DNA of 64,000 nucleotides, from assembly GCF_900114635.1 (NCBI RefSeq), contig NZ_FOTQ01000001.1, forward strand, positions 248,001-312,000, written 5' to 3'. Of this stretch, positions 1-64,000 are shown one piece after another (position 1 is the stretch's first letter; every line of letters begins with the position of its first letter). A program made the position numbers and the translations under genes. Below the pieces are notes generated by a model, which was not told where the DNA came from, searched no databases, and worked only from the letters and a program-made list of their open reading frames with translations. This DNA comes from Shimia aestuarii. GTDB taxonomy: Bacteria > Pseudomonadota > Alphaproteobacteria > Rhodobacterales > Rhodobacteraceae.

Positions 1-1
1 C

Positions 2-997
2 GACGTGGTCATGTGGCTGGTCTGGACCATCCCGATCGCCGGTGTCGCCCAACTGGCCTTTGTCTGGATCGCGACCCTGCGCGCGGGCATTTCCTTTCGC
101 CCCGGCCTGCCCCACGTCACCCCCGACATGCGGCGAATGCTGGCGATTGCCGTTCCCGCCGCGCTGGCCTCGGGCGTCATGCAGATCAACCTTGTCGTCG
201 GCCAGATCGTCGCCTCGGCCACTCCCGGTGCGGTGAGCTGGCTCTTTGCTGCCGACCGACTCTATCAACTGCCCCTCGGCGTGGTCGGCATCGCCGTCGG
301 TATCGTGCTTTTGCCCGACCTTTCGCGCCGCCTGCGCGCGGGCGATGATGACGGGGCGCAATATGCCTTTTCCCGCGCCGGAGAGTTCGCCCTCTTCCTC
401 ACCATTCCCTGCGCCGTTGCGTTTCTCGTGATCCCGCTGCCGTTGGTCTCGGTCCTGTTCGAACGCGGCGCCACCGGCGCGGATGACAGCGCCGCCATCG
501 CCGTGGCCGTGGCGATCTACGGGCTCGGCCTGCCCGCCTTCGTGCTGCAGAAACTGCTGCAACCGCTCTATTTCGCTCGCGAAGACACGCGCCGCCCGTT
601 CCACTACGCCGTCTGGGCGATGATCGTGAACGCCGCTCTGGCCTTTGGCCTATCCCCTTTCCTGAGTTGGATGGCCCCCGCCATTGCTGCCTCGGTTTCG
701 GCCTGGGTCATGGTCGCACAGTTGGCTCTGGGTGCCCGCCGCTATGGCGCGGTGGCCAGGTTCGACAACCGCCTGCGCAGCCGCCTCTGGCGGATCTGCC
801 TGTGTTCGGGGGTCATGGCCGCCGCCCTCTGGGGGGCCACGCTGATCCTCTCACCATGGCTCGGCATGCCCGGCTGGCGCTATGGCGCGCTGCTGGTCCT
901 GATCGCGGCGGGAAGCGTCACCTACTTCCTATCTGCGCACATCACCGGGGCGTTCCGCTTCTCGGAACTGCGCGGGGCCGCGCGCCGGTCAGCCTGA
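2..997 (+). CDS. murJ: MurJ (MviN) lipid II flippase, C-terminal part
   Basis: The frame is open from the window edge, so the N-terminal third of the gene lies outside; about 331 residues are visible against roughly 510-530 for the family. MurJ is an inner-membrane MOP-superfamily transporter that moves lipid II across the membrane for peptidoglycan synthesis. Many hydrophobic segments are visible, with the family block QLPLGVVGIAVGIVLLP followed by DLSRR, and a FERGATG stretch in the second half. The gene ends about 80 bases before the HdeD-like gene on the same strand. Family assignment is firm; completeness cannot be judged. Confidence 0.93.
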   Translation, partial: DVVMWLVWTIPIAGVAQLAFVWIATLRAGISFRPGLPHVTPDMRRMLAIAVPAALASGVMQINLVVGQIVASATPGAVSWLFAADRLYQLPLGVVGIAVGIVLLPDLSRRLRAGDDDGAQYAFSRAGEFALFLTIPCAVAFLVIPLPLVSVLFERGATGADDSAAIAVAVAIYGLGLPAFVLQKLLQPLYFAREDTRRPFHYAVWAMIVNAALAFGLSPFLSWMAPAIAASVSAWVMVAQLALGARRYGAVARFDNRLRSRLWRICLCSGVMAAALWGATLILSPWLGMPGWRYGALLVLIAAGSVTYFLSAHITGAFRFSELRGAARRSA

Positions 998-1075
998 CGA
1001 AATCCAATTTTTCCTTGCCCTCTTCCCCGGATCGGTCGTTACTCGGGGCACAGACAGGACAATTGGAGAGCGAGT

Positions 1076-1594
1076 ATGTCTAACTGGATTATCATGATGC
1101 TGGTCGGCATCCTGTCCCTCGTGGCCGGGATCGTCGCCCTGCTCAACCCCTTTGGGGCCTCGGTCGTGGCCACACTGATCACGGGATGGAGCTTTTTCAT
1201 CCTCGGATTTCTGCAGCTTATTGCCGGGCTACGTGCCGAAGGGGCCGGCAACAAGGTGCTGGGCGCCTTGCTCGGCCTGATCGCATTGTTTATCGGCATC
1301 AACCTTGTCGCCGAACCGCTGCGCGGCATGATCACCCTGACGATGATTGCCGGGATCATGTTTCTGGCCTCGGGCATCTTCAAGGCATGGTTCGGCTTTG
1401 CCAATACAGAAGGCAGCCTGCGCGGTGCGATGATGATCTCGGGCCTGGTGTCGATTGTGCTGGGTGTAATGGTGCTGTCGAACTTCCCGCAATCGGCCGC
1501 AGTCGTGCTGGGCGTATTGCTGGGCATTGAGCTTCTGTCCAACGGCATCAGCGCCATCGCGCTCGCCATGATCGGCAAGAAGATCGAAACCTGA
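1076..1594 (+). CDS. HdeD / DUF308 family membrane protein
   Basis: This 172-residue protein is almost entirely hydrophobic, with about six predicted membrane segments in three pairs, the layout of the HdeD (DUF308) family. HdeD itself is linked to acid resistance at high cell density in Escherichia coli; the role of alphaproteobacterial homologues is not defined, so only the family is called. The start is preceded by a GGAGAG ribosome-binding site. It converges on the rhomboid-like gene, leaving three bases between the two stop codons. Confidence 0.85.
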   Translation: MSNWIIMMLVGILSLVAGIVALLNPFGASVVATLITGWSFFILGFLQLIAGLRAEGAGNKVLGALLGLIALFIGINLVAEPLRGMITLTMIAGIMFLASGIFKAWFGFANTEGSLRGAMMISGLVSIVLGVMVLSNFPQSAAVVLGVLLGIELLSNGISAIALAMIGKKIET

Positions 1595-1597
1595 GCC

Positions 1598-2284
1598 TCA
1601 GTCGTGGCGGATCAGTTCCCTGATCCGCCGCCACCCGCCGGGAACCAGCAGGAATGACAACAGGAACCCGGCAATAAAGCCACAGACATCGGCAACCCAG
1701 CTCGGCGTTCCACCAAAGAGCAGGCCAAAGACCAGCTGGATCGCGACCAGCATCCCGATCAGAGTAAACGCCCGCGCCTGCGGCGCACCGATCACCCCCA
1801 GACGCACCCACATCAGAAAGGTGAACGCGCCGATCAACCCGTAGACGCCGGGATAAGACCCGATCAACGGCATCGACGCCCCGGTGATCAGCGCATAGCC
1901 CAGCGCCCCGACACCCCCCGAGAGGATGAACACGACCAGCGTGGCGGCCTGCGAAAACACTTCACCGACCATCTTGCCCATCGCCAGCAAAAGCACCGCG
2001 CCAAACAGGGTGTGAGTGAAATTGCCATGGATAAAAAGATAGGTCACGAACCGCCACAGGTGCTCGGTTGGCCAGCGGTTGTTGGTCAGCATCCATTGGA
2101 AAATATCGGTGGAAAACGCATATTTCTGGATCGCACCCAACCGCCATCCTACGGCTTCCGGCCCGCCCACCATGCCCTTGGACCCAAGCCAGAAAGCGGC
2201 CTCAATCCCCACGATCACAAGGAAAAGCGCCACAACGACAGGCGGCAACGGGTTGATCGGTCCGGGCTCTTGGGGGCTGCTCAT
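1598..2284 (-). CDS. Rhomboid-fold membrane protein lacking catalytic residues (pseudoprotease)
   Basis: This 228-residue protein has the rhomboid transmembrane layout, including the HGNFTH loop after the first helices. Active rhomboids use a Ser in a GxSG motif and a His in the last core helix. Here the corresponding segments read PGVYGLIGA, with Tyr148 in the Ser position, and ADVCGFIAG, with Asp199 in the His position, so intramembrane proteolysis is unlikely. Start at 2284 is chosen because AAGGAG lies seven bases upstream; an upstream in-frame start adds 15 unlikely residues. It is transcribed divergently from trpS. It may act as a membrane scaffold or chaperone, as inactive rhomboids do elsewhere, but that is inference. 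Confidence 0.85.
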
Positions 2285-2358
2285 GTCCACGCTCCTTGAC
2301 GGCGATTTGCCCCATGGGTAAGGCAACACCGACCATAAATCCAGACGGAGTATTCCCC

Positions 2359-3399
2359 ATGAACGAGGCGGTCCAAACGTCCTCCACCTTTACCCCACGC
2401 GTCTTTTCCGGGATCCAACCCTCGGGCGGCCTGACGCTGGGCAATTACCTTGGCGCGATGAAGCGCTTTGTCGACATGCAGAACGAAGGCTCCCACGAGA
2501 CCGTCTATTGTATGGTCGACATGCATGCGATCACCGTCTGGCAAGACCCCGACAAGCTGCGCCGCGCCACGCGCGAGCTTTGCGCCGGGTTCATCGCCGC
2601 CGGAATCGACCCGAACAAATCCATCTTGTTCAACCAGTCGCAAGTGGCCGAACACGCACAACTGGCATGGATCTTCAACTGCGTCGCCCGCATGGGCTGG
2701 ATGCAACGCATGACCCAGTGGAAAGACAAGGCTGGCAAGAACCAGCAAAACGCCTCTCTGGGCCTGCTGGCCTATCCTGCGCTGATGGCCGCTGACATCC
2801 TCGTCTACCACGCCACCCACGTGCCCGTGGGCGATGACCAGAAACAGCACCTCGAACTGACCCGCGACGTCGCGATCAAGTTCAACCACGATTATGGCGT
2901 CGACTTCTTCCCCATCACCGAACCGGTGATCGAGGGTGCTGCGACGCGCGTAATGAGCTTGCGTGACGGCTCCAAGAAGATGTCAAAATCCGATCCGTCC
3001 GATGCCAGCCGCATCAACATGACGGATGACGCCGACACCATCGCCAAGAAGATCCGCAAGGCCAAGACCGACCCCGACGCGCTGCCCTCCGAGGAAAAGG
3101 GTCTTGAGGACCGCCCCGAAGCGCGCAACCTCGTCAACATCTACGCCGCACTGGCCGAGCAATCGGTCGATGCGGTGCTGCGCGAGATGGGCGGCAAGCA
3201 ATTCTCCGAGTTCAAGCCAATCCTTTCGGACCTCGCCGTGGAAAAGCTGGCCCCGATCAGCACCGAAATGGCCCGCCTGATGCAGGACCCGGCCGAGATC
3301 GACCGCATCCTTGGCCACGGCGCTCAGCAGGCCCGTGAAATCGCGGCGCCAATCCTGAAAAAGACCTACGACATCGTCGGCATGATCTCGTCGACCTGA
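2359..3399 (+). CDS. trpS: Tryptophan-tRNA ligase
   Basis: Cytoplasmic class I aminoacyl-tRNA synthetase that charges tRNA-Trp. The 346-residue length is normal for bacterial TrpS. The HIGH-like signature is seen as PSGGLTLGN near residues 21-29, and the KMSKS loop at residues 207-211 in the context [11 protein letters not shown]. The start at 2359 has an ACGGAG site eight bases upstream; an in-frame start 63 bases earlier gives a tail without family character. A strong terminator follows 76 bases after the stop, so the gene seems to be a single transcription unit. Confidence 0.97.
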
Positions 3400-3474
3400 C
3401 CAAAGAATGCTGGATGCTGATCGAGGGCGATGCCTACTTGGTCCGCTGTGGAGCTACACTAACTTGTAAACATG

Positions 3475-3508
3475 AGCAGGCCGCGACTCCGCGGCCTGCT
3501 GACTTTTC
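3475..3508 (+). terminator. Rho-independent terminator after trpS
   Basis: An 11-bp perfect inverted repeat (arms AGCAGGCCGCG and CGCGGCCTGCT, four-base loop) is followed three bases later by TTTT. It lies between trpS and the methyltransferase, so it should end trpS transcription. It also argues against the far upstream start at 3414 for the next gene. Confidence 0.85.
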
Positions 3509-3614
3509 CGGGACCTGCAGAGTTTCAGAACGGGCGCCCAAGAAGACAGGGCACACGAAATATGCTATCCTGTCAGAAAATTCTGGTTCCGAAACGGAAG
3601 TCAGAACATGGCGC

Positions 3615-4286
3615 ATGCATATTGACCACTTAAAGTCACTCCGCCCGCTCCAAGGGCTCATAATCACCGACGTGGGTGCAGGTGATGGCGTATATTCTCG
3701 CGAGTTGGATGCCGCTGGCGCAACCGTCACGGCCATCGAGGTCGACCCCATCAAGGTCGCCAAGGCTCTGACAGGCTTGCCAAGGACAATTGATGTAAAA
3801 CTTGGAGCCGCCGAAGATCTTCCCCTCGGTGACAAGTCCCAAGATCTTGTTTGCCTGTTTTTTTCGCTCCATCACGTCCCATCAAATGTGCAATCCGAGG
3901 CCCTGGAAGAGTTTCATCGGGTCCTCAAACCCACTGGACGCCTGCACATTGTGGAGCCGCATCCATATGGGACGATGTTCGATGTTGTGCGTTTGGTAGA
4001 GGATGAAACCGAGGTTCGCACCAACTCACACGCGCTGCTGACCGGACTTGACGGAAGACATGGGTTTCAACTGGTCGACATGAAGCAATATGTCCTGACC
4101 CGCGAATACCCAACTTTTGAGTTTTTTGTCGAGAAGATCATTCTTCCGGACCCCGAGCGCAGACAAGCATATGAAGCCAATTCTGCGGATATCGAGGACA
4201 CTTTCAACCGGGTGAAGGAATCCCGCGAAGGTCGTGTTGTTCTGCATCAACCTTGCACGGCTTTCCATTATTCATTGACCCAATAG
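3615..4286 (+). CDS. Class I SAM-dependent methyltransferase (UbiE-like)
   Basis: The 223-residue protein has a Rossmann methyltransferase core: VGAGDG at residues 20-25 binds S-adenosylmethionine, Glu42 in AIEVDP is the acidic ribose contact, and a DLVCLFFSLHHV block matches motif II. The substrate cannot be inferred. The start at 3615 lies after the trpS terminator; its ribosome-binding site is weak. Base composition is visibly more AT-rich and codon choice less biased than in neighbours, and flanking DNA is gene-poor, which suggests recent acquisition. It could alternatively start at another codon a little downstream. Confidence 0.75.
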   Translation: MHIDHLKSLRPLQGLIITDVGAGDGVYSRELDAAGATVTAIEVDPIKVAKALTGLPRTIDVKLGAAEDLPLGDKSQDLVCLFFSLHHVPSNVQSEALEEFHRVLKPTGRLHIVEPHPYGTMFDVVRLVEDETEVRTNSHALLTGLDGRHGFQLVDMKQYVLTREYPTFEFFVEKIILPDPERRQAYEANSADIEDTFNRVKESREGRVVLHQPCTAFHYSLTQ

Positions 4287-4673
4287 GCGCAGCTTGTCGC
4301 CCTTGGATCGCATCAGTTTCTCACGGCGACCTTCCTTCATCGGTACAGGCTCAAGGTCCTCTGAGTCGTTTCTTTTTTGCCTGTTTTTAATGCAATCACA
4401 TGCTGGACGCGCCCATATCCAGCCTAGGCACCGAACTTTCCGCACCGCGGCACAAATCTTCACGAATCTGTCGCATCCATCCGTTAACCTCTCCTTACAT
4501 ACCGGGTGTCTATTGCGGCACTCACCTGAAACCACAAAACGACTTTGGTACATTCTTTTTCAGCACCTGATCTTTCGCCCCCTCGGTCTCCCCAGCCCGA
4601 GGGGGCTTTTCCTTGTGGACCTCCTGCCCGACCGGACGTAGTCTCGCCACCCGAGAGCGAGGGAGAATACCAG
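4287..4673. other. 387-base gap without a convincing gene
   Basis: This AT-richer stretch lies between the methyltransferase and the aminotransferase. A minus-strand frame ending at 4272 encodes a basic tail (EPVPMKEGRREKLMRSKGD) that could be the remnant of a gene, but no credible start was found. The only clear element is the hairpin at 4577-4610. A promoter for the aminotransferase must lie here or just downstream, but none is obvious. Confidence 0.5.
4577..4610 (+). terminator. Strong terminator hairpin upstream of the aminotransferase
   Basis: A perfect 10-bp stem (GCCCCCTCGG / CCGAGGGGGC, ten-base loop) is followed directly by TTTT. No plus-strand gene ends here: the methyltransferase stops 290 bases earlier. 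It may end a small RNA transcribed from the gap, or act as an attenuator in the leader of the downstream branched-chain aminotransferase gene. Confidence 0.7.
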
Positions 4674-5537
4674 ATGGCAGTTGGCACCAATATCCGAACC
4701 TATTTTGACGGCGCTTGGCATGACGGCGATGTCCCGATCATGCGCGCCGCCGATCACGGCGCATGGCTTGGCTCTGGCGTCTTTGACGGGGCGCGGTTCG
4801 TGGGCGGTTTGATGCCCGATCTCGACAAACATTGCGCCCGCGCCAACCGCTCTGCCGAGGCGTTGATGCTCAAGCCGACCGTGTCGACCGAAGAGATGGT
4901 CGAGATCGTCCGCGAAGGCGTCAAAGCCTATGACAAGGACGCCGCCGTCTACATCCGCCCGATGTACTGGGGCATCGGGGGCGACGTCACCGCCATCGTG
5001 CCGGATCAGGAAGAAACCGGATTTGCCATCTGTCTCGAACAGATCCCAATGGCCCAGCCCGAAGCCAGTGCCACCCTCACGCGCACCCGTTTCCGCCGCC
5101 CCGTGCTCGAAGACGCCGTGGTCAATGCCAAGGCAGGCTGCCTCTATCCCAACAACGCCCGCATGCTGTCCGAAGCGCGCTCCAAGGGTTTTGCCAACGC
5201 GCTCGTCGCCGATGCCATGGGCAACGTTGCCGAAACCGCCACCGCAAATATCTTCATGGTCAAGGACGGCGAGGTCTTCACCCCGATCCCCAACGGCACC
5301 TTCCTTGCCGGGATCACCCGCGCCCGGCACATCAAGAACCTGCGCGCCGACGGGGTCACTGTGCATGAAACGGTCCTTGGCTTTGCCGATTTCGATGCAG
5401 CCGACGAGGTCTTCATGTCCGGCAACATGAACAAGGTCACGCCCGTCACCGCCTTTGAGGATCGCCAGTACCAGATCGGCCCCATCACCCGCCGCGTGCG
5501 CGACATGTATTGGGACTGGGCCGTTTCGAACGGCTGA
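4674..5537 (+). CDS. ilvE: Branched-chain amino acid aminotransferase
   Basis: Fold-type IV PLP aminotransferase of 287 residues that interconverts valine, leucine and isoleucine with their 2-oxo acids, with 2-oxoglutarate/glutamate as the partner. The Schiff-base lysine is Lys153 in NAKAGCLYPNN, and the GNVAETATANIF and LAGITRAR blocks are family signatures. The start at 4674 is set by a GAGGGAG site. The same fold also contains D-amino acid transaminase and aminodeoxychorismate lyase, but the overall pattern favours the branched-chain type. Confidence 0.88.
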   Translation: MAVGTNIRTYFDGAWHDGDVPIMRAADHGAWLGSGVFDGARFVGGLMPDLDKHCARANRSAEALMLKPTVSTEEMVEIVREGVKAYDKDAAVYIRPMYWGIGGDVTAIVPDQEETGFAICLEQIPMAQPEASATLTRTRFRRPVLEDAVVNAKAGCLYPNNARMLSEARSKGFANALVADAMGNVAETATANIFMVKDGEVFTPIPNGTFLAGITRARHIKNLRADGVTVHETVLGFADFDAADEVFMSGNMNKVTPVTAFEDRQYQIGPITRRVRDMYWDWAVSNG

Positions 5538-5603
5538 ACCGGGCAAACACCTGTTGCGGAACACCGCTGAAGCGGCCATGATCCGCTGCAAACGGAGGGG
5601 ATC

Positions 5604-6059
5604 ATGCGTAAGTTTCTGGTCGTGCTGGATGACAGCCGCGAATGCCTCAACGCGATGCGGTTCGCCGCCATGCGTGCCTCCAACACCGGGGGCGGCGTCA
5701 AGATCCTGTCGATCATTCCGCCCGAGGAATTCAATCACTGGATCGGCGTCGGCGACATCATGCGCGAAGAAGCCCGCGAGCGCATCGAGGTGCATTTCGA
5801 AGTCTTCGCCAAATGGATGCGCGACCGTCAGGGCGTGGATCCCGAGCTGAAAATCCGCGAAGGCGAAGCCGTGTCCGAGATTCTGGCCGAGATCAAGGAA
5901 GACCGCGACATCGGTGTGCTGGTGCTCGGCGCCGGCACCGACCGCAAGGGCCCCGGCCCGCTGGTCTCCCAGCTCTCCCGCAACTCCGGCAGCCTTCCTG
6001 TCCCGATCACCATCGTGCCGGGCGATCTGTCCAAGGAACAGCTTGAAGCGGTGACGTGA
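5604..6059 (+). CDS. Universal stress protein, UspA family
   Basis: Single-domain Usp protein of 151 residues, beginning with the typical beta-strand plus Asp pair (FLVVLDDS) and ending with the nucleotide-loop region LVLGAGTDRKGPG followed by VPITIVPG. The Gly pattern resembles ATP-binding Usps but is not perfect, so nucleotide binding is uncertain. It has a good GGAGGGG site and follows the aminotransferase by 66 bases, possibly in one transcript. The function is assigned at family level only. Confidence 0.88.
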   Translation: MRKFLVVLDDSRECLNAMRFAAMRASNTGGGVKILSIIPPEEFNHWIGVGDIMREEARERIEVHFEVFAKWMRDRQGVDPELKIREGEAVSEILAEIKEDRDIGVLVLGAGTDRKGPGPLVSQLSRNSGSLPVPITIVPGDLSKEQLEAVT

Positions 6060-6267
6060 CGCTGCGCGACCCATGGTCACTGTTCGGGAAATGCTCGAAA
6101 CAAATCCTGAAGTGCTTGATACCCGAGGCACCTCCACAAAATGCGCGCGTCTTAAGTGATGGACCGAACGCAGGTCTTCCCCTAGCCTCGACTCATATCA
6201 CGCTGTCGGGGTTGGTCATAAGGGCCGGCGCCATTCATCAATTTGCGCACTAATGGAGGAAACACTT

Positions 6268-6804
6268 TTGAAAAACCTTAAACCGATTCAAACACTTTTT
6301 TCCGGAGTTGCCGCAGCCTCCATGATGATGGCGGCCTCGCTGGCCTACGCCGCGGACGAAACCGTGCTGCCCACCAAGGGCGACGCCATTGAAACCTATT
6401 GGAGCGCCAAGTTCTGGACGATCTTTAAAAATAATACGCGGCAATCCTGCTTTATCGAATGGCGCAGCGAAAACAGCGTTGTGCAAGCCGGTTTGACGCC
6501 CGACCAGAACTCCGGCTATCTCGGCGCCTTCGTAAAGGGCTACGAGCCCCCAGAAGGCGCGCACGAAATCACGATTGCTTTGAACGACAAGCTCTATGTC
6601 GGAAACGCGATCACCGAATCCCGCGCCATTTCGGGTGGGCTCAAGGGCGGATACATCGTCTTCGACAATCCGAATTTTGTGAACGACCTTGAAGAGGCCC
6701 GCGAATTCGTTGCGTTCCGGGGCTCCCCCCGTTCCATGACGGTAAAAGTCAAAACTCCCAAGAACGCCATCGACCGGGCGCGCGACTGCATGGCGACTTT
6801 TTGA
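6268..6804 (+). CDS. Exported protein of unknown function (TTG start proposed)
   Basis: The 178-residue product starts with a signal peptide (basic KNLK, hydrophobic core, AYA cleavage site before ADE), so it is probably periplasmic. Two Cys residues (QSCF and RDCM) could form a disulphide. I do not recognise a family. TTG at 6268 is preferred as start because a perfect GGAGGAA site lies six bases upstream; the in-frame ATG at 6253 would overlap that site and put an acidic MEE in front of the signal peptide. It is flanked by long gaps and looks monocistronic. Confidence 0.7.
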   Translation: MKNLKPIQTLFSGVAAASMMMAASLAYAADETVLPTKGDAIETYWSAKFWTIFKNNTRQSCFIEWRSENSVVQAGLTPDQNSGYLGAFVKGYEPPEGAHEITIALNDKLYVGNAITESRAISGGLKGGYIVFDNPNFVNDLEEAREFVAFRGSPRSMTVKVKTPKNAIDRARDCMATF

Positions 6805-6980
6805 TCGGTTAGCCGTGCTTCAGCGTCAGCCCGTTTATTGGATACGCAACGACCGGTCGCCGTCACAGGGGGGTACAGTTCTGCCAATCCGGGCAACGAA
6901 ACCAAACGCCACGCTTTCCTGCATGGTTGAAAGAAGCCCTCCCGCACGCCCCGTTAATCTCCGCAATCCGTCAAACCCGC

Positions 6981-7024
6981 ACCGACACAATACCGACGTG
7001 ATACCGACGCGCCACCGATAGGCC
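6981..7024 (+). repeat. Four-unit 11-bp repeat array, copy A
   Basis: Four units begin exactly 11 bases apart at 6981, 6992, 7003 and 7014: ACCGACACAAT, ACCGACGTGAT, ACCGACGCGCC, ACCGATAGGCC. The same arrangement occurs at 29509 and 52895. The 11-base spacing places each ACCGAC core on the same face of the helix. The copy lies upstream of the nfu promoter. Confidence 0.75.
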
Positions 7025-7089
7025 ATTCCCCGTAAAACAAGGGCGTTAACCATGATTCGCCCCAAACCACCCATTTCCCCGTGCGCACC

Positions 7090-7106
7090 CTTAGAACCAT
7101 TCTAAA
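7090..7106 (+). promoter_or_regulatory. Irr-box-like iron control element upstream of nfu
   Basis: TTAGAA-CCA-TTCTAA plus a following A matches 13 of 14 defined bases of the alphaproteobacterial Irr box, TTTAGAA-N3-TTCTAAA; only the first base differs. It ends two bases before the -35 hexamer of the nfu promoter. Irr is the haem-responsive iron regulator of Rhodobacterales and Rhizobiales, and Fe-S assembly genes are typical targets. Confidence 0.75.
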
Positions 7107-7108
7107 CC

Positions 7109-7137
7109 TTGACACTTCGGGGCCGGAGGCGCATATC
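7109..7137 (+). promoter_or_regulatory. Sigma-70-like promoter of nfu
   Basis: A consensus TTGACA at 7109-7114 is followed after 17 bases by CATATC at 7132-7137. Transcription would start about 25 bases before the nfu start codon at 7168. Confidence 0.65.
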
Positions 7138-7167
7138 TTTTGTCAAGCGATAAAAGGTGAATACCAG

Positions 7168-7731
7168 ATGTTCATTCAAACCGAGTCCACCCCGAACCCG
7201 GCCACCCTGAAATTCCTTCCCGGCCAGACCGTTCTGGAAATGGGCACCGCCGATTTCCCCACCGCAGACGGCGCTTCGGCTTCGCCGCTGGCAACGCGCA
7301 TTTTTGACGTCAAGGGCGTTGCGGGCGTGTTCTTCGGTACGGATTTTGTCACCGTGACCAAAGAAGACGCGGTGGAATGGGATCATATTAAACCCGCCAT
7401 TCTCGGCGCGATCATGGAGCATTTTCAATCCGGCCAACCGGTGATGGCAGGCGACGCGGCCCAATCCTCGGGCCATGCCGAACATCACGGTGAAGACGGT
7501 GAAATCGTCGGCCAGATCAAAGAGTTGCTGGATACGCGCGTCCGCCCAGCCGTGGCGCAGGACGGTGGCGACATCACCTTCCACGGCTTTGATCGCGGCG
7601 TCGTGTACCTGCACATGCAGGGCGCCTGCGCGGGCTGCCCGTCCTCGACCCTGACCCTCAAGATGGGCATCGAGAACCTGCTGCGCCACTACATCCCCGA
7701 AGTGACCGAGGTGCGCCCGGTCGCCGTCTGA
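7168..7731 (+). CDS. nfuA: NfuA-type Fe-S cluster carrier (NifU domain)
   Basis: The 187-residue protein carries an N-terminal Nfu domain beginning MFIQTESTPNPATLKF and a C-terminal NifU domain with the CAGC thiol pair (Cys154, Cys157), which holds a 4Fe-4S cluster at a dimer interface and passes it to apoproteins. The start at 7168 follows an AGGTGA site and matches the conserved N-terminus. The gene has its own promoter with an adjacent Irr-like box and ends at a terminator, so it seems to be an iron-regulated single gene. Confidence 0.93.
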   Translation: MFIQTESTPNPATLKFLPGQTVLEMGTADFPTADGASASPLATRIFDVKGVAGVFFGTDFVTVTKEDAVEWDHIKPAILGAIMEHFQSGQPVMAGDAAQSSGHAEHHGEDGEIVGQIKELLDTRVRPAVAQDGGDITFHGFDRGVVYLHMQGACAGCPSSTLTLKMGIENLLRHYIPEVTEVRPVAV

Positions 7732-7759
7732 GGCCACCCATGCGCTGATCCACACAATC

Positions 7760-7795
7760 GGGACGACGCCCATCCGGCGCCGTCCCTTTGATTTT
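7760..7795 (+). terminator. Terminator after nfu
   Basis: A GGGACG(A)CGCC / GGCG(C)CGTCCC hairpin with one mismatch and a five-base loop is followed by TTTGATTTT. It lies between nfu and tsaB on the plus strand. Confidence 0.7.
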
Positions 7796-7805
7796 GACCC
7801 ACCCT

Positions 7806-8393
7806 ATGACCGACACACCCCTGATCCTCGCCTTTGACACGTCCGGCCCCGCCGTTGCCGCCGCCCTGCTGCGTGGCCCCGACGTTCTTGCCGTAGTGTG
7901 CGAAGACATGAAGCGCGGTCAGGCGGAACGGCTCATGCCCCTGCTCGAAGAGCTGCTGGCAGAGGCAGGTGTCACATGGCAAGCGCTGGACGCCATCGGC
8001 GTCGGCATTGGCCCCGGCAACTTCACCGGCATCCGCATCTCCGTCTCCTGCGCGCGTGGCCTCGCCCTTGGCCTCGGCATCCCCGCCGTGGGTGTATCAA
8101 CCTTCGAAGCACTTTCGCGCGACCACCCCAGCCCGCATATCGCAGCCGTCCCGGCCCCGCGCGACCAATTCTATGTCGTGTCCCCCGACATGGAGGCTCC
8201 GGCGCTGCTCAAGGCGCCACTCGACACAAAGCTGCCCGTGCACATGCCCCCGCCTGCCGACCGGCTGGTCGAAAACATCGCCCGCTGCGCCGCCACGCGC
8301 CATGGCTCTGACATCCCACGCCCGGCCCCGCTCTATATCAAGCCCGCCGATGCCGCCCCGCCACGCGATCCGGCCCCGGTGATCCTCGAATGA
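7806..8393 (+). CDS. tsaB: tRNA threonylcarbamoyladenosine biosynthesis protein TsaB
   Basis: Actin-like fold protein of 195 residues that partners TsaD (with TsaE) in forming t6A37 in ANN-decoding tRNAs. The ILAFDTSG start and the GIGIGPGNFTGIRIS block are the TsaB signatures. ATG at 7806 is chosen over an upstream TTG. The stop overlaps the rimI start in an ATGA, and the tsaB-rimI pair is a common bacterial arrangement. Confidence 0.93.
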   Translation: MTDTPLILAFDTSGPAVAAALLRGPDVLAVVCEDMKRGQAERLMPLLEELLAEAGVTWQALDAIGVGIGPGNFTGIRISVSCARGLALGLGIPAVGVSTFEALSRDHPSPHIAAVPAPRDQFYVVSPDMEAPALLKAPLDTKLPVHMPPPADRLVENIARCAATRHGSDIPRPAPLYIKPADAAPPRDPAPVILE

Positions 8394-8803
8394 CACCCCA
8401 AGCGCTGGCCCGTCTGTATGCAGCGGCCTTTGCCGACACCCGCGCGTGGACAGCCGAAGAGTTTTCCACCCTTCTCAACTCACCGCATGTCTTTTCCTGC
8501 GTGGAACAAGACGGATTCGCCATCGGCCGCGTGGTCGCGGACGAGGCCGAACTCCTGACCATTGCCGTGCACCCAGACGCGCGCCGCGACGGTCTCGGCC
8601 ACCGCCTGCTGAGCGCCTTTGAAGACAGCGCACGCACGCGCGGCGCCACCCGCGCCTTTCTCGAAGTCGCCGAGGACAACACCGCCGCAATGGGCCTTTA
8701 TTCCAAGGCCGGTTACGTCGTATCGGGCCGCCGCCCATACTATTACGCCAAGTCCGACGGCACCCGTGTTTCGGCCTGCCTCATGGACAAGGACCTGACC
8801 TAA
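8390..8803 (+). CDS. rimI: Ribosomal-protein-alanine N-acetyltransferase, GNAT family
   Basis: The 137-residue GNAT protein carries the acetyl-CoA binding motif VHPDARRDGLGHRLL and a downstream NTAAMGLYSKAGY helix-strand typical of RimI, which acetylates the N-terminal alanine of ribosomal protein S18. It overlaps tsaB by four bases, so translation is probably coupled. The RimI name rests on tsaB linkage plus motif; other GNAT substrates are possible. Confidence 0.85.
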   Translation: MTPQALARLYAAAFADTRAWTAEEFSTLLNSPHVFSCVEQDGFAIGRVVADEAELLTIAVHPDARRDGLGHRLLSAFEDSARTRGATRAFLEVAEDNTAAMGLYSKAGYVVSGRRPYYYAKSDGTRVSACLMDKDLT

Positions 8804-8966
8804 AGTCACCCCTCCCGCAGGGCCAAGATTCTCGGCCATATGGTCAAAAACAGGTTGACCCCCCCGCCGCACTGCGGCCTTACTTACGGGGTGATCTGTC
8901 AGGATCAACACGATTAAAGGGCTGGCACCTGCAAACGACCAGCCGTTCAACATATGGGAGATATCC

Positions 8967-9956
8967 ATGACCCTGATGAAAAAATTCCTGGGGGCCGCTG
9001 CTGCTGTTGCCCTGTCGGCGGGCGCTGTTGTTGCGGAACCGGCCCTGATTTTCGACCTCGGCGGCAAGTTTGACAAGTCGTTCAACGAAGCCGCCTATAA
9101 CGGCGCGGCGCGTTGGGCGGGCGAGCACGGCACCAGCTTCCGCGAAATCGAGCTTCAGTCCGAAGCCCAGCGTGAACAGGCCCTGCGCCGCTTCGCCGAA
9201 GCGGGCAACAACCCGATCGTGATGACCGGCTTTGCCTTTGGCAACGTGCTTTCCGAAGTTGCCCCCGATTACCCGGATACCAAGTTTGCCATCATCGACA
9301 TGGTGGTGGATGCTCCCAACGTGCGCTCGGTTGTCTTCAACGAACATGAAGGTTCCTATCTCGTCGGCATGATGGCGGCGATGGCCTCGAAAACCGGCAC
9401 GGTCGGCTTTATCGGCGGCATGGACATCCCGCTGATCCGCAAATTCGCCTGCGGCTACGTGCAGGGCGTCAAGGCGGTGAACCCGGATGCCACCGTGATC
9501 CAGAACATGACCGGCACCACCCCGGCGGCCTGGAACGACCCGGTGAAGGGCTCGGAACTGACCAAGGCCCAGATCAGCCAAGGGGCTGACGTGGTTTATG
9601 CTGCGGCGGGCGGCACCGGCGTCGGCGTTCTGCAGACCGCAGCCGACGAAGGCATCCTGTCGATCGGCGTGGACAGCAACCAGAACTACCTGCACTCGGG
9701 CAAGGTTCTGACCTCGATGATGAAACGCGTGGACAACGCCGTTTACGAAGCCATGAAAGAGGGCGACAACCTCGACATGGGCATCTATGTGATGGGCGTG
9801 GCCAATGGCGGCATCGACTATGCGCTCGACCAGCACAACGAAGCCCTCGTGACCGGCCCGATGAAGCGTGAAGTGGACAAGGCCAAGGAAGCGATCTCCA
9901 GCGGCGCGCTGTCCGTGCATGACTACATGTCGGACAACACCTGCCCGGTGGAATAA
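8967..9956 (+). CDS. BMP-family ABC transporter substrate-binding lipoprotein-like protein (nucleoside type)
   Basis: Periplasmic binding protein of 329 residues with an N-terminal signal peptide ending near AVVA. The FDLGGKFDKSFNEAAYNGA start and the GFAFG and FIGGMDIP blocks are characteristic of the BMP (PnrA) family, which binds purine nucleosides. No lipobox Cys is seen at the cleavage site, so it is probably soluble. GGGAG lies upstream of the start. It leads an operon with an ATPase and two permeases; a hairpin at 9991 may lower downstream expression relative to the binding protein. Confidence 0.9.
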   Translation: MTLMKKFLGAAAAVALSAGAVVAEPALIFDLGGKFDKSFNEAAYNGAARWAGEHGTSFREIELQSEAQREQALRRFAEAGNNPIVMTGFAFGNVLSEVAPDYPDTKFAIIDMVVDAPNVRSVVFNEHEGSYLVGMMAAMASKTGTVGFIGGMDIPLIRKFACGYVQGVKAVNPDATVIQNMTGTTPAAWNDPVKGSELTKAQISQGADVVYAAAGGTGVGVLQTAADEGILSIGVDSNQNYLHSGKVLTSMMKRVDNAVYEAMKEGDNLDMGIYVMGVANGGIDYALDQHNEALVTGPMKREVDKAKEAISSGALSVHDYMSDNTCPVE

Positions 9957-9990
9957 TCCACGGGCGATCAGAGCCTTAGCACCTGAAAAC

Positions 9991-10020
9991 AGGGCCGTGC
10001 CATGGCGGCGCGGCCCTTCT
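9991..10020 (+). terminator. Intercistronic hairpin after the BMP gene
   Basis: A seven-base stem, AGGGCCG / CGGCCCT, with further pairing possible in the loop, is followed by TCT. It sits between the binding-protein gene and the rest of the operon, the usual place for a partial terminator or mRNA-stabilising hairpin that raises the binding-protein yield. Confidence 0.55.
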
Positions 10021-10035
10021 TGCAAGGACATTGCG

Positions 10036-10392
10036 ATGTCAGACGCAATCCACCGCTTCTTTCAAGCCTGGGGCGACAGCGACCCGGACACCCGCGCCGC
10101 GACCCTGCGCGAGACCCTCTGCGAAGACATCACCTATCTGGACCCGCGCACGCCCGAAGCTCTGACCTCGGTTGCAGCGCTGATCGACTATGTCGCGATG
10201 TATTCGGCGCAGGCCCCCGGCGCGACCGCCCGCGTCGCGCATCACAGCACAACCGGCGCACATCACCGCGCCACCGTGGAATTCGCCATGCCCAACGGCA
10301 TGACGCAGCACGGCCAGTATTTCATAGACCTCGACAACCAGTCGCGCCTCAAGCGCCTCATCGGTTTTGTCGGATTGGGAGAGCCGGAATGA
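10036..10392 (+). CDS. NTF2-like (SnoaL-type) small protein in the ABC operon
   Basis: The 118-residue protein begins AIHRFFQAWGDSD and carries the ITYLDPRTPEA segment, a pattern of the NTF2-like/SnoaL fold, which covers small cone-shaped domains used as hydrolases, isomerases or binding modules. Its substrate is unknown. AAGGAC precedes the start, and the stop overlaps the ATPase start in an ATGA, so it is translationally coupled to the transporter. A role with the imported nucleoside or base is plausible but only inferred. Confidence 0.75.
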   Translation: MSDAIHRFFQAWGDSDPDTRAATLRETLCEDITYLDPRTPEALTSVAALIDYVAMYSAQAPGATARVAHHSTTGAHHRATVEFAMPNGMTQHGQYFIDLDNQSRLKRLIGFVGLGEPE

Positions 10393-11990
10393 CAGCCCCC
10401 GCCATCGAACTCAAAGGCATCTCCAAGGCCTTTGGCCCCGTCCAGGCTAACAAGGACATTTCGATCTCTGTTCAGCCGGGCACGATCCACGGCATTATCG
10501 GCGAAAACGGCGCCGGTAAATCGACGCTGATGTCGATCCTCTACGGCTTTTACAAGGCCGATGCGGGTGAGATTTTCATCAAGGGTCAGAAGACCCTGAT
10601 CCCCGACAGCCAGGCCGCGATCTCTGCCGGGATCGGCATGGTATTTCAGCATTTCAAACTGGTCGAGAACTTCACCGTTCTGGAAAACATCATCCTCGGG
10701 GCCGAGGATGGCCGCCTTTTGCGCCCCTCGCTTGCCAAGGCCCGCAAGGAGCTCAAGCATCTCGCCGAAGAATACGAGCTTAACGTCGATCCCGACGCGC
10801 TGATCGAGAACCTCTCCGTGGGCCACCAACAGCGGGTCGAGATTCTCAAGGCGCTGTATCGTCAGGCCGATATCCTCATTCTCGACGAACCGACTGGCGT
10901 GCTGACCCCGGCCGAGGCGGATCAGCTCTTCCGCATCCTCGACCGGCTGCGCGAAGAAGGCAAAACCATCATCCTGATCACGCATAAACTGCGCGAGATC
11001 ATGGAAATCACCGACACCGTTTCCGTGATGCGGCGTGGCCAGATGACCGCCACGGTCAAAACCTCCGACACAAGCCCGCAGGAACTCGCCGAACTCATGG
11101 TGGGACGCAAGGTACTGCTGCGCGTCGACAAGAAACCGGCCACGCCGGGCGAGGTGGTGCTTGAGGTGGAAAACCTGCGCGTCATCGACGACAAGGGCGT
11201 CGAACGGGTCAAGGGCATCGACCTCACCGTGCGTGCGGGTGAAATCGTCGGCATTGCCGGGGTCGCGGGCAATGGCCAATCCGAACTGCTCGAAGTGCTT
11301 GGCGGCTTTGCCGAGGGCACCGGCACGATCCGCATGAACGGCACCGAGATCCCGCTTTCGGGGCTGGGGGCCGATGGGCAGGCCCGGCGCGAAGCGGGCA
11401 TCTGCCACGTCCCCGAGGACCGACAGCGCGAAGGCCTGATCATGGACTATACCGCTTGGGAAAACACAGTGTTTGGCTATCACCGCAACCCTGAATACCA
11501 ATCCGGCATCCTGATGGACAACGCCGCTATTCAGACCGAAGCCGAAGCCAAGATGGAGCGTTTCGACGTCCGCCCCCCCGATCCCAAACTGGCCGCCAAG
11601 AACTTTTCCGGCGGCAACCAGCAAAAGATCGTTCTGGCCCGCGAAATCGAACGCAACCCCGACCTCCTGCTTGTCGGCCAACCGACACGCGGCGTGGACA
11701 TCGGCGCCATCGAGTTCATTCACCAACAGATCGTCAACCTGCGTGATCAGGGCAAGGCGATCCTTCTGGTCTCGGTGGAACTTGATGAAATCCTGTCCTT
11801 GTCCGACCGCATCGCAGTGATGTTTGACGGGCATATCATGGGTGAACGCAGCCCGGACCAGACCGACGAAAAAGAACTTGGCCTGATGATGGCCGGGATT
11901 ACCCAGGAACCCGAAGGCGACCTCGCCAAGGTGGTGGACCAGCAATTCGCGCTGCAAGAACAGGAACGGGAGGGCGAAGCCAATGGATAA
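10389..11990 (+). CDS. Nucleoside ABC transporter, double ATPase subunit
   Basis: This 533-residue cytoplasmic protein has two tandem ABC domains. The first has Walker A GENGAGKST near residues 38-46 and a signature LSVGHQQ. The second has a degenerate P-loop (GVAGNGQSE), the FSGGNQQK signature and a degenerate Walker B (LLLVGQPTRG). This is the layout of the RbsA/BMP-associated ATPases that power nucleoside or sugar uptake. It overlaps the preceding gene by four bases and the following permease by eight, marking one operon. Confidence 0.92.
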   Translation: MTAPAIELKGISKAFGPVQANKDISISVQPGTIHGIIGENGAGKSTLMSILYGFYKADAGEIFIKGQKTLIPDSQAAISAGIGMVFQHFKLVENFTVLENIILGAEDGRLLRPSLAKARKELKHLAEEYELNVDPDALIENLSVGHQQRVEILKALYRQADILILDEPTGVLTPAEADQLFRILDRLREEGKTIILITHKLREIMEITDTVSVMRRGQMTATVKTSDTSPQELAELMVGRKVLLRVDKKPATPGEVVLEVENLRVIDDKGVERVKGIDLTVRAGEIVGIAGVAGNGQSELLEVLGGFAEGTGTIRMNGTEIPLSGLGADGQARREAGICHVPEDRQREGLIMDYTAWENTVFGYHRNPEYQSGILMDNAAIQTEAEAKMERFDVRPPDPKLAAKNFSGGNQQKIVLAREIERNPDLLLVGQPTRGVDIGAIEFIHQQIVNLRDQGKAILLVSVELDEILSLSDRIAVMFDGHIMGERSPDQTDEKELGLMMAGITQEPEGDLAKVVDQQFALQEQEREGEANG

Positions 11991-13077
11991 GATGCCCCAA
12001 TGGGCCGACGTGGTCCTGATCCCGCTGATCTCCCTCATCCTTGCCGCGATCCTGTCCGCCCTCGTGATCCTTGCGATCGGCGAGAACCCGATCGATGCTT
12101 TCAACCTCATGGTTCAGGGCGCGCTGATGCGCTCTGCCGGCTGGGGCTATACGCTCTATTACGCGACAAACTTCATGTTCACTGGCCTCGCCGTGGCCGT
12201 GGCCTTTCACGCCCGCATGTTCAACATCGGCGGCGAAGGACAAGCCATGCTGGGGGGGCTTGGCGTGGCCCTTGCCTGCCTCTACATCCCGTGGCCGCAC
12301 TGGTCGCTCGCCATCATTGGCGCAACCGTCGGCGCAGCTCTTTTCGGCGCGGCGTGGGCCTATATCCCGGCCATCCTACAAGCCAGGCGCGGCAGCCATA
12401 TCGTGATCACCACGATCATGTTCAACTTCATCGCCGCCGGGGTGCTGAACTATCTTCTGGTCAACATGCTCCGTCCCGTCGGCGCGATGGACCCGGCCAC
12501 CGCCAAATTCCCCGAGGCCACCCATCTGCCCACGTTCCGCGACATGTTCTCGACCGCTGACAACATCATGTTCCGCGGCGCCCCGGCCAATGTGACCTTC
12601 TTCATCGCCATCGCCGCCTGCGTGTTGGTCTGGTATCTGATCTGGCGCACAAGGCTGGGTTATGAAATCCGTGCTTTCGGACATTCGGAATCTGCCGCCA
12701 AATATGCCGGGATCAGCCCTGTGCGCATCACCGTGATCGCCATGCTGATCTCGGGCGCGCTGGCGGGCCTCATGTCGATCAACACCACCATGGGCGAAAG
12801 CGAACGCCTGATCCTGAACTCGACCGAAGGCGCGGGCTTTATCGGCATCGCCGTGGCGCTCATGGGCCGCTCGCACCCGTTCGGCGTCTTCCTCGCCGCC
12901 ATCCTTTTTGGTTTCCTCTATCAGGGCGGCGCCGAGCTTGCCCTCTGGACCAATATCCCGCGCGAATTGATCGTCGTCATACAGGCGCTGGTGATCCTCT
13001 TTACCGGAGCGCTCGACAACATGGTGCGCATGCCGCTTGAAAAACTCTTCCTTGCCCTGCGCCGGAGGGACGCGTGA
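11983..13077 (+). CDS. Nucleoside ABC transporter permease 1
   Basis: Inner-membrane permease of 364 residues, with around ten hydrophobic segments and the FNIGGEGQAMLGG motif of the BPD_transp_2 family. In BMP-type importers two different permeases pair to form the channel. The start overlaps the ATPase gene by eight bases. It contains the conserved EIRAFGHSESAAKYAGI loop that contacts the ATPase. Confidence 0.92.
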   Translation: MDKMPQWADVVLIPLISLILAAILSALVILAIGENPIDAFNLMVQGALMRSAGWGYTLYYATNFMFTGLAVAVAFHARMFNIGGEGQAMLGGLGVALACLYIPWPHWSLAIIGATVGAALFGAAWAYIPAILQARRGSHIVITTIMFNFIAAGVLNYLLVNMLRPVGAMDPATAKFPEATHLPTFRDMFSTADNIMFRGAPANVTFFIAIAACVLVWYLIWRTRLGYEIRAFGHSESAAKYAGISPVRITVIAMLISGALAGLMSINTTMGESERLILNSTEGAGFIGIAVALMGRSHPFGVFLAAILFGFLYQGGAELALWTNIPRELIVVIQALVILFTGALDNMVRMPLEKLFLALRRRDA

Positions 13078-14042
13078 TGGATTTCCTGACTATCATCCAG
13101 ATTCTGGACAGCACCATTCGCCTTGCCACCCCGCTCCTGCTGGCCTGTCTTGCCGGACTCTATTCCGAGCGCGCGGGCATCTTCGACATCGGGCTTGAAG
13201 GCAAGATGCTCTTTGCCGCGTTCTTCTCTGCGGCCATCGCCTATTCCACGGGCTCCGTCTGGCTTGGCCTGCTCGCGGGCATCGCCAGTTCACTGGTGCT
13301 TTCAGTGGTGCACGGGCTGGCTTCGATTACCTTCCGGGGCAATCAGCTCATTTCCGGCGTGGCGATCAACTTCCTTGCTGCAGGCATGACCGTGCTTGTT
13401 GCGCAGGATTGGTTCAAACAGGGCGGGCGCACGCCCTCGCTCCCGGACGAGGCACGTTTCGGCCCGATCACCTTCCCCTTTGCGGACGCTCTTGAAAATG
13501 TTCCGATCCTCGGTCCCATCTATTCGGAACTGCTGTCTGGACATTCGCTTCTGGTCTACGTCGCCTTTGCCTGCGTTCCGCTGACATGGTGGGTCCTGTT
13601 CCGCACCCGCTTTGGCCTGCGTCTGCGCGCCGTCGGGGAAAACCCCGCCGCTGTGGACACCGCCGGTGTCTCGGTTGTTGGCCTGCGCTATGCGGCCGTA
13701 ATGATCTGCGGCGTACTCTGCGGCATTGCCGGAGCCTATCTCGCCACCGCGCTTCAGGCCGGTTTCGTCAAAGACATGACCGCAGGGCGCGGTTTTATCG
13801 CGCTCGCCGCACTGATCTTTGCCAAGTGGCGCCCATGGTATGCGCTCTCGGCCACCCTGCTCTTTGGCTTCCTGCAGGCCATCGCCCTGCGCTACCAGAA
13901 TATCGAGCTTGGAAACTTCGTCATCCCGGTCCAGTTCATGGACATCCTGCCCTATATTCTGACCGTGGTGATTCTCGCCGGTTTCGTTGGACGTGCCATC
14001 CCGCCGCGCGCCGGTGGCGAACCTTATGTCAAGGAACGCTAG
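13077..14042 (+). CDS. Nucleoside ABC transporter permease 2
   Basis: Second inner-membrane permease, 321 residues, with the FDIGLEGKMLFAAF motif and the GLRLRAVGENPAAVDTAGV coupling loop. GTG at 13074 directly precedes ATG at 13077 in the same frame; the ATG is placed eight bases from a GGAGG site and is preferred. It is the last gene of the BMP operon and is followed by a terminator. Confidence 0.92.
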   Translation: MDFLTIIQILDSTIRLATPLLLACLAGLYSERAGIFDIGLEGKMLFAAFFSAAIAYSTGSVWLGLLAGIASSLVLSVVHGLASITFRGNQLISGVAINFLAAGMTVLVAQDWFKQGGRTPSLPDEARFGPITFPFADALENVPILGPIYSELLSGHSLLVYVAFACVPLTWWVLFRTRFGLRLRAVGENPAAVDTAGVSVVGLRYAAVMICGVLCGIAGAYLATALQAGFVKDMTAGRGFIALAALIFAKWRPWYALSATLLFGFLQAIALRYQNIELGNFVIPVQFMDILPYILTVVILAGFVGRAIPPRAGGEPYVKER

Positions 14043-14074
14043 ACCGATAAGTCCAGATCACGAAAAGATTTCAG

Positions 14075-14112
14075 ACCTGCCAGCAAATTTGAGCGCTGGC
14101 AGGTTGATTTTC
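14075..14112 (+). terminator. Terminator of the BMP ABC operon
   Basis: A 10-bp stem (ACCTGCCAGC / GCTGGCAGGT, ten-base loop) is followed by TGATTTT. It lies 33 bases after the last permease gene. Confidence 0.75.
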
Positions 14113-14138
14113 TGCGTGTGCTAACAGTATCAAAAAAC

Positions 14139-15056
14139 ATGCAGATATACCTCCCGATTGCCGAAGTCTCCGTCAACGCCTTCCTCTTGCTGGGGCTCGG
14201 GGGCATGGTTGGGATCCTGTCGGGCATGTTCGGCGTGGGTGGCGGCTTCCTGATGACGCCGCTTCTATTCTTTATTGGCATCCCCCCAGCGGTCGCCGTG
14301 GCCACCGAAGCCAACCAGATCGTCGCTTCGTCCTTTTCCGGCGTCCTGGCCCATTTCAAACGAAAAACCGTCGATCTCAAGATGGGTTGCGTGCTGCTTG
14401 TCGGCGGCCTCATAGGTGCCGCGCTTGGCGTCGTGGTCTTCAACTACCTGAAATCCCTTGGACAGGTCGATCTCCTTGTGCGGCTCTGCTACGTCGTTTT
14501 CCTCGGCGTGATCGGCAGCCTGATGTTCGTCGAAAGCCTCAACGCGATCCGCAAGTCGCGCAAGAATTCCGGCCCGGTCAAACGCAAGAAACACAATTGG
14601 ATTCACGGCCTGCCCTTCAAGATGCGCTTCCGCGTTTCGGGCCTTTATATCTCCGTGATCCCGCCAGTCCTTGTAGGTGTCGCCGTGGGCATCCTTGCCG
14701 CGATCATGGGCGTGGGCGGTGGATTTATCATGGTGCCTGCGATGATCTATCTTCTGGGCATGCCCACCAAGGTGGTGGTCGGCACCTCGCTCTTCCAGAT
14801 CATCTTCGTGACCGGCTTCACCACGCTTTTGCACGCCACCACCAACTTCACCGTGGATATCGCGCTGGCCGTGCTCCTTCTGGTCGGCGGCGTGATTGGT
14901 GCCCAGATCGGCACCCGGATCGGCACCTACCTCAAGGCCGAACAACTGCGCATCCTGCTGGCCCTCATGGTGATCCTGGTCTGCGCCAAGCTTGCGCTCG
15001 ATCTGCTCCTTCAACCATCCGAGCTCTACTCGCTCGGCGCGCCGGGGGGGCACTGA
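14139..15056 (+). CDS. TauE/SafE family anion exporter
   Basis: Membrane protein of 305 residues with two repeated GMFGVGGGFLMTP / AAIMGVGGGFIMVP motifs, the hallmark of the TauE/SafE family that exports sulphite, sulphoacetate or related organic anions. A charged loop (SRKNSGPVKRKK) separates the halves. ATG at 14139 is preferred to a GTG 21 bases upstream. The following TIGR02186 gene starts three bases after the stop, and this pair is recurrent in Rhodobacterales, suggesting a joint function. The exported compound is unknown. Confidence 0.88.
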   Translation: MQIYLPIAEVSVNAFLLLGLGGMVGILSGMFGVGGGFLMTPLLFFIGIPPAVAVATEANQIVASSFSGVLAHFKRKTVDLKMGCVLLVGGLIGAALGVVVFNYLKSLGQVDLLVRLCYVVFLGVIGSLMFVESLNAIRKSRKNSGPVKRKKHNWIHGLPFKMRFRVSGLYISVIPPVLVGVAVGILAAIMGVGGGFIMVPAMIYLLGMPTKVVVGTSLFQIIFVTGFTTLLHATTNFTVDIALAVLLLVGGVIGAQIGTRIGTYLKAEQLRILLALMVILVCAKLALDLLLQPSELYSLGAPGGH

Positions 15057-15059
15057 TCC

Positions 15060-15818
15060 ATGCTGCGCGCCCTCGTTCTTCTGCTGCTCACCGCCCTGCC
15101 GCTTTCCGCGGAAGAGGTGGTGCTTGGACTCAGCCAGGACAAGGTTGCCATCACCGCCACATTTGACGGCTCGGAAATCCTGATCTTCGGCGCGGTCAAA
15201 CGAGAAGAGCCGATCAAGCCCGCGCCCCCCCTAGAAGTCGTCATCACGGTCTCTGGCCCGTCTGAACCGATCACCGTGCGCCGCAAGGAACGCCGCTTCG
15301 GCATCTGGGTAAATACGGACACGGTCGAGGTTGATGCAGCCCCAACCTTCTACGCCGTGGCCACCTCGGCCTCCTTCCATGACACCCTCTCCAATGTCGA
15401 GGACCAACGCCACAGTGTCTCGATCGAGCGCGCTATTCGCTCGGTCGGAGCACCGTCTTCCATCGAAGATTCACAGAACTTTACGCGGGCTCTGATCCGT
15501 ATTCGCAAGGACCAGGGGTTATACCAGCGACTGGAACAAGCGGTGCAGGTCGACGAACAGACCCTGTTCCGAACTTCGATCAAGATGCCCGCCAACCTCA
15601 CCGAAGGCGAATATCCCACTCGCATCTTCCTGACCCGTGGCGGCGAGGTGGTGTCCCAGCTGGAAACCACGATCGACGTGGACAAGGTCGGGCTCGAGCG
15701 CTGGCTTTATGACCTGTCCCGCCAGAAACCGCTGATCTACGGGCTGATGTCACTTGCCATTGCCATCGCCGCGGGATGGGGCGCTTCGGCTGCCTTCCGC
15801 CTGCTCCGTCAGGGGTAA
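15060..15818 (+). CDS. TIGR02186 family membrane-anchored protein
   Basis: The 252-residue protein has an N-terminal signal peptide (LLLLTALPLSAEE), a periplasmic beta-rich domain, and a single C-terminal membrane helix near residues 224-245, followed by a short basic tail. This matches the TIGR02186 family, known mainly from its linkage with TauE-type exporters in alphaproteobacteria. A role in the exporter's periplasmic handling of substrate is inferred from the three-base spacing to tauE. It converges on the SDR gene. Confidence 0.82.
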   Translation: MLRALVLLLLTALPLSAEEVVLGLSQDKVAITATFDGSEILIFGAVKREEPIKPAPPLEVVITVSGPSEPITVRRKERRFGIWVNTDTVEVDAAPTFYAVATSASFHDTLSNVEDQRHSVSIERAIRSVGAPSSIEDSQNFTRALIRIRKDQGLYQRLEQAVQVDEQTLFRTSIKMPANLTEGEYPTRIFLTRGGEVVSQLETTIDVDKVGLERWLYDLSRQKPLIYGLMSLAIAIAAGWGASAAFRLLRQG

Positions 15819-15838
15819 CAAGCCCTTTTTCGCCAGGC

Positions 15839-16567
15839 CTAGCCGCGCCCTATATAGGCCATCTGCGTGGCCATCACCGTCATGAACTGCACATTCGCAT
15901 TGAGCGGCAGCTCGGCCATGTGCAGCACCGACCGCGCCGCGTCCCCCACATTCATGGTGGGATTTGGGTCCTTGCCTTCCGCCTTCAGGCGCGCGTTCAG
16001 CTCCGCCACCATGTCCGTTTCGGCATTGCCGATGTCGATCTGCCCGCAAGCGATCCCAAGCGGGCGTCCGTCCAGCGACAGACTCCGGGTCAGCCCGGTA
16101 ATCGCGTGTTTCGTCGTCGTATAGCTGACCGACCCCTCGCGCGGAACATGCGCGGAAATCGACCCGTTGTTGATAATCCGCCCACCCGCCGGGTCCTGCG
16201 TTCGCATCTGTCTGAACGCAAGCCGCGCCGCGATGAACATGCCCCGCAGGTTGACGTTCACAACCGCGTCGAAATCCTCGACCTCCAGCGCATCAATCGC
16301 CCCCGGCTTGCCAAACATCCCGGCATTGTTGAACAACACGTCCAGCCGCCCGGCCTCCTTCACGAAGACCTCAAACGCCGCCTCCATCGCCTGCGGATCA
16401 GTCACATCTGCCGGCAGCGCCACAGCGCCCGCATGTTTCGCCGCCATCGCTTCCAGCGGCTCCACACTGCGCGCCACCAGACCCACGCGCCATCCCGCGT
16501 CGAGAAACACCTCGGCCGTTGCCCGGCCAATCCCCTGGCTCGCACCTGTAATCAGAATGGATTTCAT
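15839..16567 (-). CDS. Short-chain dehydrogenase/reductase
   Basis: Classical SDR of 242 residues. TGASQGIG near residues 7-14 binds NAD(P), NNAG stabilises the sheet, and the catalytic set is Ser in NGSIS with YTTTK as the YxxxK motif. Arg in ARS after the second strand suggests NADP preference. The substrate is not predictable. Its start overlaps the stop of the RecD-like helicase gene in an ATGA, so the two are co-transcribed although no functional link is evident. Confidence 0.9.
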   Translation of the reverse strand: MKSILITGASQGIGRATAEVFLDAGWRVGLVARSVEPLEAMAAKHAGAVALPADVTDPQAMEAAFEVFVKEAGRLDVLFNNAGMFGKPGAIDALEVEDFDAVVNVNLRGMFIAARLAFRQMRTQDPAGGRIINNGSISAHVPREGSVSYTTTKHAITGLTRSLSLDGRPLGIACGQIDIGNAETDMVAELNARLKAEGKDPNPTMNVGDAARSVLHMAELPLNANVQFMTVMATQMAYIGRG

Positions 16568-18090
16568 TGCTCTTCCTCCTGCAAAACCAGGGGCACAGGC
16601 GCCACGGTCAGATCATCCACCCGGAGCGGTCCGGTCGGCTTGGCCAACCGGTTGCGCACCACCCAGTAAAGCCGCTCGGACGCCCGCGTGATCGCTACAT
16701 AGGCCAGCCGTTTCCACAGGGGTTGCCCCGCCTCCACCCGCCCCATGCGCGCCGCCACGAACAGGTCAGGTGCAAAGACCTGCACGTTGTCCCATTGCGA
16801 CCCTTGCGCCTTGTGGATCGTCACCGCCGCCCCATGCAAAAACGTCGCCCCCATGCGCGCGGCATAGGGGATGAACGGCTCTTCCTCATCCGGAAGTTCG
16901 ATCTTGACGATCGACGCCGCGGATACGCGCGGATCTTCGGCGCCCATCACATGCAGACGCGAAAACCCCGGCTTGCGCCCCGGCCCCAAATAAATGACCT
17001 GTGCCCCCTTGATCAGCCCACGCGCCTCAAGGTCCAACCGCTTCTTGCGATGCTTGAGCGGCAGCTCGATCCCGTCGCAAATCAGCGGCTCTCCTTCGAG
17101 CAACGCGTCTTCCGGCGCGCCATGCACCTGCCGAAACGCATTGATCAGACGAATCCGCGTTGCGTTTCGCCAAACCAGAACCGGCGAGCGCGCCATCAGG
17201 TCCACCTCGACCCGCTGTGCCCAAACCACCCGGTCATCCTTGCGCGCTGTTTCTTCCACCATGCGCTCGAAATCGTGGAACTCAAGCTGCGGATCGCTCA
17301 GCGCATGGGCCAGATCAAGGATCGGGTTATCCGCGTCCTGCCTGTGAATCCGGTGCAGCATGTGCTTGGATTTCTCGGGCAGCTTGTCGAACACCATGGC
17401 ACCGGACTGGTTCACCGGCGCAAGCTGCGCCGGGTCGCCAAACAGAACCAGCGTCGAGAAAATCTCTTTCAGATCCTCGAATTGCTTGTCATCCAGCATC
17501 GAGCCTTCATCGACAAACCCGATATCGAGCGGCTCATCCCGCCGCTTCCAGCCAGTGATGAAATCCGACCCGCGCAAACCCGCCGCCGCCAAAGCACCGG
17601 GGATGGATTTATGCTGTTTGTAAAACGCCGCCGCGCGCTCGAGCGCCTCTTCGGTCAGCCCCTCGATCTCGGGCTGCTCGCCATTCCCGGCCAGCCAATC
17701 CGCGATCTTTTCGTATTCCGGGTCATAGACGGGGGTATAGATGATCCGGTGAATCGTCGTCGCCGGCACGCCCCGCATCCGCAAGACGCTGGCCGCCTTG
17801 TTGGTGGGGGCCAGAATCGCCAGCGTGCGCCGGTCCTTGCGCCTGCGCCCCTCGTAATCCCCCGACACGATGTCGACCCCGGCCTCGTCCAGTGCCTTGA
17901 CCAACTCGGCAAGTAACAGCGTTTTGCCAGATCCAGCCTTGCCCATCACCGCCGCGACCGCTTCCCGACCTTCCTGCGGTGGCGTCAGTATCCCCTCCTC
18001 GATGTCCACGCCAACATTGCGCAGCATCTCGGAGATAGAGTCATAGGCGTCTGCCTGATCATGGCTGAGGGTGAGCGCGTTTGGTGTCAT
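16564..18090 (-). CDS. RecD/Pif1-like superfamily 1 DNA helicase
   Basis: The 508-residue ATPase has Walker A GKAGSGKT near residues 50-57, a Walker B-like VDEGSM, motif III in FGDPAQLAPV, and the C-terminal UvrD_C_2 block HKAQGSQWDNV followed by YVAITRASERLYW. It is not RecD of RecBCD: the N-terminal RecD-specific domain is absent. It is a short standalone RecD2/Dda-like helicase, probably for recombination or replication repair. The first gene of a two-gene operon with the SDR. Confidence 0.88.
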   Translation of the reverse strand: MTPNALTLSHDQADAYDSISEMLRNVGVDIEEGILTPPQEGREAVAAVMGKAGSGKTLLLAELVKALDEAGVDIVSGDYEGRRRKDRRTLAILAPTNKAASVLRMRGVPATTIHRIIYTPVYDPEYEKIADWLAGNGEQPEIEGLTEEALERAAAFYKQHKSIPGALAAAGLRGSDFITGWKRRDEPLDIGFVDEGSMLDDKQFEDLKEIFSTLVLFGDPAQLAPVNQSGAMVFDKLPEKSKHMLHRIHRQDADNPILDLAHALSDPQLEFHDFERMVEETARKDDRVVWAQRVEVDLMARSPVLVWRNATRIRLINAFRQVHGAPEDALLEGEPLICDGIELPLKHRKKRLDLEARGLIKGAQVIYLGPGRKPGFSRLHVMGAEDPRVSAASIVKIELPDEEEPFIPYAARMGATFLHGAAVTIHKAQGSQWDNVQVFAPDLFVAARMGRVEAGQPLWKRLAYVAITRASERLYWVVRNRLAKPTGPLRVDDLTVAPVPLVLQEEEQ

Positions 18091-18132
18091 GGCGCGACCC
18101 TACAGCCGCGCCACGCCCTCTGCCAGCGCAGA

Positions 18133-18771
18133 TCAAGCGCTTTGTGCGAATTGCTCAACCTGATCGCTACCGAACGCTTCCTCGAACCAAGCGCGCGATT
18201 GCGCCGGGTCAATGCCTGCCCGCCGCGCCACCTTGGCGCGCGCCTCTTCCGTGAAGCTCCAGAGGCCAACGCTGATTTGTTCACGCCCCTGCCCTTCGGA
18301 CCCAAGCACCTCGGGCGACGAGCCGATCAGCCGGTAAATCCGCACCATGCGCGCATCGAACACACCCACGTAATGCTCGACCCCAAAACCGGTCATCACC
18401 TCGCCACCGCCCAGCATCAAGGCCGCTGCGGTGCGCGGTTCCGCATCCCGAGCCAGGCAGAACCGGGTGCATTCCCAGATCAACGGGCTTTCGATCCGCA
18501 CGCCATCGGTTAGGTGCAGGAAATGGTCGTTCACCATGCACGACCCAGTCGTCGGCAAAAGCCGCATCGACCCGCCATGGCCACCATCGGCCTTTTCCCA
18601 GATCACGTAAAGCGGGTTCAGCGCATCATATTCGTCGCGCTCTTCCCCCTTGTCATCGACGTGAACGTCCCATTCGAGACGCGTCTTGAACTGATCCGCA
18701 CGGTCACGGAACATGTCCCGTTTCAGCTTCGGAAACTTATGAAGATCATTGGCATAGATATAACGGAGCAT
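18133..18771 (-). CDS. luxI: Acyl-homoserine-lactone synthase (LuxI family)
   Basis: The 212-residue enzyme makes an N-acyl-homoserine lactone signal from S-adenosylmethionine and an acyl carrier. All invariant LuxI residues can be traced: Arg and Phe in FRDRADQF, Trp in LEWDV, Glu and the Asp pair in ERDEYD, Arg in GSMRLLP, Phe in DHFLHL, and Glu/Arg in WECTRF. Start at 18771 is set by an AAGGGA site. It follows luxR on the same strand, 88 bases away, with a dyad between them. The acyl chain cannot be predicted. Confidence 0.95.
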   Translation of the reverse strand: MLRYIYANDLHKFPKLKRDMFRDRADQFKTRLEWDVHVDDKGEERDEYDALNPLYVIWEKADGGHGGSMRLLPTTGSCMVNDHFLHLTDGVRIESPLIWECTRFCLARDAEPRTAAALMLGGGEVMTGFGVEHYVGVFDARMVRIYRLIGSSPEVLGSEGQGREQISVGLWSFTEEARAKVARRAGIDPAQSRAWFEEAFGSDQVEQFAQSA

Positions 18772-18831
18772 TCTGGCATCCCTTCCCTTTCGAGCAGAGA
18801 AACAAATAGAGAACATCCCTTAAAGCCATCC

Positions 18832-18853
18832 TAACGCTTGGCTCGGTGCGTTA
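18832..18853 (-). promoter_or_regulatory. Dyad upstream of luxI (lux-box candidate)
   Basis: TAACGC and GCGTTA are separated by ten bases, giving a 22-base dyad centred about 70 bases upstream of the luxI start. Size and position fit a LuxR-type operator, but the sequence is not close to the classical lux box, so this is only a candidate. Confidence 0.4.
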
Positions 18854-18859
18854 ACCTTT

Positions 18860-19579
18860 TCATATGACGATCAGGCCTCGACTGAGCGCCTTGGCGACCG
18901 CGTGGGTTGTATTGAGCGCCCCCAGCTTGAAGCGCGCGCTTTCGATATAGACCCGCAGCGTATGCTCTGAGATCGACAGTGTTTCAGCCACCTGTGCCCG
19001 GGAATAGCCAATCGCAATAAGCGTCATCGCGTCCACTTCGCGCGGCGACAGGGCGCGGGCCTGCTCCGGCGCGCGCCCCGGCTCGAATTCCAAAGCTTTC
19101 TGGTTGAACTCATGCGCGATCAGGATCAGATCGCGCCGGTTGGCATCCGTGAATGTGGCCCAAGTATCGTCGTCGCAATGGTGGCTGACCGTGAACAAGG
19201 CGAATTGACCGTTCGGTCCGCGGATCGGAATTGAAAACCCCTGATTGCCGACCCCGTGAGTGATGGCTTCGCGCTGAAACGCGCGCGCCGCCTTGCCAGA
19301 CCAGTCCAACCGCTTCCAGTCGACCGGATGAAATCGTTGAAAACACCCAACAATCACTGGATCCGTTCGGATGTAATCCTGCTCGATATAGCGGTCGCGC
19401 CAGGCGTCGGAATAAGTCCCGCAGCCGTATTGATCCCCATTGGCGCTGACCCAGTGATAGACCATGTGGTCGACACCGAAATGGTCTCTCAGCTCCTCGA
19501 TCGCGATTTGCAGCGCGTCAAGCTCTTGCGCGTGTTCCAACTCCTCCAGTATGTGTTCCCGTCGTTGCATCATCCCCAT
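18860..19579 (-). CDS. luxR: LuxR-family autoinducer-responsive regulator
   Basis: The 239-residue regulator has an N-terminal autoinducer-binding domain with YHWVSANGDQYGCGTYSD and the WxxxxxxYIxxDYIRTDPV pattern, and a C-terminal LuxR helix-turn-helix (ALSPREVDAMTLIAIGYS, then TLRVYIESARFKLGA). Several in-frame ATGs lie at 19579, 19573 and 19570; the first follows AGGGA by nine bases. Together with luxI it forms a cognate quorum-sensing pair in the R-then-I order. A 71-codon frame overlaps its 5' end, and a CtrA-type box lies upstream. Confidence 0.92.
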   Translation of the reverse strand: MGMMQRREHILEELEHAQELDALQIAIEELRDHFGVDHMVYHWVSANGDQYGCGTYSDAWRDRYIEQDYIRTDPVIVGCFQRFHPVDWKRLDWSGKAARAFQREAITHGVGNQGFSIPIRGPNGQFALFTVSHHCDDDTWATFTDANRRDLILIAHEFNQKALEFEPGRAPEQARALSPREVDAMTLIAIGYSRAQVAETLSISEHTLRVYIESARFKLGALNTTHAVAKALSRGLIVI

Positions 19580-19733
19580 GCCGCGCTGTCCCTGCCCTTT
19601 CAGCCATCGACACGATCTCGGTCGCGGCCACCAGCCTTGTATCATCCAGCTGGTCTGCCAATCCGTCCAAACCGTTCGCCTGAGCAAAGGTCCGTAAGTC
19701 CGCGAGAACGTCGAGTATCCAGTCGTATTTCAT
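19518..19733 (-). CDS. Small protein overlapping the luxR start
   Basis: A 71-codon frame begins at 19733, MKYDWILDVLADLRTFA, and runs into luxR in a different frame, overlapping its 5' end by about 60 bases. The first 45 residues look like a compact, acidic helical protein; the tail after AERAGTARHG looks like shadow of luxR. It is preceded only by a weak ribosome-binding site. No function is known to me. It would be translated just ahead of luxR and could couple to it. Confidence 0.55.
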   Translation of the reverse strand: MKYDWILDVLADLRTFAQANGLDGLADQLDDTRLVAATEIVSMAERAGTARHGDDATTGTHTGGVGTRARA

Positions 19734-19755
19734 ATTTGACTCTCGTTATCAGTGG

Positions 19756-19770
19756 TTAATGAAAGGTTAA
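19756..19770 (-). promoter_or_regulatory. CtrA-type box upstream of the luxR locus
   Basis: A perfect TTAA-N7-TTAA (TTAATGAAAGGTTAA) starts 23 bases upstream of the small frame that precedes luxR. This is the consensus full site for the cell-cycle regulator CtrA of alphaproteobacteria. In Rhodobacterales, CtrA and quorum sensing are known to be linked. Confidence 0.65.
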
Positions 19771-19884
19771 TACAAGCATAGCACGAGTGCCCCACGTTAA
19801 GATATTCACTGATTTTCTCTCCCCCGAAATGGTGAGGGATGGGATGGGCAAGGCTTTGAACTCAAACACAGCCGGTCTCAGAAC

Positions 19885-19921
19885 AAAAAACACCCCCGGA
19901 CCGCAACGCGATTCGGGGGTG
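19885..19921 (-). terminator. Terminator after ccr
   Basis: On the minus strand, CACCCCCG and CGGGGGTG form an 8-bp stem around a 15-base loop, followed by six T. It lies 38 bases after the ccr stop and faces luxR transcription. Confidence 0.9.
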
Positions 19922-19958
19922 ATTCGAAAGGGTGTGAACCCGCGCCTTTCGGCGTTCG

Positions 19959-21248
19959 TTACTTCTTGCCGGCTTCCAGCACGTCCTCAACAGTGCGCAG
20001 GCCGGTTTTCGGCGCCTGAACCAGAACAGCCATGTTGCCCGGCTTGTGCTCGTTGCGGAGCATCTTGGTGTGGGCTGCCGGGATCTCGTCCCAGGCAAAG
20101 ACTTCCGACATGCAGGGATCAAGACGGCGCTCGATCATCAGGCGGTTGGCCGAAGCAGCCTGTTTCAGGTTCGCGAAGTGCGAGCCCTGCAGGCGCTTCT
20201 GGTGCATCCACATGTAACGCACGTCAAAGGTTGTGTTAAAGCCGCTGGTACCGGCACAGATCACGACGATCCCGCCCTTTTTCACCACCAAGGTCGACAC
20301 CGGGAAGGTCGCCTCGCCCGGATGTTCGAATACCATGTCGACGCTCACGCCTTTGCCGGTGATGTCCCAGATCGCCTTGCCGAACTTGCGGGCTTCTTTC
20401 AGCCACTCGTTATACTCGGGGCTGTTCACCGTGGGCAGTTGGCCCCAGCAGTTGAAGTCCTTGCGGTTGATCACGCCCTTGGCGCCCTGATCCATCACGA
20501 ACTGGCGCTTGCTCTCGTCCGAGATCACACCAATCGCGTTGGCGCCCGCCGTGTTGGCCAGCTGGATCGCATAAGACCCCAGACCGCCCGAAGCACCCCA
20601 GACCAGAACGTTCTGACCGGGCCGCAATTCGTGCGGGTGGTGGCCGAACAGCATCCGGTAGGCGGTGGCCAGCGTTAGCGTGTAGCACGCGCTCTCTTCC
20701 CAGGTCAGGTGCTTGGGGCGCGGCATCAGCTGCTGGGCCTGCACCTTGGTGAACTGGGCAAACGAGCCGTCGCCGGTCTCATAGCCCCAGATCCGCTGCG
20801 TCGGAGAGAACATCGGGTCGCCGCCGTTGCATTCCTCGTCGTCACCGTCATCCTGGTTACAGTGAATGACAACCTCGTCGCCCACTTTCCAGTTCTTCAC
20901 CTTGTCGCCAACTTTCCAAACGATGCCCGAGGCATCGGAACCGGCGATGTGGTAATCTTGGCCATGCACGTCAAACGGCGAGATCGGCTTGCCGAGACCT
21001 GCCCAGACACCGTTATAGTTCACGCCTGCGGCCATCACGAGCACCAGAACCTCGTGGCTGTCCACTTCCCAGGTGTCCACAACTTCCATCTGGAACGACT
21101 GTTCCGGCTCGCCGTGGCGCTCACGGCGGATCGCCCAGGCGTACATCTGCTTCGGCACATGACCCAGCGGGGGCATTTCCCCGATTTCGTAAAGATCTTT
21201 CTTCGGCGCGTCGTACGCTGCAATGGCGCTATCGGTATCCAGAGCCAT
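19959..21248 (-). CDS. ccr: Crotonyl-CoA carboxylase/reductase
   Basis: The 429-residue enzyme carries out NADPH-dependent reductive carboxylation of crotonyl-CoA to ethylmalonyl-CoA, the defining step of the ethylmalonyl-CoA pathway for acetyl-CoA assimilation. It is a zinc-free MDR-superfamily protein with the cofactor motif WGASGGLGSYAIQ and the Ccr-specific segments GSDASGIVWKVGDKVK and CNGGDPMFSPTQRIWGYET. Length matches the family. AGGAGG precedes the start. The operon appears monocistronic, with a degenerate copy of the 16-base element shared with ecm and mcl2 in its leader. Confidence 0.97.
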   Translation of the reverse strand: MALDTDSAIAAYDAPKKDLYEIGEMPPLGHVPKQMYAWAIRRERHGEPEQSFQMEVVDTWEVDSHEVLVLVMAAGVNYNGVWAGLGKPISPFDVHGQDYHIAGSDASGIVWKVGDKVKNWKVGDEVVIHCNQDDGDDEECNGGDPMFSPTQRIWGYETGDGSFAQFTKVQAQQLMPRPKHLTWEESACYTLTLATAYRMLFGHHPHELRPGQNVLVWGASGGLGSYAIQLANTAGANAIGVISDESKRQFVMDQGAKGVINRKDFNCWGQLPTVNSPEYNEWLKEARKFGKAIWDITGKGVSVDMVFEHPGEATFPVSTLVVKKGGIVVICAGTSGFNTTFDVRYMWMHQKRLQGSHFANLKQAASANRLMIERRLDPCMSEVFAWDEIPAAHTKMLRNEHKPGNMAVLVQAPKTGLRTVEDVLEAGKK

Positions 21249-21271
21249 GATTGCCTCCTGTTAATGTCCTG

Positions 21272-21287
21272 TTTCGCCGCAACGCAG
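21272..21287. promoter_or_regulatory. Ethylmalonyl-pathway motif, ccr copy (degenerate)
   Basis: TTTCGCCGCAACGCAG matches 12 of 16 bases of the element found exactly upstream of ecm and mcl2, including all of GCCGCAA and GCAG. It lies 24-39 bases upstream of the ccr start codon. Confidence 0.45.
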
Positions 21288-21404
21288 AATCGCGGCGTCT
21301 GAAACATGGAATATCCACGGCCTTGTAATATTGCAACCACATTTGGGGTGATTTTGTAATTTTATGACCCAGCGGTTGCAGAAAATTCTGCTGCACCTGC
21401 AAAA

Positions 21405-22763
21405 TCACATCAAAAGATGCCGGATCGAGTTCGCATAAAAGGCCAACGCCTGCGTTTGCTCCGGGTTCACCCGGTAACAGCCTTCGCATCTGAGAATCAT
21501 GCGACGTTCTTCAAGCGTGCGCAGCCCGACCTCGACCGCATAGCTCATGTCATCGCGCGGCAGGTGCACATGCGCCTTGTTGAGCTTGATCACCCACGTC
21601 GCGAAAGCGGCCTCGATCGCCGCGCGCGACAGCGGGTTCTCACCATCCTCGATGATCGCCGCGACCAATGGCACCGGGAGCACCGGCACGACCGAATTGA
21701 TCCGGTGCATCAGTTCCTCGGCCAATGGTTCGGCGATGTCGCCGACATGATGCGCGGCAAAGGTTTTGAGCGACAAGGGATGCCCAAAGCTCACCGCCGC
21801 ATAGCCGAACTTGTGATACTTGCCCCGGATTCTCAACCAGATCTGCTTGAGGAAGAAACCCGAGATCACGCTGATACGCGCATGGAACCCACGCCCGTTG
21901 CGCGCCAGCGCCTCAAGCAGGATGCGATCTTCCAGTACCCGATCATAGTTCAGTGCCACCGGCACGAACACCACGTCGCGCGCCTCCGGATCAAACCCGT
22001 CGGTGATGTATTTCAACAATCCCATCTTTGGCTCTTGCGGCGCCCCGTCCAGACTCAGCCGCCCCTCGGGGAACATCGCCTGCGTCACCCCGCCCTGCGT
22101 GGCCAGCCGCACATAGGCCGCCAGCACCTTGCGATAGAGCGTATTGCGTGATTTGCGCCGGATGAAATAGGCGCCCATTGCCTTGATCAGTCGGCTGAGC
22201 GGCCAGACCCGTGCCCATTCCCCCACCGCATAGGCCAGCGCCGAGCGTTCGGCAGCAAGATATGTCACGAGCACATAATCCATGTTGCTGCGATGGTTCA
22301 TCACGAAAACCACCGTCGCGTCCGTCGGGATATGTTTAAGCCCCGACTCATCAAAATGTCCCAGCCGCACCCGGTAAAGCGCCGTGCTCAGGAACCTGGC
22401 AAGCCTGATCGCCACCCCGAAATAGGCCGAGGCCGAAAAGGACGGTACGATCTCCCGCGCATAGCGCTTGGCCTCTTCAAAGGCGACGTTTTCGGGAATG
22501 CCCTGCTCGGCGGCATGATCGGCCACCGCCTGTGCCACGTCGGGCTGATAGATCAGCCGCTGGATCATGTCATAACGCCGCGCCAGCTTGAACGGCTCGA
22601 TCGGACGCTCAAGCCGCGTATTAAGCTGCGCAACGGCTTTCTCCATCCGGCGCCGGAAAAACCAGCGCACCGAGGGGAAAAGCAGGTGACTTGCCGCCGT
22701 GACCGCTGCAAACAGCAGGATCAGGACAAAAAGCCAAAGGGGAAGTTCTACGGTCGAGCCCAT
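21405..22763 (-). CDS. PlsB-like glycerolipid acyltransferase
   Basis: The 452-residue protein has an N-terminal membrane helix and a PlsC/PlsB acyltransferase domain with the NHRSNMD catalytic block (HX4D) near residues 155-162 and the FPEGRLSLDG substrate motif. A long C-terminal extension resembles PlsB-type glycerol-3-phosphate acyltransferases. It probably acylates glycerol-3-phosphate or a related acceptor in the inner membrane. ATG at 22763 is preferred to a TTG five codons upstream. It lies between ccr and ecm, but a metabolic link is not evident. Confidence 0.8.
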   Translation of the reverse strand: MGSTVELPLWLFVLILLFAAVTAASHLLFPSVRWFFRRRMEKAVAQLNTRLERPIEPFKLARRYDMIQRLIYQPDVAQAVADHAAEQGIPENVAFEEAKRYAREIVPSFSASAYFGVAIRLARFLSTALYRVRLGHFDESGLKHIPTDATVVFVMNHRSNMDYVLVTYLAAERSALAYAVGEWARVWPLSRLIKAMGAYFIRRKSRNTLYRKVLAAYVRLATQGGVTQAMFPEGRLSLDGAPQEPKMGLLKYITDGFDPEARDVVFVPVALNYDRVLEDRILLEALARNGRGFHARISVISGFFLKQIWLRIRGKYHKFGYAAVSFGHPLSLKTFAAHHVGDIAEPLAEELMHRINSVVPVLPVPLVAAIIEDGENPLSRAAIEAAFATWVIKLNKAHVHLPRDDMSYAVEVGLRTLEERRMILRCEGCYRVNPEQTQALAFYANSIRHLLM

Positions 22764-22828
22764 GGGCAACTCTTGCAATGCAACGCGGCAAGGTAAATAT
22801 CAAAACGCATGAAAAACAGGCAGCCCCC

Positions 22829-23422
22829 ATGCACGCGCTAACGATCACCCGTGGCTTTTGCGAAACAGAACGGGACACCGTGGCCCGTCTCTATTGGGAT
22901 GCCTTTTCGGGCAAGCTTGGCCCCGTGATGCGCCCGCGCGCGCGCGCGCTCGCGTTCTTCACTTCTGTCCTCGACCCGGAATTCGCCCTGACCGCCCGCG
23001 ACGACACCGGCACTCTGCTGGGGGTTGTCGGTTTCAAGACGGCCTCCGGCGCGCTGGTCGGCGGGTCCTTGCGTGACATGGCCCAGGTCTATGGCTGGGT
23101 CGGTGCGCTTTGGCGCGCGAGCGTGCTCTCCCTGCTGGAACGCGACACCGTTACCGATACCCTTCTTTTGGACGGGATATTTGTCGCCCCCGAGGCGCGC
23201 GGGCGCGGGGCGGGGACCGCGCTGCTCACCGCCATCAAGGCCGAAGCCCGCGACCGAGGTCTCTCCTTCGTCCGGCTGGACGTCATCGATTCCAACCCGC
23301 GCGCCCGTGCCCTTTACGAACGCGAAGGTTTTGTCGCAGGCGAAACCGAGCATATCGGCCCTTTGCGACATATCTTTGGCTTCAGAAGCGCGACGAAGAT
23401 GGTATGTGTGGTCGCAGCATAA
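22829..23422 (+). CDS. GNAT family N-acetyltransferase
   Basis: The 197-residue protein has the acetyl-CoA loop VAPEARGRGAGTALL and the NPRARALYEREGF helix of GNAT enzymes. The acceptor is unknown. ATG at 22829 is chosen; the ribosome-binding site is weak. It is divergent from the acyltransferase gene and lies 94 bases before ecm on the same strand, with the ecm promoter elements beginning at its stop codon. Confidence 0.83.
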   Translation: MHALTITRGFCETERDTVARLYWDAFSGKLGPVMRPRARALAFFTSVLDPEFALTARDDTGTLLGVVGFKTASGALVGGSLRDMAQVYGWVGALWRASVLSLLERDTVTDTLLLDGIFVAPEARGRGAGTALLTAIKAEARDRGLSFVRLDVIDSNPRARALYEREGFVAGETEHIGPLRHIFGFRSATKMVCVVAA

Positions 23423-23436
23423 TTGCCGCAATGCAG
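23421..23436. promoter_or_regulatory. Ethylmalonyl-pathway motif, ecm copy
   Basis: AATTGCCGCAATGCAG contains the perfect palindrome ATTGC-C-GCAAT. It overlaps the GNAT stop codon and ends four bases before the ecm -35 hexamer. The identical 16 bases occur upstream of mcl2 at 42096. Confidence 0.65.
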
Positions 23437-23440
23437 CGAA

Positions 23441-23470
23441 TTGACTTGCACATGATATTTCGCATATCTA
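23441..23470 (+). promoter_or_regulatory. Candidate ecm promoter
   Basis: TTGACT at 23441-23446 is followed by CATATC (16-base spacer) or TATCTA (18-base spacer). The position fits a leader of about 40 bases before the ecm start. Confidence 0.55.
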
Positions 23471-23516
23471 CGCTCTGACGCAACAATATTGCCCAACCGA
23501 TTCATGAGGACGCTCC

Positions 23517-25484
23517 ATGTCGCAGACGCAGAAAGACCGCCCCTGGCTCATCCGAACCTATGCCGGCCATTCCACCGCCAAGGCGTCCAACGCGCTTTAT
23601 CGCTCCAACCTTGAAAAGGGTCAGACCGGTCTTTCGGTGGCTTTCGATCTGCCCACCCAGACCGGCTATGACAGCGATCACGTCCTGTCGCGCGGGGAAG
23701 TGGGCAAGGTGGGCGTGCCCGTCTGCCACCTCGGCGACATGCGCACCCTGTTTGACGAGATTCCGCTCGAACAGATGAACACTTCGATGACGATCAACGC
23801 CACCGCCCCGTGGCTTCTGGCGCTCTACATCGCCGTGGCCGAAGAGCAGGGCGCCGACGTTTCCAAGCTTCAGGGCACCGTCCAGAACGACCTGATCAAG
23901 GAATACCTGTCGCGCGGCACTTATATCTGCCCGCCCGCCCCATCGCTCAAGATGATCGCGGACGTGGCCGAGTATTGCTATACCAACGTGCCGAAATGGA
24001 ACCCGATGAACGTGTGTTCCTATCACCTGCAAGAGGCCGGCGCGACGCCCGAACAGGAACTGGCCTTTGCCCTCGCCACAGCCATCGCCGTGCTGGATGC
24101 GCTGAAACCGCGCGTTCCCGCAGAAGACTTCCCGGCGCTTGCGGGCCGTATCTCGTTCTTCGTCAACGCCGGTATCCGTTTCGTCACCGAAATGTGCAAG
24201 ATGCGCGCCTTCGTCGATCTCTGGGACGAGATCCTCGAAACCCGCTATGGCGTCGACAACCCGAAATTCCGCCGCTTCCGCTATGGTGTTCAGGTCAACT
24301 CGCTCGGCTTGACCGAACAGCAGCCCGAAAACAACGTCTACCGCATCCTGATCGAGATGCTGGCCGTGACCCTGTCGAAAAAGGCCCGCGCCCGCGCGGT
24401 TCAGCTTCCCGCATGGAACGAGGCCCTTGGCCTGCCCCGCCCCTGGGACCAGCAATGGTCGATGCGCATGCAACAGATCATGGCCTTTGAAACCGACCTT
24501 CTGGAATATGACGACCTGTTCGACGGCAATCCCGCCGTTGACCGTAAGGTCGAGGAATTGAAGGAAGGCGCCCGCCACGAGCTCGCCAATCTCGAAAGCA
24601 TGGGCGGCGCCATCGACGCAATCGACTACATGAAGTCCCGCCTTGTCGATTCCAACGCGGACCGCCTGAACCGGATCGAAGCCGGGGAAACCGTGGTCGT
24701 CGGCGTGAACAAGTTTCAGAAGGGCGAAGTTTCGCCGCTGATGACCGGCGATGGCGGCATCATGGTGGTGGACCCCGCCGTGGAACAGGAACAGATCGAC
24801 CGCCTGAACGCATGGCGCGCCGAGCGCGACAGCACCGCCGTCGAAAAGGCGTTGGCCGACCTGCGCGCCGCCGCGCAAGCCGGGCAAAACGTTATGCCCG
24901 CGTCGATCGCCGCCGCCAAGGCCGGTGTCACCACCGGGGAATGGGCCGCGCAGATGCGCGTCATCCATGGCGAATACCGTGGCCCCACCGGCGTGTCCGG
25001 ATCGCCCTCGAACAAGACCGAAGGGCTGGACGATATCCGCACCGCCGTCGACGCGGTCTCGGACAAACTGGGCCGCCGCCTCAAGTTCGTGATCGGCAAA
25101 CCCGGTCTTGACGGTCACTCCAACGGCGCCGAACAGATCGCCTTCCGGGCCCGCGATTGCGGCATGGACATCACCTATGACGGCATCCGCCTCACGCCCG
25201 AGGAAATCGTCGCCAAGGCTCTCGAGGACAAGGCACATGTCGTCGGGCTTTCGATCCTGTCCGGCAGCCATATCCCGCTGGTTGAAGACCTGATGCAACG
25301 TATGCGCGACGAAGGGCTGGGCGATACGCCGGTCATCGTCGGCGGCATTATTCCCGACGAAGACGCCGACCGTCTGCGCGCCATGGGTGTGGCACGGGTT
25401 TATACGCCGAAAGATTTCGAATTGAATACGATCATGATGGATATCGTAACTTTGGCAGATCCCAAGGCAGTAGCCGCCGAATAA
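23517..25484 (+). CDS. ecm: Ethylmalonyl-CoA mutase
   Basis: Adenosylcobalamin-dependent mutase of 655 residues that converts (2R)-ethylmalonyl-CoA to methylsuccinyl-CoA. The TIM-barrel mutase domain starts with AYAGHSTAKASNALYRSNLEKG. The C-terminal B12 domain (from about residue 520) has GLDGHSNG with the cobalt-ligating His, SILSGSHI and VGGIIP. Single-chain form and length fit Ecm/MeaA rather than heterodimeric methylmalonyl-CoA mutase. Its presence beside ccr supports this. A terminator follows. Confidence 0.95.
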   Translation: MSQTQKDRPWLIRTYAGHSTAKASNALYRSNLEKGQTGLSVAFDLPTQTGYDSDHVLSRGEVGKVGVPVCHLGDMRTLFDEIPLEQMNTSMTINATAPWLLALYIAVAEEQGADVSKLQGTVQNDLIKEYLSRGTYICPPAPSLKMIADVAEYCYTNVPKWNPMNVCSYHLQEAGATPEQELAFALATAIAVLDALKPRVPAEDFPALAGRISFFVNAGIRFVTEMCKMRAFVDLWDEILETRYGVDNPKFRRFRYGVQVNSLGLTEQQPENNVYRILIEMLAVTLSKKARARAVQLPAWNEALGLPRPWDQQWSMRMQQIMAFETDLLEYDDLFDGNPAVDRKVEELKEGARHELANLESMGGAIDAIDYMKSRLVDSNADRLNRIEAGETVVVGVNKFQKGEVSPLMTGDGGIMVVDPAVEQEQIDRLNAWRAERDSTAVEKALADLRAAAQAGQNVMPASIAAAKAGVTTGEWAAQMRVIHGEYRGPTGVSGSPSNKTEGLDDIRTAVDAVSDKLGRRLKFVIGKPGLDGHSNGAEQIAFRARDCGMDITYDGIRLTPEEIVAKALEDKAHVVGLSILSGSHIPLVEDLMQRMRDEGLGDTPVIVGGIIPDEDADRLRAMGVARVYTPKDFELNTIMMDIVTLADPKAVAAE

Positions 25485-25516
25485 AGACGCCAAAGCGCAT
25501 CAAACTAATTCTAATT

Positions 25517-25549
25517 GGCTCTATTCGGATACCGAATAGGGCCTTTTTT
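25517..25549 (+). terminator. Terminator after ecm
   Basis: A 12-bp stem with one wobble pair (GGCTCTATTCGG / CCGAATAGGGCC, three-base loop) is followed directly by six T. Confidence 0.92.
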
Positions 25550-25630
25550 CGGACTGACACAAATTGGCCCCTGTATATCGACTCGGCGATATTGGAAAAA
25601 AGCATGAAAGGAACAAGCGAGAGGGAAGCC

Positions 25631-25945
25631 ATGAAACTGGATGGAATGTCCGCCGACGAATTGATCGCGCTCAAAGAGCGGATTGACGCGCAATTGCTCA
25701 AACTCGAAGCTGAACGCAAGGAAAACGCGCTCAAGGCCATCAGGGAAGCTGCCGAAAAACACGGCTACACACTTGATGAAATTGCCTCCATCGCAGGCAA
25801 GCGCAAGGGCGCACTGGCCAAAGGTGTCCCGAAATACGTTCATCCCCAAGACCCCACGACCACCTGGACCGGAAAGGGCCGCAAACCAAAGTGGTTTGAC
25901 GAGGCGCTGGCTGCCGGGATCACACCGGACCAGATGGAACTCTGA
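25631..25945 (+). CDS. H-NS family nucleoid-associated protein
   Basis: The 104-residue protein has an N-terminal coiled-coil oligomerisation region (DELIALKERIDAQLLKLEAERKE would be part of it) and a C-terminal H-NS DNA-binding motif seen as WTGKGRKPKWF. This is the small alphaproteobacterial H-NS type that includes HvrA/Spb, a regulator of photosynthesis and nitrogen genes in Rhodobacter. ATG at 25631 follows GAGGGAAG. It is a single gene after the ecm terminator. The regulon cannot be inferred. Confidence 0.9.
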   Translation: MKLDGMSADELIALKERIDAQLLKLEAERKENALKAIREAAEKHGYTLDEIASIAGKRKGALAKGVPKYVHPQDPTTTWTGKGRKPKWFDEALAAGITPDQMEL

Positions 25946-26000
25946 TCCCCAGCTTGCTCCGACTCGGGGCATGGGGCACAATCAGACCAAGAGGTGCCCC

Positions 26001-26279
26001 ATGTCCTTCATAGCGTTTTCCGTAAAGATAACCGGACGGGTTCAGGGCGTCGCATTTCGCAACTGGACCCAATCCCGCGCCCGGTCGCTGGGTTTGGCAG
26101 GCTGGGTGCAGAATGACCCGACCGGCTCGGTCAGCGCTTTCGTGCAAGGCCCCAAGACCAACGTCGAAACCCTGCTCAACGATCTCTGGTCCGGACCTGC
26201 CGCCGCCTCGGTGCGCGATGTGCAATCCTCCAAGGCCACGCCCGACGACAGCCTGACTGGGTTCTCCATCCTGCGCTGA
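26001..26279 (+). CDS. acyP: Acylphosphatase
   Basis: Small cytoplasmic enzyme of 92 residues that hydrolyses acyl phosphates. The catalytic pair is present: Arg20 in GRVQGVAFR and Asn38 in GWVQNDPTG. The start at 26001 follows a GAGG site. The C-terminal part retains the family GFSILR strand. Spacing to H-NS is 55 bases and to deoD 76 bases. Confidence 0.93.
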
Positions 26280-26355
26280 CGCCCCTTCCCCCTTGCGCAA
26301 AGGCCCGGCTTGCCTTCATCTTGTGGCTCTGAAAACTTTTGCGCGAGGCATCCCC

Positions 26356-27066
26356 ATGACCATCCATATCGGCGCCGAACCGGGCCAGATTGCTGAAACT
26401 GTCCTTTTGCCGGGGGATCCATACCGGGCGAAATGGGCGGCTGAAACGTTTTTAAAAGACGTGGAATGCGTCAACCAGGTGCGCGGGATGCTCGGCTTTA
26501 CGGGAACGTGGAATGGCCATCGCGTCACCATTCACGGGTCGGGCATGGGTATGCCGTCGCTGTCGATCTATGCCAATGAGCTGATCACGTCCTACAATGC
26601 CCAGACCCTGATCCGCATCGGATCCTGTGGGGGCATGCAAAAATCGGTGAACGTACGTGACGTGATCATCGCTATGACCGCCACGTCGATTTCAACCCCC
26701 TCGCGCGGCATCTTCAAGGAAATCAATTTTGCGCCATGCGCCGATTACGGCCTCCTGCGCGCCGCCGCCGACGCCGCCGTGGCGCGCGGCACACCGACCC
26801 ATGTGGGCGGCATCTATTCTTCGGACGTGTTCTATGACGAACGCCCCGACCTCAATGAACAGATGATCCGCCACGGCATCCTTGGAGTCGAAATGGAAGC
26901 AGCCGAACTTTACAACCTCGCCGCCCGCCATGGCCGGCGTGCCTTGGCCGTGCTCACCGTCTCAGACCACCTGATCACACACGAGGCGCTTCCCTCCGAA
27001 GACCGCGAAAAGACCTTTGGAGATATGGTCGAAATCGCGCTAGAGGCCGCTTTCGCCAGCCAGTAA
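26356..27066 (+). CDS. deoD: Purine-nucleoside phosphorylase, DeoD type
   Basis: Hexameric-type phosphorylase of 236 residues that splits purine (deoxy)nucleosides into base and (deoxy)ribose-1-phosphate. The start [21 protein letters not shown], the RIGSCGGMQ phosphate loop, EMEAAELY for ribose binding and TVSDHL with the catalytic Asp are all seen. ATG at 26356 is chosen over an upstream frame extension. It overlaps the 3' end of the converging LysR gene by 27 bases. It could use nucleosides brought in by the BMP transporter. Confidence 0.95.
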
Positions 27067-27921
27067 CCGCAACAATGCCTGCAAGGGCGGCGAAGCTTTG
27101 CCGCCCTTCTTTCCCAATTCCAACCATCGCGGCAATACGGCCCGCGTTTCGAACGGTGCCACCAAGGCGCCGCTCTCGAGATGCCGCGCCACCAACGCGC
27201 CGTGCCCCATCAGCACCCCGGCGCCATGCACCGCCTCTTCCACGGCCAGCGCATAAAGTGAATAGACCGGCCCCTTCACGCCAGCACATGTGCCCGCCGC
27301 AGCCAGCCACGTCTCCCAGTCCCGGTCCCAAACCGCATCCGACAGGCACGCCACGCCAGCCAGATCACCCACATCGCGTAACTGCGCGGCCACCTGCGGT
27401 GCGCAAACCGGAAAGATCTCGTCCTTTTCGATCCGCGTGCCGTCTCCGGCGCCGTAAAACACCGTCAAATCGAACGGCTCGCGCGCCATGTTCGGCGGTT
27501 GCTCCATCGCCGTGACCGATATCTCCACGTCGGGCAACGCCGCCCGGATAGCAGGCAGGCGCGGGGACAGCCAGAGCTGGGCAATCGCGGGCAAGGCCGC
27601 CACGTGCAACCGCCCCGGTGCCGCCGCTTCCCGCAAGGCGCCCACAGCCCCGCCCATGGCATCAAAGGCCGCACTCAACTCGGGCAACACCCGCGCCCCG
27701 ACCCGGCTCAGCACGACGCCCTGCGCGCGCCGCTCGAACAACGCCGCCCCACACCAATCCTCAAGCGTCTTGATCTGCTGCGCCACGGCGCCCGGCGTCA
27801 CGCACAACTCATCCGCCGCGCGGGCAAACCCGCCCAGCCGCGCCGCCGCCTCAAAGGCGCGCAAGGCCGTCATCGGAGGCCCCTTGGGCCGGGGAGGCAG
27901 CACCGCCATCTGATTACCCAT
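27040..27921 (-). CDS. LysR-family transcriptional regulator (GcvA-like)
   Basis: The 293-residue regulator has an N-terminal winged helix ([20 protein letters not shown], then [13 protein letters not shown]) and a periplasmic-binding-like effector domain. The sequence is closest in style to GcvA/AmpR-type LysR proteins. Start at 27921 is likely; 27909 is possible. It is divergent from the SHMT-like gene, the usual layout for a LysR protein that controls its neighbour. A perfect CATAGT-TTT-ACTATG palindrome lies at its start. Confidence 0.88.
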
Positions 27922-27933
27922 AGTTTTACTATG
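27919..27933. promoter_or_regulatory. Palindrome between lysR and the SHMT-like gene
   Basis: CATAGT and ACTATG flank TTT, a perfect 15-base dyad in the 90-base divergent promoter region. It overlaps the proposed lysR start codon, so it could be an autoregulatory operator; the lysR start may then be at 27909. Confidence 0.45.
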
Positions 27934-28011
27934 CCTAATTATCATGAAATCTGGTTTGCGCCCAGCCCGCTTTCACGGTCCAATCCAAAACAAGTCAAAC
28001 CGGAGCCCATC

Positions 28012-29352
28012 ATGTCCCATCTTACTCCCCGCCCCTGGGTGCCTGCCACCTGCGAAACCCTGATACAGCGCATTGCCCAAGACACCGCGCAGGCGAGCAG
28101 CACGGAGATCGCCAATCGTCTGACAGCACTGGCAGATCAGAACCGTCAGATCCACGAACAGGACTGCTTCAACCTCAACCCGGCGACCAATGTCATGAAC
28201 CCGGCCGCCGAGGCCCTGCTCGCCTCCGGCCTCGGCTCGCGCCCGTCGCTGGGCTATCCAGGCGACAAGTACGAAATGGGGCTTGAGGCGATGGAGGAAA
28301 TCGAAGTCATCGCCGCCGAGCTCTGCGCCGAGGTTTTCGAGGCGCAATACGCCGAAATTCGCGTCCCCTCGGGCGCGATTGCCAATCTCTACGGCTTCAT
28401 GTCGTTCTGCAAACCGGGGGATGCCATCATCACGCCGCCGGCCGAGGTCGGCGGCCACGTCACCCACCATGCCGCCGGCTGCGCAGGCCTTTACGGGCTG
28501 GAAAGCCACGCCGCCCCGGTAAATGCAGATGGTTATACTGTCGATCTCGACGGGCTGGCCGCGCTGGCCCGCAAGGTCAAGCCTGCGCTCATCACCATCG
28601 GCGGCTCTCTGAACCTTCTGGAACATCCCGTCGCCGAGATCCGGGCCATTGCCGATGAGGTTGGTGCGCATGTGCTGTTCGACGCGGCCCATCAATGCGG
28701 CATGATCGCGGGCAAGGCATGGAAAAACCCGCTCGCCGAGGGCGCGCATATGATGACGATGAGCACCTACAAGTCGCTCGGCGGCCCACCCTCGGGCCTG
28801 ATCGTCACCAACGAGCCCGAGGTCGCCCGGCGGCTCGATGCCATTGCCTTTCCCGGCATGACTGCCAACTTCGACGCGGCCAAATCCGCAGCCCTTGCCA
28901 TGACCATGCTTGACTGGCGCGATTTCGGGCCCGCCTATGCACAGGCAATGATCGACATGAGCACCGCGCTGGCCGCCGCGCTTCAGGCCGAAGGCATCGC
29001 GTGTTTTGAAACCCATGACGGCCCCACCCGGTCGCATCAATTCGCGGTGCTGGCGGCCCCCTTTGGCGGTGGGCAGACCGCGTCAAAAACCCTGCGCAAG
29101 GCCGGTTTCCTTGCCTGCGGGATCGGCCTGCCGGTAGATGCGGTCACGGGTGACATGAACGGCCTACGTATCGGCACGCCCGAGCTCGTGCGCTGGGGCA
29201 TGGGCGCAGAACACGCCCCCGAGTTGGCCGCACGCATTGCCGCCGCCCTGCGCGCCAACGCGCCCGAAAGCCTTGCCTCCGAAACCGCTGCATGGCGCGC
29301 CACGTTCGATCAGCTGCATTTCATTCACGGCGGGGACGCTCCCGCCCGATGA
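28012..29352 (+). CDS. SHMT-like PLP-dependent aldolase/hydroxymethyltransferase
   Basis: The 446-residue protein has the serine hydroxymethyltransferase fold: SLGYPGDKYEMG corresponds to the glycyl loop, FDAAHQCGMIAG to the PLP-Asp/His segment, and MSTYKSLGGPPSG carries the Schiff-base lysine. It is clearly diverged from housekeeping GlyA, so a special substrate such as alpha-methylserine, threonine or another beta-hydroxy amino acid is likely. The ATG at 28012 has GGAG upstream. Divergent LysR suggests substrate-induced control. Confidence 0.78.
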   Translation: MSHLTPRPWVPATCETLIQRIAQDTAQASSTEIANRLTALADQNRQIHEQDCFNLNPATNVMNPAAEALLASGLGSRPSLGYPGDKYEMGLEAMEEIEVIAAELCAEVFEAQYAEIRVPSGAIANLYGFMSFCKPGDAIITPPAEVGGHVTHHAAGCAGLYGLESHAAPVNADGYTVDLDGLAALARKVKPALITIGGSLNLLEHPVAEIRAIADEVGAHVLFDAAHQCGMIAGKAWKNPLAEGAHMMTMSTYKSLGGPPSGLIVTNEPEVARRLDAIAFPGMTANFDAAKSAALAMTMLDWRDFGPAYAQAMIDMSTALAAALQAEGIACFETHDGPTRSHQFAVLAAPFGGGQTASKTLRKAGFLACGIGLPVDAVTGDMNGLRIGTPELVRWGMGAEHAPELAARIAAALRANAPESLASETAAWRATFDQLHFIHGGDAPAR

Positions 29353-29389
29353 TCGGGCCAGCAAGCTGACCCGGCATCGGTTGGGCCGG

Positions 29390-29419
29390 GCCCTGGACCC
29401 GCAAGAGCGGGCCCAGGGC
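29390..29419. repeat. Long GC-rich hairpin downstream of the SHMT-like gene
   Basis: A 13-bp stem with one wobble (GCCCTGGACCCGC / GCGGGCCCAGGGC, loop AAGA) lies 38 bases after the stop. There is no T run immediately after it, so it is either a non-canonical terminator or part of a dispersed intergenic repeat together with the motif at 29445. Confidence 0.5.
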
Positions 29420-29444
29420 GGCGGCGCGCGTGCGCGCCTTGTTT

Positions 29445-29466
29445 GAGTATTTTTGGCAAAATGAAG
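29445..29466 (+). repeat. Dispersed GTATTTTTGG intergenic motif, copy 1
   Basis: GAGTATTTTTGGCAAAATGA followed by AG. Related sequences occur on the minus strand at 42069 and 62651. All three are intergenic. Confidence 0.5.
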
Positions 29467-29508
29467 ACAGGGCGCGGTGGCTTAACCTGTGGGGAAACGC
29501 CGCCTCAT

Positions 29509-29552
29509 ACCGACGCAATACCGACGTGAAACCGATGCATGACCGATCGCGG
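29509..29552 (+). repeat. Four-unit 11-bp repeat array, copy B
   Basis: Units start at 29509, 29520, 29531 and 29542: ACCGACGCAAT, ACCGACGTGAA, ACCGATGCATG, ACCGATCGCGG. Spacing is exactly 11 bases, as in copies A and C. TTAACC motifs flank the array on both sides. The 280-base gap holding it contains no gene. Confidence 0.75.
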
Positions 29553-29632
29553 TTTCGCCTGTTAACCAGGGCAATCGCACCGGATTCGCGCCGCTTGCGC
29601 CACCCTGCCGGGAACGGATGCGCAAGGCTTTG

Positions 29633-30481
29633 TTAACCAAGCCCATGGCTGCGGTCATACCCGTTGACCGGAGGTGGGGTCCAATCCTGCAGAGCTTTTA
29701 TTGCCGGTTCAAACACCTCGACCAGCAATGGGTGGCAGGTCGCGCTGTCTGAGCTGTGCTCGGTCGAGCAATCCCCTCCGGGACAGGCACTCAACGCCCC
29801 CAGCAGGTCGATTTCCGCAAAGAATTCAAGGTAGTCGCCGGGCCGCACAGGACTGGCCTTCATGAAATATTGCCCGGTATCGCGAGTAAAGCCGGTGCAC
29901 ATGAAGACATTGAGCACGTCATGCACCTGCCGCTCGGCCACCTTCGGATCAAGCCCGGTTTCATCGGCCAGTGCCCGCGTCAGGTTGGAATGGCAGCAAT
30001 GGTGATACTGGCTCCCGGACAGGAGATTGCCGGTATAAGGATCACAGCGCGTGCCGATCACGTCATGCACCGATCCGCCCCATTCATCCTTTCCATACCA
30101 TTCCAGTGTATCCTCCACGATTGTCGCCATCGGCCTGAGCGCCGGGAAAGAGGACCACATCCGCATGCCTGTTGTCAGGTGCGTGCCATGCAAGGCGCGG
30201 GTCTTGCCGGAATAGAACCTTTCGTTGAGATCCTGAGCGTTCCACAGGTTCAGGTCGCCCACCTGCGGCCCATCGACCGAGGAAATGCGAAAAAACTGCC
30301 CTGCGGGGACCGTAAAGCACCGCGCCTCCCTCGCAGGGACAAGCACCTCGCCCACTTTTCGCGCCGTTGCACGCGCTGTTTGGTAAAGTGCCATGGGTGG
30401 CACAGGCAGGGTCTCGTTCGGGTAACAGATGACGGGCTTGATCGCGCGGCGCGCGGCGGCATCCTCGGGAATGTGGGCCAT
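29633..30481 (-). CDS. DUF1989 / urea carboxylase-associated protein
   Basis: The 282-residue protein belongs to the DUF1989 family, often encoded with urea amidolyase: FFRISSVDGPQVGDLNLWNA and RFYSGKTRALHGTHLTTG are its core blocks. No urea carboxylase lies in the window. A Cys/His-rich middle (YHHCCHSNL, MCTGFTRD) could bind metal. ATG at 30481 follows AAGGGA. It lies 63 bases downstream of the ornithine decarboxylase gene on the same strand and is probably co-transcribed, so a role in amine or guanidino-compound metabolism is possible but inferred. Confidence 0.78.
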   Translation of the reverse strand: MAHIPEDAAARRAIKPVICYPNETLPVPPMALYQTARATARKVGEVLVPAREARCFTVPAGQFFRISSVDGPQVGDLNLWNAQDLNERFYSGKTRALHGTHLTTGMRMWSSFPALRPMATIVEDTLEWYGKDEWGGSVHDVIGTRCDPYTGNLLSGSQYHHCCHSNLTRALADETGLDPKVAERQVHDVLNVFMCTGFTRDTGQYFMKASPVRPGDYLEFFAEIDLLGALSACPGGDCSTEHSSDSATCHPLLVEVFEPAIKALQDWTPPPVNGYDRSHGLG

Positions 30482-30544
30482 TCGGGGGGCTCCCTTGTTG
30501 CGAACTCCCCCGAATGAACCCTCCCTCCCCAGGATTGGCAAGCC

Positions 30545-31720
30545 TCAGATGACGATCACATCCAGCGGCGGGAAGCCGTTGAATCCGATCGTGGCATAGG
30601 TCGACGTGTAGGCACCGCAGTTGCGGATCACGATCCGGTCCCCGGATTTCAACCCCAGCGGCAGTTGTACGGGTTGTTTTTCGTACAGAACATCGACGCT
30701 GTCACAGGACGGGCCGGCCAGCACGCAAGGCCCAGTGTCCTCGTGGTCGCGCTCAGTAAGAAACTGGTAACGGATCGCCTCGTCCATGGTTTCTGCCAAC
30801 CCGGAGAACTTGCCAATGTCGAGATAGACCCAGCGGTGCAGATCGTTGTCCGACTTGCGGCTGACCAGAAGAACCTCGGCGGCAATCGCACCGCATTCCC
30901 CCACCAGACCACGGCCCGGCTCGGCCATCACATGTGCGACATCACCAAAACGGGTCGCGATTTGTCCCATGACTTCAGCGGCATAGGAGGTCGCACCCTG
31001 TACTTCCACGCCGTAAAACGCCGGGAAGCCGCCACCGATGTTGAGCACCGACAGGTCATGACCGGCCGCTTTCGCGTCAGCCCAGACACCCGCCACCTGA
31101 TCCAGAATGGGGGCCCACATCGCGGCGCGCCGTGTCTGCGAGCCGACATGGAATGATACGCCCACCGGGCACAGGCCCAGTGACACCGCATAATCCATGA
31201 GAGACACCGCTTTGCCCGGTGCGCAGCCGAATTTGCGGGTCAGTGGCCAGTCGGCCTCGGTGGCCTCGACGATCAGGCGCACATAGACACTGGCACCCGG
31301 CGCGAACTCCGCGAGCTTGTCCAGTTCTTCTTCGGCATCAACCGCGAAAAGCTCCACACCTGCCCCATAAGCAAAAGCAATGTCGGCAGGTTTCTTGACG
31401 GTATTGCCAAAGGACACATGCGCAGGCGCAGCCCCTGCGGCAAGGCACATCTCGATCTCGGCGCGGCTCGCGGCATCAAAGCGGCTGCCCAGCGCGCAGA
31501 GCGTCTTCAGGATTTCCGGCGCCGGGTTTGCCTTGACCGCATAGTGGATGACAGCCCGCCCCAGACCCGCCTTGAGCGCACCGTACTGGCGGGCAACGGC
31601 CTCGGTATCCAGAACCAACGTCGGGCGTTCAAAACGGTTTTGCAGGATGAAAGCTTCTGCGCGTGAAATACCACGCGACTCGTGATCGGGGGCGAAAGCC
31701 CCGGTTGCGTATGCGTACAT
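30545..31720 (-). CDS. Ornithine decarboxylase-type PLP enzyme (fold type III)
   Basis: The 391-residue enzyme has an alanine-racemase-like barrel with the PLP lysine in YAVKANP, HVGSQ, GGGFP and EPGRGLVGE for phosphate binding, and GPSCDSVD carrying the catalytic Cys and the substrate Asp. The CDSVD form favours ornithine (or lysine) decarboxylase over diaminopimelate or carboxynorspermidine decarboxylases. It would make putrescine. The long structured leader upstream resembles the alphaproteobacterial speF leader RNA. GGAG precedes the start. Confidence 0.88.
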   Translation of the reverse strand: MYAYATGAFAPDHESRGISRAEAFILQNRFERPTLVLDTEAVARQYGALKAGLGRAVIHYAVKANPAPEILKTLCALGSRFDAASRAEIEMCLAAGAAPAHVSFGNTVKKPADIAFAYGAGVELFAVDAEEELDKLAEFAPGASVYVRLIVEATEADWPLTRKFGCAPGKAVSLMDYAVSLGLCPVGVSFHVGSQTRRAAMWAPILDQVAGVWADAKAAGHDLSVLNIGGGFPAFYGVEVQGATSYAAEVMGQIATRFGDVAHVMAEPGRGLVGECGAIAAEVLLVSRKSDNDLHRWVYLDIGKFSGLAETMDEAIRYQFLTERDHEDTGPCVLAGPSCDSVDVLYEKQPVQLPLGLKSGDRIVIRNCGAYTSTYATIGFNGFPPLDVIVI

Positions 31721-31724
31721 TGGT

Positions 31725-31855
31725 CATCTCCAAAAGACCTGACCCGGCGGGTCAAAACTCAAAGGGAGACGTTACCGTCGCTACGTAACTTGGGGGCGAC
31801 CCTTACGACAGAGGCGCGTGCGTTGGCGTCTTGATACGCCATATCGGGCCAAAGC
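31725..31855 (-). ncRNA. Structured leader of the ornithine decarboxylase gene (speF motif candidate)
   Basis: The 216-base leader on the minus strand folds into several hairpins: GGCGT/ACGCC at 31825-31840, GTTAC/GTAAC at 31771-31789 enclosed by AAGGG/CCCTT pairing, and GACCC/GGGTC at 31741-31753 just before the ribosome-binding site. Position upstream of an alphaproteobacterial COG0019 decarboxylase is exactly that of the Rfam speF RNA. A possible promoter (TTGATT, 17 bases, GATATG) lies at 31840-31868. Assignment is from context and memory of the motif, not a model search. Confidence 0.55.
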
Positions 31856-31900
31856 CAATTTCAATCAAGCATTTTCTTTTCAGCAACACACAATAATATT

Positions 31901-31922
31901 TTTCATATACTTTTCATATACT
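31901..31922. repeat. 11-bp exact tandem duplication
   Basis: TTTCATATACT occurs twice back to back in an AT-rich stretch between the FAD dehydrogenase stop and the decarboxylase leader. Function is unknown; it may simply be promoter-upstream DNA. Confidence 0.5.
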
Positions 31923-31936
31923 TGCAGGACAATCCC

Positions 31937-33577
31937 TCAAACTGACCGGCCCGCGGCGCGCCCGGAAAAAATACACCCGCCAAGGAATGTGCCCTCCAGA
32001 GCGTTGTAGCCGTGATATCCACCGCCCCCGAATCCCGCCACTTCGCCCGCCGCGAACAGCCCCTCGAACGCACGCCAGTCCGGACGCAGAACCTGCCCGG
32101 TCGGATCGGTATGCAGCCCACCCAGCGATTTGCGTGTCAGGATGTTGAGCCGCACGGCGATCAATGGCCCATTGGCCGGGTCCAGAATGCGGTGCGGCTT
32201 GGCTGTACGGATCAGCCTGTCACCCCGGTATTGGCGCGCACCCCGAATGGCTGTGACCTGCGCATCCTTGGAAAAGGGGTTCTCGATCTGCGCATCCCGC
32301 GCCTCGATCTGGGCAAGGATTTTCTCGAACGCCACCGGCGTTTCCGGCGTCAGCGCATTCATGCCGCGCACCAGTTCCGGCAGGCTTTCGGCAACTACGA
32401 AATCCTCGCCCTTACGCTTGAACGCCTCGACTGGCGCCGGGGCACCCTTGCCCATGATACGGGCCTTGAGCACCTCCTGCCATTTGCCAGATGTCAGGTC
32501 CGGGTTCTGTTCTGACCCGGACAGAGCGAATTCCTTTTCGATGATCTTCTGAGTGAGGATGAACCAGCTGTGCTCATGCCCCGTCGACAGGATACGTTTC
32601 AATGTCCCAAGACTGTCAAACCCCGGCAAATAAGGCGCTTCCATACGTTCGCCCAACGCGTCAAACCACATCGAGGACGGCCCCGGCAGGATGCGGATGC
32701 CGTGATTGGGCCAGATCGGATCCCAATTCGCCAGCCCCTCAGTGTAATGCCACATCCGGTCGCCATTGATGATCGCTGCGCCTGCGCCTTCCGCAACACG
32801 CTGCATTTGGCCATCCACATAATCCGGCACCCCGGCCACCATGCGCTTGGGCGCTTTGCCAAGACGGTCTTCGGGCCAATACCGGCGCACCATATCATGA
32901 TCTCCGCCGATGCCGCCCGACGTGACGATCACGGCCTCGGCACGGTGTTCGAAATCCCCCACCACGTCACGATTGGTCGAACACCCGCGCTCGGCTCCGT
33001 CCGCGGCAAGAATCTCGCCGTTGACACCCTTGGCCACACCATTTTCCACGATCAGCTGCGTGACCCGATGGCGGAAGCCAAAGGTGATCTTGCCTTCTTC
33101 AACCGCCCTGCGCACAAGGCGTTCAAACGGGGCCACAACGCCCGGGCCCGTTCCCCATGTCAGGTGAAACCGCGGCACCGAATTGCCATGCGTGTGCGCC
33201 ATGTCGCCACCGCGCTCGGCCCAGCCAACCACGGGAAACCAGCGAAATCCGCGCTCTGCGAGCCACGGACGCATCTCTCCTGCGGCAAACTCAAGATAGG
33301 CCTCGGCCACTTTGCGGGGGTTTTCATCTTCGGGGCGGTCGAACTGCGCAGATCCCATCCAGTCGCTCAGGGCAAGTGCATGGCTGTCGCGTATTCCCAT
33401 CCGGCGCTGTTCGGGGGTGTCCACCATGAACAATCCGCCCAAGGACCAGAACGCCTGACCACCCAGCGACTGTTCGCCTTCCTGGTCCAGCAAGAGCACC
33501 TTGCGCCCCCGCTCTGCCGCTTCTGCGGCCGCCACAAGCCCGGCCAACCCTGCCCCGATGATAATAACGTCTGCCAT
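31937..33577 (-). CDS. FAD-binding dehydrogenase (fumarate reductase/KsdD-like)
   Basis: Flavoprotein of 546 residues with the N-terminal dinucleotide motif IIGAGLAGLVAAAEAAERG, the LLLDQEG ribose contact and a C-terminal FAD block ending LFAAGEVAGFGGGGYHGYNALEGT. The family (FAD_binding_2) contains 3-ketosteroid dehydrogenases, fumarate reductases and uncharacterised dehydrogenases; no substrate is evident. It lies 216 bases upstream of the decarboxylase on the same strand but is separated by that gene's own leader. Confidence 0.85.
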   Translation of the reverse strand: MADVIIIGAGLAGLVAAAEAAERGRKVLLLDQEGEQSLGGQAFWSLGGLFMVDTPEQRRMGIRDSHALALSDWMGSAQFDRPEDENPRKVAEAYLEFAAGEMRPWLAERGFRWFPVVGWAERGGDMAHTHGNSVPRFHLTWGTGPGVVAPFERLVRRAVEEGKITFGFRHRVTQLIVENGVAKGVNGEILAADGAERGCSTNRDVVGDFEHRAEAVIVTSGGIGGDHDMVRRYWPEDRLGKAPKRMVAGVPDYVDGQMQRVAEGAGAAIINGDRMWHYTEGLANWDPIWPNHGIRILPGPSSMWFDALGERMEAPYLPGFDSLGTLKRILSTGHEHSWFILTQKIIEKEFALSGSEQNPDLTSGKWQEVLKARIMGKGAPAPVEAFKRKGEDFVVAESLPELVRGMNALTPETPVAFEKILAQIEARDAQIENPFSKDAQVTAIRGARQYRGDRLIRTAKPHRILDPANGPLIAVRLNILTRKSLGGLHTDPTGQVLRPDWRAFEGLFAAGEVAGFGGGGYHGYNALEGTFLGGCIFSGRAAGRSV

Positions 33578-33644
33578 GAAATTCTCCTCTCATGACAAAC
33601 CTAGATTATGGGGCAGGCGATCACCAAGCCGAACCTGACGTAAA

Positions 33645-33680
33645 TGAAAAGGCGCCCCACATGGTCAGAACCGGGGCGCC
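33645..33680 (-). terminator. Terminator after the 52-residue small gene
   Basis: On the minus strand GGCGCCCC and GGGGCGCC form an 8-bp stem with a 14-base loop, followed by TTTTCATTT. It lies seven bases after the small gene's stop and before the FAD dehydrogenase. Confidence 0.82.
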
Positions 33681-33686
33681 CATTCG

Positions 33687-33845
33687 TCAAGCGGCTTTGA
33701 CGTACTCATAGTAGGTTTCGCTCTCGGGCTTGGCCTCTCCGCGTGGAACGGTTTTCAGCGGCGGAGTGTAGTAGGCATAGGCCTGTTCCAGCAACTCGAG
33801 CGCGCGTGCGGCAAAGTCTTCGGGGCGGTTTTGCGAGGTCGACAT
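33687..33845 (-). CDS. Small acidic protein, 52 residues
   Basis: The frame starts at 33845 with MSTSQNRPEDFAARALELLE and ends YYEYVKAA at 33687. It is compact, rich in Tyr and Glu/Ala, without signal peptide or membrane helix. A canonical terminator follows immediately and the reading frame has the local codon bias, so it is probably real. I do not recognise a family. It lies alone between the ZIP transporter and the FAD dehydrogenase. Confidence 0.7.
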   Translation of the reverse strand: MSTSQNRPEDFAARALELLEQAYAYYTPPLKTVPRGEAKPESETYYEYVKAA

Positions 33846-33963
33846 CTGTCTATCCTTACTGCTGTCAAACCTCCTCCCTGCCCCGGAACCTATGCCTGCG
33901 CAGGTGGGATTTCATCCCCCATTTCTGCAATTGCGCCATGCGCTTAGCGCAATTTTCCTTACG

Positions 33964-34680
33964 TCAATTGGTGATCAGATAGCCCGCCAGCCCAAGCATG
34001 AACCCCGCCACGGCGCCAAAGCTAGGCACCCAATGGTGTTTGAGCGGGACGCGCGGCGCGATGTCCTGAAACAGCAGAAAAAGGATGCCACCCGAAGCGA
34101 ACAGCATAACCGCCCCAAGCATCCCCGGCGCATCGCTGAGAAAGCTAAGACCCACCCACGCCGCCAATGGTCCGACTGGGACCATCAAAAGGAACACAAC
34201 CATGACCCGCGCCCGCGCCAGGCCCGCTCCGGTCATCTCGCGAAAGGCGTTGAACCCCTCGGGCAGGTTCTGCAGGGCGATCATTACCGCCATCAGCAGC
34301 GCCACATCCGCCTTGGCCGTCAACAACGCCCCCAGCGCCAGCGCCTCAGGGACATAGTCCAGCAACATCGCCAGAAACATCGCCGCCTTGCTGCCGCTCT
34401 GATCCAGCGCGCGATCCACAAGCATAAAGGCCAGCCCGCCCAATCCAAACAGCGCCACCGCCCAGCCCGGCGCGAGCATCTCCACGCCTTCAGGCACAAG
34501 CACCAATGCAATCGCCGAGACCAGCGCCCCGCCGCCAAAGGCCATCACGAAATGGCGCAGCGTATTGTCTTCCTGTTCCGGCAGCCAGCCTTCAAACCAC
34601 GTCAAAGCCGCTCCAACCGGGATCGAGGCCCCTGCCAGCGTCGCCAGCAAAAGCGCCTGCATCAAACTGCCCTGCTCCAT
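33964..34680 (-). CDS. ZIP-family metal transporter, divergent
   Basis: The 238-residue membrane protein has about eight hydrophobic segments and ZIP-like motifs, but the usual metal-binding His are replaced: the two core helices read LDYVPEALALG and LQNLPEGFNAF, with Asp and Gln where HNxPEG-type transporters have His. Divalent cation transport is therefore the family expectation, with uncertain specificity. AGGAGG precedes the start at 34680. It follows sdhB on the same strand after a terminator gap, so is separately transcribed. Confidence 0.8.
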   Translation of the reverse strand: MEQGSLMQALLLATLAGASIPVGAALTWFEGWLPEQEDNTLRHFVMAFGGGALVSAIALVLVPEGVEMLAPGWAVALFGLGGLAFMLVDRALDQSGSKAAMFLAMLLDYVPEALALGALLTAKADVALLMAVMIALQNLPEGFNAFREMTGAGLARARVMVVFLLMVPVGPLAAWVGLSFLSDAPGMLGAVMLFASGGILFLLFQDIAPRVPLKHHWVPSFGAVAGFMLGLAGYLITN

Positions 34681-34736
34681 GTCGCCTCCTGCGCCCAAGC
34701 TGGGGGCGGCACCCGGCCCCGGTCAAGCCCTGCGTC

Positions 34737-34770
34737 AAAAGAAAAAGCCCGCTCCAACGGAACGGGCTTT
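34737..34770 (-). terminator. Terminator of the sdhCDAB operon
   Basis: On the minus strand AAAGCCCG and CGGGCTTT enclose a short inner stem, followed by TTCTTTT. It lies 24 bases after the sdhB stop. Confidence 0.88.
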
Positions 34771-34793
34771 CTCGAAAAGTATCAAGCCTGCAC

Positions 34794-35573
34794 TCAGACG
34801 TGGCGCTCGACCAGCATCTTCTTGATCTCGGCAATCGCCTTGGCCGGGTTCAGCCCCTTGGGGCAGGTCTTGGCGCAGTTCATGATCGTGTGGCAGCGAT
34901 AAAGCTTGAACGGGTCTTCCAGCTCGCCCAGACGCTCGCCGGTGGCCTCGTCACGGCTGTCGATGATCCAGCGATAAGCGTGGAGCAACGCGGCCGGGCC
35001 AAGATACCGATCACTGTTCCACCAGTAGCTCGGGCACGAGGTCGAGCAGCTGGCGCACATCACGCATTCATAAAGACCATCAAGCTTCTTGCGGTCTTCA
35101 ATCGACTGCTTCCACTCTTTTGCCGGACGGTTGGTCTTGGTTTCCAGCCACGGCATGATCGACGCGTGCTGTGCATAGAAGTGGTTCAGGTCCGGGATCA
35201 GGTCCTTGACCACCGCCATATGCGGCAGCGGATAGATCTTCACGTCGCCCTTGATCTCGTCCAGCCCGTAGATACAGGCCAGCGTGTTGATCCCGTCGAT
35301 GTTCATCGAGCAGGACCCACAAATGCCTTCCCGGCAAGAGCGGCGGAACGACAGGGTCGGGTCGACCTCGTTCTTGATCTTGATCAGCGCGTCAAGAACC
35401 ATCGGGCCGCACTTGTCCATATCGAGGAAATAGGTGTCGACACGCGGGTTTTTGCCGTCATCCGGGTTCCAGCGATAGATCTGGAACTTGCGGACATTGG
35501 TCGCGCCTTCCGGCTTGGGCCAGGTCTTGCCCGTCGTAATGCGCGAGTTCTTCGGGAGTTTGAATTCAGCCAT
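34794..35573 (-). CDS. sdhB: Succinate dehydrogenase iron-sulphur subunit
   Basis: The 259-residue subunit carries electrons from FAD to quinone through three Fe-S clusters. The 2Fe-2S ligands are in [16 protein letters not shown], and the 4Fe-4S and 3Fe-4S ligands in [15 protein letters not shown] and [17 protein letters not shown]. It is the last gene of sdhCDAB, 12 bases after sdhA, and is followed by a terminator. Confidence 0.98.
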
Positions 35574-35585
35574 GTGTCTGTCTCC

Positions 35586-37391
35586 TTAGAACGTCCGCGC
35601 CTTGGGCGCGATTTTCTTGAGGCTGATGCCACCTTCGTCCTCGGTGGTCAGCGGATCAACGATGACCGGGCGATAGCTCAGATCAACCTTGTTGCCTTCG
35701 ACACGGCTGACGGTATGCACCCGCCAGTTCTTGTCGTCCCGTTCGGCATAGTCCTCGTGTGCGTGTGCACCGCGGCTTTCCTTGCGGGCCTCTGCGCCGT
35801 GGATCGTGGCCAGCGCGTTGGGCATCAGGTTGGTGAGTTCCAGCGTCTCCATCAGGTCCGTGTTCCACACCAGCGAGGTGTCGGTCACGTGCAGGTCATC
35901 AAGCTTGGCCGCAATCGCGGTCATCTTCTCGACGCCTTCCTTCAGGGTCTTGTCGGTCCGGAACACGGCCGCATCCGACTGCATCGTGCGCTGCATTTCC
36001 AGACGCAGTTCCGCGGTCGGCGTGCCGCCCTTGGCATTGCGCAGACCATCAAAGCGGTCAAATGCCTTGTCCACCGACGCCTGGTTCAGAACCGGGTTCG
36101 GCGCATCTGCATCGACAACCTTACCGGCGCGAATGGCCGACGCGCGGCCAAACACCACGAGGTCGATCAGCGAGTTCGAGCCCAGACGGTTCGCGCCGTG
36201 CACCGAGGCACAGCCCGCTTCGCCCACGGCCATCAGGCCCGGCACAACAGCGGTCGGATCGTCCGCGGTCGGGTTCAGCACCTCACCCCAATAGTTGGTC
36301 GGGATACCGCCCATGTTGTAATGCACCGTCGGCAGAACCGGGATCGGCTCCTTGGTGACGTCCACGCCGGCAAAGATCTTGGCGCTTTCCGAGATACCCG
36401 GCAGGCGCTCGGCCAGCGCTTCGGCGGGCAGGTGGTTGAGGTTCAGGTGGATGTGATCGCCATGCTCACCCACACCGCGGCCTTCGCGGATCTCCATGGT
36501 CATGGAGCGGGAAACATAGTCACGCGGCGCAAGGTCCTTGTAGTTGGGCGCATAGCGCTCCATGAACCGTTCGCCTTCGGAGTTGGTCAGATATCCGCCT
36601 TCCCCGCGTGCCCCTTCGGTGATCAGACAGCCCGAGCCGTAGATGCCGGTCGGGTGGAACTGAACAAATTCCATGTCCTGCAGCGGCAGGCCCGCGCGGG
36701 CCACCATGCCGCCACCGTCGCCGGTGCAGGTATGGGCCGAAGTCGCGCTGAAATAGGCACGCCCATAACCGCCCGTGGCCAGAACGACCATCTTGGCGTT
36801 GAAGACATGCATGGTGCCGTCATCCAGCTTCCAGCAGACCACACCCTGACACTGCCCGTCTTCGGACATGATCAGGTCGATCGCGAAGTATTCGATGTAG
36901 AACTCGGCGTTGTTCTTGACCGACTGGCCATAAAGCGTGTGCAGGATCGCGTGGCCGGTCCGGTCGGCGGCGGCACAGGTCCGCTGCACGGGGGGGCCTT
37001 CACCGAACTCGGTGGTGTGGCCGCCGAACGGGCGCTGATAGATCTTGCCCTCTTCGGTGCGCGAAAACGGCACGCCGTAATGCTCCAGCTCGTAAACCGC
37101 CTTGGGCGCTTCACGGGCGAGGTATTCCATCGCGTCCGTGTCACCAAGCCAATCCGACCCCTTGACGGTGTCATACATGTGCCACTGCCAGTTGTCCGGG
37201 CCCATGTTCGACAGCGACGCCGCGATGCCACCCTGTGCCGCCACGGTGTGCGAGCGGGTCGGGAACACCTTGGTGACGCAAGCGGTGCGCAGGCCCTGTT
37301 CGGCCATGCCCAGCGTGGCACGCAGACCGGCACCGCCGGCGCCTACGACAACCACGTCATATTCATGTGTTTCGTATTCGTATTCAGCCAT
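35586..37391 (-). CDS. sdhA: Succinate dehydrogenase flavoprotein subunit
   Basis: The 601-residue catalytic subunit oxidises succinate to fumarate. It has the FAD motif [20 protein letters not shown], the flavinylation His in [11 protein letters not shown] and the active-site segment [12 protein letters not shown]. Length is typical. It lies 11 bases after sdhD. A 982-codon open frame on the opposite strand is a composition shadow of this gene and sdhB. Confidence 0.98.
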
Positions 37392-37402
37392 GTCTCAGGT
37401 CC

Positions 37403-37774
37403 TCACAGCGCGATTTTTGCCAGCGCGAACAAGCCGATGGCGGTGATGCCATAGCTCAGGATGATCACCGACATGATCAGGATTTTCTTGGTCGACTTGC
37501 GAAAGTAGTCCTCGATCATCATCTGTGCACCCTTTGCAAAGTGCTGCATGCCAAAGACCAAGACCAGCGCGGTCACGATCGCCGGGAACGGGCGGCCGAA
37601 CGTGGCCACCACCTCGGCATGACCGCCCCCAAGGGCGCTGCCGAAGATATAGATGAAAACCGGAATGATCAGGGCGAGGCCAACGGCGCTGACCTGCATG
37701 TACCAGTGGTGCTCTGTCCCTGCGTGTGCAGCGCCGCGTCCTTCGGCGCGCTTGCGGTCAGTAAGATAACGCAT
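37403..37774 (-). CDS. sdhD: Succinate dehydrogenase membrane anchor subunit D
   Basis: The 123-residue protein has three membrane helices and a FGMQHFAKGAQMMIEDY segment whose His is the likely haem b ligand. It anchors SdhAB and forms the quinone site with SdhC. It lies 10 bases after sdhC. Confidence 0.93.
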   Translation of the reverse strand: MRYLTDRKRAEGRGAAHAGTEHHWYMQVSAVGLALIIPVFIYIFGSALGGGHAEVVATFGRPFPAIVTALVLVFGMQHFAKGAQMMIEDYFRKSTKKILIMSVIILSYGITAIGLFALAKIAL

Positions 37775-37784
37775 GGTCGCCCCC

Positions 37785-38168
37785 TTATACGATGATCATG
37801 GTCAGAACGGTCAGCACGACCGAACCGATGATACAGGCCCAACCCAGCTTTTCAGCGGTCGGAATATCCAGACCACGACCGGCGTCGTAGATCAGGTGAC
37901 GCAGGCCAGCAAGGTAGTGGTACCAGATCCCCAAAAGCGACAGGCTGAACAGCACATCACCGAAAAATCCGGTTGCAAAGCCGTTTACCGCCGCAAAGTA
38001 ATCCGGTCCCGCAGCCGCCGCTGCCAACCACCAGACAATCAACAAAGCCGTGACAATCATCGCATTCCCAGTGATCCGCGTGAGGATCGAGCTGATCGAC
38101 GTCAGCTGTGGGCGATAGATCGTCAGGTGAGGAGAAAGCGGGCGCTCGACCCTTTTCGCATCAGCCAT
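37785..38168 (-). CDS. sdhC: Succinate dehydrogenase cytochrome b556 subunit
   Basis: The 127-residue subunit has the SdhC signature RPLSPHLTIYRPQ near the N-terminus and three membrane helices, with WYHYLAGLRHLIYD carrying the haem-binding His. It is the first gene of the operon. Its ribosome-binding site is AAGGA, and two GTGATCAC palindromes lie 119-146 bases upstream. Confidence 0.95.
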   Translation of the reverse strand: MADAKRVERPLSPHLTIYRPQLTSISSILTRITGNAMIVTALLIVWWLAAAAAGPDYFAAVNGFATGFFGDVLFSLSLLGIWYHYLAGLRHLIYDAGRGLDIPTAEKLGWACIIGSVVLTVLTMIIV

Positions 38169-38286
38169 TCTGAATCCTTTCAGGTTCCCTTGCGTCCTTT
38201 ACTAAAGGTTTTTTTGTCTCTGTCACTCTGAGCAAAGCCTAAAAGGCGCGGTTTTTTGGCGCAATGGGTCAGATTTTGGGGAATTT

Positions 38287-38314
38287 GTGATCACTGAAAT
38301 TTGTTCGTGATCAC
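38287..38314. promoter_or_regulatory. Paired GTGATCAC operator upstream of sdhC
   Basis: GTGATCAC occurs at 38287-38294 and 38307-38314, centre to centre 20 bp. The same pair, spaced 21 bp, lies at a similar distance upstream of sucC. A third palindrome at 38566 shares 14 bases with the second site, including TTTTC after the palindrome. Confidence 0.65.
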
Positions 38315-38453
38315 ATTTTCGCAGTTCGAGCCCTCATAATGTACCGTCGCCCCCGCCGTCCTGCTTTTTCCGGCGCTGCAGCGAGTCGGGTAAAGCCTGA
38401 ATGTTTGCGCTCTCAAGGGGTTTGGCGACACTTGGCCCACGAATTGCGACCCG

Positions 38454-39125
38454 TCACGGCCCGAGAGACGACATCTGTCGGGCCAGTTCGCGGATCAGTT
38501 TTTGGCGAATGCGCACCGCGTAGTCGAGAAATCCGTTGGCCGTGACAACAAATGCGCCCGCACCTGTGATCACATTTTCATGGAAATACGCTGTCAGGTC
38601 GATCTTGTTGGTTTCGATAACCAGGGCGTTCACGGTCACATCGGCCCGCGCCATGGTAGAGCGAACCATCGCGGGCTCCACCCCCTCATTGGAAAGCCCA
38701 TCCCCCGAGATATCAACGACCTTGCGCAAACAGGTCGGCGCGCTCTCGAAAGCGTCCAGCGCCCGCAACATCGCCTCTCCAACCGCCGTGGAATACTGGT
38801 CCCAGAGGCGCGGCATGGCTTCAACCGCCTGTGCAAGGGTTTCCGCGTCCGCAGGACTGCGTACATGAGTCCATGGCAGTACCAGGTCCTGCCGCCCCTC
38901 TCCGGTCCACTGCATCACTGCAACCGCACTCTGCCCCCGCACCAGCGCTTCGACAACCACGCCGTCCCGCAAACCCGCGGCAAGCCCTTCCATCTGGATC
39001 TTGTATTCGAGGGGGTTGATGCTGCCTGACACGTCCACGGCCAGCAACAATGCCACGTCACAGGCCCGCGCTGGAACCAACGACGCACAAGTCATCATCA
39101 GGGAAAGGGCCAATCGGGCAATCAT
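38454..39125 (-). CDS. DUF1194 von Willebrand A-type exported protein
   Basis: The 223-residue protein has a signal peptide (ASLVPARA before CDVALLL) and a vWA-like fold with the MIDAS motif DVSGS near residues 31-35 and DISGDG, matching the DUF1194 family. The Cys at the mature N-terminus follows ARA rather than a good lipobox. Function is unknown; vWA domains usually bind partners through a divalent metal. It is transcribed towards sdhC, 285 bases away, but the sdh promoter region separates them. Confidence 0.83.
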   Translation of the reverse strand: MIARLALSLMMTCASLVPARACDVALLLAVDVSGSINPLEYKIQMEGLAAGLRDGVVVEALVRGQSAVAVMQWTGEGRQDLVLPWTHVRSPADAETLAQAVEAMPRLWDQYSTAVGEAMLRALDAFESAPTCLRKVVDISGDGLSNEGVEPAMVRSTMARADVTVNALVIETNKIDLTAYFHENVITGAGAFVVTANGFLDYAVRIRQKLIRELARQMSSLGP

Positions 39126-39355
39126 ACTTCACCCTATCGCCGGAACCGCTCCGCGCCTACCGATAACCCCGCGCGCTTCCGATAGGTCGGAACAGTCGAT
39201 CAGCGCATGCCCCGGGTCAGGAAAAAACTCCCATGATAATGCCGTTAGCACCGGCAAACGCGTCCTCGTCGGTGCGGTCAACACGCAACTCGGCCTGCAC
39301 AGGGCAGGCCGAGACCAGGATCAAAGTTGTCAGGATCGCGCGTATTATGCACCGA
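39126..39355. other. 230-base gap with a hairpin and a possible tiny frame
   Basis: A 10-bp perfect stem (CTCGGCCTGC / GCAGGCCGAG, loop ACAGG) lies at 39289-39313, without a T run. A minus-strand frame through it would encode a short exported peptide (LVSACPVQAELRVDR...), but it has no ATG or GTG start in frame, so it is not called as a gene. Confidence 0.4.
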
Positions 39356-40387
39356 TCAGACCGGCATCAACGCCCAGTAGTCAAGGTCGAGCAGCACCTC
39401 GGGCAAGTACTTCCCGTCTTCGCCACGCAGCGCAAACGGCGCTCCGCCCTTGGTCGCCACCAGCCGCAGCCGAATCGCGCCCACACCGGGCACATCGGTC
39501 TCGGCCTTGTCGAGCACTTCAGACCAAGCTTTTACGGTCAACCCAGAGAACGCCGGGTTCGCATGGGCGCCACCGTTCAGACCCACGATCATCTGTGCAT
39601 TGGCCAGCCCGTTGAAGCTCAGCGCGCGCGCCAGCGAAATGATATGCCCACCATAGATCAGGCGCTGCCCGTCCGGGCGGAACGTGGCGTCGAAATGCAC
39701 CTTGGCCGTGTTCTGCCAAAGCCGGGTGGCCATCATGTGTTCAGCTTCTTCCAGCGTCACACCGTCGACATGGTCAATGGTTTCGCCAATCTCGTAATCA
39801 CCCCAACGATGCGCCTCACCCGCCAGCGTGAAGTCATAGTTCGAGAAATCCAGCCCCTCGGGGATCACCAGATCCTTGGCGTCGATCACCTTGGAAAGCT
39901 CGGGCACCACGGCCTCGGGCGCGGGCGCATCCACATCGCGTTTGCGCACCATCACCCAGCGGACATACTCCATCACGACCTCGTCGCGCTGGTTCATGCC
40001 ACGGGTCCGCACGTAAACCACCCCGGTCTTGCCGTTCGAATTCTGCTTGAGACCAATCACTTCCGAGGTGGAGCGCAGCGTGTCGCCCTCATAAACCGGC
40101 TTGAGCCAGCGCCCCTCGGCATAACCAAGGTTTGCCACCGCGTTCAGCGACACATCCGGTACGGTTTTACCAAAGACCACGTGGAACGCCGCCAGATCGT
40201 CGATCGGCGATTTCGGCAGGCCCGAAGCCTGCGCGAATGCGTCCGACGAATACAGCGCGTGGCGCGCCGGATAGAGTGCGTGGTACAGCGCTCGCTCGCC
40301 ACCCGACACGGTACGCGGCACCGCATGCTCGATCACCTGCCCCAGCGTGTAGTCTTCGAAAAATCGACCCGGATTGGTCTTGGCCAT
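39356..40387 (-). CDS. mch: Mesaconyl-CoA hydratase (MaoC family)
   Basis: The 343-residue protein has two MaoC-type hot-dog halves. It matches the dedicated mesaconyl-CoA hydratase of the ethylmalonyl-CoA pathway, which makes beta-methylmalyl-CoA. Visible family blocks are NPGRFFEDYTLGQVIEHAVPR at the start (the first half of it), SPIDDLAAFHVVFGKTV, and YGGHIISLARALSFNGLANA. Linkage with the malyl-CoA thioesterase gene mcl2 upstream supports the call. It is the last gene of a four-gene operon. Confidence 0.92.
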   Translation of the reverse strand: MAKTNPGRFFEDYTLGQVIEHAVPRTVSGGERALYHALYPARHALYSSDAFAQASGLPKSPIDDLAAFHVVFGKTVPDVSLNAVANLGYAEGRWLKPVYEGDTLRSTSEVIGLKQNSNGKTGVVYVRTRGMNQRDEVVMEYVRWVMVRKRDVDAPAPEAVVPELSKVIDAKDLVIPEGLDFSNYDFTLAGEAHRWGDYEIGETIDHVDGVTLEEAEHMMATRLWQNTAKVHFDATFRPDGQRLIYGGHIISLARALSFNGLANAQMIVGLNGGAHANPAFSGLTVKAWSEVLDKAETDVPGVGAIRLRLVATKGGAPFALRGEDGKYLPEVLLDLDYWALMPV

Positions 40388-40591
40388 CTAGTGCTCTCCT
40401 AGTTTCGTGTCGGGGGTATAGGTGCCCTCGACCTCCTTGATGACTGCCTGCCCACAGCGCATGATGCCGGTGGCCTGACAGAATGTCTGCGTGGGGGAGC
40501 CATAAAGCTCCCACCCCTTGTTCAACGCATCCGTCACCTTGTGACAGAAGGCCGATGTGTCCTCTTCGGACAGAAAACGATACAGCTTCAT
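40388..40591 (-). CDS. DUF1737 small protein
   Basis: The 67-residue protein (MKLYRFLSEEDTSAFCHKV start, then ALNKGWELYGSPTQTF) matches the DUF1737 family, small single-domain proteins of unknown function. Its stop codon directly abuts the mch start, and it begins five bases after the NnrU-like gene, so it is part of the mcl2-nnrU-mch operon. Confidence 0.82.
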   Translation of the reverse strand: MKLYRFLSEEDTSAFCHKVTDALNKGWELYGSPTQTFCQATGIMRCGQAVIKEVEGTYTPDTKLGEH

Positions 40592-40596
40592 CTCAT

Positions 40597-41145
40597 TCAC
40601 CCCGGGAACGGCCAGTAGCCCAGCCAGCCATGGATCCACCCGATCACCGCCATCAGCACCAGCGACGCGACAAGGAACATGCCGTCCTTGGCAATCGTGC
40701 CGCGCTCGGTCGGCTGCCACGACCCTTCGGCCTTGTTGATCACCACAACCTCGGCCAGCGCCCAGAGGAACAGCCCGCCAAACAGGATCAGCGACGCCAG
40801 ATCACCGTTGACCAGCAGATGCGCAAAGGCCCAGGCCCGAAAGCCCGCAAGCTGCGGGTGGCGCATATTGTGGAGCAGCTTGCCCTTGCGTGGTGCCGGG
40901 CTCATCATGAAGATGGCGATCAACACCAAGAGGTTGTTGAGATGCCATGTCCACATCGGCGGGTACCAAAGGTCCACGGTCGGCGCCATGCGATAGCCAA
41001 AGATCATGGCGATCACACCGGCAAAGATGATCAGCGCCGAAACACTCCGCGCGCGATCTCCCATCCGGGCATGCGCATCCGGCATTGCCCGCTTCCAGAA
41101 ATGCCCTGCCACCCATAGCAGGACACCCAAGATCAAAAGTACCAT
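40597..41145 (-). CDS. NnrU family membrane protein
   Basis: The 182-residue protein has about five membrane helices with the HLNNLLVLIAIFMM and MRHPQLAGFRAWAFAHLL blocks of the NnrU family. NnrU was named from nitric-oxide-linked gene clusters of denitrifiers, but many members lie elsewhere and the activity is unknown. Here it sits between mcl2 and mch, an arrangement I recall for other Rhodobacterales, with no denitrification gene in view. Confidence 0.85.
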   Translation of the reverse strand: MVLLILGVLLWVAGHFWKRAMPDAHARMGDRARSVSALIIFAGVIAMIFGYRMAPTVDLWYPPMWTWHLNNLLVLIAIFMMSPAPRKGKLLHNMRHPQLAGFRAWAFAHLLVNGDLASLILFGGLFLWALAEVVVINKAEGSWQPTERGTIAKDGMFLVASLVLMAVIGWIHGWLGYWPFPG

Positions 41146-41178
41146 GTCAAACTCCCCTGTTTGCTTCAGGGAACAGGC

Positions 41179-42033
41179 TTACGACGAAAGCGCCGCGATT
41201 GCACTTGCCTTTGCCAGGATTTCACGCGCCGTCACGACGTGCAGGTTCTCGACGATCTTGCCGTCCACCACGGCCACGCCCTGGCCGTTGGCCTCGACCT
41301 CTTCAAAGGCCGCGATCTGGCGCTCGGCCAGATCGATTTCCGCCTCGCTCGGGGCATAGGCTTCGTTGGCCACATCCACCTGCGCCGGATGGATCAGCGT
41401 CTTGCCGTCAAATCCCATGTCACGGCCCTGATCGCATTCCACCTTCAGACCCTCGGCATCCTTGAATGCGTTATAAACGCCATCCACGATGATCACGCCC
41501 TCGGCCTTGGCCGCCAAAAGGCACAGGCCCAGCCCAGCCATCATCGGCAGACGGTCAGCGCGGAACCGGGTCTGAAGCTCTTTGGCAAGGTCATTGGTCC
41601 CCATCACCATGCCCTTGAGCTGCGGATACGCGGCAATCTCGGTCGCATTCAGCATGCCGCGCGGCGTCTCCATCATCGCCCAGAGCGGTTTGTCACCGAC
41701 CAGCGCGGCCAGCGCATCAAGCTGTGCAGCACTTTCCACCTTGGGCAGCAGAACCGCATCACAGTCCATCTCGGCGGCCGCCTTGGCGTCGGCCTCACCC
41801 CATTGCGTGTCGAGCCCGTTGATCCGCACGATCCGCACCCGGTCGCCATAGCCACCCGCCGCAAGTGCTACCTTCAGCGTGTCGCGCGCGTTTTCCTTTT
41901 CCTCGACCGCCACGGCGTCTTCGAGGTCAAAGATGATCGCGTCCACCGGCAAGGTCCGCGCCTTTTCGAGCGCCCGATCCTTGGAACCGGGAATGTAGAG
42001 TACCGAACGATAGGGGCGTGCGCGCTGATCCAT
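41179..42033 (-). CDS. mcl2: (3S)-Malyl-CoA thioesterase, CitE-like
   Basis: The 284-residue protein is a HpcH/HpaI-CitE family member: RSVLYIPGSKDRALEKA start, FDLEDAVA metal site, LLPKVES and MMETPRG. In Rhodobacter sphaeroides the short paralogue Mcl2 hydrolyses (3S)-malyl-CoA to malate at the end of the ethylmalonyl-CoA pathway, while the longer Mcl1 is the lyase. Length and linkage to mch favour Mcl2. Start at 42033 follows GGAGAG. The 16-base motif shared with ecm lies 63-78 bases upstream. Confidence 0.87.
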   Translation of the reverse strand: MDQRARPYRSVLYIPGSKDRALEKARTLPVDAIIFDLEDAVAVEEKENARDTLKVALAAGGYGDRVRIVRINGLDTQWGEADAKAAAEMDCDAVLLPKVESAAQLDALAALVGDKPLWAMMETPRGMLNATEIAAYPQLKGMVMGTNDLAKELQTRFRADRLPMMAGLGLCLLAAKAEGVIIVDGVYNAFKDAEGLKVECDQGRDMGFDGKTLIHPAQVDVANEAYAPSEAEIDLAERQIAAFEEVEANGQGVAVVDGKIVENLHVVTAREILAKASAIAALSS

Positions 42034-42068
42034 GAGTCTCTCCGTAATAAAGTTGCGCGAAACTGCGC

Positions 42069-42088
42069 ATTTTTTCCCAAATACTTCA
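42069..42088 (-). repeat. Dispersed GTATTTTTGG intergenic motif, copy 2
   Basis: Read on the minus strand: GAAGTATTTGGGAAAAAATG. It differs from the other copies in the central T run but keeps the GTATTT and GG-AAAA blocks. It lies between mcl2 and its 16-base upstream element. Confidence 0.4.
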
Positions 42089-42095
42089 AGATCGA

Positions 42096-42111
42096 AATTG
42101 CCGCAATGCAG
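42096..42111. promoter_or_regulatory. Ethylmalonyl-pathway motif, mcl2 copy
   Basis: AATTGCCGCAATGCAG, identical over 16 bases to the element upstream of ecm. It lies in the divergent region between mcl2 and the exported 105-residue protein gene, 63-78 bases upstream of mcl2. Confidence 0.65.
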
Positions 42112-42275
42112 AAGAAATTGCCGTCTCGCAGCACCGAACGCCACATTAACCCTGTTTTTGCGCCTCCAAAGGCAGCCTGTTTCCATCGGACACGGGTGGG
42201 AGGCACGGCACCAGAAGGTTCGATTCACCATGGAAAACGCGGGGATCTCTCCGCTTGTGAGAAAGGAACCAACCG

Positions 42276-42593
42276 ATGAAACACAAAACTCTGGCACTGG
42301 CGATGGGGTTTGGCCTTCTGATTGCGGGCGCTCAGCTGGTCGAGGCTCAAAACGCCCGCAACTGCGGCCCGCGCGAGGCCGTGGTGCAGCGACTGGCCGA
42401 AGGATACGGCGAAACCCGGCAGGCCATCGGGCTTGCCGCTCAGGGCGCCGTGCTCGAAGTCTTTGCTTCGCAAAGCACGGGCAGCTGGACAATCACTGTC
42501 ACCTTTCCGAATGGCGCGACCTGTCTTGTCGCCAGCGGCGAAGCCTACCAGACCCTTGCCGAGGTCCTGCCGTCCCAGGGAGAAGGCGCCTGA
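42276..42593 (+). CDS. Small exported protein of unknown function
   Basis: The 105-residue protein has a clear signal peptide (KHKTLALAMGFGLLIAGAQ, cleavage near VEAQ). The mature part has two Cys (NCGPRE and ATCLVAS) that could pair, and a TITVTFPNGATCLVASGEAYQ-like strand region. I do not know a named family. AAAGGAACC precedes the start. It is divergent from mcl2 and converges on a TauE-type gene, with a GGGCCGGA/TCCGGCCC hairpin at 42605-42632 between them. Confidence 0.78.
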   Translation: MKHKTLALAMGFGLLIAGAQLVEAQNARNCGPREAVVQRLAEGYGETRQAIGLAAQGAVLEVFASQSTGSWTITVTFPNGATCLVASGEAYQTLAEVLPSQGEGA

Positions 42594-42604
42594 CATAATC
42601 CAAC

Positions 42605-42632
42605 GGGCCGGACGCGCATGTCGTTCCGGCCC
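42605..42632. terminator. Hairpin between converging genes
   Basis: GGGCCGGA and TCCGGCCC form an 8-bp stem around 12 bases, between the stops of the exported protein gene and the TauE-like gene. No T run is present; it may act in both directions with Rho. Confidence 0.4.
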
Positions 42633-43376
42633 TCAGCTCAACGCATCCCAGATCAGCTTGCTCCCCGTCAGGGTCAGCAGCAGGTAGGTCAACCCAAAAA
42701 ACACCCGGTCGGGGATCGCGAAATGCGCCTTGACCCCGATCCATGCCCCCAACAGCGCAAACGGTGCGAGCAATACATCCGCCCAAAGCGTTTGCAGCGT
42801 GAACACGCCCAGAAAGGCATAGGGCACGGCCTTGGCAATATTGATCACCCAGAAGATCAGAACGGTCGTCGCCTGATAGGCGGTTTTGCTGACGCCACGA
42901 GAGAGCAAGTAAACCGCGACCGGCGGCCCCCCGGCATGGCTGACAAAGCTGGTGAACCCGCCCACGGCCCCGGCAACAAAGCCAACCCATTCCGGCATCG
43001 CCTTGCGTGGACGCCCTCGGCGCGGCCAGAGCTGCCACGCCACGAAGCCCAGCGAAACTGCGCCAATCAGCAAACGCAGCACATCGTCATTGGCCACGGT
43101 AAACAAGCCCGCCCCAAGCGCGACCCCCGGCACAGCCCCGATCAGCAGCACCCGCGCATCCGCCACGCTCCACTTGCGCCAATACGGGCGCAGCGTTGCC
43201 ACGTCGATCAGCATCAACAAGGGCAGCATCAACCCAAGCGCCTGTGCAGGCGGCAGCACAATGGCCAAGAGCGCGGAACTGGCAAAGGCGGCCCCGCTTC
43301 CGAAGCCGCCTTTCGAAATTCCGGCAAACACCGCGGCCAGCGCGGCAAATGCAAACAGACCCAGAGAATCAATCAT
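42633..43376 (-). CDS. TauE/SafE family membrane transporter (second copy)
   Basis: Membrane protein of 247 residues with eight hydrophobic stretches. The paired family motifs appear as FAGISKGGFGSGAAF and GGFTSFVSHAGGPPVAVYLL. It is a different subgroup from the TauE protein at 14139. It probably exports a sulphur-containing or other organic anion; the substrate is not known. It stands alone on the minus strand. Confidence 0.88.
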   Translation of the reverse strand: MIDSLGLFAFAALAAVFAGISKGGFGSGAAFASSALLAIVLPPAQALGLMLPLLMLIDVATLRPYWRKWSVADARVLLIGAVPGVALGAGLFTVANDDVLRLLIGAVSLGFVAWQLWPRRGRPRKAMPEWVGFVAGAVGGFTSFVSHAGGPPVAVYLLSRGVSKTAYQATTVLIFWVINIAKAVPYAFLGVFTLQTLWADVLLAPFALLGAWIGVKAHFAIPDRVFFGLTYLLLTLTGSKLIWDALS

Positions 43377-43411
43377 GGCTTAGCCCAGTCTGGCCAACCA
43401 CGACCAGCGGC

Positions 43412-43615
43412 TCATTTCCGCTTTAGAATCTTTTCGCGCTGCTGCTTGTACTCTTTTTCGTTGAGCAGACCGTCGGAATAGGCTTTGTCCAGCGCTTCAA
43501 GCTCCGCGCCCACGGTTGTGGTGGTCACGTTGTTCTTGGTCGTTGAATTCCCGCATGCCGACAGGGTCATCCCCATCAATGCCAGTACCACAAACGATTT
43601 AGCGACTGTTTTCAT
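43412..43615 (-). CDS. Small SHOCT-domain lipoprotein
   Basis: The 67-residue protein has a lipoprotein signal peptide ending LSAC and a C-terminal SHOCT-like helix pair (LEALDKAYSDGLLNEKEY, then KQQREKILKRK). SHOCT domains are short oligomerisation modules at protein ends. It should be anchored in the membrane facing the periplasm. Start at 43615 is chosen over a long non-coding-looking extension. It is divergent from mdh. Confidence 0.82.
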   Translation of the reverse strand: MKTVAKSFVVLALMGMTLSACGNSTTKNNVTTTTVGAELEALDKAYSDGLLNEKEYKQQREKILKRK

Positions 43616-43725
43616 CTGTCCGTCATCCCTCAAATGTCTTGGTGTTGAAGATAGTTGTAGCCCCCCACCTACCCCCTCGCAAGCGCGTTGTCGGACTTCC
43701 CTCCGATGCTCTGGCAGCCTCGTAA

Positions 43726-44811
<1,086 letters not shown>

Positions 44812-44833
44812 GCCACAGCATACCCTATCAGAG

Positions 44834-44867
44834 AAAGCCCGCCGATCCGGCGGGCTTTTTTGTTTTT
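44834..44867 (+). terminator. Terminator after mdh
   Basis: An 11-bp perfect stem (AAAGCCCGCCG / CGGCGGGCTTT, three-base loop) continues into a run of T interrupted once by G. Confidence 0.95.
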
Positions 44868-44928
44868 CGACTTGCCATCAGGCGCCAACCTGCAAGTTTG
44901 CTCTTGGAACGGACCGGAGCACTGACGC

Positions 44929-45795
44929 ATGTTGATCGGACATAATCGCACGCTTTCACCAGACGCCGGGATCAAGGTTTTGGGTGAACGCAACTCTGGC
45001 ACAAACGTTCTGGAAACGCTGCTGCGTGAAAATGTGGATGTAAATCTGCACGAAAACATTCCGATCCTGTCACCGAACATGACCCCAGCGCCGCCAGATG
45101 GCCCGTTTCCGAAGGGCGACCGGGGCCAGGCCGCGCATGAAGCGATGATCGACCACATGCACTATGCGCAACTGCCGGACAATGGCGGCTGGAAACACGC
45201 GGCACCCGATCATCGCTTCACACAGGAGTTCCTTTCCCGCAAAACTCCGAGCGTCCTGATCATCGTACGCCACCCGGCAAGCTGGCTGCGCTCGATGCAC
45301 AAGAACCCGTTTCATGCGCTTGTCGCCATCCCCCGCGATTTCGGCACCTTCATCCGGCAGCCATGGTTGACCGTGGCCCGCGACAGCCTTGGCCCGCGCC
45401 TGTTTTCTTCCTTGCCCGACATGCTCGCCGCCAAGATGGCGGCCTATGCCGACCTGCTTGCTCACTACGACAACAGTTGCCTGCTGCGCTACGAGGATCT
45501 GGTGCAGGAACCGGACCGGACTCTGCGCGCCATCGGCCTCGCGCCCGGACACCCGGTCACGGACGCCCTGCCCGATCACGACATTCGGGGTTTTCTGTCC
45601 CGACAACGCGCTTTCCGCCCCTTTGCCAAGGCTGAAAACTTTCGTAAACGCGCCGCTGCCGTCAGCTACGAAGGCCTCGCTCCAAGGGACCGCGCATTCC
45701 TTCTCGAACGTCTCTCCGACTCGATCCTGATGCAACTCTACCCCCTTGATCAATGCTGTTTCGCGCCTCTCAAGCGACAAAAACCGATTTTGTGA
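44929..45795 (+). CDS. Sulphotransferase-like protein
   Basis: The 288-residue protein has an N-terminal P-loop-like PAPS site, GERNSGTNVLETLL near residues 19-32, and the 3'-phosphate segment IIVRHPASWLRSM near residues 108-120, both features of sulphotransferases. The acceptor could be a surface glycan, a lipid or a small metabolite. It lies between mdh and sucC, an unexpected neighbour for TCA genes, and its TGA stop falls within the first GTGATCAC palindrome of the suc operator. Confidence 0.75.
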   Translation: MLIGHNRTLSPDAGIKVLGERNSGTNVLETLLRENVDVNLHENIPILSPNMTPAPPDGPFPKGDRGQAAHEAMIDHMHYAQLPDNGGWKHAAPDHRFTQEFLSRKTPSVLIIVRHPASWLRSMHKNPFHALVAIPRDFGTFIRQPWLTVARDSLGPRLFSSLPDMLAAKMAAYADLLAHYDNSCLLRYEDLVQEPDRTLRAIGLAPGHPVTDALPDHDIRGFLSRQRAFRPFAKAENFRKRAAAVSYEGLAPRDRAFLLERLSDSILMQLYPLDQCCFAPLKRQKPIL

Positions 45796-45820
45796 TCACA
45801 GCTTTTCTTGCTGTGATCAC
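45792..45820. promoter_or_regulatory. Paired GTGATCAC operator upstream of sucC
   Basis: TGTGATCACA occurs twice, with GTGATCAC cores at 45792-45799 and 45813-45820, 21 bp apart. The whole forms a 14-bp inverted repeat (TTTGTGATCACAGC and its complement). It lies 98-126 bases upstream of sucC, similar to the pair upstream of sdhC. Confidence 0.68.
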
Positions 45821-45917
45821 AAATTCAGAAAAAACAGCATTCAACGCAAAAAACGCTTAGACACAAGGTCGAACTGTGCCAAAACCGCTTGCAACCGCAG
45901 CAAGATGGGACAGTTCC

Positions 45918-47111
45918 ATGAACATCCATGAATACCAGGCGAAGGCACTTCTTCGCACTTACGGCGCCCCGGTTTCCGAAGGCCGCGTCGTTCTCAAGGC
46001 AGATGAAGCCAAAACCGCCGCTGGCGAACTTGATGGCCCGCTCTGGGTTGTGAAGGCCCAGATCCACGCCGGTGGCCGCGGCAAAGGTTCCTTCAAGGAA
46101 GCTGACGCCGGTGAAAAAGGCGGCGTGCGCCTGACCAAGTCGGTGGAAGAAGCCGCTGAAGAAGCCAAGAAGATGCTGGGTCGCACCCTCGTGACCCACC
46201 AGACCGGCCCGGCGGGCAAACAGGTCAACCGCATCTACATCGAAGCCGGCTCCGGCATCGAGCGTGAACTTTATCTTGCGCTGCTCGTCGATCGTCAGAC
46301 CTCGCGCATCTCCTTCGTCTGCTCGACCGAAGGCGGCATGGACATCGAAGAAGTCGCCGCCGCGACCCCCGAAAAAATCTTGTCGTTCAGCGTTGATCCC
46401 GCCACTGGTTATCAGCCCTACCACGGCCGCCGCATCGCCTTCTCGCTGGGCCTGTCCGGCGCACAGGTCAAACAGTGCGTTCAGCTGATGGGTCAGCTCT
46501 ACAAAGCCTTCGTTGAGAAGGATATGGAGATGCTGGAAATCAACCCGCTGATCATCACCGACGAAGGCACGCTCAAGGTGCTCGACGCCAAGGTCGGCTT
46601 TGACGGCAACGCCGTCTACCGTCACCCGGACATCGCCGAACTGCGCGACACCACCGAAGAAGACCCCAAAGAGCTGGAAGCGTCGAAATACGACCTCAAC
46701 TATATCGCTCTGGACGGTGAAATCGGCTGCATGGTGAACGGCGCGGGCCTCGCGATGGCGACCATGGACATCATCAAACTCTACGGTGCAGAGCCTGCCA
46801 ACTTCCTCGACGTGGGCGGCGGCGCAACCAAGGAGAAAGTCACCGAAGCGTTCAAGATCATCACCTCTGACCCCAACGTCAAAGGCATTCTCGTGAACAT
46901 CTTCGGCGGCATCATGCGCTGTGACGTGATCGCCGAGGGCGTTGTGGCAGCCGTGAAAGAAGTGGGCCTTCAGGTGCCGCTGGTTGTCCGTCTCGAAGGC
47001 ACCAACGTGGAAGCCGGCAAAGAGATCATCAACGGCTCCGGCCTTGACGTGATCGCAGCCGACAACCTCAGCGATGGCGCCGAGAAGATCGTTAAGGCAG
47101 TCAAGGGATAA
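45918..47111 (+). CDS. sucC: Succinyl-CoA synthetase beta subunit
   Basis: ADP-forming ligase subunit of 397 residues with the [19 protein letters not shown] start, an ATP-grasp domain, the [16 protein letters not shown] block and the C-terminal CoA-ligase Rossmann region ([15 protein letters not shown]). With SucD it converts succinyl-CoA to succinate with substrate-level phosphorylation. The start at 45918 matches the family N-terminus; no GTP/ATP preference can be read. A small lipoprotein gene separates it from sucD. Confidence 0.97.
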
Positions 47112-47116
47112 GCACC

Positions 47117-47281
47117 ATGAAAAAGGCGTTTCAGCTTGCATTCACTGGCGGCGTTCTACTGCTTCTCGCGGCCTGCGGCTCCAAGGACCTCCCGGTCCGT
47201 ACCGTGCCCCAGGAAGAGCACCCGGTGACATACAAATCGGCATCTGCCAACGCCACGCTGACAACGCCTGTTCAGGTCTGA
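47117..47281 (+). CDS. Small lipoprotein between sucC and sucD
   Basis: The 54-residue frame begins MKKAFQLAFTGGVLLLLAAC, a textbook lipoprotein signal with LAAC lipobox. The mature part (GSKDLPVRTVPQEEHPVTY...) is short and unstructured-looking. It starts five bases after the sucC stop and ends 54 bases before sucD, inside the operon, so it must be co-transcribed. No family is known to me. Codon use agrees with the neighbours. Confidence 0.75.
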   Translation: MKKAFQLAFTGGVLLLLAACGSKDLPVRTVPQEEHPVTYKSASANATLTTPVQV

Positions 47282-47335
47282 CCCGAAACACAACATCCGC
47301 CCTTCGCGGCGCAACAAGGACAAGGAGACTGCCAA

Positions 47336-48223
47336 ATGGCAATCCTCGTAGACGAAAACACCAAGGTCATCTGTCAGGGCTTCACCGGCTCGCAGGGCAC
47401 CTTCCACTCTGAACAAGCCATAGCATATGGCACCAAGATGGTCGGCGGCGTGACCCCCGGCAAAGGCGGCAACGAGCATCTCGGCCTGCCCGTCTTCAAC
47501 TCGGTGCACGAAGCCAAGGCCAAGACCGAAGCCAACGCTTCCGTCATCTATGTTCCCCCGCCCTTCGCAGCGGACTCGATCCTCGAGGCCATCGACGCCG
47601 AGATGGAACTGATTGTCTGCATCACCGAAGGTATCCCGGTTCTGGACATGATGAAGGTGCAACGCGCCCTGATGGACAGCAAATCGCGCCTGATCGGCCC
47701 GAACTGCCCCGGTGTCATCACCCCTGACGCCTGCAAGATCGGCATCATGCCCGGCCACATCCACAAGCGTGGCTCGGTGGGTGTTGTATCGCGCTCGGGT
47801 ACGCTTACCTATGAAGCCGTGAAACAGACTGCTGACATCGGCCTTGGCCAATCGACTGCTGTTGGTATCGGTGGTGACCCCATCAAGGGCACCGAGCATA
47901 TCGACGTGCTGGACATGTTCCTCTCGGACGACGAAACCCAGTCGATCATCATGATCGGTGAGATCGGTGGTTCGGCAGAAGAAGAAGCCGCCGAATTCCT
48001 CGCCAACGAGCGCAAAAAAGGCCGCTGGAAACCCACCGCTGGCTTCATCGCTGGCCGCACAGCGCCTCCGGGCCGCCGCATGGGCCACGCCGGTGCCATC
48101 GTTGCTGGTGGTAAAGGCGGCGCGGAAGACAAGATCAACGCCATGAAAGAGGCCGGTATCGTTGTCGCAGACAGCCCCGCTGGTCTGGGCGAAGCCGTGC
48201 TCAAAGCGATCGAACTGGGCTAA
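47336..48223 (+). CDS. sucD: Succinyl-CoA synthetase alpha subunit
   Basis: The 295-residue subunit has the CoA-binding start [19 protein letters not shown] and the phosphohistidine segment [17 protein letters not shown] near residues 237-253, with His247 the likely phosphorylated residue. It forms the heteromer with SucC. It is followed by a terminator hairpin before sucA. Confidence 0.97.
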
Positions 48224-48237
48224 GCCCTGAAATCGAG

Positions 48238-48267
48238 GGGACCGGGCCCAAGCGCCCGGTCCCTTTT
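48238..48267 (+). terminator. Terminator between sucD and sucA
   Basis: A 10-bp stem (GGGACCGGGC / GCCCGGTCCC, six-base loop) is followed by TTTT. It may be a partial terminator separating sucCD from sucAB. Confidence 0.85.
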
Positions 48268-48317
48268 CCGCGTTTGCGGACAACGACAATAGAAACCGTC
48301 TGGATCGGGAGTCATCA

Positions 48318-51275
48318 ATGACCGACCAAAGCCCCAACGACATCTTCCACGCCTCTTCCTTCATGCAGGGGCACAACGCGGAATATCTCGAACAGATGTA
48401 TGCCCGCTATGCCAATGACCCCAACGCCGTTGACGAGGTCTGGCAGGAATTCTTCCGCCAACTGGGCGATGCCGAGATGGACGTCAAGGCCGAGGCCTCC
48501 GGCCCTTCCTGGGCGCGCAACGACTGGCCGCCGATCCCCAATGACGACCTGACCGCCTCGCTGACCGGCGAATGGGCAGAACCCGAGATCAAGGGCGCAG
48601 GCGACAAGATCAAGGCCAAGGCCGCCGAGAAGGGCGTCGAGGTTTCCGACGACATGATCAAGCGGGCGGTGCTTGACTCGATCCGCGCCCTGATGATCAT
48701 CCGCGCCTATCGTATCCGCGGCCACCTGATTGCCGACGTTGATCCACTGGGCATGCGCGACCAGACCCCGCACCCCGAGCTGGACCCGAAGTCCTACGGT
48801 TTCACCGATGCCGACATGGACCGCCCGATCTTCATCGACAAGGTGCTGGGCCTCGACATCGCCACGATGCGCCAGATCATGGACATCGTGAAGCGGACCT
48901 ACTGCGGCACCTTCGCGCTGCAGTACATGCACATCTCCGATCCCGAACAGGCCGGCTGGCTCAAGGAACGGATCGAGGGCTATGACAAGGAAATCACCTT
49001 CACCCGCGAAGGCCGCAAGGCCATCCTGAACAAGCTGGTCGAGGCCGAAGGCTTCGAAAAGTTCCTGCATGTGAAATACATGGGCACCAAGCGGTTCGGT
49101 CTCGATGGCGGCGAAAGCCTGATCCCCGCGATGGAGCAGGTTATCAAGCGCGGCGGCAACCTTGGCCTGAAGGAAATCGTCATCGGCATGCCCCACCGGG
49201 GCCGTTTGTCGGTGCTCGCCAACGTGATGGCCAAACCCTACAAGGCAATCTTCAACGAATTCCAGGGCGGCAGCTTCAAACCCGATGACGTGGACGGCTC
49301 GGGCGACGTGAAATACCACCTCGGCGCCTCCTCGGACCGTGAATTCGACGGCAATTCCGTGCACCTTTCGCTGACCGCGAACCCCTCGCACCTCGAAGCG
49401 GTGAACCCGGTGGTTCTCGGCAAGGTCCGCGCCAAGCAGGACCAGCTGGGCGATGCCACCCGCACGCAGGTCATGCCGATCCTGCTGCACGGTGACGCGG
49501 CCTTTGCCGGTCAGGGTGTCGTGGCCGAATGTTTCGCCCTTTCCGGGCTGCGCGGTCACAAGACCGGCGGCACGATGCATATCGTGGTGAACAACCAGAT
49601 CGGCTTTACCACCGCACCGCACTTCTCGCGCTCCTCGCCCTATCCCACCGACAACGCGCTGGTGGTCGAAGCGCCGATCTTCCACGTCAACGGCGATGAC
49701 CCCGAGGCCGTCGTGCACGCCGCCAAGGTGGCGACCGAATTCCGCCAGAAGTTCCAGAAAGACGTCGTCATCGACATGTTCTGCTATCGCCGCTTCGGTC
49801 ACAACGAAGGCGACGAGCCGATGTTCACCAACCCGGTGATGTACAAGCGCATCAAGGGCCACAAGACCACGCTTTCGCTCTACACCGAGCGCCTCGTCAA
49901 GGACGGGCTGATCCCCGAAGGCGAGATCGAGGACATGAAAGCCGCTTTCCAGGCGCACCTCAACGAAGAGTTCGAGGCCGGCAAGGAATACAAACCCAAC
50001 AAGGCCGACTGGCTGGACGGGCGCTGGTCGCATCTCGACAAGCAGAAAGAAGACTACCAGCGCGGCCAGACCTCGATCGAGGAAAGCACGCTCAAGGAAA
50101 TCGGCACCGCGCTCAGCACCGTGCCCGAGGGTTTCCCGGTACATAAAACCGTGGGCCGTCTTCTGGAAACCCGTGGCAAGATGTTCGAAACCGGCAAGGG
50201 CTTTGACTGGGCCACCGCCGAGGCGCTCGCCTTCGGCTCGCTCATGACCGAAGGCTACCCGGTCCGCCTCGCGGGTCAGGACGCCACCCGCGGCACCTTC
50301 TCGCAGCGCCACTCGGGCATCATCAACCAGGACACGGAAGAGCGCTATTACCCGCTCAACAACATCCGCAGCGGTCAGTCCCAGTACGAGGTGATCGACT
50401 CGGCGCTCTCCGAATACGCGGTTCTGGGTTTTGAATACGGCTACTCGCTGGCCGAACCCAACGCCCTGACCCTGTGGGAAGCCCAGTTCGGCGATTTCGC
50501 CAACGGCGCCCAGATCATGTTCGACCAGTTCATCTCCTCGGGTGAAAGCAAATGGCTGCGCATGTCGGGTCTGACCGTGCTCCTGCCCCACGGCTTCGAA
50601 GGCCAGGGCCCGGAACACTCCTCGGCCCGTCTGGAACGCTTCCTGCAGATGTGTGGCGGGGACAACTGGATCGTGGCGAACTGCTCGACCCCGGCCAACT
50701 ACTTCCACATCCTGCGCCGTCAGCTGCACCGGACCTTCCGCAAGCCGCTGATCCTGATGACCCCGAAATCGCTCCTGCGTCACAAGCTTTGCATCAGCGA
50801 TGTCGAGGAATTCACCACCGGCTCCAGCTTCCACCGCGTGCTCTGGGATGACGCCCAGAAGGGTCACTCGGACACCAAGCTGAAAAAGGACAAGGACATC
50901 AAGCGTGTCGTCATGTGCTCGGGCAAGGTCTATTATGACCTGCTGGAAGAGCGCGACGCCCGCGGCATCGACGATGTCTACCTGATGCGCATCGAACAGT
51001 TCTACCCGTTCCCGGCCATGTCGCTGGTCAAGGAACTGGAACGTTTCAAGGGCGCGGAAATGGTCTGGTGTCAGGAAGAGCCCAAGAACCAGGGCGCCTG
51101 GACCTTCATCGAACCCAACATCGAATGGGCCCTGACCCGTATCGGTGCAAAACACACCCGCCCGGTATACGCAGGCCGCCCCGCATCGGCTTCGCCTGCA
51201 ACCGGTCTGGCAAGCCAACACAAAGCACAACAAGAAGCGCTGGTGGATGCCGCGCTCTCCATGGAAGGAAACTAA
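48318..51275 (+). CDS. sucA: 2-Oxoglutarate dehydrogenase E1 component
   Basis: Thiamine-diphosphate-dependent decarboxylase of 985 residues. The E1 N-terminal helix that docks to E2 (NAEYLEQMYARYANDPNAV) is present, as are IGMPHRGRLSVLANV, the thiamine-binding region with VVNNQIGFTT, and the catalytic HGDAAFAGQGV. It forms the first component of the 2-oxoglutarate dehydrogenase complex with SucB and Lpd. It starts 95 bases after sucD and is three bases from sucB. A 1356-codon frame on the other strand is only its shadow. Confidence 0.98.
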   Translation: MTDQSPNDIFHASSFMQGHNAEYLEQMYARYANDPNAVDEVWQEFFRQLGDAEMDVKAEASGPSWARNDWPPIPNDDLTASLTGEWAEPEIKGAGDKIKAKAAEKGVEVSDDMIKRAVLDSIRALMIIRAYRIRGHLIADVDPLGMRDQTPHPELDPKSYGFTDADMDRPIFIDKVLGLDIATMRQIMDIVKRTYCGTFALQYMHISDPEQAGWLKERIEGYDKEITFTREGRKAILNKLVEAEGFEKFLHVKYMGTKRFGLDGGESLIPAMEQVIKRGGNLGLKEIVIGMPHRGRLSVLANVMAKPYKAIFNEFQGGSFKPDDVDGSGDVKYHLGASSDREFDGNSVHLSLTANPSHLEAVNPVVLGKVRAKQDQLGDATRTQVMPILLHGDAAFAGQGVVAECFALSGLRGHKTGGTMHIVVNNQIGFTTAPHFSRSSPYPTDNALVVEAPIFHVNGDDPEAVVHAAKVATEFRQKFQKDVVIDMFCYRRFGHNEGDEPMFTNPVMYKRIKGHKTTLSLYTERLVKDGLIPEGEIEDMKAAFQAHLNEEFEAGKEYKPNKADWLDGRWSHLDKQKEDYQRGQTSIEESTLKEIGTALSTVPEGFPVHKTVGRLLETRGKMFETGKGFDWATAEALAFGSLMTEGYPVRLAGQDATRGTFSQRHSGIINQDTEERYYPLNNIRSGQSQYEVIDSALSEYAVLGFEYGYSLAEPNALTLWEAQFGDFANGAQIMFDQFISSGESKWLRMSGLTVLLPHGFEGQGPEHSSARLERFLQMCGGDNWIVANCSTPANYFHILRRQLHRTFRKPLILMTPKSLLRHKLCISDVEEFTTGSSFHRVLWDDAQKGHSDTKLKKDKDIKRVVMCSGKVYYDLLEERDARGIDDVYLMRIEQFYPFPAMSLVKELERFKGAEMVWCQEEPKNQGAWTFIEPNIEWALTRIGAKHTRPVYAGRPASASPATGLASQHKAQQEALVDAALSMEGN

Positions 51276-51278
51276 GCG

Positions 51279-52799
51279 ATGACGACCGAAGTTCGCGTCC
51301 CCACACTTGGCGAATCCGTCACCGAGGCCACCGTCGCCACCTGGTTCAAAAAGCCCGGTGATGCAGTTGCCGTCGACGAAATGCTCTGCGAGCTGGAAAC
51401 TGACAAGGTGACTGTCGAAGTGCCCGCCCCCGCTGCTGGCGTGCTGGGAGACATCATCGCCGCCGAAGGCGATACCGTGGGTGTTGACGCCCTGCTCGCA
51501 ACCATCGCCGCCGGAGATGGCGCAGCTGCAGCGCCCGCCGCGGCCCCCGCTGCCGAAGCCTCTGCCGCCCCCGCGTCGGGTGGCGACAGCGTCGATGTCA
51601 TGGTGCCCACTCTGGGTGAATCCGTGACCGAAGCCACCGTCTCCACGTGGTTCAAGGCCGTGGGTGACACGGTTGCGCAGGACGAAATGCTCTGCGAGCT
51701 GGAAACCGACAAGGTCTCGGTCGAAGTGCCTGCCCCCGCCGCGGGTGTTCTGGCCGAAATCGTTGCGCCGGAAGGCACCACCGTGGACGCATCGGCGAAA
51801 CTCGCCGTGATCTCCGGCTCTGGTGCTGCTGTTTCGGGCGCATCGCCCGCCCCCGCCGCCCCGGCTGCGGCTCAGGCCCCGGCAATCGCTGCCGGTGCGG
51901 GCCGCTCCGACGTGGAAAACGCCCCCTCGGCCAACAAGCTGATGGCGGAAAAAGGCATCGACCCCGCCAACGTACAGGGTTCGGGCCGTGACGGTCGCAT
52001 CATGAAAGAAGACGTGCTCAAGGCCGCGCTGGCCCCGGCACCGGCCGCTGCAGCCCCTGTCGCCGCCGCACCGCGCGCCCCGGTTCCGGCCGATGACGCT
52101 GCCCGCGAAGAGCGTGTGAAAATGACCCGCCTGCGCCAGACCATCGCGCGCCGCCTCAAGGATGCACAGAACACCGCCGCGATCCTGACCACCTACAACG
52201 AGGTGGACATGACCGAGTGCATGGCGCTGCGCAGCCAGTACAAGGACCAGTTCGAGAAGAAACACGGCGTCCGCCTGGGCTTCATGTCCTTCTTCACCAA
52301 GGCCTGCTGCCACGCGCTGAAAGAGGTTCCCGAGGTCAACGCCGAAATCGATGGCACCGACATCGTCTACAAGAACTTTGTGCACATGGGCATCGCCGCT
52401 GGCACCCCGCAGGGTCTGGTTGTTCCGGTGATCCGCGACGCCGACCAGATGTCCTTTGCCGAGATCGAGAAAGCCATCGGTGAAAAGGGCCGCCGCGCTC
52501 GCGACGGCAAACTGTCCATGGCGGAAATGCAGGGCGGCACCTTCACCATCTCGAACGGTGGTGTCTATGGCTCGCTGATGTCCTCACCGATCCTCAACCC
52601 CCCGCAGTCGGGCATCCTCGGCATGCACAAGATCCAGGACCGCCCGATGGTCATCAACGGCGAAATCAAGATCCGCCCGATGATGTACCTCGCGCTCTCC
52701 TACGATCACCGCATCGTCGACGGCAAAGGCGCCGTGACCTTCCTCGTCCGCGTCAAGGAAGCGCTGGAAGATCCCCGCCGCCTGCTGATGGATCTGTAA
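51279..52799 (+). CDS. sucB: 2-Oxoglutarate dehydrogenase E2 (dihydrolipoyl succinyltransferase) with two lipoyl domains
   Basis: The 506-residue E2 carries two tandem lipoyl domains with lipoyl lysines Lys43 and Lys145, each in ELETDK, joined by Ala/Pro-rich linkers. A peripheral subunit-binding domain follows ([19 protein letters not shown]), then the catalytic acyltransferase domain ending in the SYDHRIVDG active site. Most succinyltransferases have one lipoyl domain, so the duplication is notable. The lpdA gene follows after a repeat-rich gap. Confidence 0.97.
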
Positions 52800-52805
52800 A
52801 GGCAC

Positions 52806-52859
52806 GGTGCGTGCAAGCACGCACCCTACATCGCAGTAGGGTGCGTGATCTCACGCACC
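52806..52859. repeat. REP/BIME-like inverted repeat after sucB
   Basis: Two palindromes, GGTGCGTGC-AA-GCACGCACC (52806-52825) and GGTGCGTGA-TC-TCACGCACC (52840-52859), flank a 12-bp alternative pairing of CACGCACCCTAC (52818) with GTAGGGTGCGTG (52836). The layout is that of bacterial interspersed mosaic elements, which can stabilise upstream mRNA or block exonucleases. Confidence 0.72.
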
Positions 52860-52894
52860 TTTCGCGGTGCCGACGCCCGTAATCCCCGTATCGC

Positions 52895-52933
52895 ACCGAC
52901 GCGATACCGACGTAATACCGACGTGATACCGAA
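52895..52933 (+). repeat. Four-unit 11-bp repeat array, copy C
   Basis: Units start at 52895, 52906, 52917 and 52928: ACCGACGCGAT, ACCGACGTAAT, ACCGACGTGAT and a partial ACCGAA. This is the most regular copy. It lies about 40-75 bases upstream of the lpdA start codon. A weak CCGAA/TTCGG hairpin and T run follow. Confidence 0.78.
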
Positions 52934-52970
52934 CCTGTTTCGGGCGTCGTTTTTTAAAGGAAAATGACCC

Positions 52971-54368
52971 ATGTCCCAATATGACGTCATCATCATCGGC
53001 GCAGGCCCCGGCGGCTATGTGTCGGCCATCCGCTGCGCCCAGCTGGGCCTCAAGACCGCTGTGGTCGAGGGCCGCGAAACCCTTGGCGGCACCTGCCTCA
53101 ACGTGGGCTGCATCCCCTCCAAGGCCCTGCTGCACGCCACCCACCTGCTGCACGAAGCCGAACACAATTTCGCCGACATGGGCCTCAAGGGCAAAAGCCC
53201 GTCCGTCGACTGGAAACAGATGAAAGCCTACAAGTCCGACGTTGTCGGCAAGAACACCGGCGGCATCGAATTCCTGTTCAAAAAGAACAAGGTAGACTGG
53301 ATCAAGGGCTATGCCAGCATCGAATCCGCAGGCAAAGTCAAGGTCGGTGACACCACCTACGAGACCAAGAATATCGTGATCGCCTCCGGCTCGGTCCCGG
53401 CCTCGCTGCCCGGCGTCGAAGTCGACAATGACAAGGGCATCGTCGTGGACAGCACCGGCGCGCTCGACCTGCCCAAGGTCCCGAAGAAAATGGTCGTGAT
53501 CGGCGCAGGCGTCATCGGCCTCGAACTCGGTTCGGTCTATGCCCGCCTCGGCGCCGAAGTCACGGTCGTGGAATACATGGACGCCGTCTGCCCCGGTATG
53601 GATGCCGACGTGCAGCGCACCTTCAAGCGTATCCTTGAAAAACAGGGTCTTAGCTTCGTCATGGGCGCAGCCGTCTCGGGCGTGGACGCCACCAAGACCA
53701 AGGCCAAAGTCAAGTACGCGCTCAAGAAAAAACCCGACGAGGAACAGACGCTCGATGCCGATGTCGTGCTCGTCTCCACGGGCCGCAAACCCTATGTCGA
53801 GGGTCTCGGCCTCGACGCCGCTGGCGTGAAACTCACCGAACGCGGCCAGATCGCCACCAACGCCCACTGGGCCACCAACGTGCCCGGCATCTATGCCATT
53901 GGCGACGTGATCGAAGGTCCGATGCTGGCCCACAAGGCCGAAGACGAAGGCATGGCCGTCGCCGAGGTGATCGCCGGCAAACATGGCCACGTGAACTATG
54001 GCGTCATCCCCGGCGTGGTCTACACCACCCCCGAAGTTGCCACCGTCGGCGCGACCGAAGCGTCGCTCAAGGCCGAAGGCAAGAAGCCCAAGATCGGCAA
54101 GTTCATGTTCATGGGCAACGCCCGCGCCAAGGCCGTGCACCAGGGCGACGGCTTTGTGAAACTGATTGCCGATGCTGAAACCGACCGCATCCTTGGCGCC
54201 GCCATCATCGGCCCGGCGGCGGGCGACATGATTCACGAGATCTGCGTTGCCATGGAATTTGGCGCCTCGGCACAGGACATTGCCCTGACCTGCCACGCTC
54301 ACCCGACCTATTCGGAAGCCGTGCGCGAAGCCGCGCTGGCCTGCGGCGACGGCGCGATCCACAGCTGA
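52971..54368 (+). CDS. lpdA: Dihydrolipoyl dehydrogenase (E3)
   Basis: Flavin disulphide reductase of 465 residues that reoxidises the lipoyl groups of 2-oxoglutarate dehydrogenase with NAD. The FAD motif [16 protein letters not shown], redox pair in [15 protein letters not shown] motif [14 protein letters not shown] and C-terminal HAHPTYSEA with the catalytic His are all intact. AAAGGAAAATGACCC gives the ribosome-binding site. It is the last gene of the suc cluster and is followed by a terminator. Confidence 0.97.
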
Positions 54369-54389
54369 AGTATCAGGTCAAAAACGAGA

Positions 54390-54416
54390 AAAGGCGGCCC
54401 AACCGGCCGCCTTTTT
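54390..54416 (+). terminator. Terminator after lpdA
   Basis: A 10-bp stem (AAAGGCGGCC / GGCCGCCTTT, five-base loop) ends in five T. Confidence 0.93.
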
Positions 54417-54420
54417 GATG

Positions 54421-54500
54421 GGCGGCGCCAAACGGGTTCGAACCCGCTTTCCAAGGCATTTCGAAATCCCTTGCCCCCTACCACATTGACGCTTTGGCCC
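54421..54500 (-). other. tRNA-like sequence, probably a remnant
   Basis: Read on the minus strand, the stretch holds GTGGTAGGGGGC (D-loop-like), an imperfect AAGGG/CCTT hairpin with TTCGAAA in the loop, and CGGGTTCGAACCCG (T-arm-like), then TTTGGCGCC that can pair with GGCCAAA. The stems are imperfect and the 5' part overlaps the end of the PPOX gene, so a working tRNA is unlikely. It may be a degenerate tRNA. Confidence 0.3.
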
Positions 54501-55083
54501 GTTCCAACCAGGCGTCATCATAGGGCTTTCCGCCCTCTTCGCCTTCGGTCAGCGCCGACAGAAACTCCCCAGCACTGGGCAAGCCTTCACTCTCGTCTCC
54601 GCTGCTCCAGACCCGCGCCCGCATCAACGCCCGCGCGCACTGGAAATAGACCTCTCCGATCCGGATCACGATCACCGACCGGAGATGCTTCCCATCCACC
54701 TCGAAACTCTCGCAAAGCGCTGCATCCGTCGTTACACGAGCAAAACCGTTCACCCGCACCACGGTATTGGACCCCGGCACCATGAACATCAGAGAAATTC
54801 GACCGTCTTCCACGATATTGCGCAACGTATCCATGCGGTTGTTGCCCCGCCAATCGGGCATCGCCAGCGACTGTGCATCCAGTTCCCGCACCACTGGACC
54901 GTCATCCCCGCGCGGGCTTCCGTCGGTACCTTCGGGGCCAACCGTCGAAACAACACAGAACCGTGACGCCATGATCCAGCGCCGGTACTCCGGCGTCAGC
55001 TCCTGCGCCACCTTGCGTAAAGAGGCCGCGCCGGGATTCCCGTAGAGCCTTTCCAGTTCGGAAATATCTTCAACCCACTGCAT
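54478..55083 (-). CDS. PPOX-type flavin-dependent oxidoreductase-like protein
   Basis: The 201-residue protein has the pyridoxamine-phosphate-oxidase split-barrel pattern: RRWIMASRFCVVSTVGPEGTDGSPRG, LAMPDWRGNNRMDTLRNI and ISLMFMVPG. It resembles the MSMEG_1061-like PPOX family with FMN; the substrate is unknown. ATG at 55083 matches the family start and overlaps plsC by 14 bases; a GTG at 55104 is an alternative. It is the last gene of the ftsEX-plsC operon, and its last codons overlap the tRNA-like stretch. Confidence 0.8.
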   Translation of the reverse strand: MQWVEDISELERLYGNPGAASLRKVAQELTPEYRRWIMASRFCVVSTVGPEGTDGSPRGDDGPVVRELDAQSLAMPDWRGNNRMDTLRNIVEDGRISLMFMVPGSNTVVRVNGFARVTTDAALCESFEVDGKHLRSVIVIRIGEVYFQCARALMRARVWSSGDESEGLPSAGEFLSALTEGEEGGKPYDDAWLERAKASMW

Positions 55084-55813
55084 CGGGATCAAACCCCGCT
55101 TCACGCATCAATGCATCTGACTTCGCTTCGACTTCCCGCTCCAGATGCTCCATGAACTCGGCCTGTTTCATGCCCGGTTCAATCGGGTCCAGAAACTCCA
55201 CCACCGCCAGCCCCGGCTTGCGATACACCCCATGGCGCGGCCAGAACACACCGACATTGGTTGCTGCGGGCACACAGGTCTGCCCCAATTGCTTGTAAAG
55301 CGCGAACGTGCCCACCTTGTAGGGTTTCCGATCCCCGGGTGCGACCCGCGTTCCTTGCGAATAAATGATCAACTGCCCCGGCTTGGCCGCGCCCGAGGCA
55401 ACGTCCTCCATCATTTTCTTGATCGCCGCGCCCCGCTTGCCGCGATTGACCGGCACACACCCGATCCGAAGCGCGTACTGCCCCAGAATGGGGGCCCACA
55501 TCAATTCACGTTTCATGATGAACCTGCCTGCGGGCACGGCGGCAAAGATCATCAGGATATCAAGAAATGACTGGTGTTTGGACGGGATCAGAACCGGCTC
55601 GGTGGGCGGTGTGCCCCGCACTTCCGTCTTCAGGCCAATTATCCAACTGGCCGTCCACCTCACCCACCGTGCATAGGTCTTACAGGCGGTCAGGGCACCG
55701 CGACTGTCAAACAATGCCCAAGGGAAAAACAACACGCCCAGCACGAGCATCGCGACATACATCTGTGTGTTGAAGATCAGGGATCGTACCCACTGGATTG
55801 CATAACGCATCAT
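55070..55813 (-). CDS. plsC: 1-Acyl-sn-glycerol-3-phosphate acyltransferase
   Basis: The 247-residue membrane-associated enzyme acylates lysophosphatidate to phosphatidate. The HX4D motif is KHQSFLDILM near residue 77 and the substrate motif is YSQGTR in place of the more common FPEGTR. N-terminal hydrophobic helix is present. ATG at 55813 overlaps the ftsX stop in ATGA. A diverged partner, the PlsB-like protein at 21405, lies elsewhere in the window. Confidence 0.9.
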   Translation of the reverse strand: MMRYAIQWVRSLIFNTQMYVAMLVLGVLFFPWALFDSRGALTACKTYARWVRWTASWIIGLKTEVRGTPPTEPVLIPSKHQSFLDILMIFAAVPAGRFIMKRELMWAPILGQYALRIGCVPVNRGKRGAAIKKMMEDVASGAAKPGQLIIYSQGTRVAPGDRKPYKVGTFALYKQLGQTCVPAATNVGVFWPRHGVYRKPGLAVVEFLDPIEPGMKQAEFMEHLEREVEAKSDALMREAGFDPDAVG

Positions 55814-56712
55814 GCCAACTCCGAAAGCGTCCGCCGCGCTGCGGCCCCAGTGGCCGCATAGGCCACCACCGCGGCCAACGGCGGAATCATCAACGGCAGC
55901 GCCCACCCGGCGCCGGTAAAGCCCAGTCCGGTCAGAAACCCGCCCTCATCCTGCGCGGCGGGCAAAAGCAGGATCGCCCCCATCCCCATAACCGTGCCAA
56001 TCGCTGCTCCTGCCAGCGCGCGCAGGGTAAAGCGGCGTACAAAGGCCCGCGCGATATAACTGTCCTGCGCCCCGATCAGACGCAGCACCGAGATCACCTG
56101 AGCGTTGGCGGCCAGCGCCGCATTCGCCGCAAGCGTGATCATGGCACCTGTCGTGGCTCCGATCAGGGCAATCGCAACCCACCCCAACAGTCGCAAGCGC
56201 CCTGCCGCCCGTTCCAGCGGTTTGCGCCAACGCGTATGGTCATCCAGCACCGCACCGGGCACTTCGGCCTGCAACCGAAGCCGAAGCCCGGCGGAATCAT
56301 ACCCGTCATCGGTTTCGCGGATCTCGATCAACTGCGGGATCGGCAGGCTGTCGACCGGCAGATCCGGCCCGAACCAAGGTTCCAGAAGCGCGCGCTGTTC
56401 CTTGTCACTCAGCGCGCGCGCCGAAGCGATGCCGGGCGTGGTTTCCAACAGCCGCAACGCCGCCGCCGTCTGCGCATCCAACTGTTCGGCGGGCGCGGAA
56501 ATCCGCAACGTCGAGCTCTGCGCCAACTCGTCACCCCAACGTTGGGCCAACCGCCCGGACGCCAGCGACAGGGCCAGCGCAAACACCGTGAGAAACGCCA
56601 TGGTTCCGGCTGCGAACAATGTCAGACGTGCGGTAAACCCGGTTGGCGGCACCACGCGGTCGGCCTGCGCATCTCCTGCAGCAACAGTTGCTATCATATT
56701 GCGAATGCTCAC
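55810..56712 (-). CDS. ftsX: Cell-division ABC transporter-like protein FtsX
   Basis: The 300-residue protein has four membrane helices, one near residues 26-50 and three in the C-terminal half, with a periplasmic domain between the first two, the FtsX layout. FtsEX uses ATP to activate peptidoglycan hydrolases at the septum. A GTG start at 56712 overlaps the ftsE stop in GTGA. The family sequence is poorly conserved; linkage to ftsE makes the call firm. Confidence 0.92.
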   Translation of the reverse strand: MSIRNMIATVAAGDAQADRVVPPTGFTARLTLFAAGTMAFLTVFALALSLASGRLAQRWGDELAQSSTLRISAPAEQLDAQTAAALRLLETTPGIASARALSDKEQRALLEPWFGPDLPVDSLPIPQLIEIRETDDGYDSAGLRLRLQAEVPGAVLDDHTRWRKPLERAAGRLRLLGWVAIALIGATTGAMITLAANAALAANAQVISVLRLIGAQDSYIARAFVRRFTLRALAGAAIGTVMGMGAILLLPAAQDEGGFLTGLGFTGAGWALPLMIPPLAAVVAYAATGAAARRTLSELA

Positions 56713-57386
56713 AGATCTGCCCCCGCCAACTGCAACTTGCGGTTCGAAATCCGCAGGACCCGTGCCTGCACATGATGCTTGGCCGTGCGGATCAGGTTCA
56801 GGTCATGGGTGGCGATCAGAATGGTCTTGCCCATCCGGTTGAGTTCGACCAGCAATTGCAACAGGCGTTGAGACATTTCCCAGTCCACGTTGCCTGTCGG
56901 TTCATCGGCCAGTACCACCTCGGGCGACATGATCACCGCCCGTGCCAACGCCGCCCGCTGCCGTTCACCACCAGACAGTTCCGGCGGCAGGGCGCTGGCA
57001 CGATGCCCAAGCCCCACCCAGTTCAGCAACTCCTTGAGGTTTGACACCTGTTCCAGCGAATCCCGTCCCGAAACGGTCAGCGGTAGCGCCACGTTGTCCG
57101 CCACCGGCAGATGGTCGAGAAACTGGCAGTCCTGGTGCACCACACCGATCCGGCGGCGCGCCAAGGCATGGCCATCCCGGTCCATCTGGCGCACGTCCTG
57201 TCCAAAAAGCTGTACACTCCCCGCCGTGGGGATCAGCGCGCCATAGCACAGCTTGAGAAATGTGGTCTTCCCCGACCCGGACGGCCCGGTGAGGAAATGA
57301 AACGATCCCGGCGCGAGCTTGAGAGAAATCTCGCTCAGCAATTCGCCGCCACCATAGTTATAAGCAATGTTTTCCAGTTCGATCAC
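56709..57386 (-). CDS. ftsE: Cell-division ATP-binding protein FtsE
   Basis: The 225-residue ABC ATPase has Walker A GPSGSGKTT near residues 36-44, signature LSGGERQRAALARA, Walker B VVLADEPTG and switch His in ATHDL. It forms the FtsEX complex at the division site. It is first in an operon ftsE-ftsX-plsC-PPOX joined by overlaps, and is divergent from the zinc-ribbon protein gene. Confidence 0.95.
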   Translation of the reverse strand: MIELENIAYNYGGGELLSEISLKLAPGSFHFLTGPSGSGKTTFLKLCYGALIPTAGSVQLFGQDVRQMDRDGHALARRRIGVVHQDCQFLDHLPVADNVALPLTVSGRDSLEQVSNLKELLNWVGLGHRASALPPELSGGERQRAALARAVIMSPEVVLADEPTGNVDWEMSQRLLQLLVELNRMGKTILIATHDLNLIRTAKHHVQARVLRISNRKLQLAGADL

Positions 57387-57477
57387 GGATCGGCCCCCTG
57401 TCTGGCCTTGTTGTGCACGAGCATCGGCATGGATTCAATCCAATCACGCCAAGGCTTTGCACTTTCCCGATCGCAAG

Positions 57478-57498
57478 TTACAGAATATGATCCTGTAA
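57478..57498. promoter_or_regulatory. Imperfect dyad in the ftsE / zinc-ribbon divergent region
   Basis: TTACAG and CTGTAA are separated by nine bases that add two more symmetric pairs. It lies about 35 bases upstream of the zinc-ribbon gene and 90 bases upstream of ftsE. No known regulator is matched. Confidence 0.35.
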
Positions 57499-57532
57499 AT
57501 AACGATAAGTTTGGGGATATCGGGGGAACACC

Positions 57533-58633
57533 ATGCGGCTTACCTGCCCGAATTGTGGCGCGCAATACGAAGTACCGGATGACGTGATCCCGCTCGCGGG
57601 ACGCGACGTGCAATGCTCCAACTGCGGGGATACATGGTTCCAATCCCATCCCGAGGTCGAAACACCGCAGGAAGACGAGCCGTTCGCCTTGTCCGAACAC
57701 CTTCCCGAGGAAGAGACCGAAGACGAGAATGCGGACGACACGCCGCCCTTTGATGAGGTCGAGCCGCCTGAAATCTCGCTTGGGGACGAAGACGAAGCTC
57801 CCGACGCCGAGGGCGACGGGCTGTTAGACGAAGCCGAAGAGGATTGGGAACTGGAATCCGACCCCTGGCAAGAAGACGCCTGGGCTGAAGACACCACAGC
57901 AGCCGAGGAGTCCACTCAGGATACCGAAACGGACCCGGCAAAGGACGATCTCTGGGGCGACGATGACGAAACCGGCGACGACACGGACGCCGATGACACG
58001 GACGCAGTTGACACTGACGCCGATGACGCTCTCGAAGAAGAGCCCGCCGTGCCCGACGCGCCAACCCGCAGAGGACTGGACCCCGCCATCGCAGACGTGC
58101 TGCGCGAGGAAGCCGAGCACGAAGCCCGCGTGCGCGCCGCGGAAACGCTCGAGACGCAAACCGAACTCGGATTGCACGCGCCTGAAACGGAATCCGATCG
58201 TCATGCGCTTCAGGCCAAGGCCCGGATGCGCCGCCTGCGCGGCCTGCCAACCGAAGAAGACGAACCTTCCGCGCCCGCCGAACCGATGGCGCATAAAGCC
58301 GAATCCAGGCGTGAGTTGCTTCCCGATATCGAGGAAATCAACTCCACCCTCCGTGGCAGCAGCGAAGCCAGCCTTTCGCCAAACGCGGACCCCGCCGTGT
58401 CCAGCGAGGCCAGCAGGAAACGCGGGTTCCGGATCGGGTTCGTCATCGTCCTGCTCCTGGCTTTGTTGGCGATCCTTGCCTATTCGAAGCACCAGGAAAT
58501 CGCGGCGGCTTATCCCCCGGCGGCCCCTTATCTGGAAAGCTTCGTTTCCGGCGCCAACAATGGCCGCGTCTGGCTCGACTCTCAGGTCACGAATCTCTTT
58601 CTGATGCTGAACAACATCGCCTCTGGATCTTAA
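57533..58633 (+). CDS. Membrane-anchored zinc-ribbon protein with long acidic linker
   Basis: The 366-residue protein begins with a MJ0042-type zinc finger, CPNCGAQYEVPDD and CSNCGDTWF, with four Cys. A very acidic, low-complexity linker (about residues 43-200, many Glu/Asp) leads to a helical segment, then one membrane helix near residues 303-322 and a short tail. Such finger-plus-TM proteins are common in alphaproteobacteria and poorly studied. The start has a GGGGGAAC site. It is divergent from ftsE. Confidence 0.82.
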   Translation: MRLTCPNCGAQYEVPDDVIPLAGRDVQCSNCGDTWFQSHPEVETPQEDEPFALSEHLPEEETEDENADDTPPFDEVEPPEISLGDEDEAPDAEGDGLLDEAEEDWELESDPWQEDAWAEDTTAAEESTQDTETDPAKDDLWGDDDETGDDTDADDTDAVDTDADDALEEEPAVPDAPTRRGLDPAIADVLREEAEHEARVRAAETLETQTELGLHAPETESDRHALQAKARMRRLRGLPTEEDEPSAPAEPMAHKAESRRELLPDIEEINSTLRGSSEASLSPNADPAVSSEASRKRGFRIGFVIVLLLALLAILAYSKHQEIAAAYPPAAPYLESFVSGANNGRVWLDSQVTNLFLMLNNIASGS

Positions 58634-58663
58634 AGGAAAAAAAGGCCGGTGTGGGTGGGTAGT

Positions 58664-58682
58664 CGCGCACCACGGGTGCGCG
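58664..58682. terminator. Hairpin between converging genes
   Basis: CGCGCACC and GGTGCGCG form an 8-bp stem with a three-base loop between the zinc-ribbon gene and the TIGR02302 gene. No adjacent T run, so termination strength is uncertain. Confidence 0.4.
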
Positions 58683-58705
58683 CAAGTCACGCCTCGGCTA
58701 TCGCT

Positions 58706-61261
58706 TCAGAACCGATCCAGCAACCGCTCAAGGTAATTGCGCTCGGCTTCCGGTCGCGCGCTCTCGCCCGCCCGGCGCCGGATCTCGTCCAGCAGCCGAC
58801 GTGCCTGCCGATACACATCTTCACCCTGCAGCAACCCCTCATCGGTGCCTGACGGCCCCCGGTTGCCTGCGCTGCGCCCAAGCGGGTCCTGCGCGTTGCC
58901 CTGGTTTTCCGCAGTGCCCTGCTGGCCCTGCCGCTCCTGCTGCGCCATCGCTTCGCCAAGATTGCGCATACCTTCGCGCAGCGCTTCCATCGCCTCGGCC
59001 TGCCGGTCGATCGCCTCGGCCAGATCGTCTTCGCGCAGCGCGTCTTCGGCCCCTTCCATGGCCTCGTCCGCGCGTCCAAGCGCCTCGCGTGCCGCGTCGC
59101 CTTCGGGCGTGCCCTGTCCGGGAAGGTTGCCCATCTGCCGGTTCAGTTCCTCGCGCAAGGCCCGCTGCCGGTCTTCTAGTTCGCCTTGCCCCGGCTGTTG
59201 CCCCTGCGCGGTCCCTTCCTCGCCCTCGCCACGTCCCTGACCGGTGCCGTCATGCGCCTCGCCGCGCCCGTCACCACCGCTATAGCCCTGGTTTTCCTGT
59301 GATTGGCCGCTCTGGGCGTTCGGGTTGAACTGTTCCTGCAATTCGCGGAACGCCTCATCCGACAGGCCCTGCTGTTCGCGCAGGGTCTCGGCAAGCCCTT
59401 CCATCGCCTGTTCTCCGGGGCTCTGCTGCCCCTGGCCTTGCGTAACGCGCATGTTTTCCATCATGCGCTGCAGCTCTTCCAGGGCTTGCTGAGCCTCGGC
59501 CATGCGGCCCTGTTCCATCAACTCCTGAATGCGGTCCATCATGCGCTGCAGGTCGTCCTGCGTCATCTGCATGGAATTCTCGGAAAGCTGCTGCTCCTCA
59601 CCCTCCTCGCCGTCCTGCTGATTGCGCCGTGCTAGTTCACGCATGTAATCCTCGGTCGCCTCGCGCAACTCCTGCATCAACTGTGCAATTTCCGCGTCGC
59701 TGGCCCCGTTCTTCATCGCTTCCGAGAGCCGCTCCTGCGCCCGCTGCAACCGTTCAAGCGCGCTGCCCAGATCACCTTCTTCCAGCTTCAACGCCAGATC
59801 CCAGAGCGCCTCCGCAATCTCGTCACGGTGCTCTGCATCCAGCCCGCGCGTGGAATAAGCTTCCAACCGCCTCAGGATCGTACGCATCCGCAAATAGTCG
59901 GTCTCTTTCTTGAACGCCCCGTCTTCCGGCCGATGCGATATTGCCCGCATCAATTGCGCCACACGACGGGCGTTCTCGCGAGACCACAACAGGTCGCGCC
60001 GCAACTCCACCACAGCAGCCGCCAGCGGATCAAAAAAACGTCTTGCCGGCAAAAGCAGCGCCTCTGGCAAAGCCTGCCCGACATTCCCCGCATCATCCTC
60101 AACCGATAATGTCACGGTAACGGGCAAATGCGCCCACGGATGTTTCGAAAAATCCTCGATCAGAACTTCTTCGAACGCGGCGCGATCCCCCGTGATCGGC
60201 AACGGCAAGGGCACCGTGACCACAGGTCGCGACTCGGGCGGCATTGCCAACCCGTAGCGGCGGTCCACCGCCCCAAGGTCAAGCGCGATCACTGCCGTTC
60301 CGCCGTTGATTCCATAGTCATCCTCCGCCGCGAAAGGCAGTGTCATCTCGCCACGTCCGGACACCTCCGCCGACCCGTTGATCACGATCTTGGGCGCTGC
60401 ATCCGCGATCATGTCGATGCGCCATACACGTCCCCCCGGCCCCAGCACCTCGAGATTTCCGGATTGTGCGATGATGAAATCCTGCTCCGGTTCGGACGCG
60501 CTTGGCACTTCGCCAATCCGCCCCGATACTGTCTCGGCTACGCTCAGCGCGCCCACCTCGCCATAAAGGCGCATCAAAACCCGGCTGCCTTCGGGCAACT
60601 CCAGCGTCCCCGGCTCCAGATCATTGAGATAAAGCGCCGGGCGTCCGGTATAGCCGGGCGGTTCGATCCAGCCTTCCCATGTCGGCCCTGCCGCCAAGGC
60701 CGCGCCCGATCCGGGCGCCATCTCGGCCACGCTGCCAACGCGGGCAACCGAGCCAAACAAGACCGCCACCGCCAGCGCCAGCACCGCGATGTATCGCAGA
60801 CCGAACGGATCCAGCCGCGACACCCGCAGATCCGGCTCCACGGGGCGCGCCGCGCGCGTCCGCTCCGCCATCCGCGCCTGGTGCGCCTGCCAGATTGCCC
60901 GGCTTCCCGCGTCCCGCTCACCAATCGCCGGATGATCCATCAAGGCCTGAATCGGCCGCCCCGGCAGGGTCGCATCCAGCCGCGCCAGCGCATCAGCACG
61001 GGTGGGAACCGCGAAACCGCGCATGCCGGCCACCAACGCCACCAATGCTCCCAGCACGGCCAACGCCGCCAATGTCCATACCGCCTCAAGCGGCAGTTCA
61101 TCCTGCACGCCCATCATCAAGGCAGCCAAAACAAGGAAAACAAGGGACCAAAGCGGCCAGAACGCCCGCGTCACACGCTCGGCCAGAATGCCAACCCGTG
61201 TCAGGCCAAGCACCCAGCCCAGCCTTTTCAATGCAGTGTCAGCCTCAGATCGGTGTTCCAC
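58706..61261 (-). CDS. TIGR02302 family large membrane protein (DUF4175)
   Basis: The 851-residue protein has two membrane helices near residues 33-75 and one near 155-175, a beta-rich middle, and a long C-terminal region very rich in Gln, Glu, Met and Gly (TQGQGQQSPGEQAMEGL and similar), probably coiled and disordered. This matches the TIGR02302 family found next to lysA in alphaproteobacteria; function unknown. A cell-envelope role is possible. It follows lysA after 36 bases on the same strand and is probably co-transcribed. Confidence 0.85.
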   Translation of the reverse strand: MEHRSEADTALKRLGWVLGLTRVGILAERVTRAFWPLWSLVFLVLAALMMGVQDELPLEAVWTLAALAVLGALVALVAGMRGFAVPTRADALARLDATLPGRPIQALMDHPAIGERDAGSRAIWQAHQARMAERTRAARPVEPDLRVSRLDPFGLRYIAVLALAVAVLFGSVARVGSVAEMAPGSGAALAAGPTWEGWIEPPGYTGRPALYLNDLEPGTLELPEGSRVLMRLYGEVGALSVAETVSGRIGEVPSASEPEQDFIIAQSGNLEVLGPGGRVWRIDMIADAAPKIVINGSAEVSGRGEMTLPFAAEDDYGINGGTAVIALDLGAVDRRYGLAMPPESRPVVTVPLPLPITGDRAAFEEVLIEDFSKHPWAHLPVTVTLSVEDDAGNVGQALPEALLLPARRFFDPLAAAVVELRRDLLWSRENARRVAQLMRAISHRPEDGAFKKETDYLRMRTILRRLEAYSTRGLDAEHRDEIAEALWDLALKLEEGDLGSALERLQRAQERLSEAMKNGASDAEIAQLMQELREATEDYMRELARRNQQDGEEGEEQQLSENSMQMTQDDLQRMMDRIQELMEQGRMAEAQQALEELQRMMENMRVTQGQGQQSPGEQAMEGLAETLREQQGLSDEAFRELQEQFNPNAQSGQSQENQGYSGGDGRGEAHDGTGQGRGEGEEGTAQGQQPGQGELEDRQRALREELNRQMGNLPGQGTPEGDAAREALGRADEAMEGAEDALREDDLAEAIDRQAEAMEALREGMRNLGEAMAQQERQGQQGTAENQGNAQDPLGRSAGNRGPSGTDEGLLQGEDVYRQARRLLDEIRRRAGESARPEAERNYLERLLDRF

Positions 61262-61297
61262 GACGCTCCATCCACAAGGCTTGCGGCCGATACGACC

Positions 61298-62563
61298 TTA
61301 TAGCCATGTAGGGATGCTATCGCGGTTTATCATCTCTTCATAGGTCGGGCGTCGGCGGATAACCGCAAATTGATCCCCTTTCACCAGAACCTCGGGAATC
61401 AAGGGCCGCGAGTTGTATTCACTCGCCATCACCGCCCCGTACGCGCCTGCGCTGCGAAACGCGATCAGATCGCCCGCCGCCAGAGGCGTCATCGCGCGTC
61501 CCTTGGCAAACGTGTCTCCGCTCTCACAGACTGGCCCCACGATGTCATAACGTACCGGCTCCAGCCCCGGTTCAGCCTCGATCACCGGCACGATGTCATG
61601 ATGCGCCTCGTACATGGCAGGTCGGATCAGATCGTTCATCGCCCCGTCCACGATCAGGAACTCCCGGTCCTCGCCGGACTTCACGTAAATGACCCGGCTC
61701 ACCATGATCCCGGCATTTCCGGCGATCAACCGCCCCGGCTCGATCTCGATCTCAACGTCCAGGTGTCCCAGCACCCGCTTGACCATGGCGCCATATTCCA
61801 TCGGCAGGGGCGGCGCGCTGTTGGAGCGCTCATAAGGGATACCCAGCCCGCCCCCAAGGTCCAGCCGGATGATCTCGTGCCCGTCGCTGCGCAACTGCTC
61901 GGTCAGCTCGGCCACCTTCCGATAGGCCAGCTCGAAAGGCTCCAGCTGGGTCAGCTGGCTGCCGATATGCACATCAATCCCGACCACCTTCAGCCCCTTC
62001 AGGCTGGCGGCATGGGCATAAACTTCGCGCGCCCGGCTGATCGGGATGCCGAACTTGTTCTCCGACTTTCCGGTCGCGATCTTGGCGTGGGTCTTGGCAT
62101 CCACATCCGGGTTCACCCGCACCGTGATTGGCGCCACAACTCCCATTTCCAACGCCACGGCGTTGATCGCTTCCATCTCCGGCTCACTCTCGACGTTGAA
62201 CTGTCGAATACCCCCCGCCAGAACGGTTGCGATCTCCTCGCAGGTCTTGCCGACACCGGAAAACACGATCCGATCCCCCGGTACGCCGGCGGCAATTGCA
62301 CGCGCGTATTCGCCCCCCGATACAACGTCCATCCCGGCGCCCAGTGCGGCGAGCGTCTTGAGAATGGCCTGATTGCTCGCGGCCTTCATGGCGTAACAGA
62401 CAAGGTGGTCCACTCCCTCCAACGCCTCGTCGAACAGGCGGAAATGCCGCTCCAGCGTGGCCGTCGAATAGCAGTAGAACGGCGTTCCCACCGCAGCCGC
62501 GATTTCGGCCACCGGAACGTCCTCGGCAAAAAGCGCGCCGTCTCGGTAAAGAAAATGATCCAT
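61298..62563 (-). CDS. lysA: Diaminopimelate decarboxylase
   Basis: PLP fold-type III enzyme of 421 residues that makes lysine from meso-diaminopimelate. The PLP lysine is in CYAMKAASN, with HIGSQ, GGGLGIPY, EPGR and the CESGDTFA catalytic block that is specific for diaminopimelate over ornithine decarboxylases. It lies between the DUF2834 gene and TIGR02302, a conserved order in Rhodobacterales. Confidence 0.96.
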   Translation of the reverse strand: MDHFLYRDGALFAEDVPVAEIAAAVGTPFYCYSTATLERHFRLFDEALEGVDHLVCYAMKAASNQAILKTLAALGAGMDVVSGGEYARAIAAGVPGDRIVFSGVGKTCEEIATVLAGGIRQFNVESEPEMEAINAVALEMGVVAPITVRVNPDVDAKTHAKIATGKSENKFGIPISRAREVYAHAASLKGLKVVGIDVHIGSQLTQLEPFELAYRKVAELTEQLRSDGHEIIRLDLGGGLGIPYERSNSAPPLPMEYGAMVKRVLGHLDVEIEIEPGRLIAGNAGIMVSRVIYVKSGEDREFLIVDGAMNDLIRPAMYEAHHDIVPVIEAEPGLEPVRYDIVGPVCESGDTFAKGRAMTPLAAGDLIAFRSAGAYGAVMASEYNSRPLIPEVLVKGDQFAVIRRRPTYEEMINRDSIPTWL

Positions 62564-62650
62564 GTCCGGCGTCTCCTGATACCCGTCCGAACCCTCATAG
62601 CCAGCCGCGCAGAGTCATTCAATCCGCTTCAACCGCGCACCGCACCCACA

Positions 62651-62674
62651 CTTTCTTTTTCCAAAAATACCCCG
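62651..62674 (-). repeat. Dispersed GTATTTTTGG intergenic motif, copy 3
   Basis: Read on the minus strand: GGGGTATTTTTGGAAAAAGA, then AAG. It lies just after a double hairpin downstream of the DUF2834 gene. Confidence 0.5.
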
Positions 62675-62681
62675 GGGGTGA

Positions 62682-62727
62682 GGTTTGAAAATGCGTGCAT
62701 TTTCAAACCGAGGGGGCTGGCCCCCTC
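62682..62727. repeat. Double hairpin downstream of the DUF2834 gene
   Basis: A 13-bp perfect stem (GGTTTGAAAATGC / GCATTTTCAAACC, two-base spacer) is joined directly to an 8-bp stem (GAGGGGGC / GCCCCCTC). Neither is followed by a clear T run. Probably an mRNA 3' structure or a mobile-type intergenic repeat between DUF2834 and lysA. Confidence 0.6.
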
Positions 62728-63060
62728 TTACCTCACTGGCTTGGCGCGCAGGAACAGGTAAAGAGGCAGACCACAACTCACCCCGATCAGGAATGTCGCG
62801 GGAATCGCAATCAACGCCACCCAATTGCGCCGCACCGCCACTTCCGCGACTATCCAGATCGTCAGCGCGACAGCGGCAATGACCAGATCCCAATAGAGCC
62901 CTGTCGTCGCCGCACTCACTTTCCATGCCGCCACCAGCGCGGAAAGATCGACACCGTTTTCCATCAGCCACGGCACAAAGTAACTCATCGGGTGCACCGC
63001 ACCCCAGATAGCCAGGCCCAGGAAAACCAATCTCAAAGGGGACATGTTTGAGCTCCGCAT
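62728..63060 (-). CDS. DUF2834 family small membrane protein
   Basis: The 110-residue protein has three membrane helices. The pattern (LVFLGLAIWGAVHPMSYFVPW, then GLYWDLVIAAVALTIWIV) fits the DUF2834 family, which includes small inner-membrane proteins of unknown role. The start at 63060 is one choice; 63045 is another. It is in line with the lipoproteins and lysA on the minus strand. Confidence 0.72.
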   Translation of the reverse strand: MRSSNMSPLRLVFLGLAIWGAVHPMSYFVPWLMENGVDLSALVAAWKVSAATTGLYWDLVIAAVALTIWIVAEVAVRRNWVALIAIPATFLIGVSCGLPLYLFLRAKPVR

Positions 63061-63133
63061 GTGTCTGCCTCAGTCGTCAGAATACGCAGACACCGCCAAC
63101 CCGGATCAAGCTTTGATTGCGCAAGGCGGCGCG

Positions 63134-63334
63134 CTACCAGCAGCGGCCATACCCGCAGCCACCGCCAATCGTGATGCTGATCGGGCCATTTGACGCGCCG
63201 ACATGGCTCGACGTGTAAACCCCGCTCGGACTGATCCCGATATTGGCCCCCATCGTGGGCGTCCACGGCTCTCCGTCAACGCCACACCCGGCAAGGGTCA
63301 ACCCACTCACACACAAAAAGACGACTCGCAACAC
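63134..63334 (-). CDS. Small Gly/Cys-rich lipoprotein 3
   Basis: The 66-residue frame starts with GTG at 63334 (or TTG at 63331). It has a lipoprotein signal peptide ending LAGC and a Gly-rich C-terminus GGGCGYGRCW. The tail is related to those of the two lipoproteins upstream. It lies 68 bases after the second lipoprotein gene. No family is known to me. Confidence 0.68.
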   Translation of the reverse strand: MLRVVFLCVSGLTLAGCGVDGEPWTPTMGANIGISPSGVYTSSHVGASNGPISITIGGGCGYGRCW

Positions 63335-63401
63335 GACCTGGATCCCCCAAAAAGCAGAGGGCCATCATACCGCCCCGTAACAGATTTTGCAAAACAGCGC
63401 C

Positions 63402-63563
63402 TTAGCGGCCCCGGCCACATTCCGCGCCACCATTGCAGCCACCCACCGGTGTCGCATAGCCAAGGTTGCCGGTCTTGGACGTGTTGCCATAGGGTGTACC
63501 GCCCGTACTGCTGACACAAGCCCCCAACGCGACCATCACGGAAAGCAAAACAGCCAGTCTCAT
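63402..63563 (-). CDS. Small Gly/Cys-rich lipoprotein 2
   Basis: The 53-residue frame begins MRLAVLLSVMVALGACVSST, with a lipobox LGAC, and ends GYATPVGGCNGGAECGRGR. The last 19 residues nearly match those of the neighbouring protein at 63604, so the two are paralogues. The start at 63563 lies 40 bases after the lipoprotein 1 stop. It is too short for most gene finders. Confidence 0.7.
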   Translation of the reverse strand: MRLAVLLSVMVALGACVSSTGGTPYGNTSKTGNLGYATPVGGCNGGAECGRGR

Positions 63564-63603
63564 TTCATCACTCACTCAATTTGGCCGCACGGGACCGCCC
63601 CCG

Positions 63604-63828
63604 TCAGCGCCCATATCCACAATGCGCGCCACCATTGCAGCCCCCGTGCGGCGTTGCATAGCCACTATGGGACGAATAGCTGGGCCCGGAGCGCACGCCC
63701 ACCGTGACATCGCCCGACACCGTCACCCCGGTCCCCGAAGCGGGCGCCGGGCTGGGCGCGGTCGACGTGGTGGTCGTGTTGCAGGCCGCCACGCTGGCAA
63801 CCAATGCAAAGGCGCACAGAATTCTCAT
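63604..63828 (-). CDS. Small Gly/Cys-rich lipoprotein 1
   Basis: The 74-residue protein begins [20 protein letters not shown] with a lipobox VAAC, then a Thr/Ser/Pro linker and [19 protein letters not shown] at the C-terminus. Its ATG overlaps the argH stop in ATGA, so translation is coupled to argH. It is the first of three related lipoproteins. Confidence 0.75.
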
Positions 63829-64000
63829 TCCATCAAATCCTTCCAACGGGTCACCTGCGCGCGAACCTGATCCGGCGCGGTGCCGCCATACGACATGCGC
63901 GACGCGACCGAATTATGCACACCCAGCACGCCAAAAACGTCCTCGGTGATAGCCGCGTGCACCTCCTGCATATCGGCCAGTGTCAGATCCGGCAAATCAC
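63825..64000 (-). CDS. argH: Argininosuccinate lyase, C-terminal end
   Basis: The last 57 residues of ArgH run in from the right window edge. The segment [20 protein letters not shown] then [17 protein letters not shown] is the conserved C-terminal ArgH region. ArgH splits argininosuccinate to arginine and fumarate. The stop overlaps the start of the first small lipoprotein in ATGA. The main part of the gene lies outside the window. Confidence 0.93.

Follow-up and report, generated by a model that had tools for sequence, protein, structure and literature searches.

A candidate PhaR box shared by ethylmalonyl-CoA pathway promoters of Shimia aestuarii and related Rhodobacteraceae

A study of R. 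sphaeroides (doi 10.1128/aem.00507-22) is said, by its title and by the papers that cite it, to link PhaR, a regulator that binds the storage polymer PHB, to acetate. Published PhaR sites in passages of PMC12542648 and PMC10888616 have the same core as the boxes described here upstream of ethylmalonyl-CoA (EMC) pathway genes in Shimia aestuarii. The R. sphaeroides PhaR box cited in PMC12542648, CTGCNNNGCAG, agrees with these EMC boxes in core spacing and letters, and a box of the same kind lies at phaP in the S. aestuarii genome; unlike the R. sphaeroides box, which serves PHB granule genes, the EMC boxes mostly have CCGC on one arm and lie at acetate-assimilation genes. The AniA/PhaR regulon of S. 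meliloti, as presented in passages of PMC12542648, has the core YGCRNYGCR in common with the EMC boxes; its site at SMb20609, where binding is listed as Efficient, shares 12 letters, CCGCAATGCAGC, with the ecm site, and its target panC-panB is matched by a box at panC in the S. aestuarii genome. Those passages name no EMC gene, and the word "ethylmalonyl" is absent from the main text of that paper. RamB of P. denitrificans likewise ties acetate-assimilation genes to EMC metabolites but differs, in the passages of PMC10370305, in being an activator of glyoxylate-cycle genes that uses two unlike boxes 18 bp apart.

We analyzed a window of 64,000 nucleotides of S. aestuarii DNA (contig NZ_FOTQ01000001.1, positions 248,001 to 312,000), in which the initial annotation had reported a 16-base element, AATTGCCGCAATGCAG, shared by three EMC transcription units. 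Direct search confirmed exact copies at 23421-23436 (before ecm) and 42096-42111 (before mcl2), together with a relative, TTTCGCCGCAACGCAG, at 21272 (before ccr) that by direct reading matches at 12 of 16 positions; the distances first given to the start codons also hold, at about 80 (ecm), 63 (mcl2), and 24 bases (ccr). Across the genome (4,226,671 bases, 27 contigs) these two exact copies are the only ones, and both lie in the EMC pathway. Allowing up to two mismatches gave 10 genomic places, against 0 for a reversed control pattern. Allowing up to three gave 2 matches in the window against a shuffle mean of 1.1, with at least 2 in 30 of 100 shuffles; this is not unusual, and therefore the remarkable part of AATTGCCGCAATGCAG is its exactness and its gene context. 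The annotation had pointed out the perfect palindrome ATTGC-C-GCAAT (23422-23432 and 42097-42107), but we dropped it as the operator palindrome because relatives do not keep it: counting the window's own copies, it occurs in 1/81 ecm, 0/74 ccr, and 2/30 mcl2 upstream regions. The palindrome that is kept, CYGC-RNY-GCRG, lies four bases to the right and reads CCGC-AAT-GCAG at ecm (23426-23436) and mcl2 (42101-42111) and CCGC-AAC-GCAG at ccr (21277-21287).

A strict CYGCRNYGCRG box is present in 80/81 ecm, 73/74 ccr, and 29/30 mcl2 upstream regions, compared to 2.5% of background windows, and a loose form in all 30 mcl2 regions read. This conservation strongly supports a predicted operator common to ccr, ecm, and mcl2, which is the part of the original proposal that survives; the palindrome chosen does not, and a PhaR box is likelier than a site of the regulators named there. 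That the 16-mer repeats by chance, or is no more than part of an ordinary promoter, is scarcely credible: matches at three mismatches are indeed ordinary in the window, but the genome has no exact copies beyond the two in this pathway, the box is kept much more often than background windows carry it, and in one genome (L078) the promoter hexamers persist while the box decays. Strict boxes occur in only 5/23 ecm and 3/22 ccr regions of a distant family set and in 1/27 ecm regions outside the family. A PhaR-type box is also found at mcl1, where the annotation had proposed to look, and at phaA, which was missing from its gene list. Conservation is partial at phaA (12/26 loose, 8 strict, several phaA stretches being truncated) and at phaB (12/30 loose, 8 strict).

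At ccr (19959..21248, minus strand; crotonyl-CoA carboxylase/reductase, TIGR01751 above its cut-off), the predicted PhaR box CCGCAACGCAG (21277..21287) lies just downstream of a predicted -10, TATTCC (21308..21313, minus strand), with a predicted -35, TTGCAA (21331..21336, minus strand), across a 17-base spacer; aTATtcc is kept in the alignment of 74 regions, as is gTTGCA, and their promoter roles are putative. Upstream of this -35, a conserved GGTCATAAAATTAC (21356..21369, minus strand) is possibly a diverged copy of a second palindrome, M2, to which the window copy has 3 mismatches. At ecm (23517..25484, plus strand; ethylmalonyl-CoA mutase by context and relatives, matched by methylmalonyl-CoA-mutase-type models and labeled ecm after the initial annotation), the predicted box CCGCAATGCAG (23426..23436) abuts the upstream side of a predicted -35, TTGACT (23441..23446, plus strand; consensus TTGACA), and CGAATTGACA is kept beside the box. 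A weakly conserved, putative -10, ATATCT (23464..23469, plus strand), follows after 17 bases, and a copy of M2, CGCAACAATATTGC, lies at 23479..23492. The position of the ecm box beside the -35 would suit an activator too. At mcl2 (41179..42033, minus strand), the first gene of its unit, which encodes a CitE-like lyase (citE model below its cut-off) and is followed by nnrU (40597-41145; NnrU PF07298), the predicted box is again CCGCAATGCAG (42101..42111), accompanied by what on direct reading is a degenerate second copy, CCGTCTCGCAG (42121..42131), and by an M2 copy, CGTAATAAAGTTGCG (42043..42057).

Sequence comparison makes a PhaR box the likeliest identity of the shared element, ahead of a site for a CcrR or PccR-type regulator. 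Both CCGCAATGCAG and CCGCAACGCAG fit the published PhaR core and stand one letter (CCGC) from the R. sphaeroides box. Among 31 phaR loci read, phaP was found in 26, and all 26 have at least two strict boxes upstream of phaP. A PhaR matrix trained on these phasin sites only ranks the ecm, mcl2, and ccr boxes 1st, 2nd, and 4th in the window (the degenerate mcl2 copy is 9th) and scores the conserved box highest in 78/81 ecm, 73/74 ccr, and 29/30 mcl2 regions. PhaR is encoded once in the genome (one PF07879 match, 98.8 bits, over the cut-off), with phaC, phaP, and phaZ. A search of solved structures for PhaR relatives returned none at E 0.1. In the titles, abstract openings, and passages that a literature search covered, most subscription papers being outside its reach, nothing says that PhaR regulates ccr, ecm, or mcl2, and a search combining PhaR, Roseobacter, and ethylmalonyl-CoA gave 0 papers.

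The distribution of the box across genomes fits PhaR in part. The single ecm region and the single ccr region without a strict box both come from one genome (L078/G007) in which PhaR and PHB synthase were not found; it and G053 have no PhaR match and no PhaC match, and the box is lost at both genes. In a draft genome (L037/G035), by contrast, PhaR, PhaC, and PhaB are all without a match although both boxes are kept; the draft may not contain the genes. The ecm box is lost in 2 of 3 PhaR-less genomes with Ecm versus 1 of 70 that have PhaR (p 0.003 by a Fisher test that ignores phylogeny and mixes strict and loose counts). PhaR is present without a loose box at ecm in G219, without a loose box at ccr in three genomes, and without a strict box at mcl2 in L149/G006.

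CcrR is a TetR-type protein of Methylobacterium and reportedly controls ccr genes in a relative, and PccR boxes are of the TTTGCAAA type. We consider it very unlikely that the box is read by another regulator with a similar palindrome, such as a ScfR-family (RamB, PccR) or CcrR-like TetR protein. ScfR-type proteins do control acetate or propionate genes in relatives, according to passages of PMC10370305, but box loss tends to go with PhaR loss, the P. denitrificans RamB boxes are unlike the EMC box, and PccR-type TTTGCAA sites are absent at the three promoters. The RamB comparison was made by eye against oligonucleotide 46 of that paper, with a division into boxes that is ours; a class 2 RamB (ScfR) operator, with boxes like TGTGACAAACCTTACAG and TGACAATACTGACTG, was not found at the ccr, ecm, or mcl2 promoter. 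The PccR (ScfR) operator was likewise set aside, TTTGCAA/TTGCAAA occurring in the window only in the 37533, 37973, and 63386 regions.

Extrapolating binding, sign, and PHB dependence from these sites, we think it likely that PhaR represses ccr, ecm, and mcl2 through the boxes until PHB granules titrate it off. Without PHB, free PhaR would occupy the boxes and hold transcription down, as at phasin genes; an excess of acetyl-CoA would let granules form and draw PhaR onto themselves, phasin and EMC genes would be derepressed together, and C4 acyl-CoA would flow on to malate and succinyl-CoA. The bacteria would thus probably tune the EMC pathway to the amount of PHB they hold. Passages of PMC13357446 report impaired acetate growth in R. 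sphaeroides lacking phaC1, as expected if free PhaR is a repressor, and a strain deleted for both phaC1 and phaR is described as producing more hydrogen from acetate (passages of PMC13063691). A phaC knock-out in M. extorquens reportedly yields more EMC-derived acids, a result that a repressing free PhaR would not predict, and a paper on a phaR RNA-seq names neither ccr nor ecm in its main text (passages of PMC6520949). PhaR might instead activate ecm and mcl2 and repress only ccr, or act differently at each promoter. The ecm box does occupy a place used by activators, and R. eutropha PhaR reportedly represses phaP1 and activates phaP3 (abstract of PMC12849132); nevertheless, the S. meliloti motif lies mostly at PhaR-repressed genes, with only seven activated (passages of PMC12542648), and the phaC1 phenotype also speaks for repression, which makes this alternative rather improbable.

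If repression relieved by PHB is correct, the main route by which many marine and photosynthetic alphaproteobacteria assimilate acetate would be coupled directly to their storage polymer, and the poor acetate growth of mutants unable to make PHB would be explained. The analysis defines candidate operators at ccr, ecm, and mcl2, and M2 may be a second operator that could serve as bait for a missing EMC regulator. This palindrome, CGYAAYNWNRTTRCG, is found at ecm, mcl2, phaB, and mcl1. We give about even chances to a broader view in which two keys control the EMC pathway of Rhodobacteraceae, PHB-titrated PhaR acting on CYGC-RNY-GCRG and a second regulator on CGYAAYNWNRTTRCG, with the PHB granule as the gauge that opens a competing anaplerotic route; the second regulator would read its sites at phaB, a MaoC-type hydratase gene, ecm, mcl1, mcl2, coaD, and perhaps ccr. 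In ecm regions from outside the family M2 does no better than shuffles, and it was therefore rejected as a class-wide feature. At ccr M2 is diverged, the best matches having 2 to 4 mismatches (3 in 63/74 regions, 4 in G053). The PhaR box lies upstream and M2 downstream at ecm and mcl2, and the order is reversed at ccr.

The 16-mer that the initial annotation described upstream of ecm and mcl2 does occur exactly at 23421 and 42096 in the window, and a scan of the whole 4.23-Mb genome returned no exact copies beyond these two; its relative at ccr (21272) matches at 12 of 16 positions, again as claimed. The ccr product matches TIGR01751, the ecm product matches methylmalonyl-CoA-mutase-type models, and the mcl2 product matches the citE model with a score below cut-off; the labels ecm and mcl2 follow the initial naming and context, with nnrU after mcl2 in gene order. 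A LuxR-type regulator with an autoinducer-binding domain (18860-19687, minus strand) lies a short way downstream of ccr.

Ecm was searched against genome contigs, and of 592 relatives the best 80 were retained; those with a named record belong to Roseobacter-group Rhodobacteraceae, and some drafts carry the label Alphaproteobacteria only. The 80 and the window together gave 81 ecm regions, and 74 ccr regions in which a Ccr match fell inside the fetched stretch; mcl2 matched in all 51 genomes searched, and the best 30 of these loci were taken. The aligned consensus is GCCGCaacGCaGCGAATTGACA upstream of ecm and, on the gene strand, GCGATTCTGCattGCGGCa upstream of ccr, the latter flanked by conserved TATtcc and AGGAGG. 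The palindrome originally named within the 16-mer (ATTGC-C-GCAAT) is present in only 1/81 ecm, 0/74 ccr, and 2/30 mcl2 regions; what is conserved at the orthologous promoters is a box shifted four bases to the right, CYGCRNYGCRG, found within 200 bp upstream of ecm in 80/81, ccr in 73/74, and mcl2 in 29/30, compared with 131 of 5,179 other 200-bp windows from the 80 loci and a count of at most 4 in dinucleotide shuffles (30 per set).

This strict box contains the core YGCRNYGCR given for the Sinorhizobium meliloti motif of PhaR, a PHB-binding regulator, in passages of PMC12542648, which also give CTGCNNNGCAG as the Rhodobacter sphaeroides site; the motif in an excerpt of PMC10888616 for Bradyrhizobium diazoefficiens is NGCN(3)GC[GA]N(3). 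The S. meliloti site SMb20609, GTTTTCCGCAATGCAGCAATT, is graded Efficient for binding (PMC12542648, Table 3), and the stretch that it shares with the ecm site, CCGCAATGCAGC, has a single copy in the window, at 23426. PhaR is encoded once in this genome, adjoining phaP, phaC, and phaZ. Among 31 phaR loci (our own and 30 of the 49 matches listed), 26 contain phaP, each of these 26 has two or more strict boxes, and the box lies within 200 bp upstream of phaP in 26/26 and of phaR in 12/31 (loose core, 23/31). A matrix trained on phaP boxes alone and scored on every 19-mer of the window's plus strand ranked ecm first (18.5), mcl2 second (17.0), and ccr fourth (14.8), after which the score drops to 8.0; third (16.6) is intergenic CTTTCCGCACCGCGGCACA at 4436-4454. 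The frame downstream of that site looks branched-chain aminotransferase-like by eye.

Genome-wide, YGCYGCRAYGCAG occurs at 19 places and the reversed control pattern at one. Six of the 19 sites lie upstream of genes: ccr, ecm, mcl2, panC (L104), bktB (site at about 1440-1520 of L109, between this gene and a divergent HTH-cupin regulator), and the L103 frame, which has MarR-like and sulfate adenylyltransferase parts. Here panB lies behind panC, as in the S. meliloti PhaR target operon. The remaining 13 lie within open frames no shorter than 100 aa, and certain of these frames, such as those at L091 and L107, may not be real genes. The phaA upstream region contains CCGCATTGCGG, and CTGCGGCGCGG lies upstream of a gene we take to be mcl1 from its N-terminus and a PF03328 match, one of the genes before which the element had been suggested to recur.

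PhaR is present in 48 of 50 genomes searched (a subset of the 80 that weaker-motif genomes entered first); among family genomes with a completeness of 95% or more, 290 of 296 have it. The draft genome behind L078 (G007) gave no PhaR or PhaC match, and L078 is the sole ecm region (of 81) and sole ccr region (of 74) without a strict box, retaining CGAATTGACA and a second palindrome, M2, at one mismatch. G053 (one contig, 100% complete), also without a PhaR or PhaC match, lacks the loose box at ecm and has a degraded ccr box, with the ccr -35, -10, and AAAATTACAAAA retained. The draft L037 (G035) keeps both boxes though it gave no PhaR, PhaC, or PhaB match, and L149 (G006), the sole mcl2 region (of 30) without a strict box, does encode PhaR. 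At ecm, the association of box loss with PhaR absence has a Fisher p of 0.003, with phylogeny ignored and strict and loose counts mixed. Ecm matches at E 1e-200 were absent from the other five PhaR-less family genomes and also from 2/24 PhaR-bearing ones. PhaC and Ecm matches are both absent from G126, G161, G172, G280, and G307, five of the six PhaR-less family genomes; the storage polymer and the ethylmalonyl-CoA (EMC) pathway may be lost jointly. In distant PhaR-bearing family members with Ecm, the loose core lies within 250 bp of ecm in 21/22, often at another distance, and at ccr in 18/21 PhaR-bearing members (raw counts); strict boxes number only 5/23 and 3/22, totals that include G053. 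Outside the family, Ecm matched in 44 of 140 genomes searched, and the 27 best-scoring ecm regions have the loose core in 27/27 (shuffles: mean, 5.0, maximum, 10; elsewhere in these loci, 82/482 windows) and the strict box in 1/27.

PhaR would repress ccr, ecm, and mcl2, and PHB would relieve this repression. At ecm the box abuts the predicted -35, at ccr it would lie about 15 to 25 bases 3′ of the predicted transcription start, and at mcl2 a conserved CTTGAA follows it. Because phasin repression by PhaR and its titration by PHB are established in other systems, according to passages of PMC12542648, repression relieved by PHB is the simplest model, in which binding, sign, and PHB dependence are all inferred. 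Excerpts reporting impaired acetate growth of R. sphaeroides on phaC1 loss (PMC13357446) and a hydrogen increase of as much as 40% in a phaC1 phaR deletion strain (PMC13063691) agree with this model, but two Methylobacterium extorquens results in passages of PMC6520949 count against it: EMC-derived acids increased in a phaC knock-out, and the main text of this phaR RNA-seq paper, as far as those passages extend, does not mention ccr or ecm. PhaR and its operator are already known; the target set is new as far as the literature passages go, since those searched nowhere describe ccr, ecm, or mcl2 as PhaR-controlled, a coverage that excludes the most relevant paper (doi 10.1128/aem.00507-22).

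M2, CGYAAYNWNRTTRCG, is conserved 3′ of the -10 at ecm (23479-23492) and recurs at mcl2 (42043-42057); with at most one mismatch it is found in 43/81 ecm regions versus 1/81 shuffles and in 14/30 mcl2 regions versus 0/30, and at ccr only as the diverged, position-conserved GGTcATAAAATTAC. The pattern CGYAAYNWNRTTRC has 14 matches at 11 genome places (reversed control, 7 matches); six of these places precede ecm, mcl2, phaB, a MaoC-type hydratase gene, coaD, and mcl1 (the last four at loci L232, L234, L224, and L235), and the remaining five appear intragenic or unclear. At phaB, M2 is present with at most one mismatch in 26/30 loci, where shuffles need at least two, and it is retained in both PhaR-less genomes with decayed boxes (0 and 1 mismatches); its reader is therefore probably a regulator other than PhaR.

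Upstream of the ccr -35, GGTcATAAAATTACAAAA (21356-21369, and in relatives) is among the best-conserved parts of that promoter, and its L078 version, GGTAATAAAATTACC, is a perfect palindrome. In the mcl2 promoter region (about 42059-42090, minus strand), the retained CTTGAA is followed by AAATGccCcttT, a combination that we take to resemble a heat-shock sigma factor promoter more than a housekeeping one.
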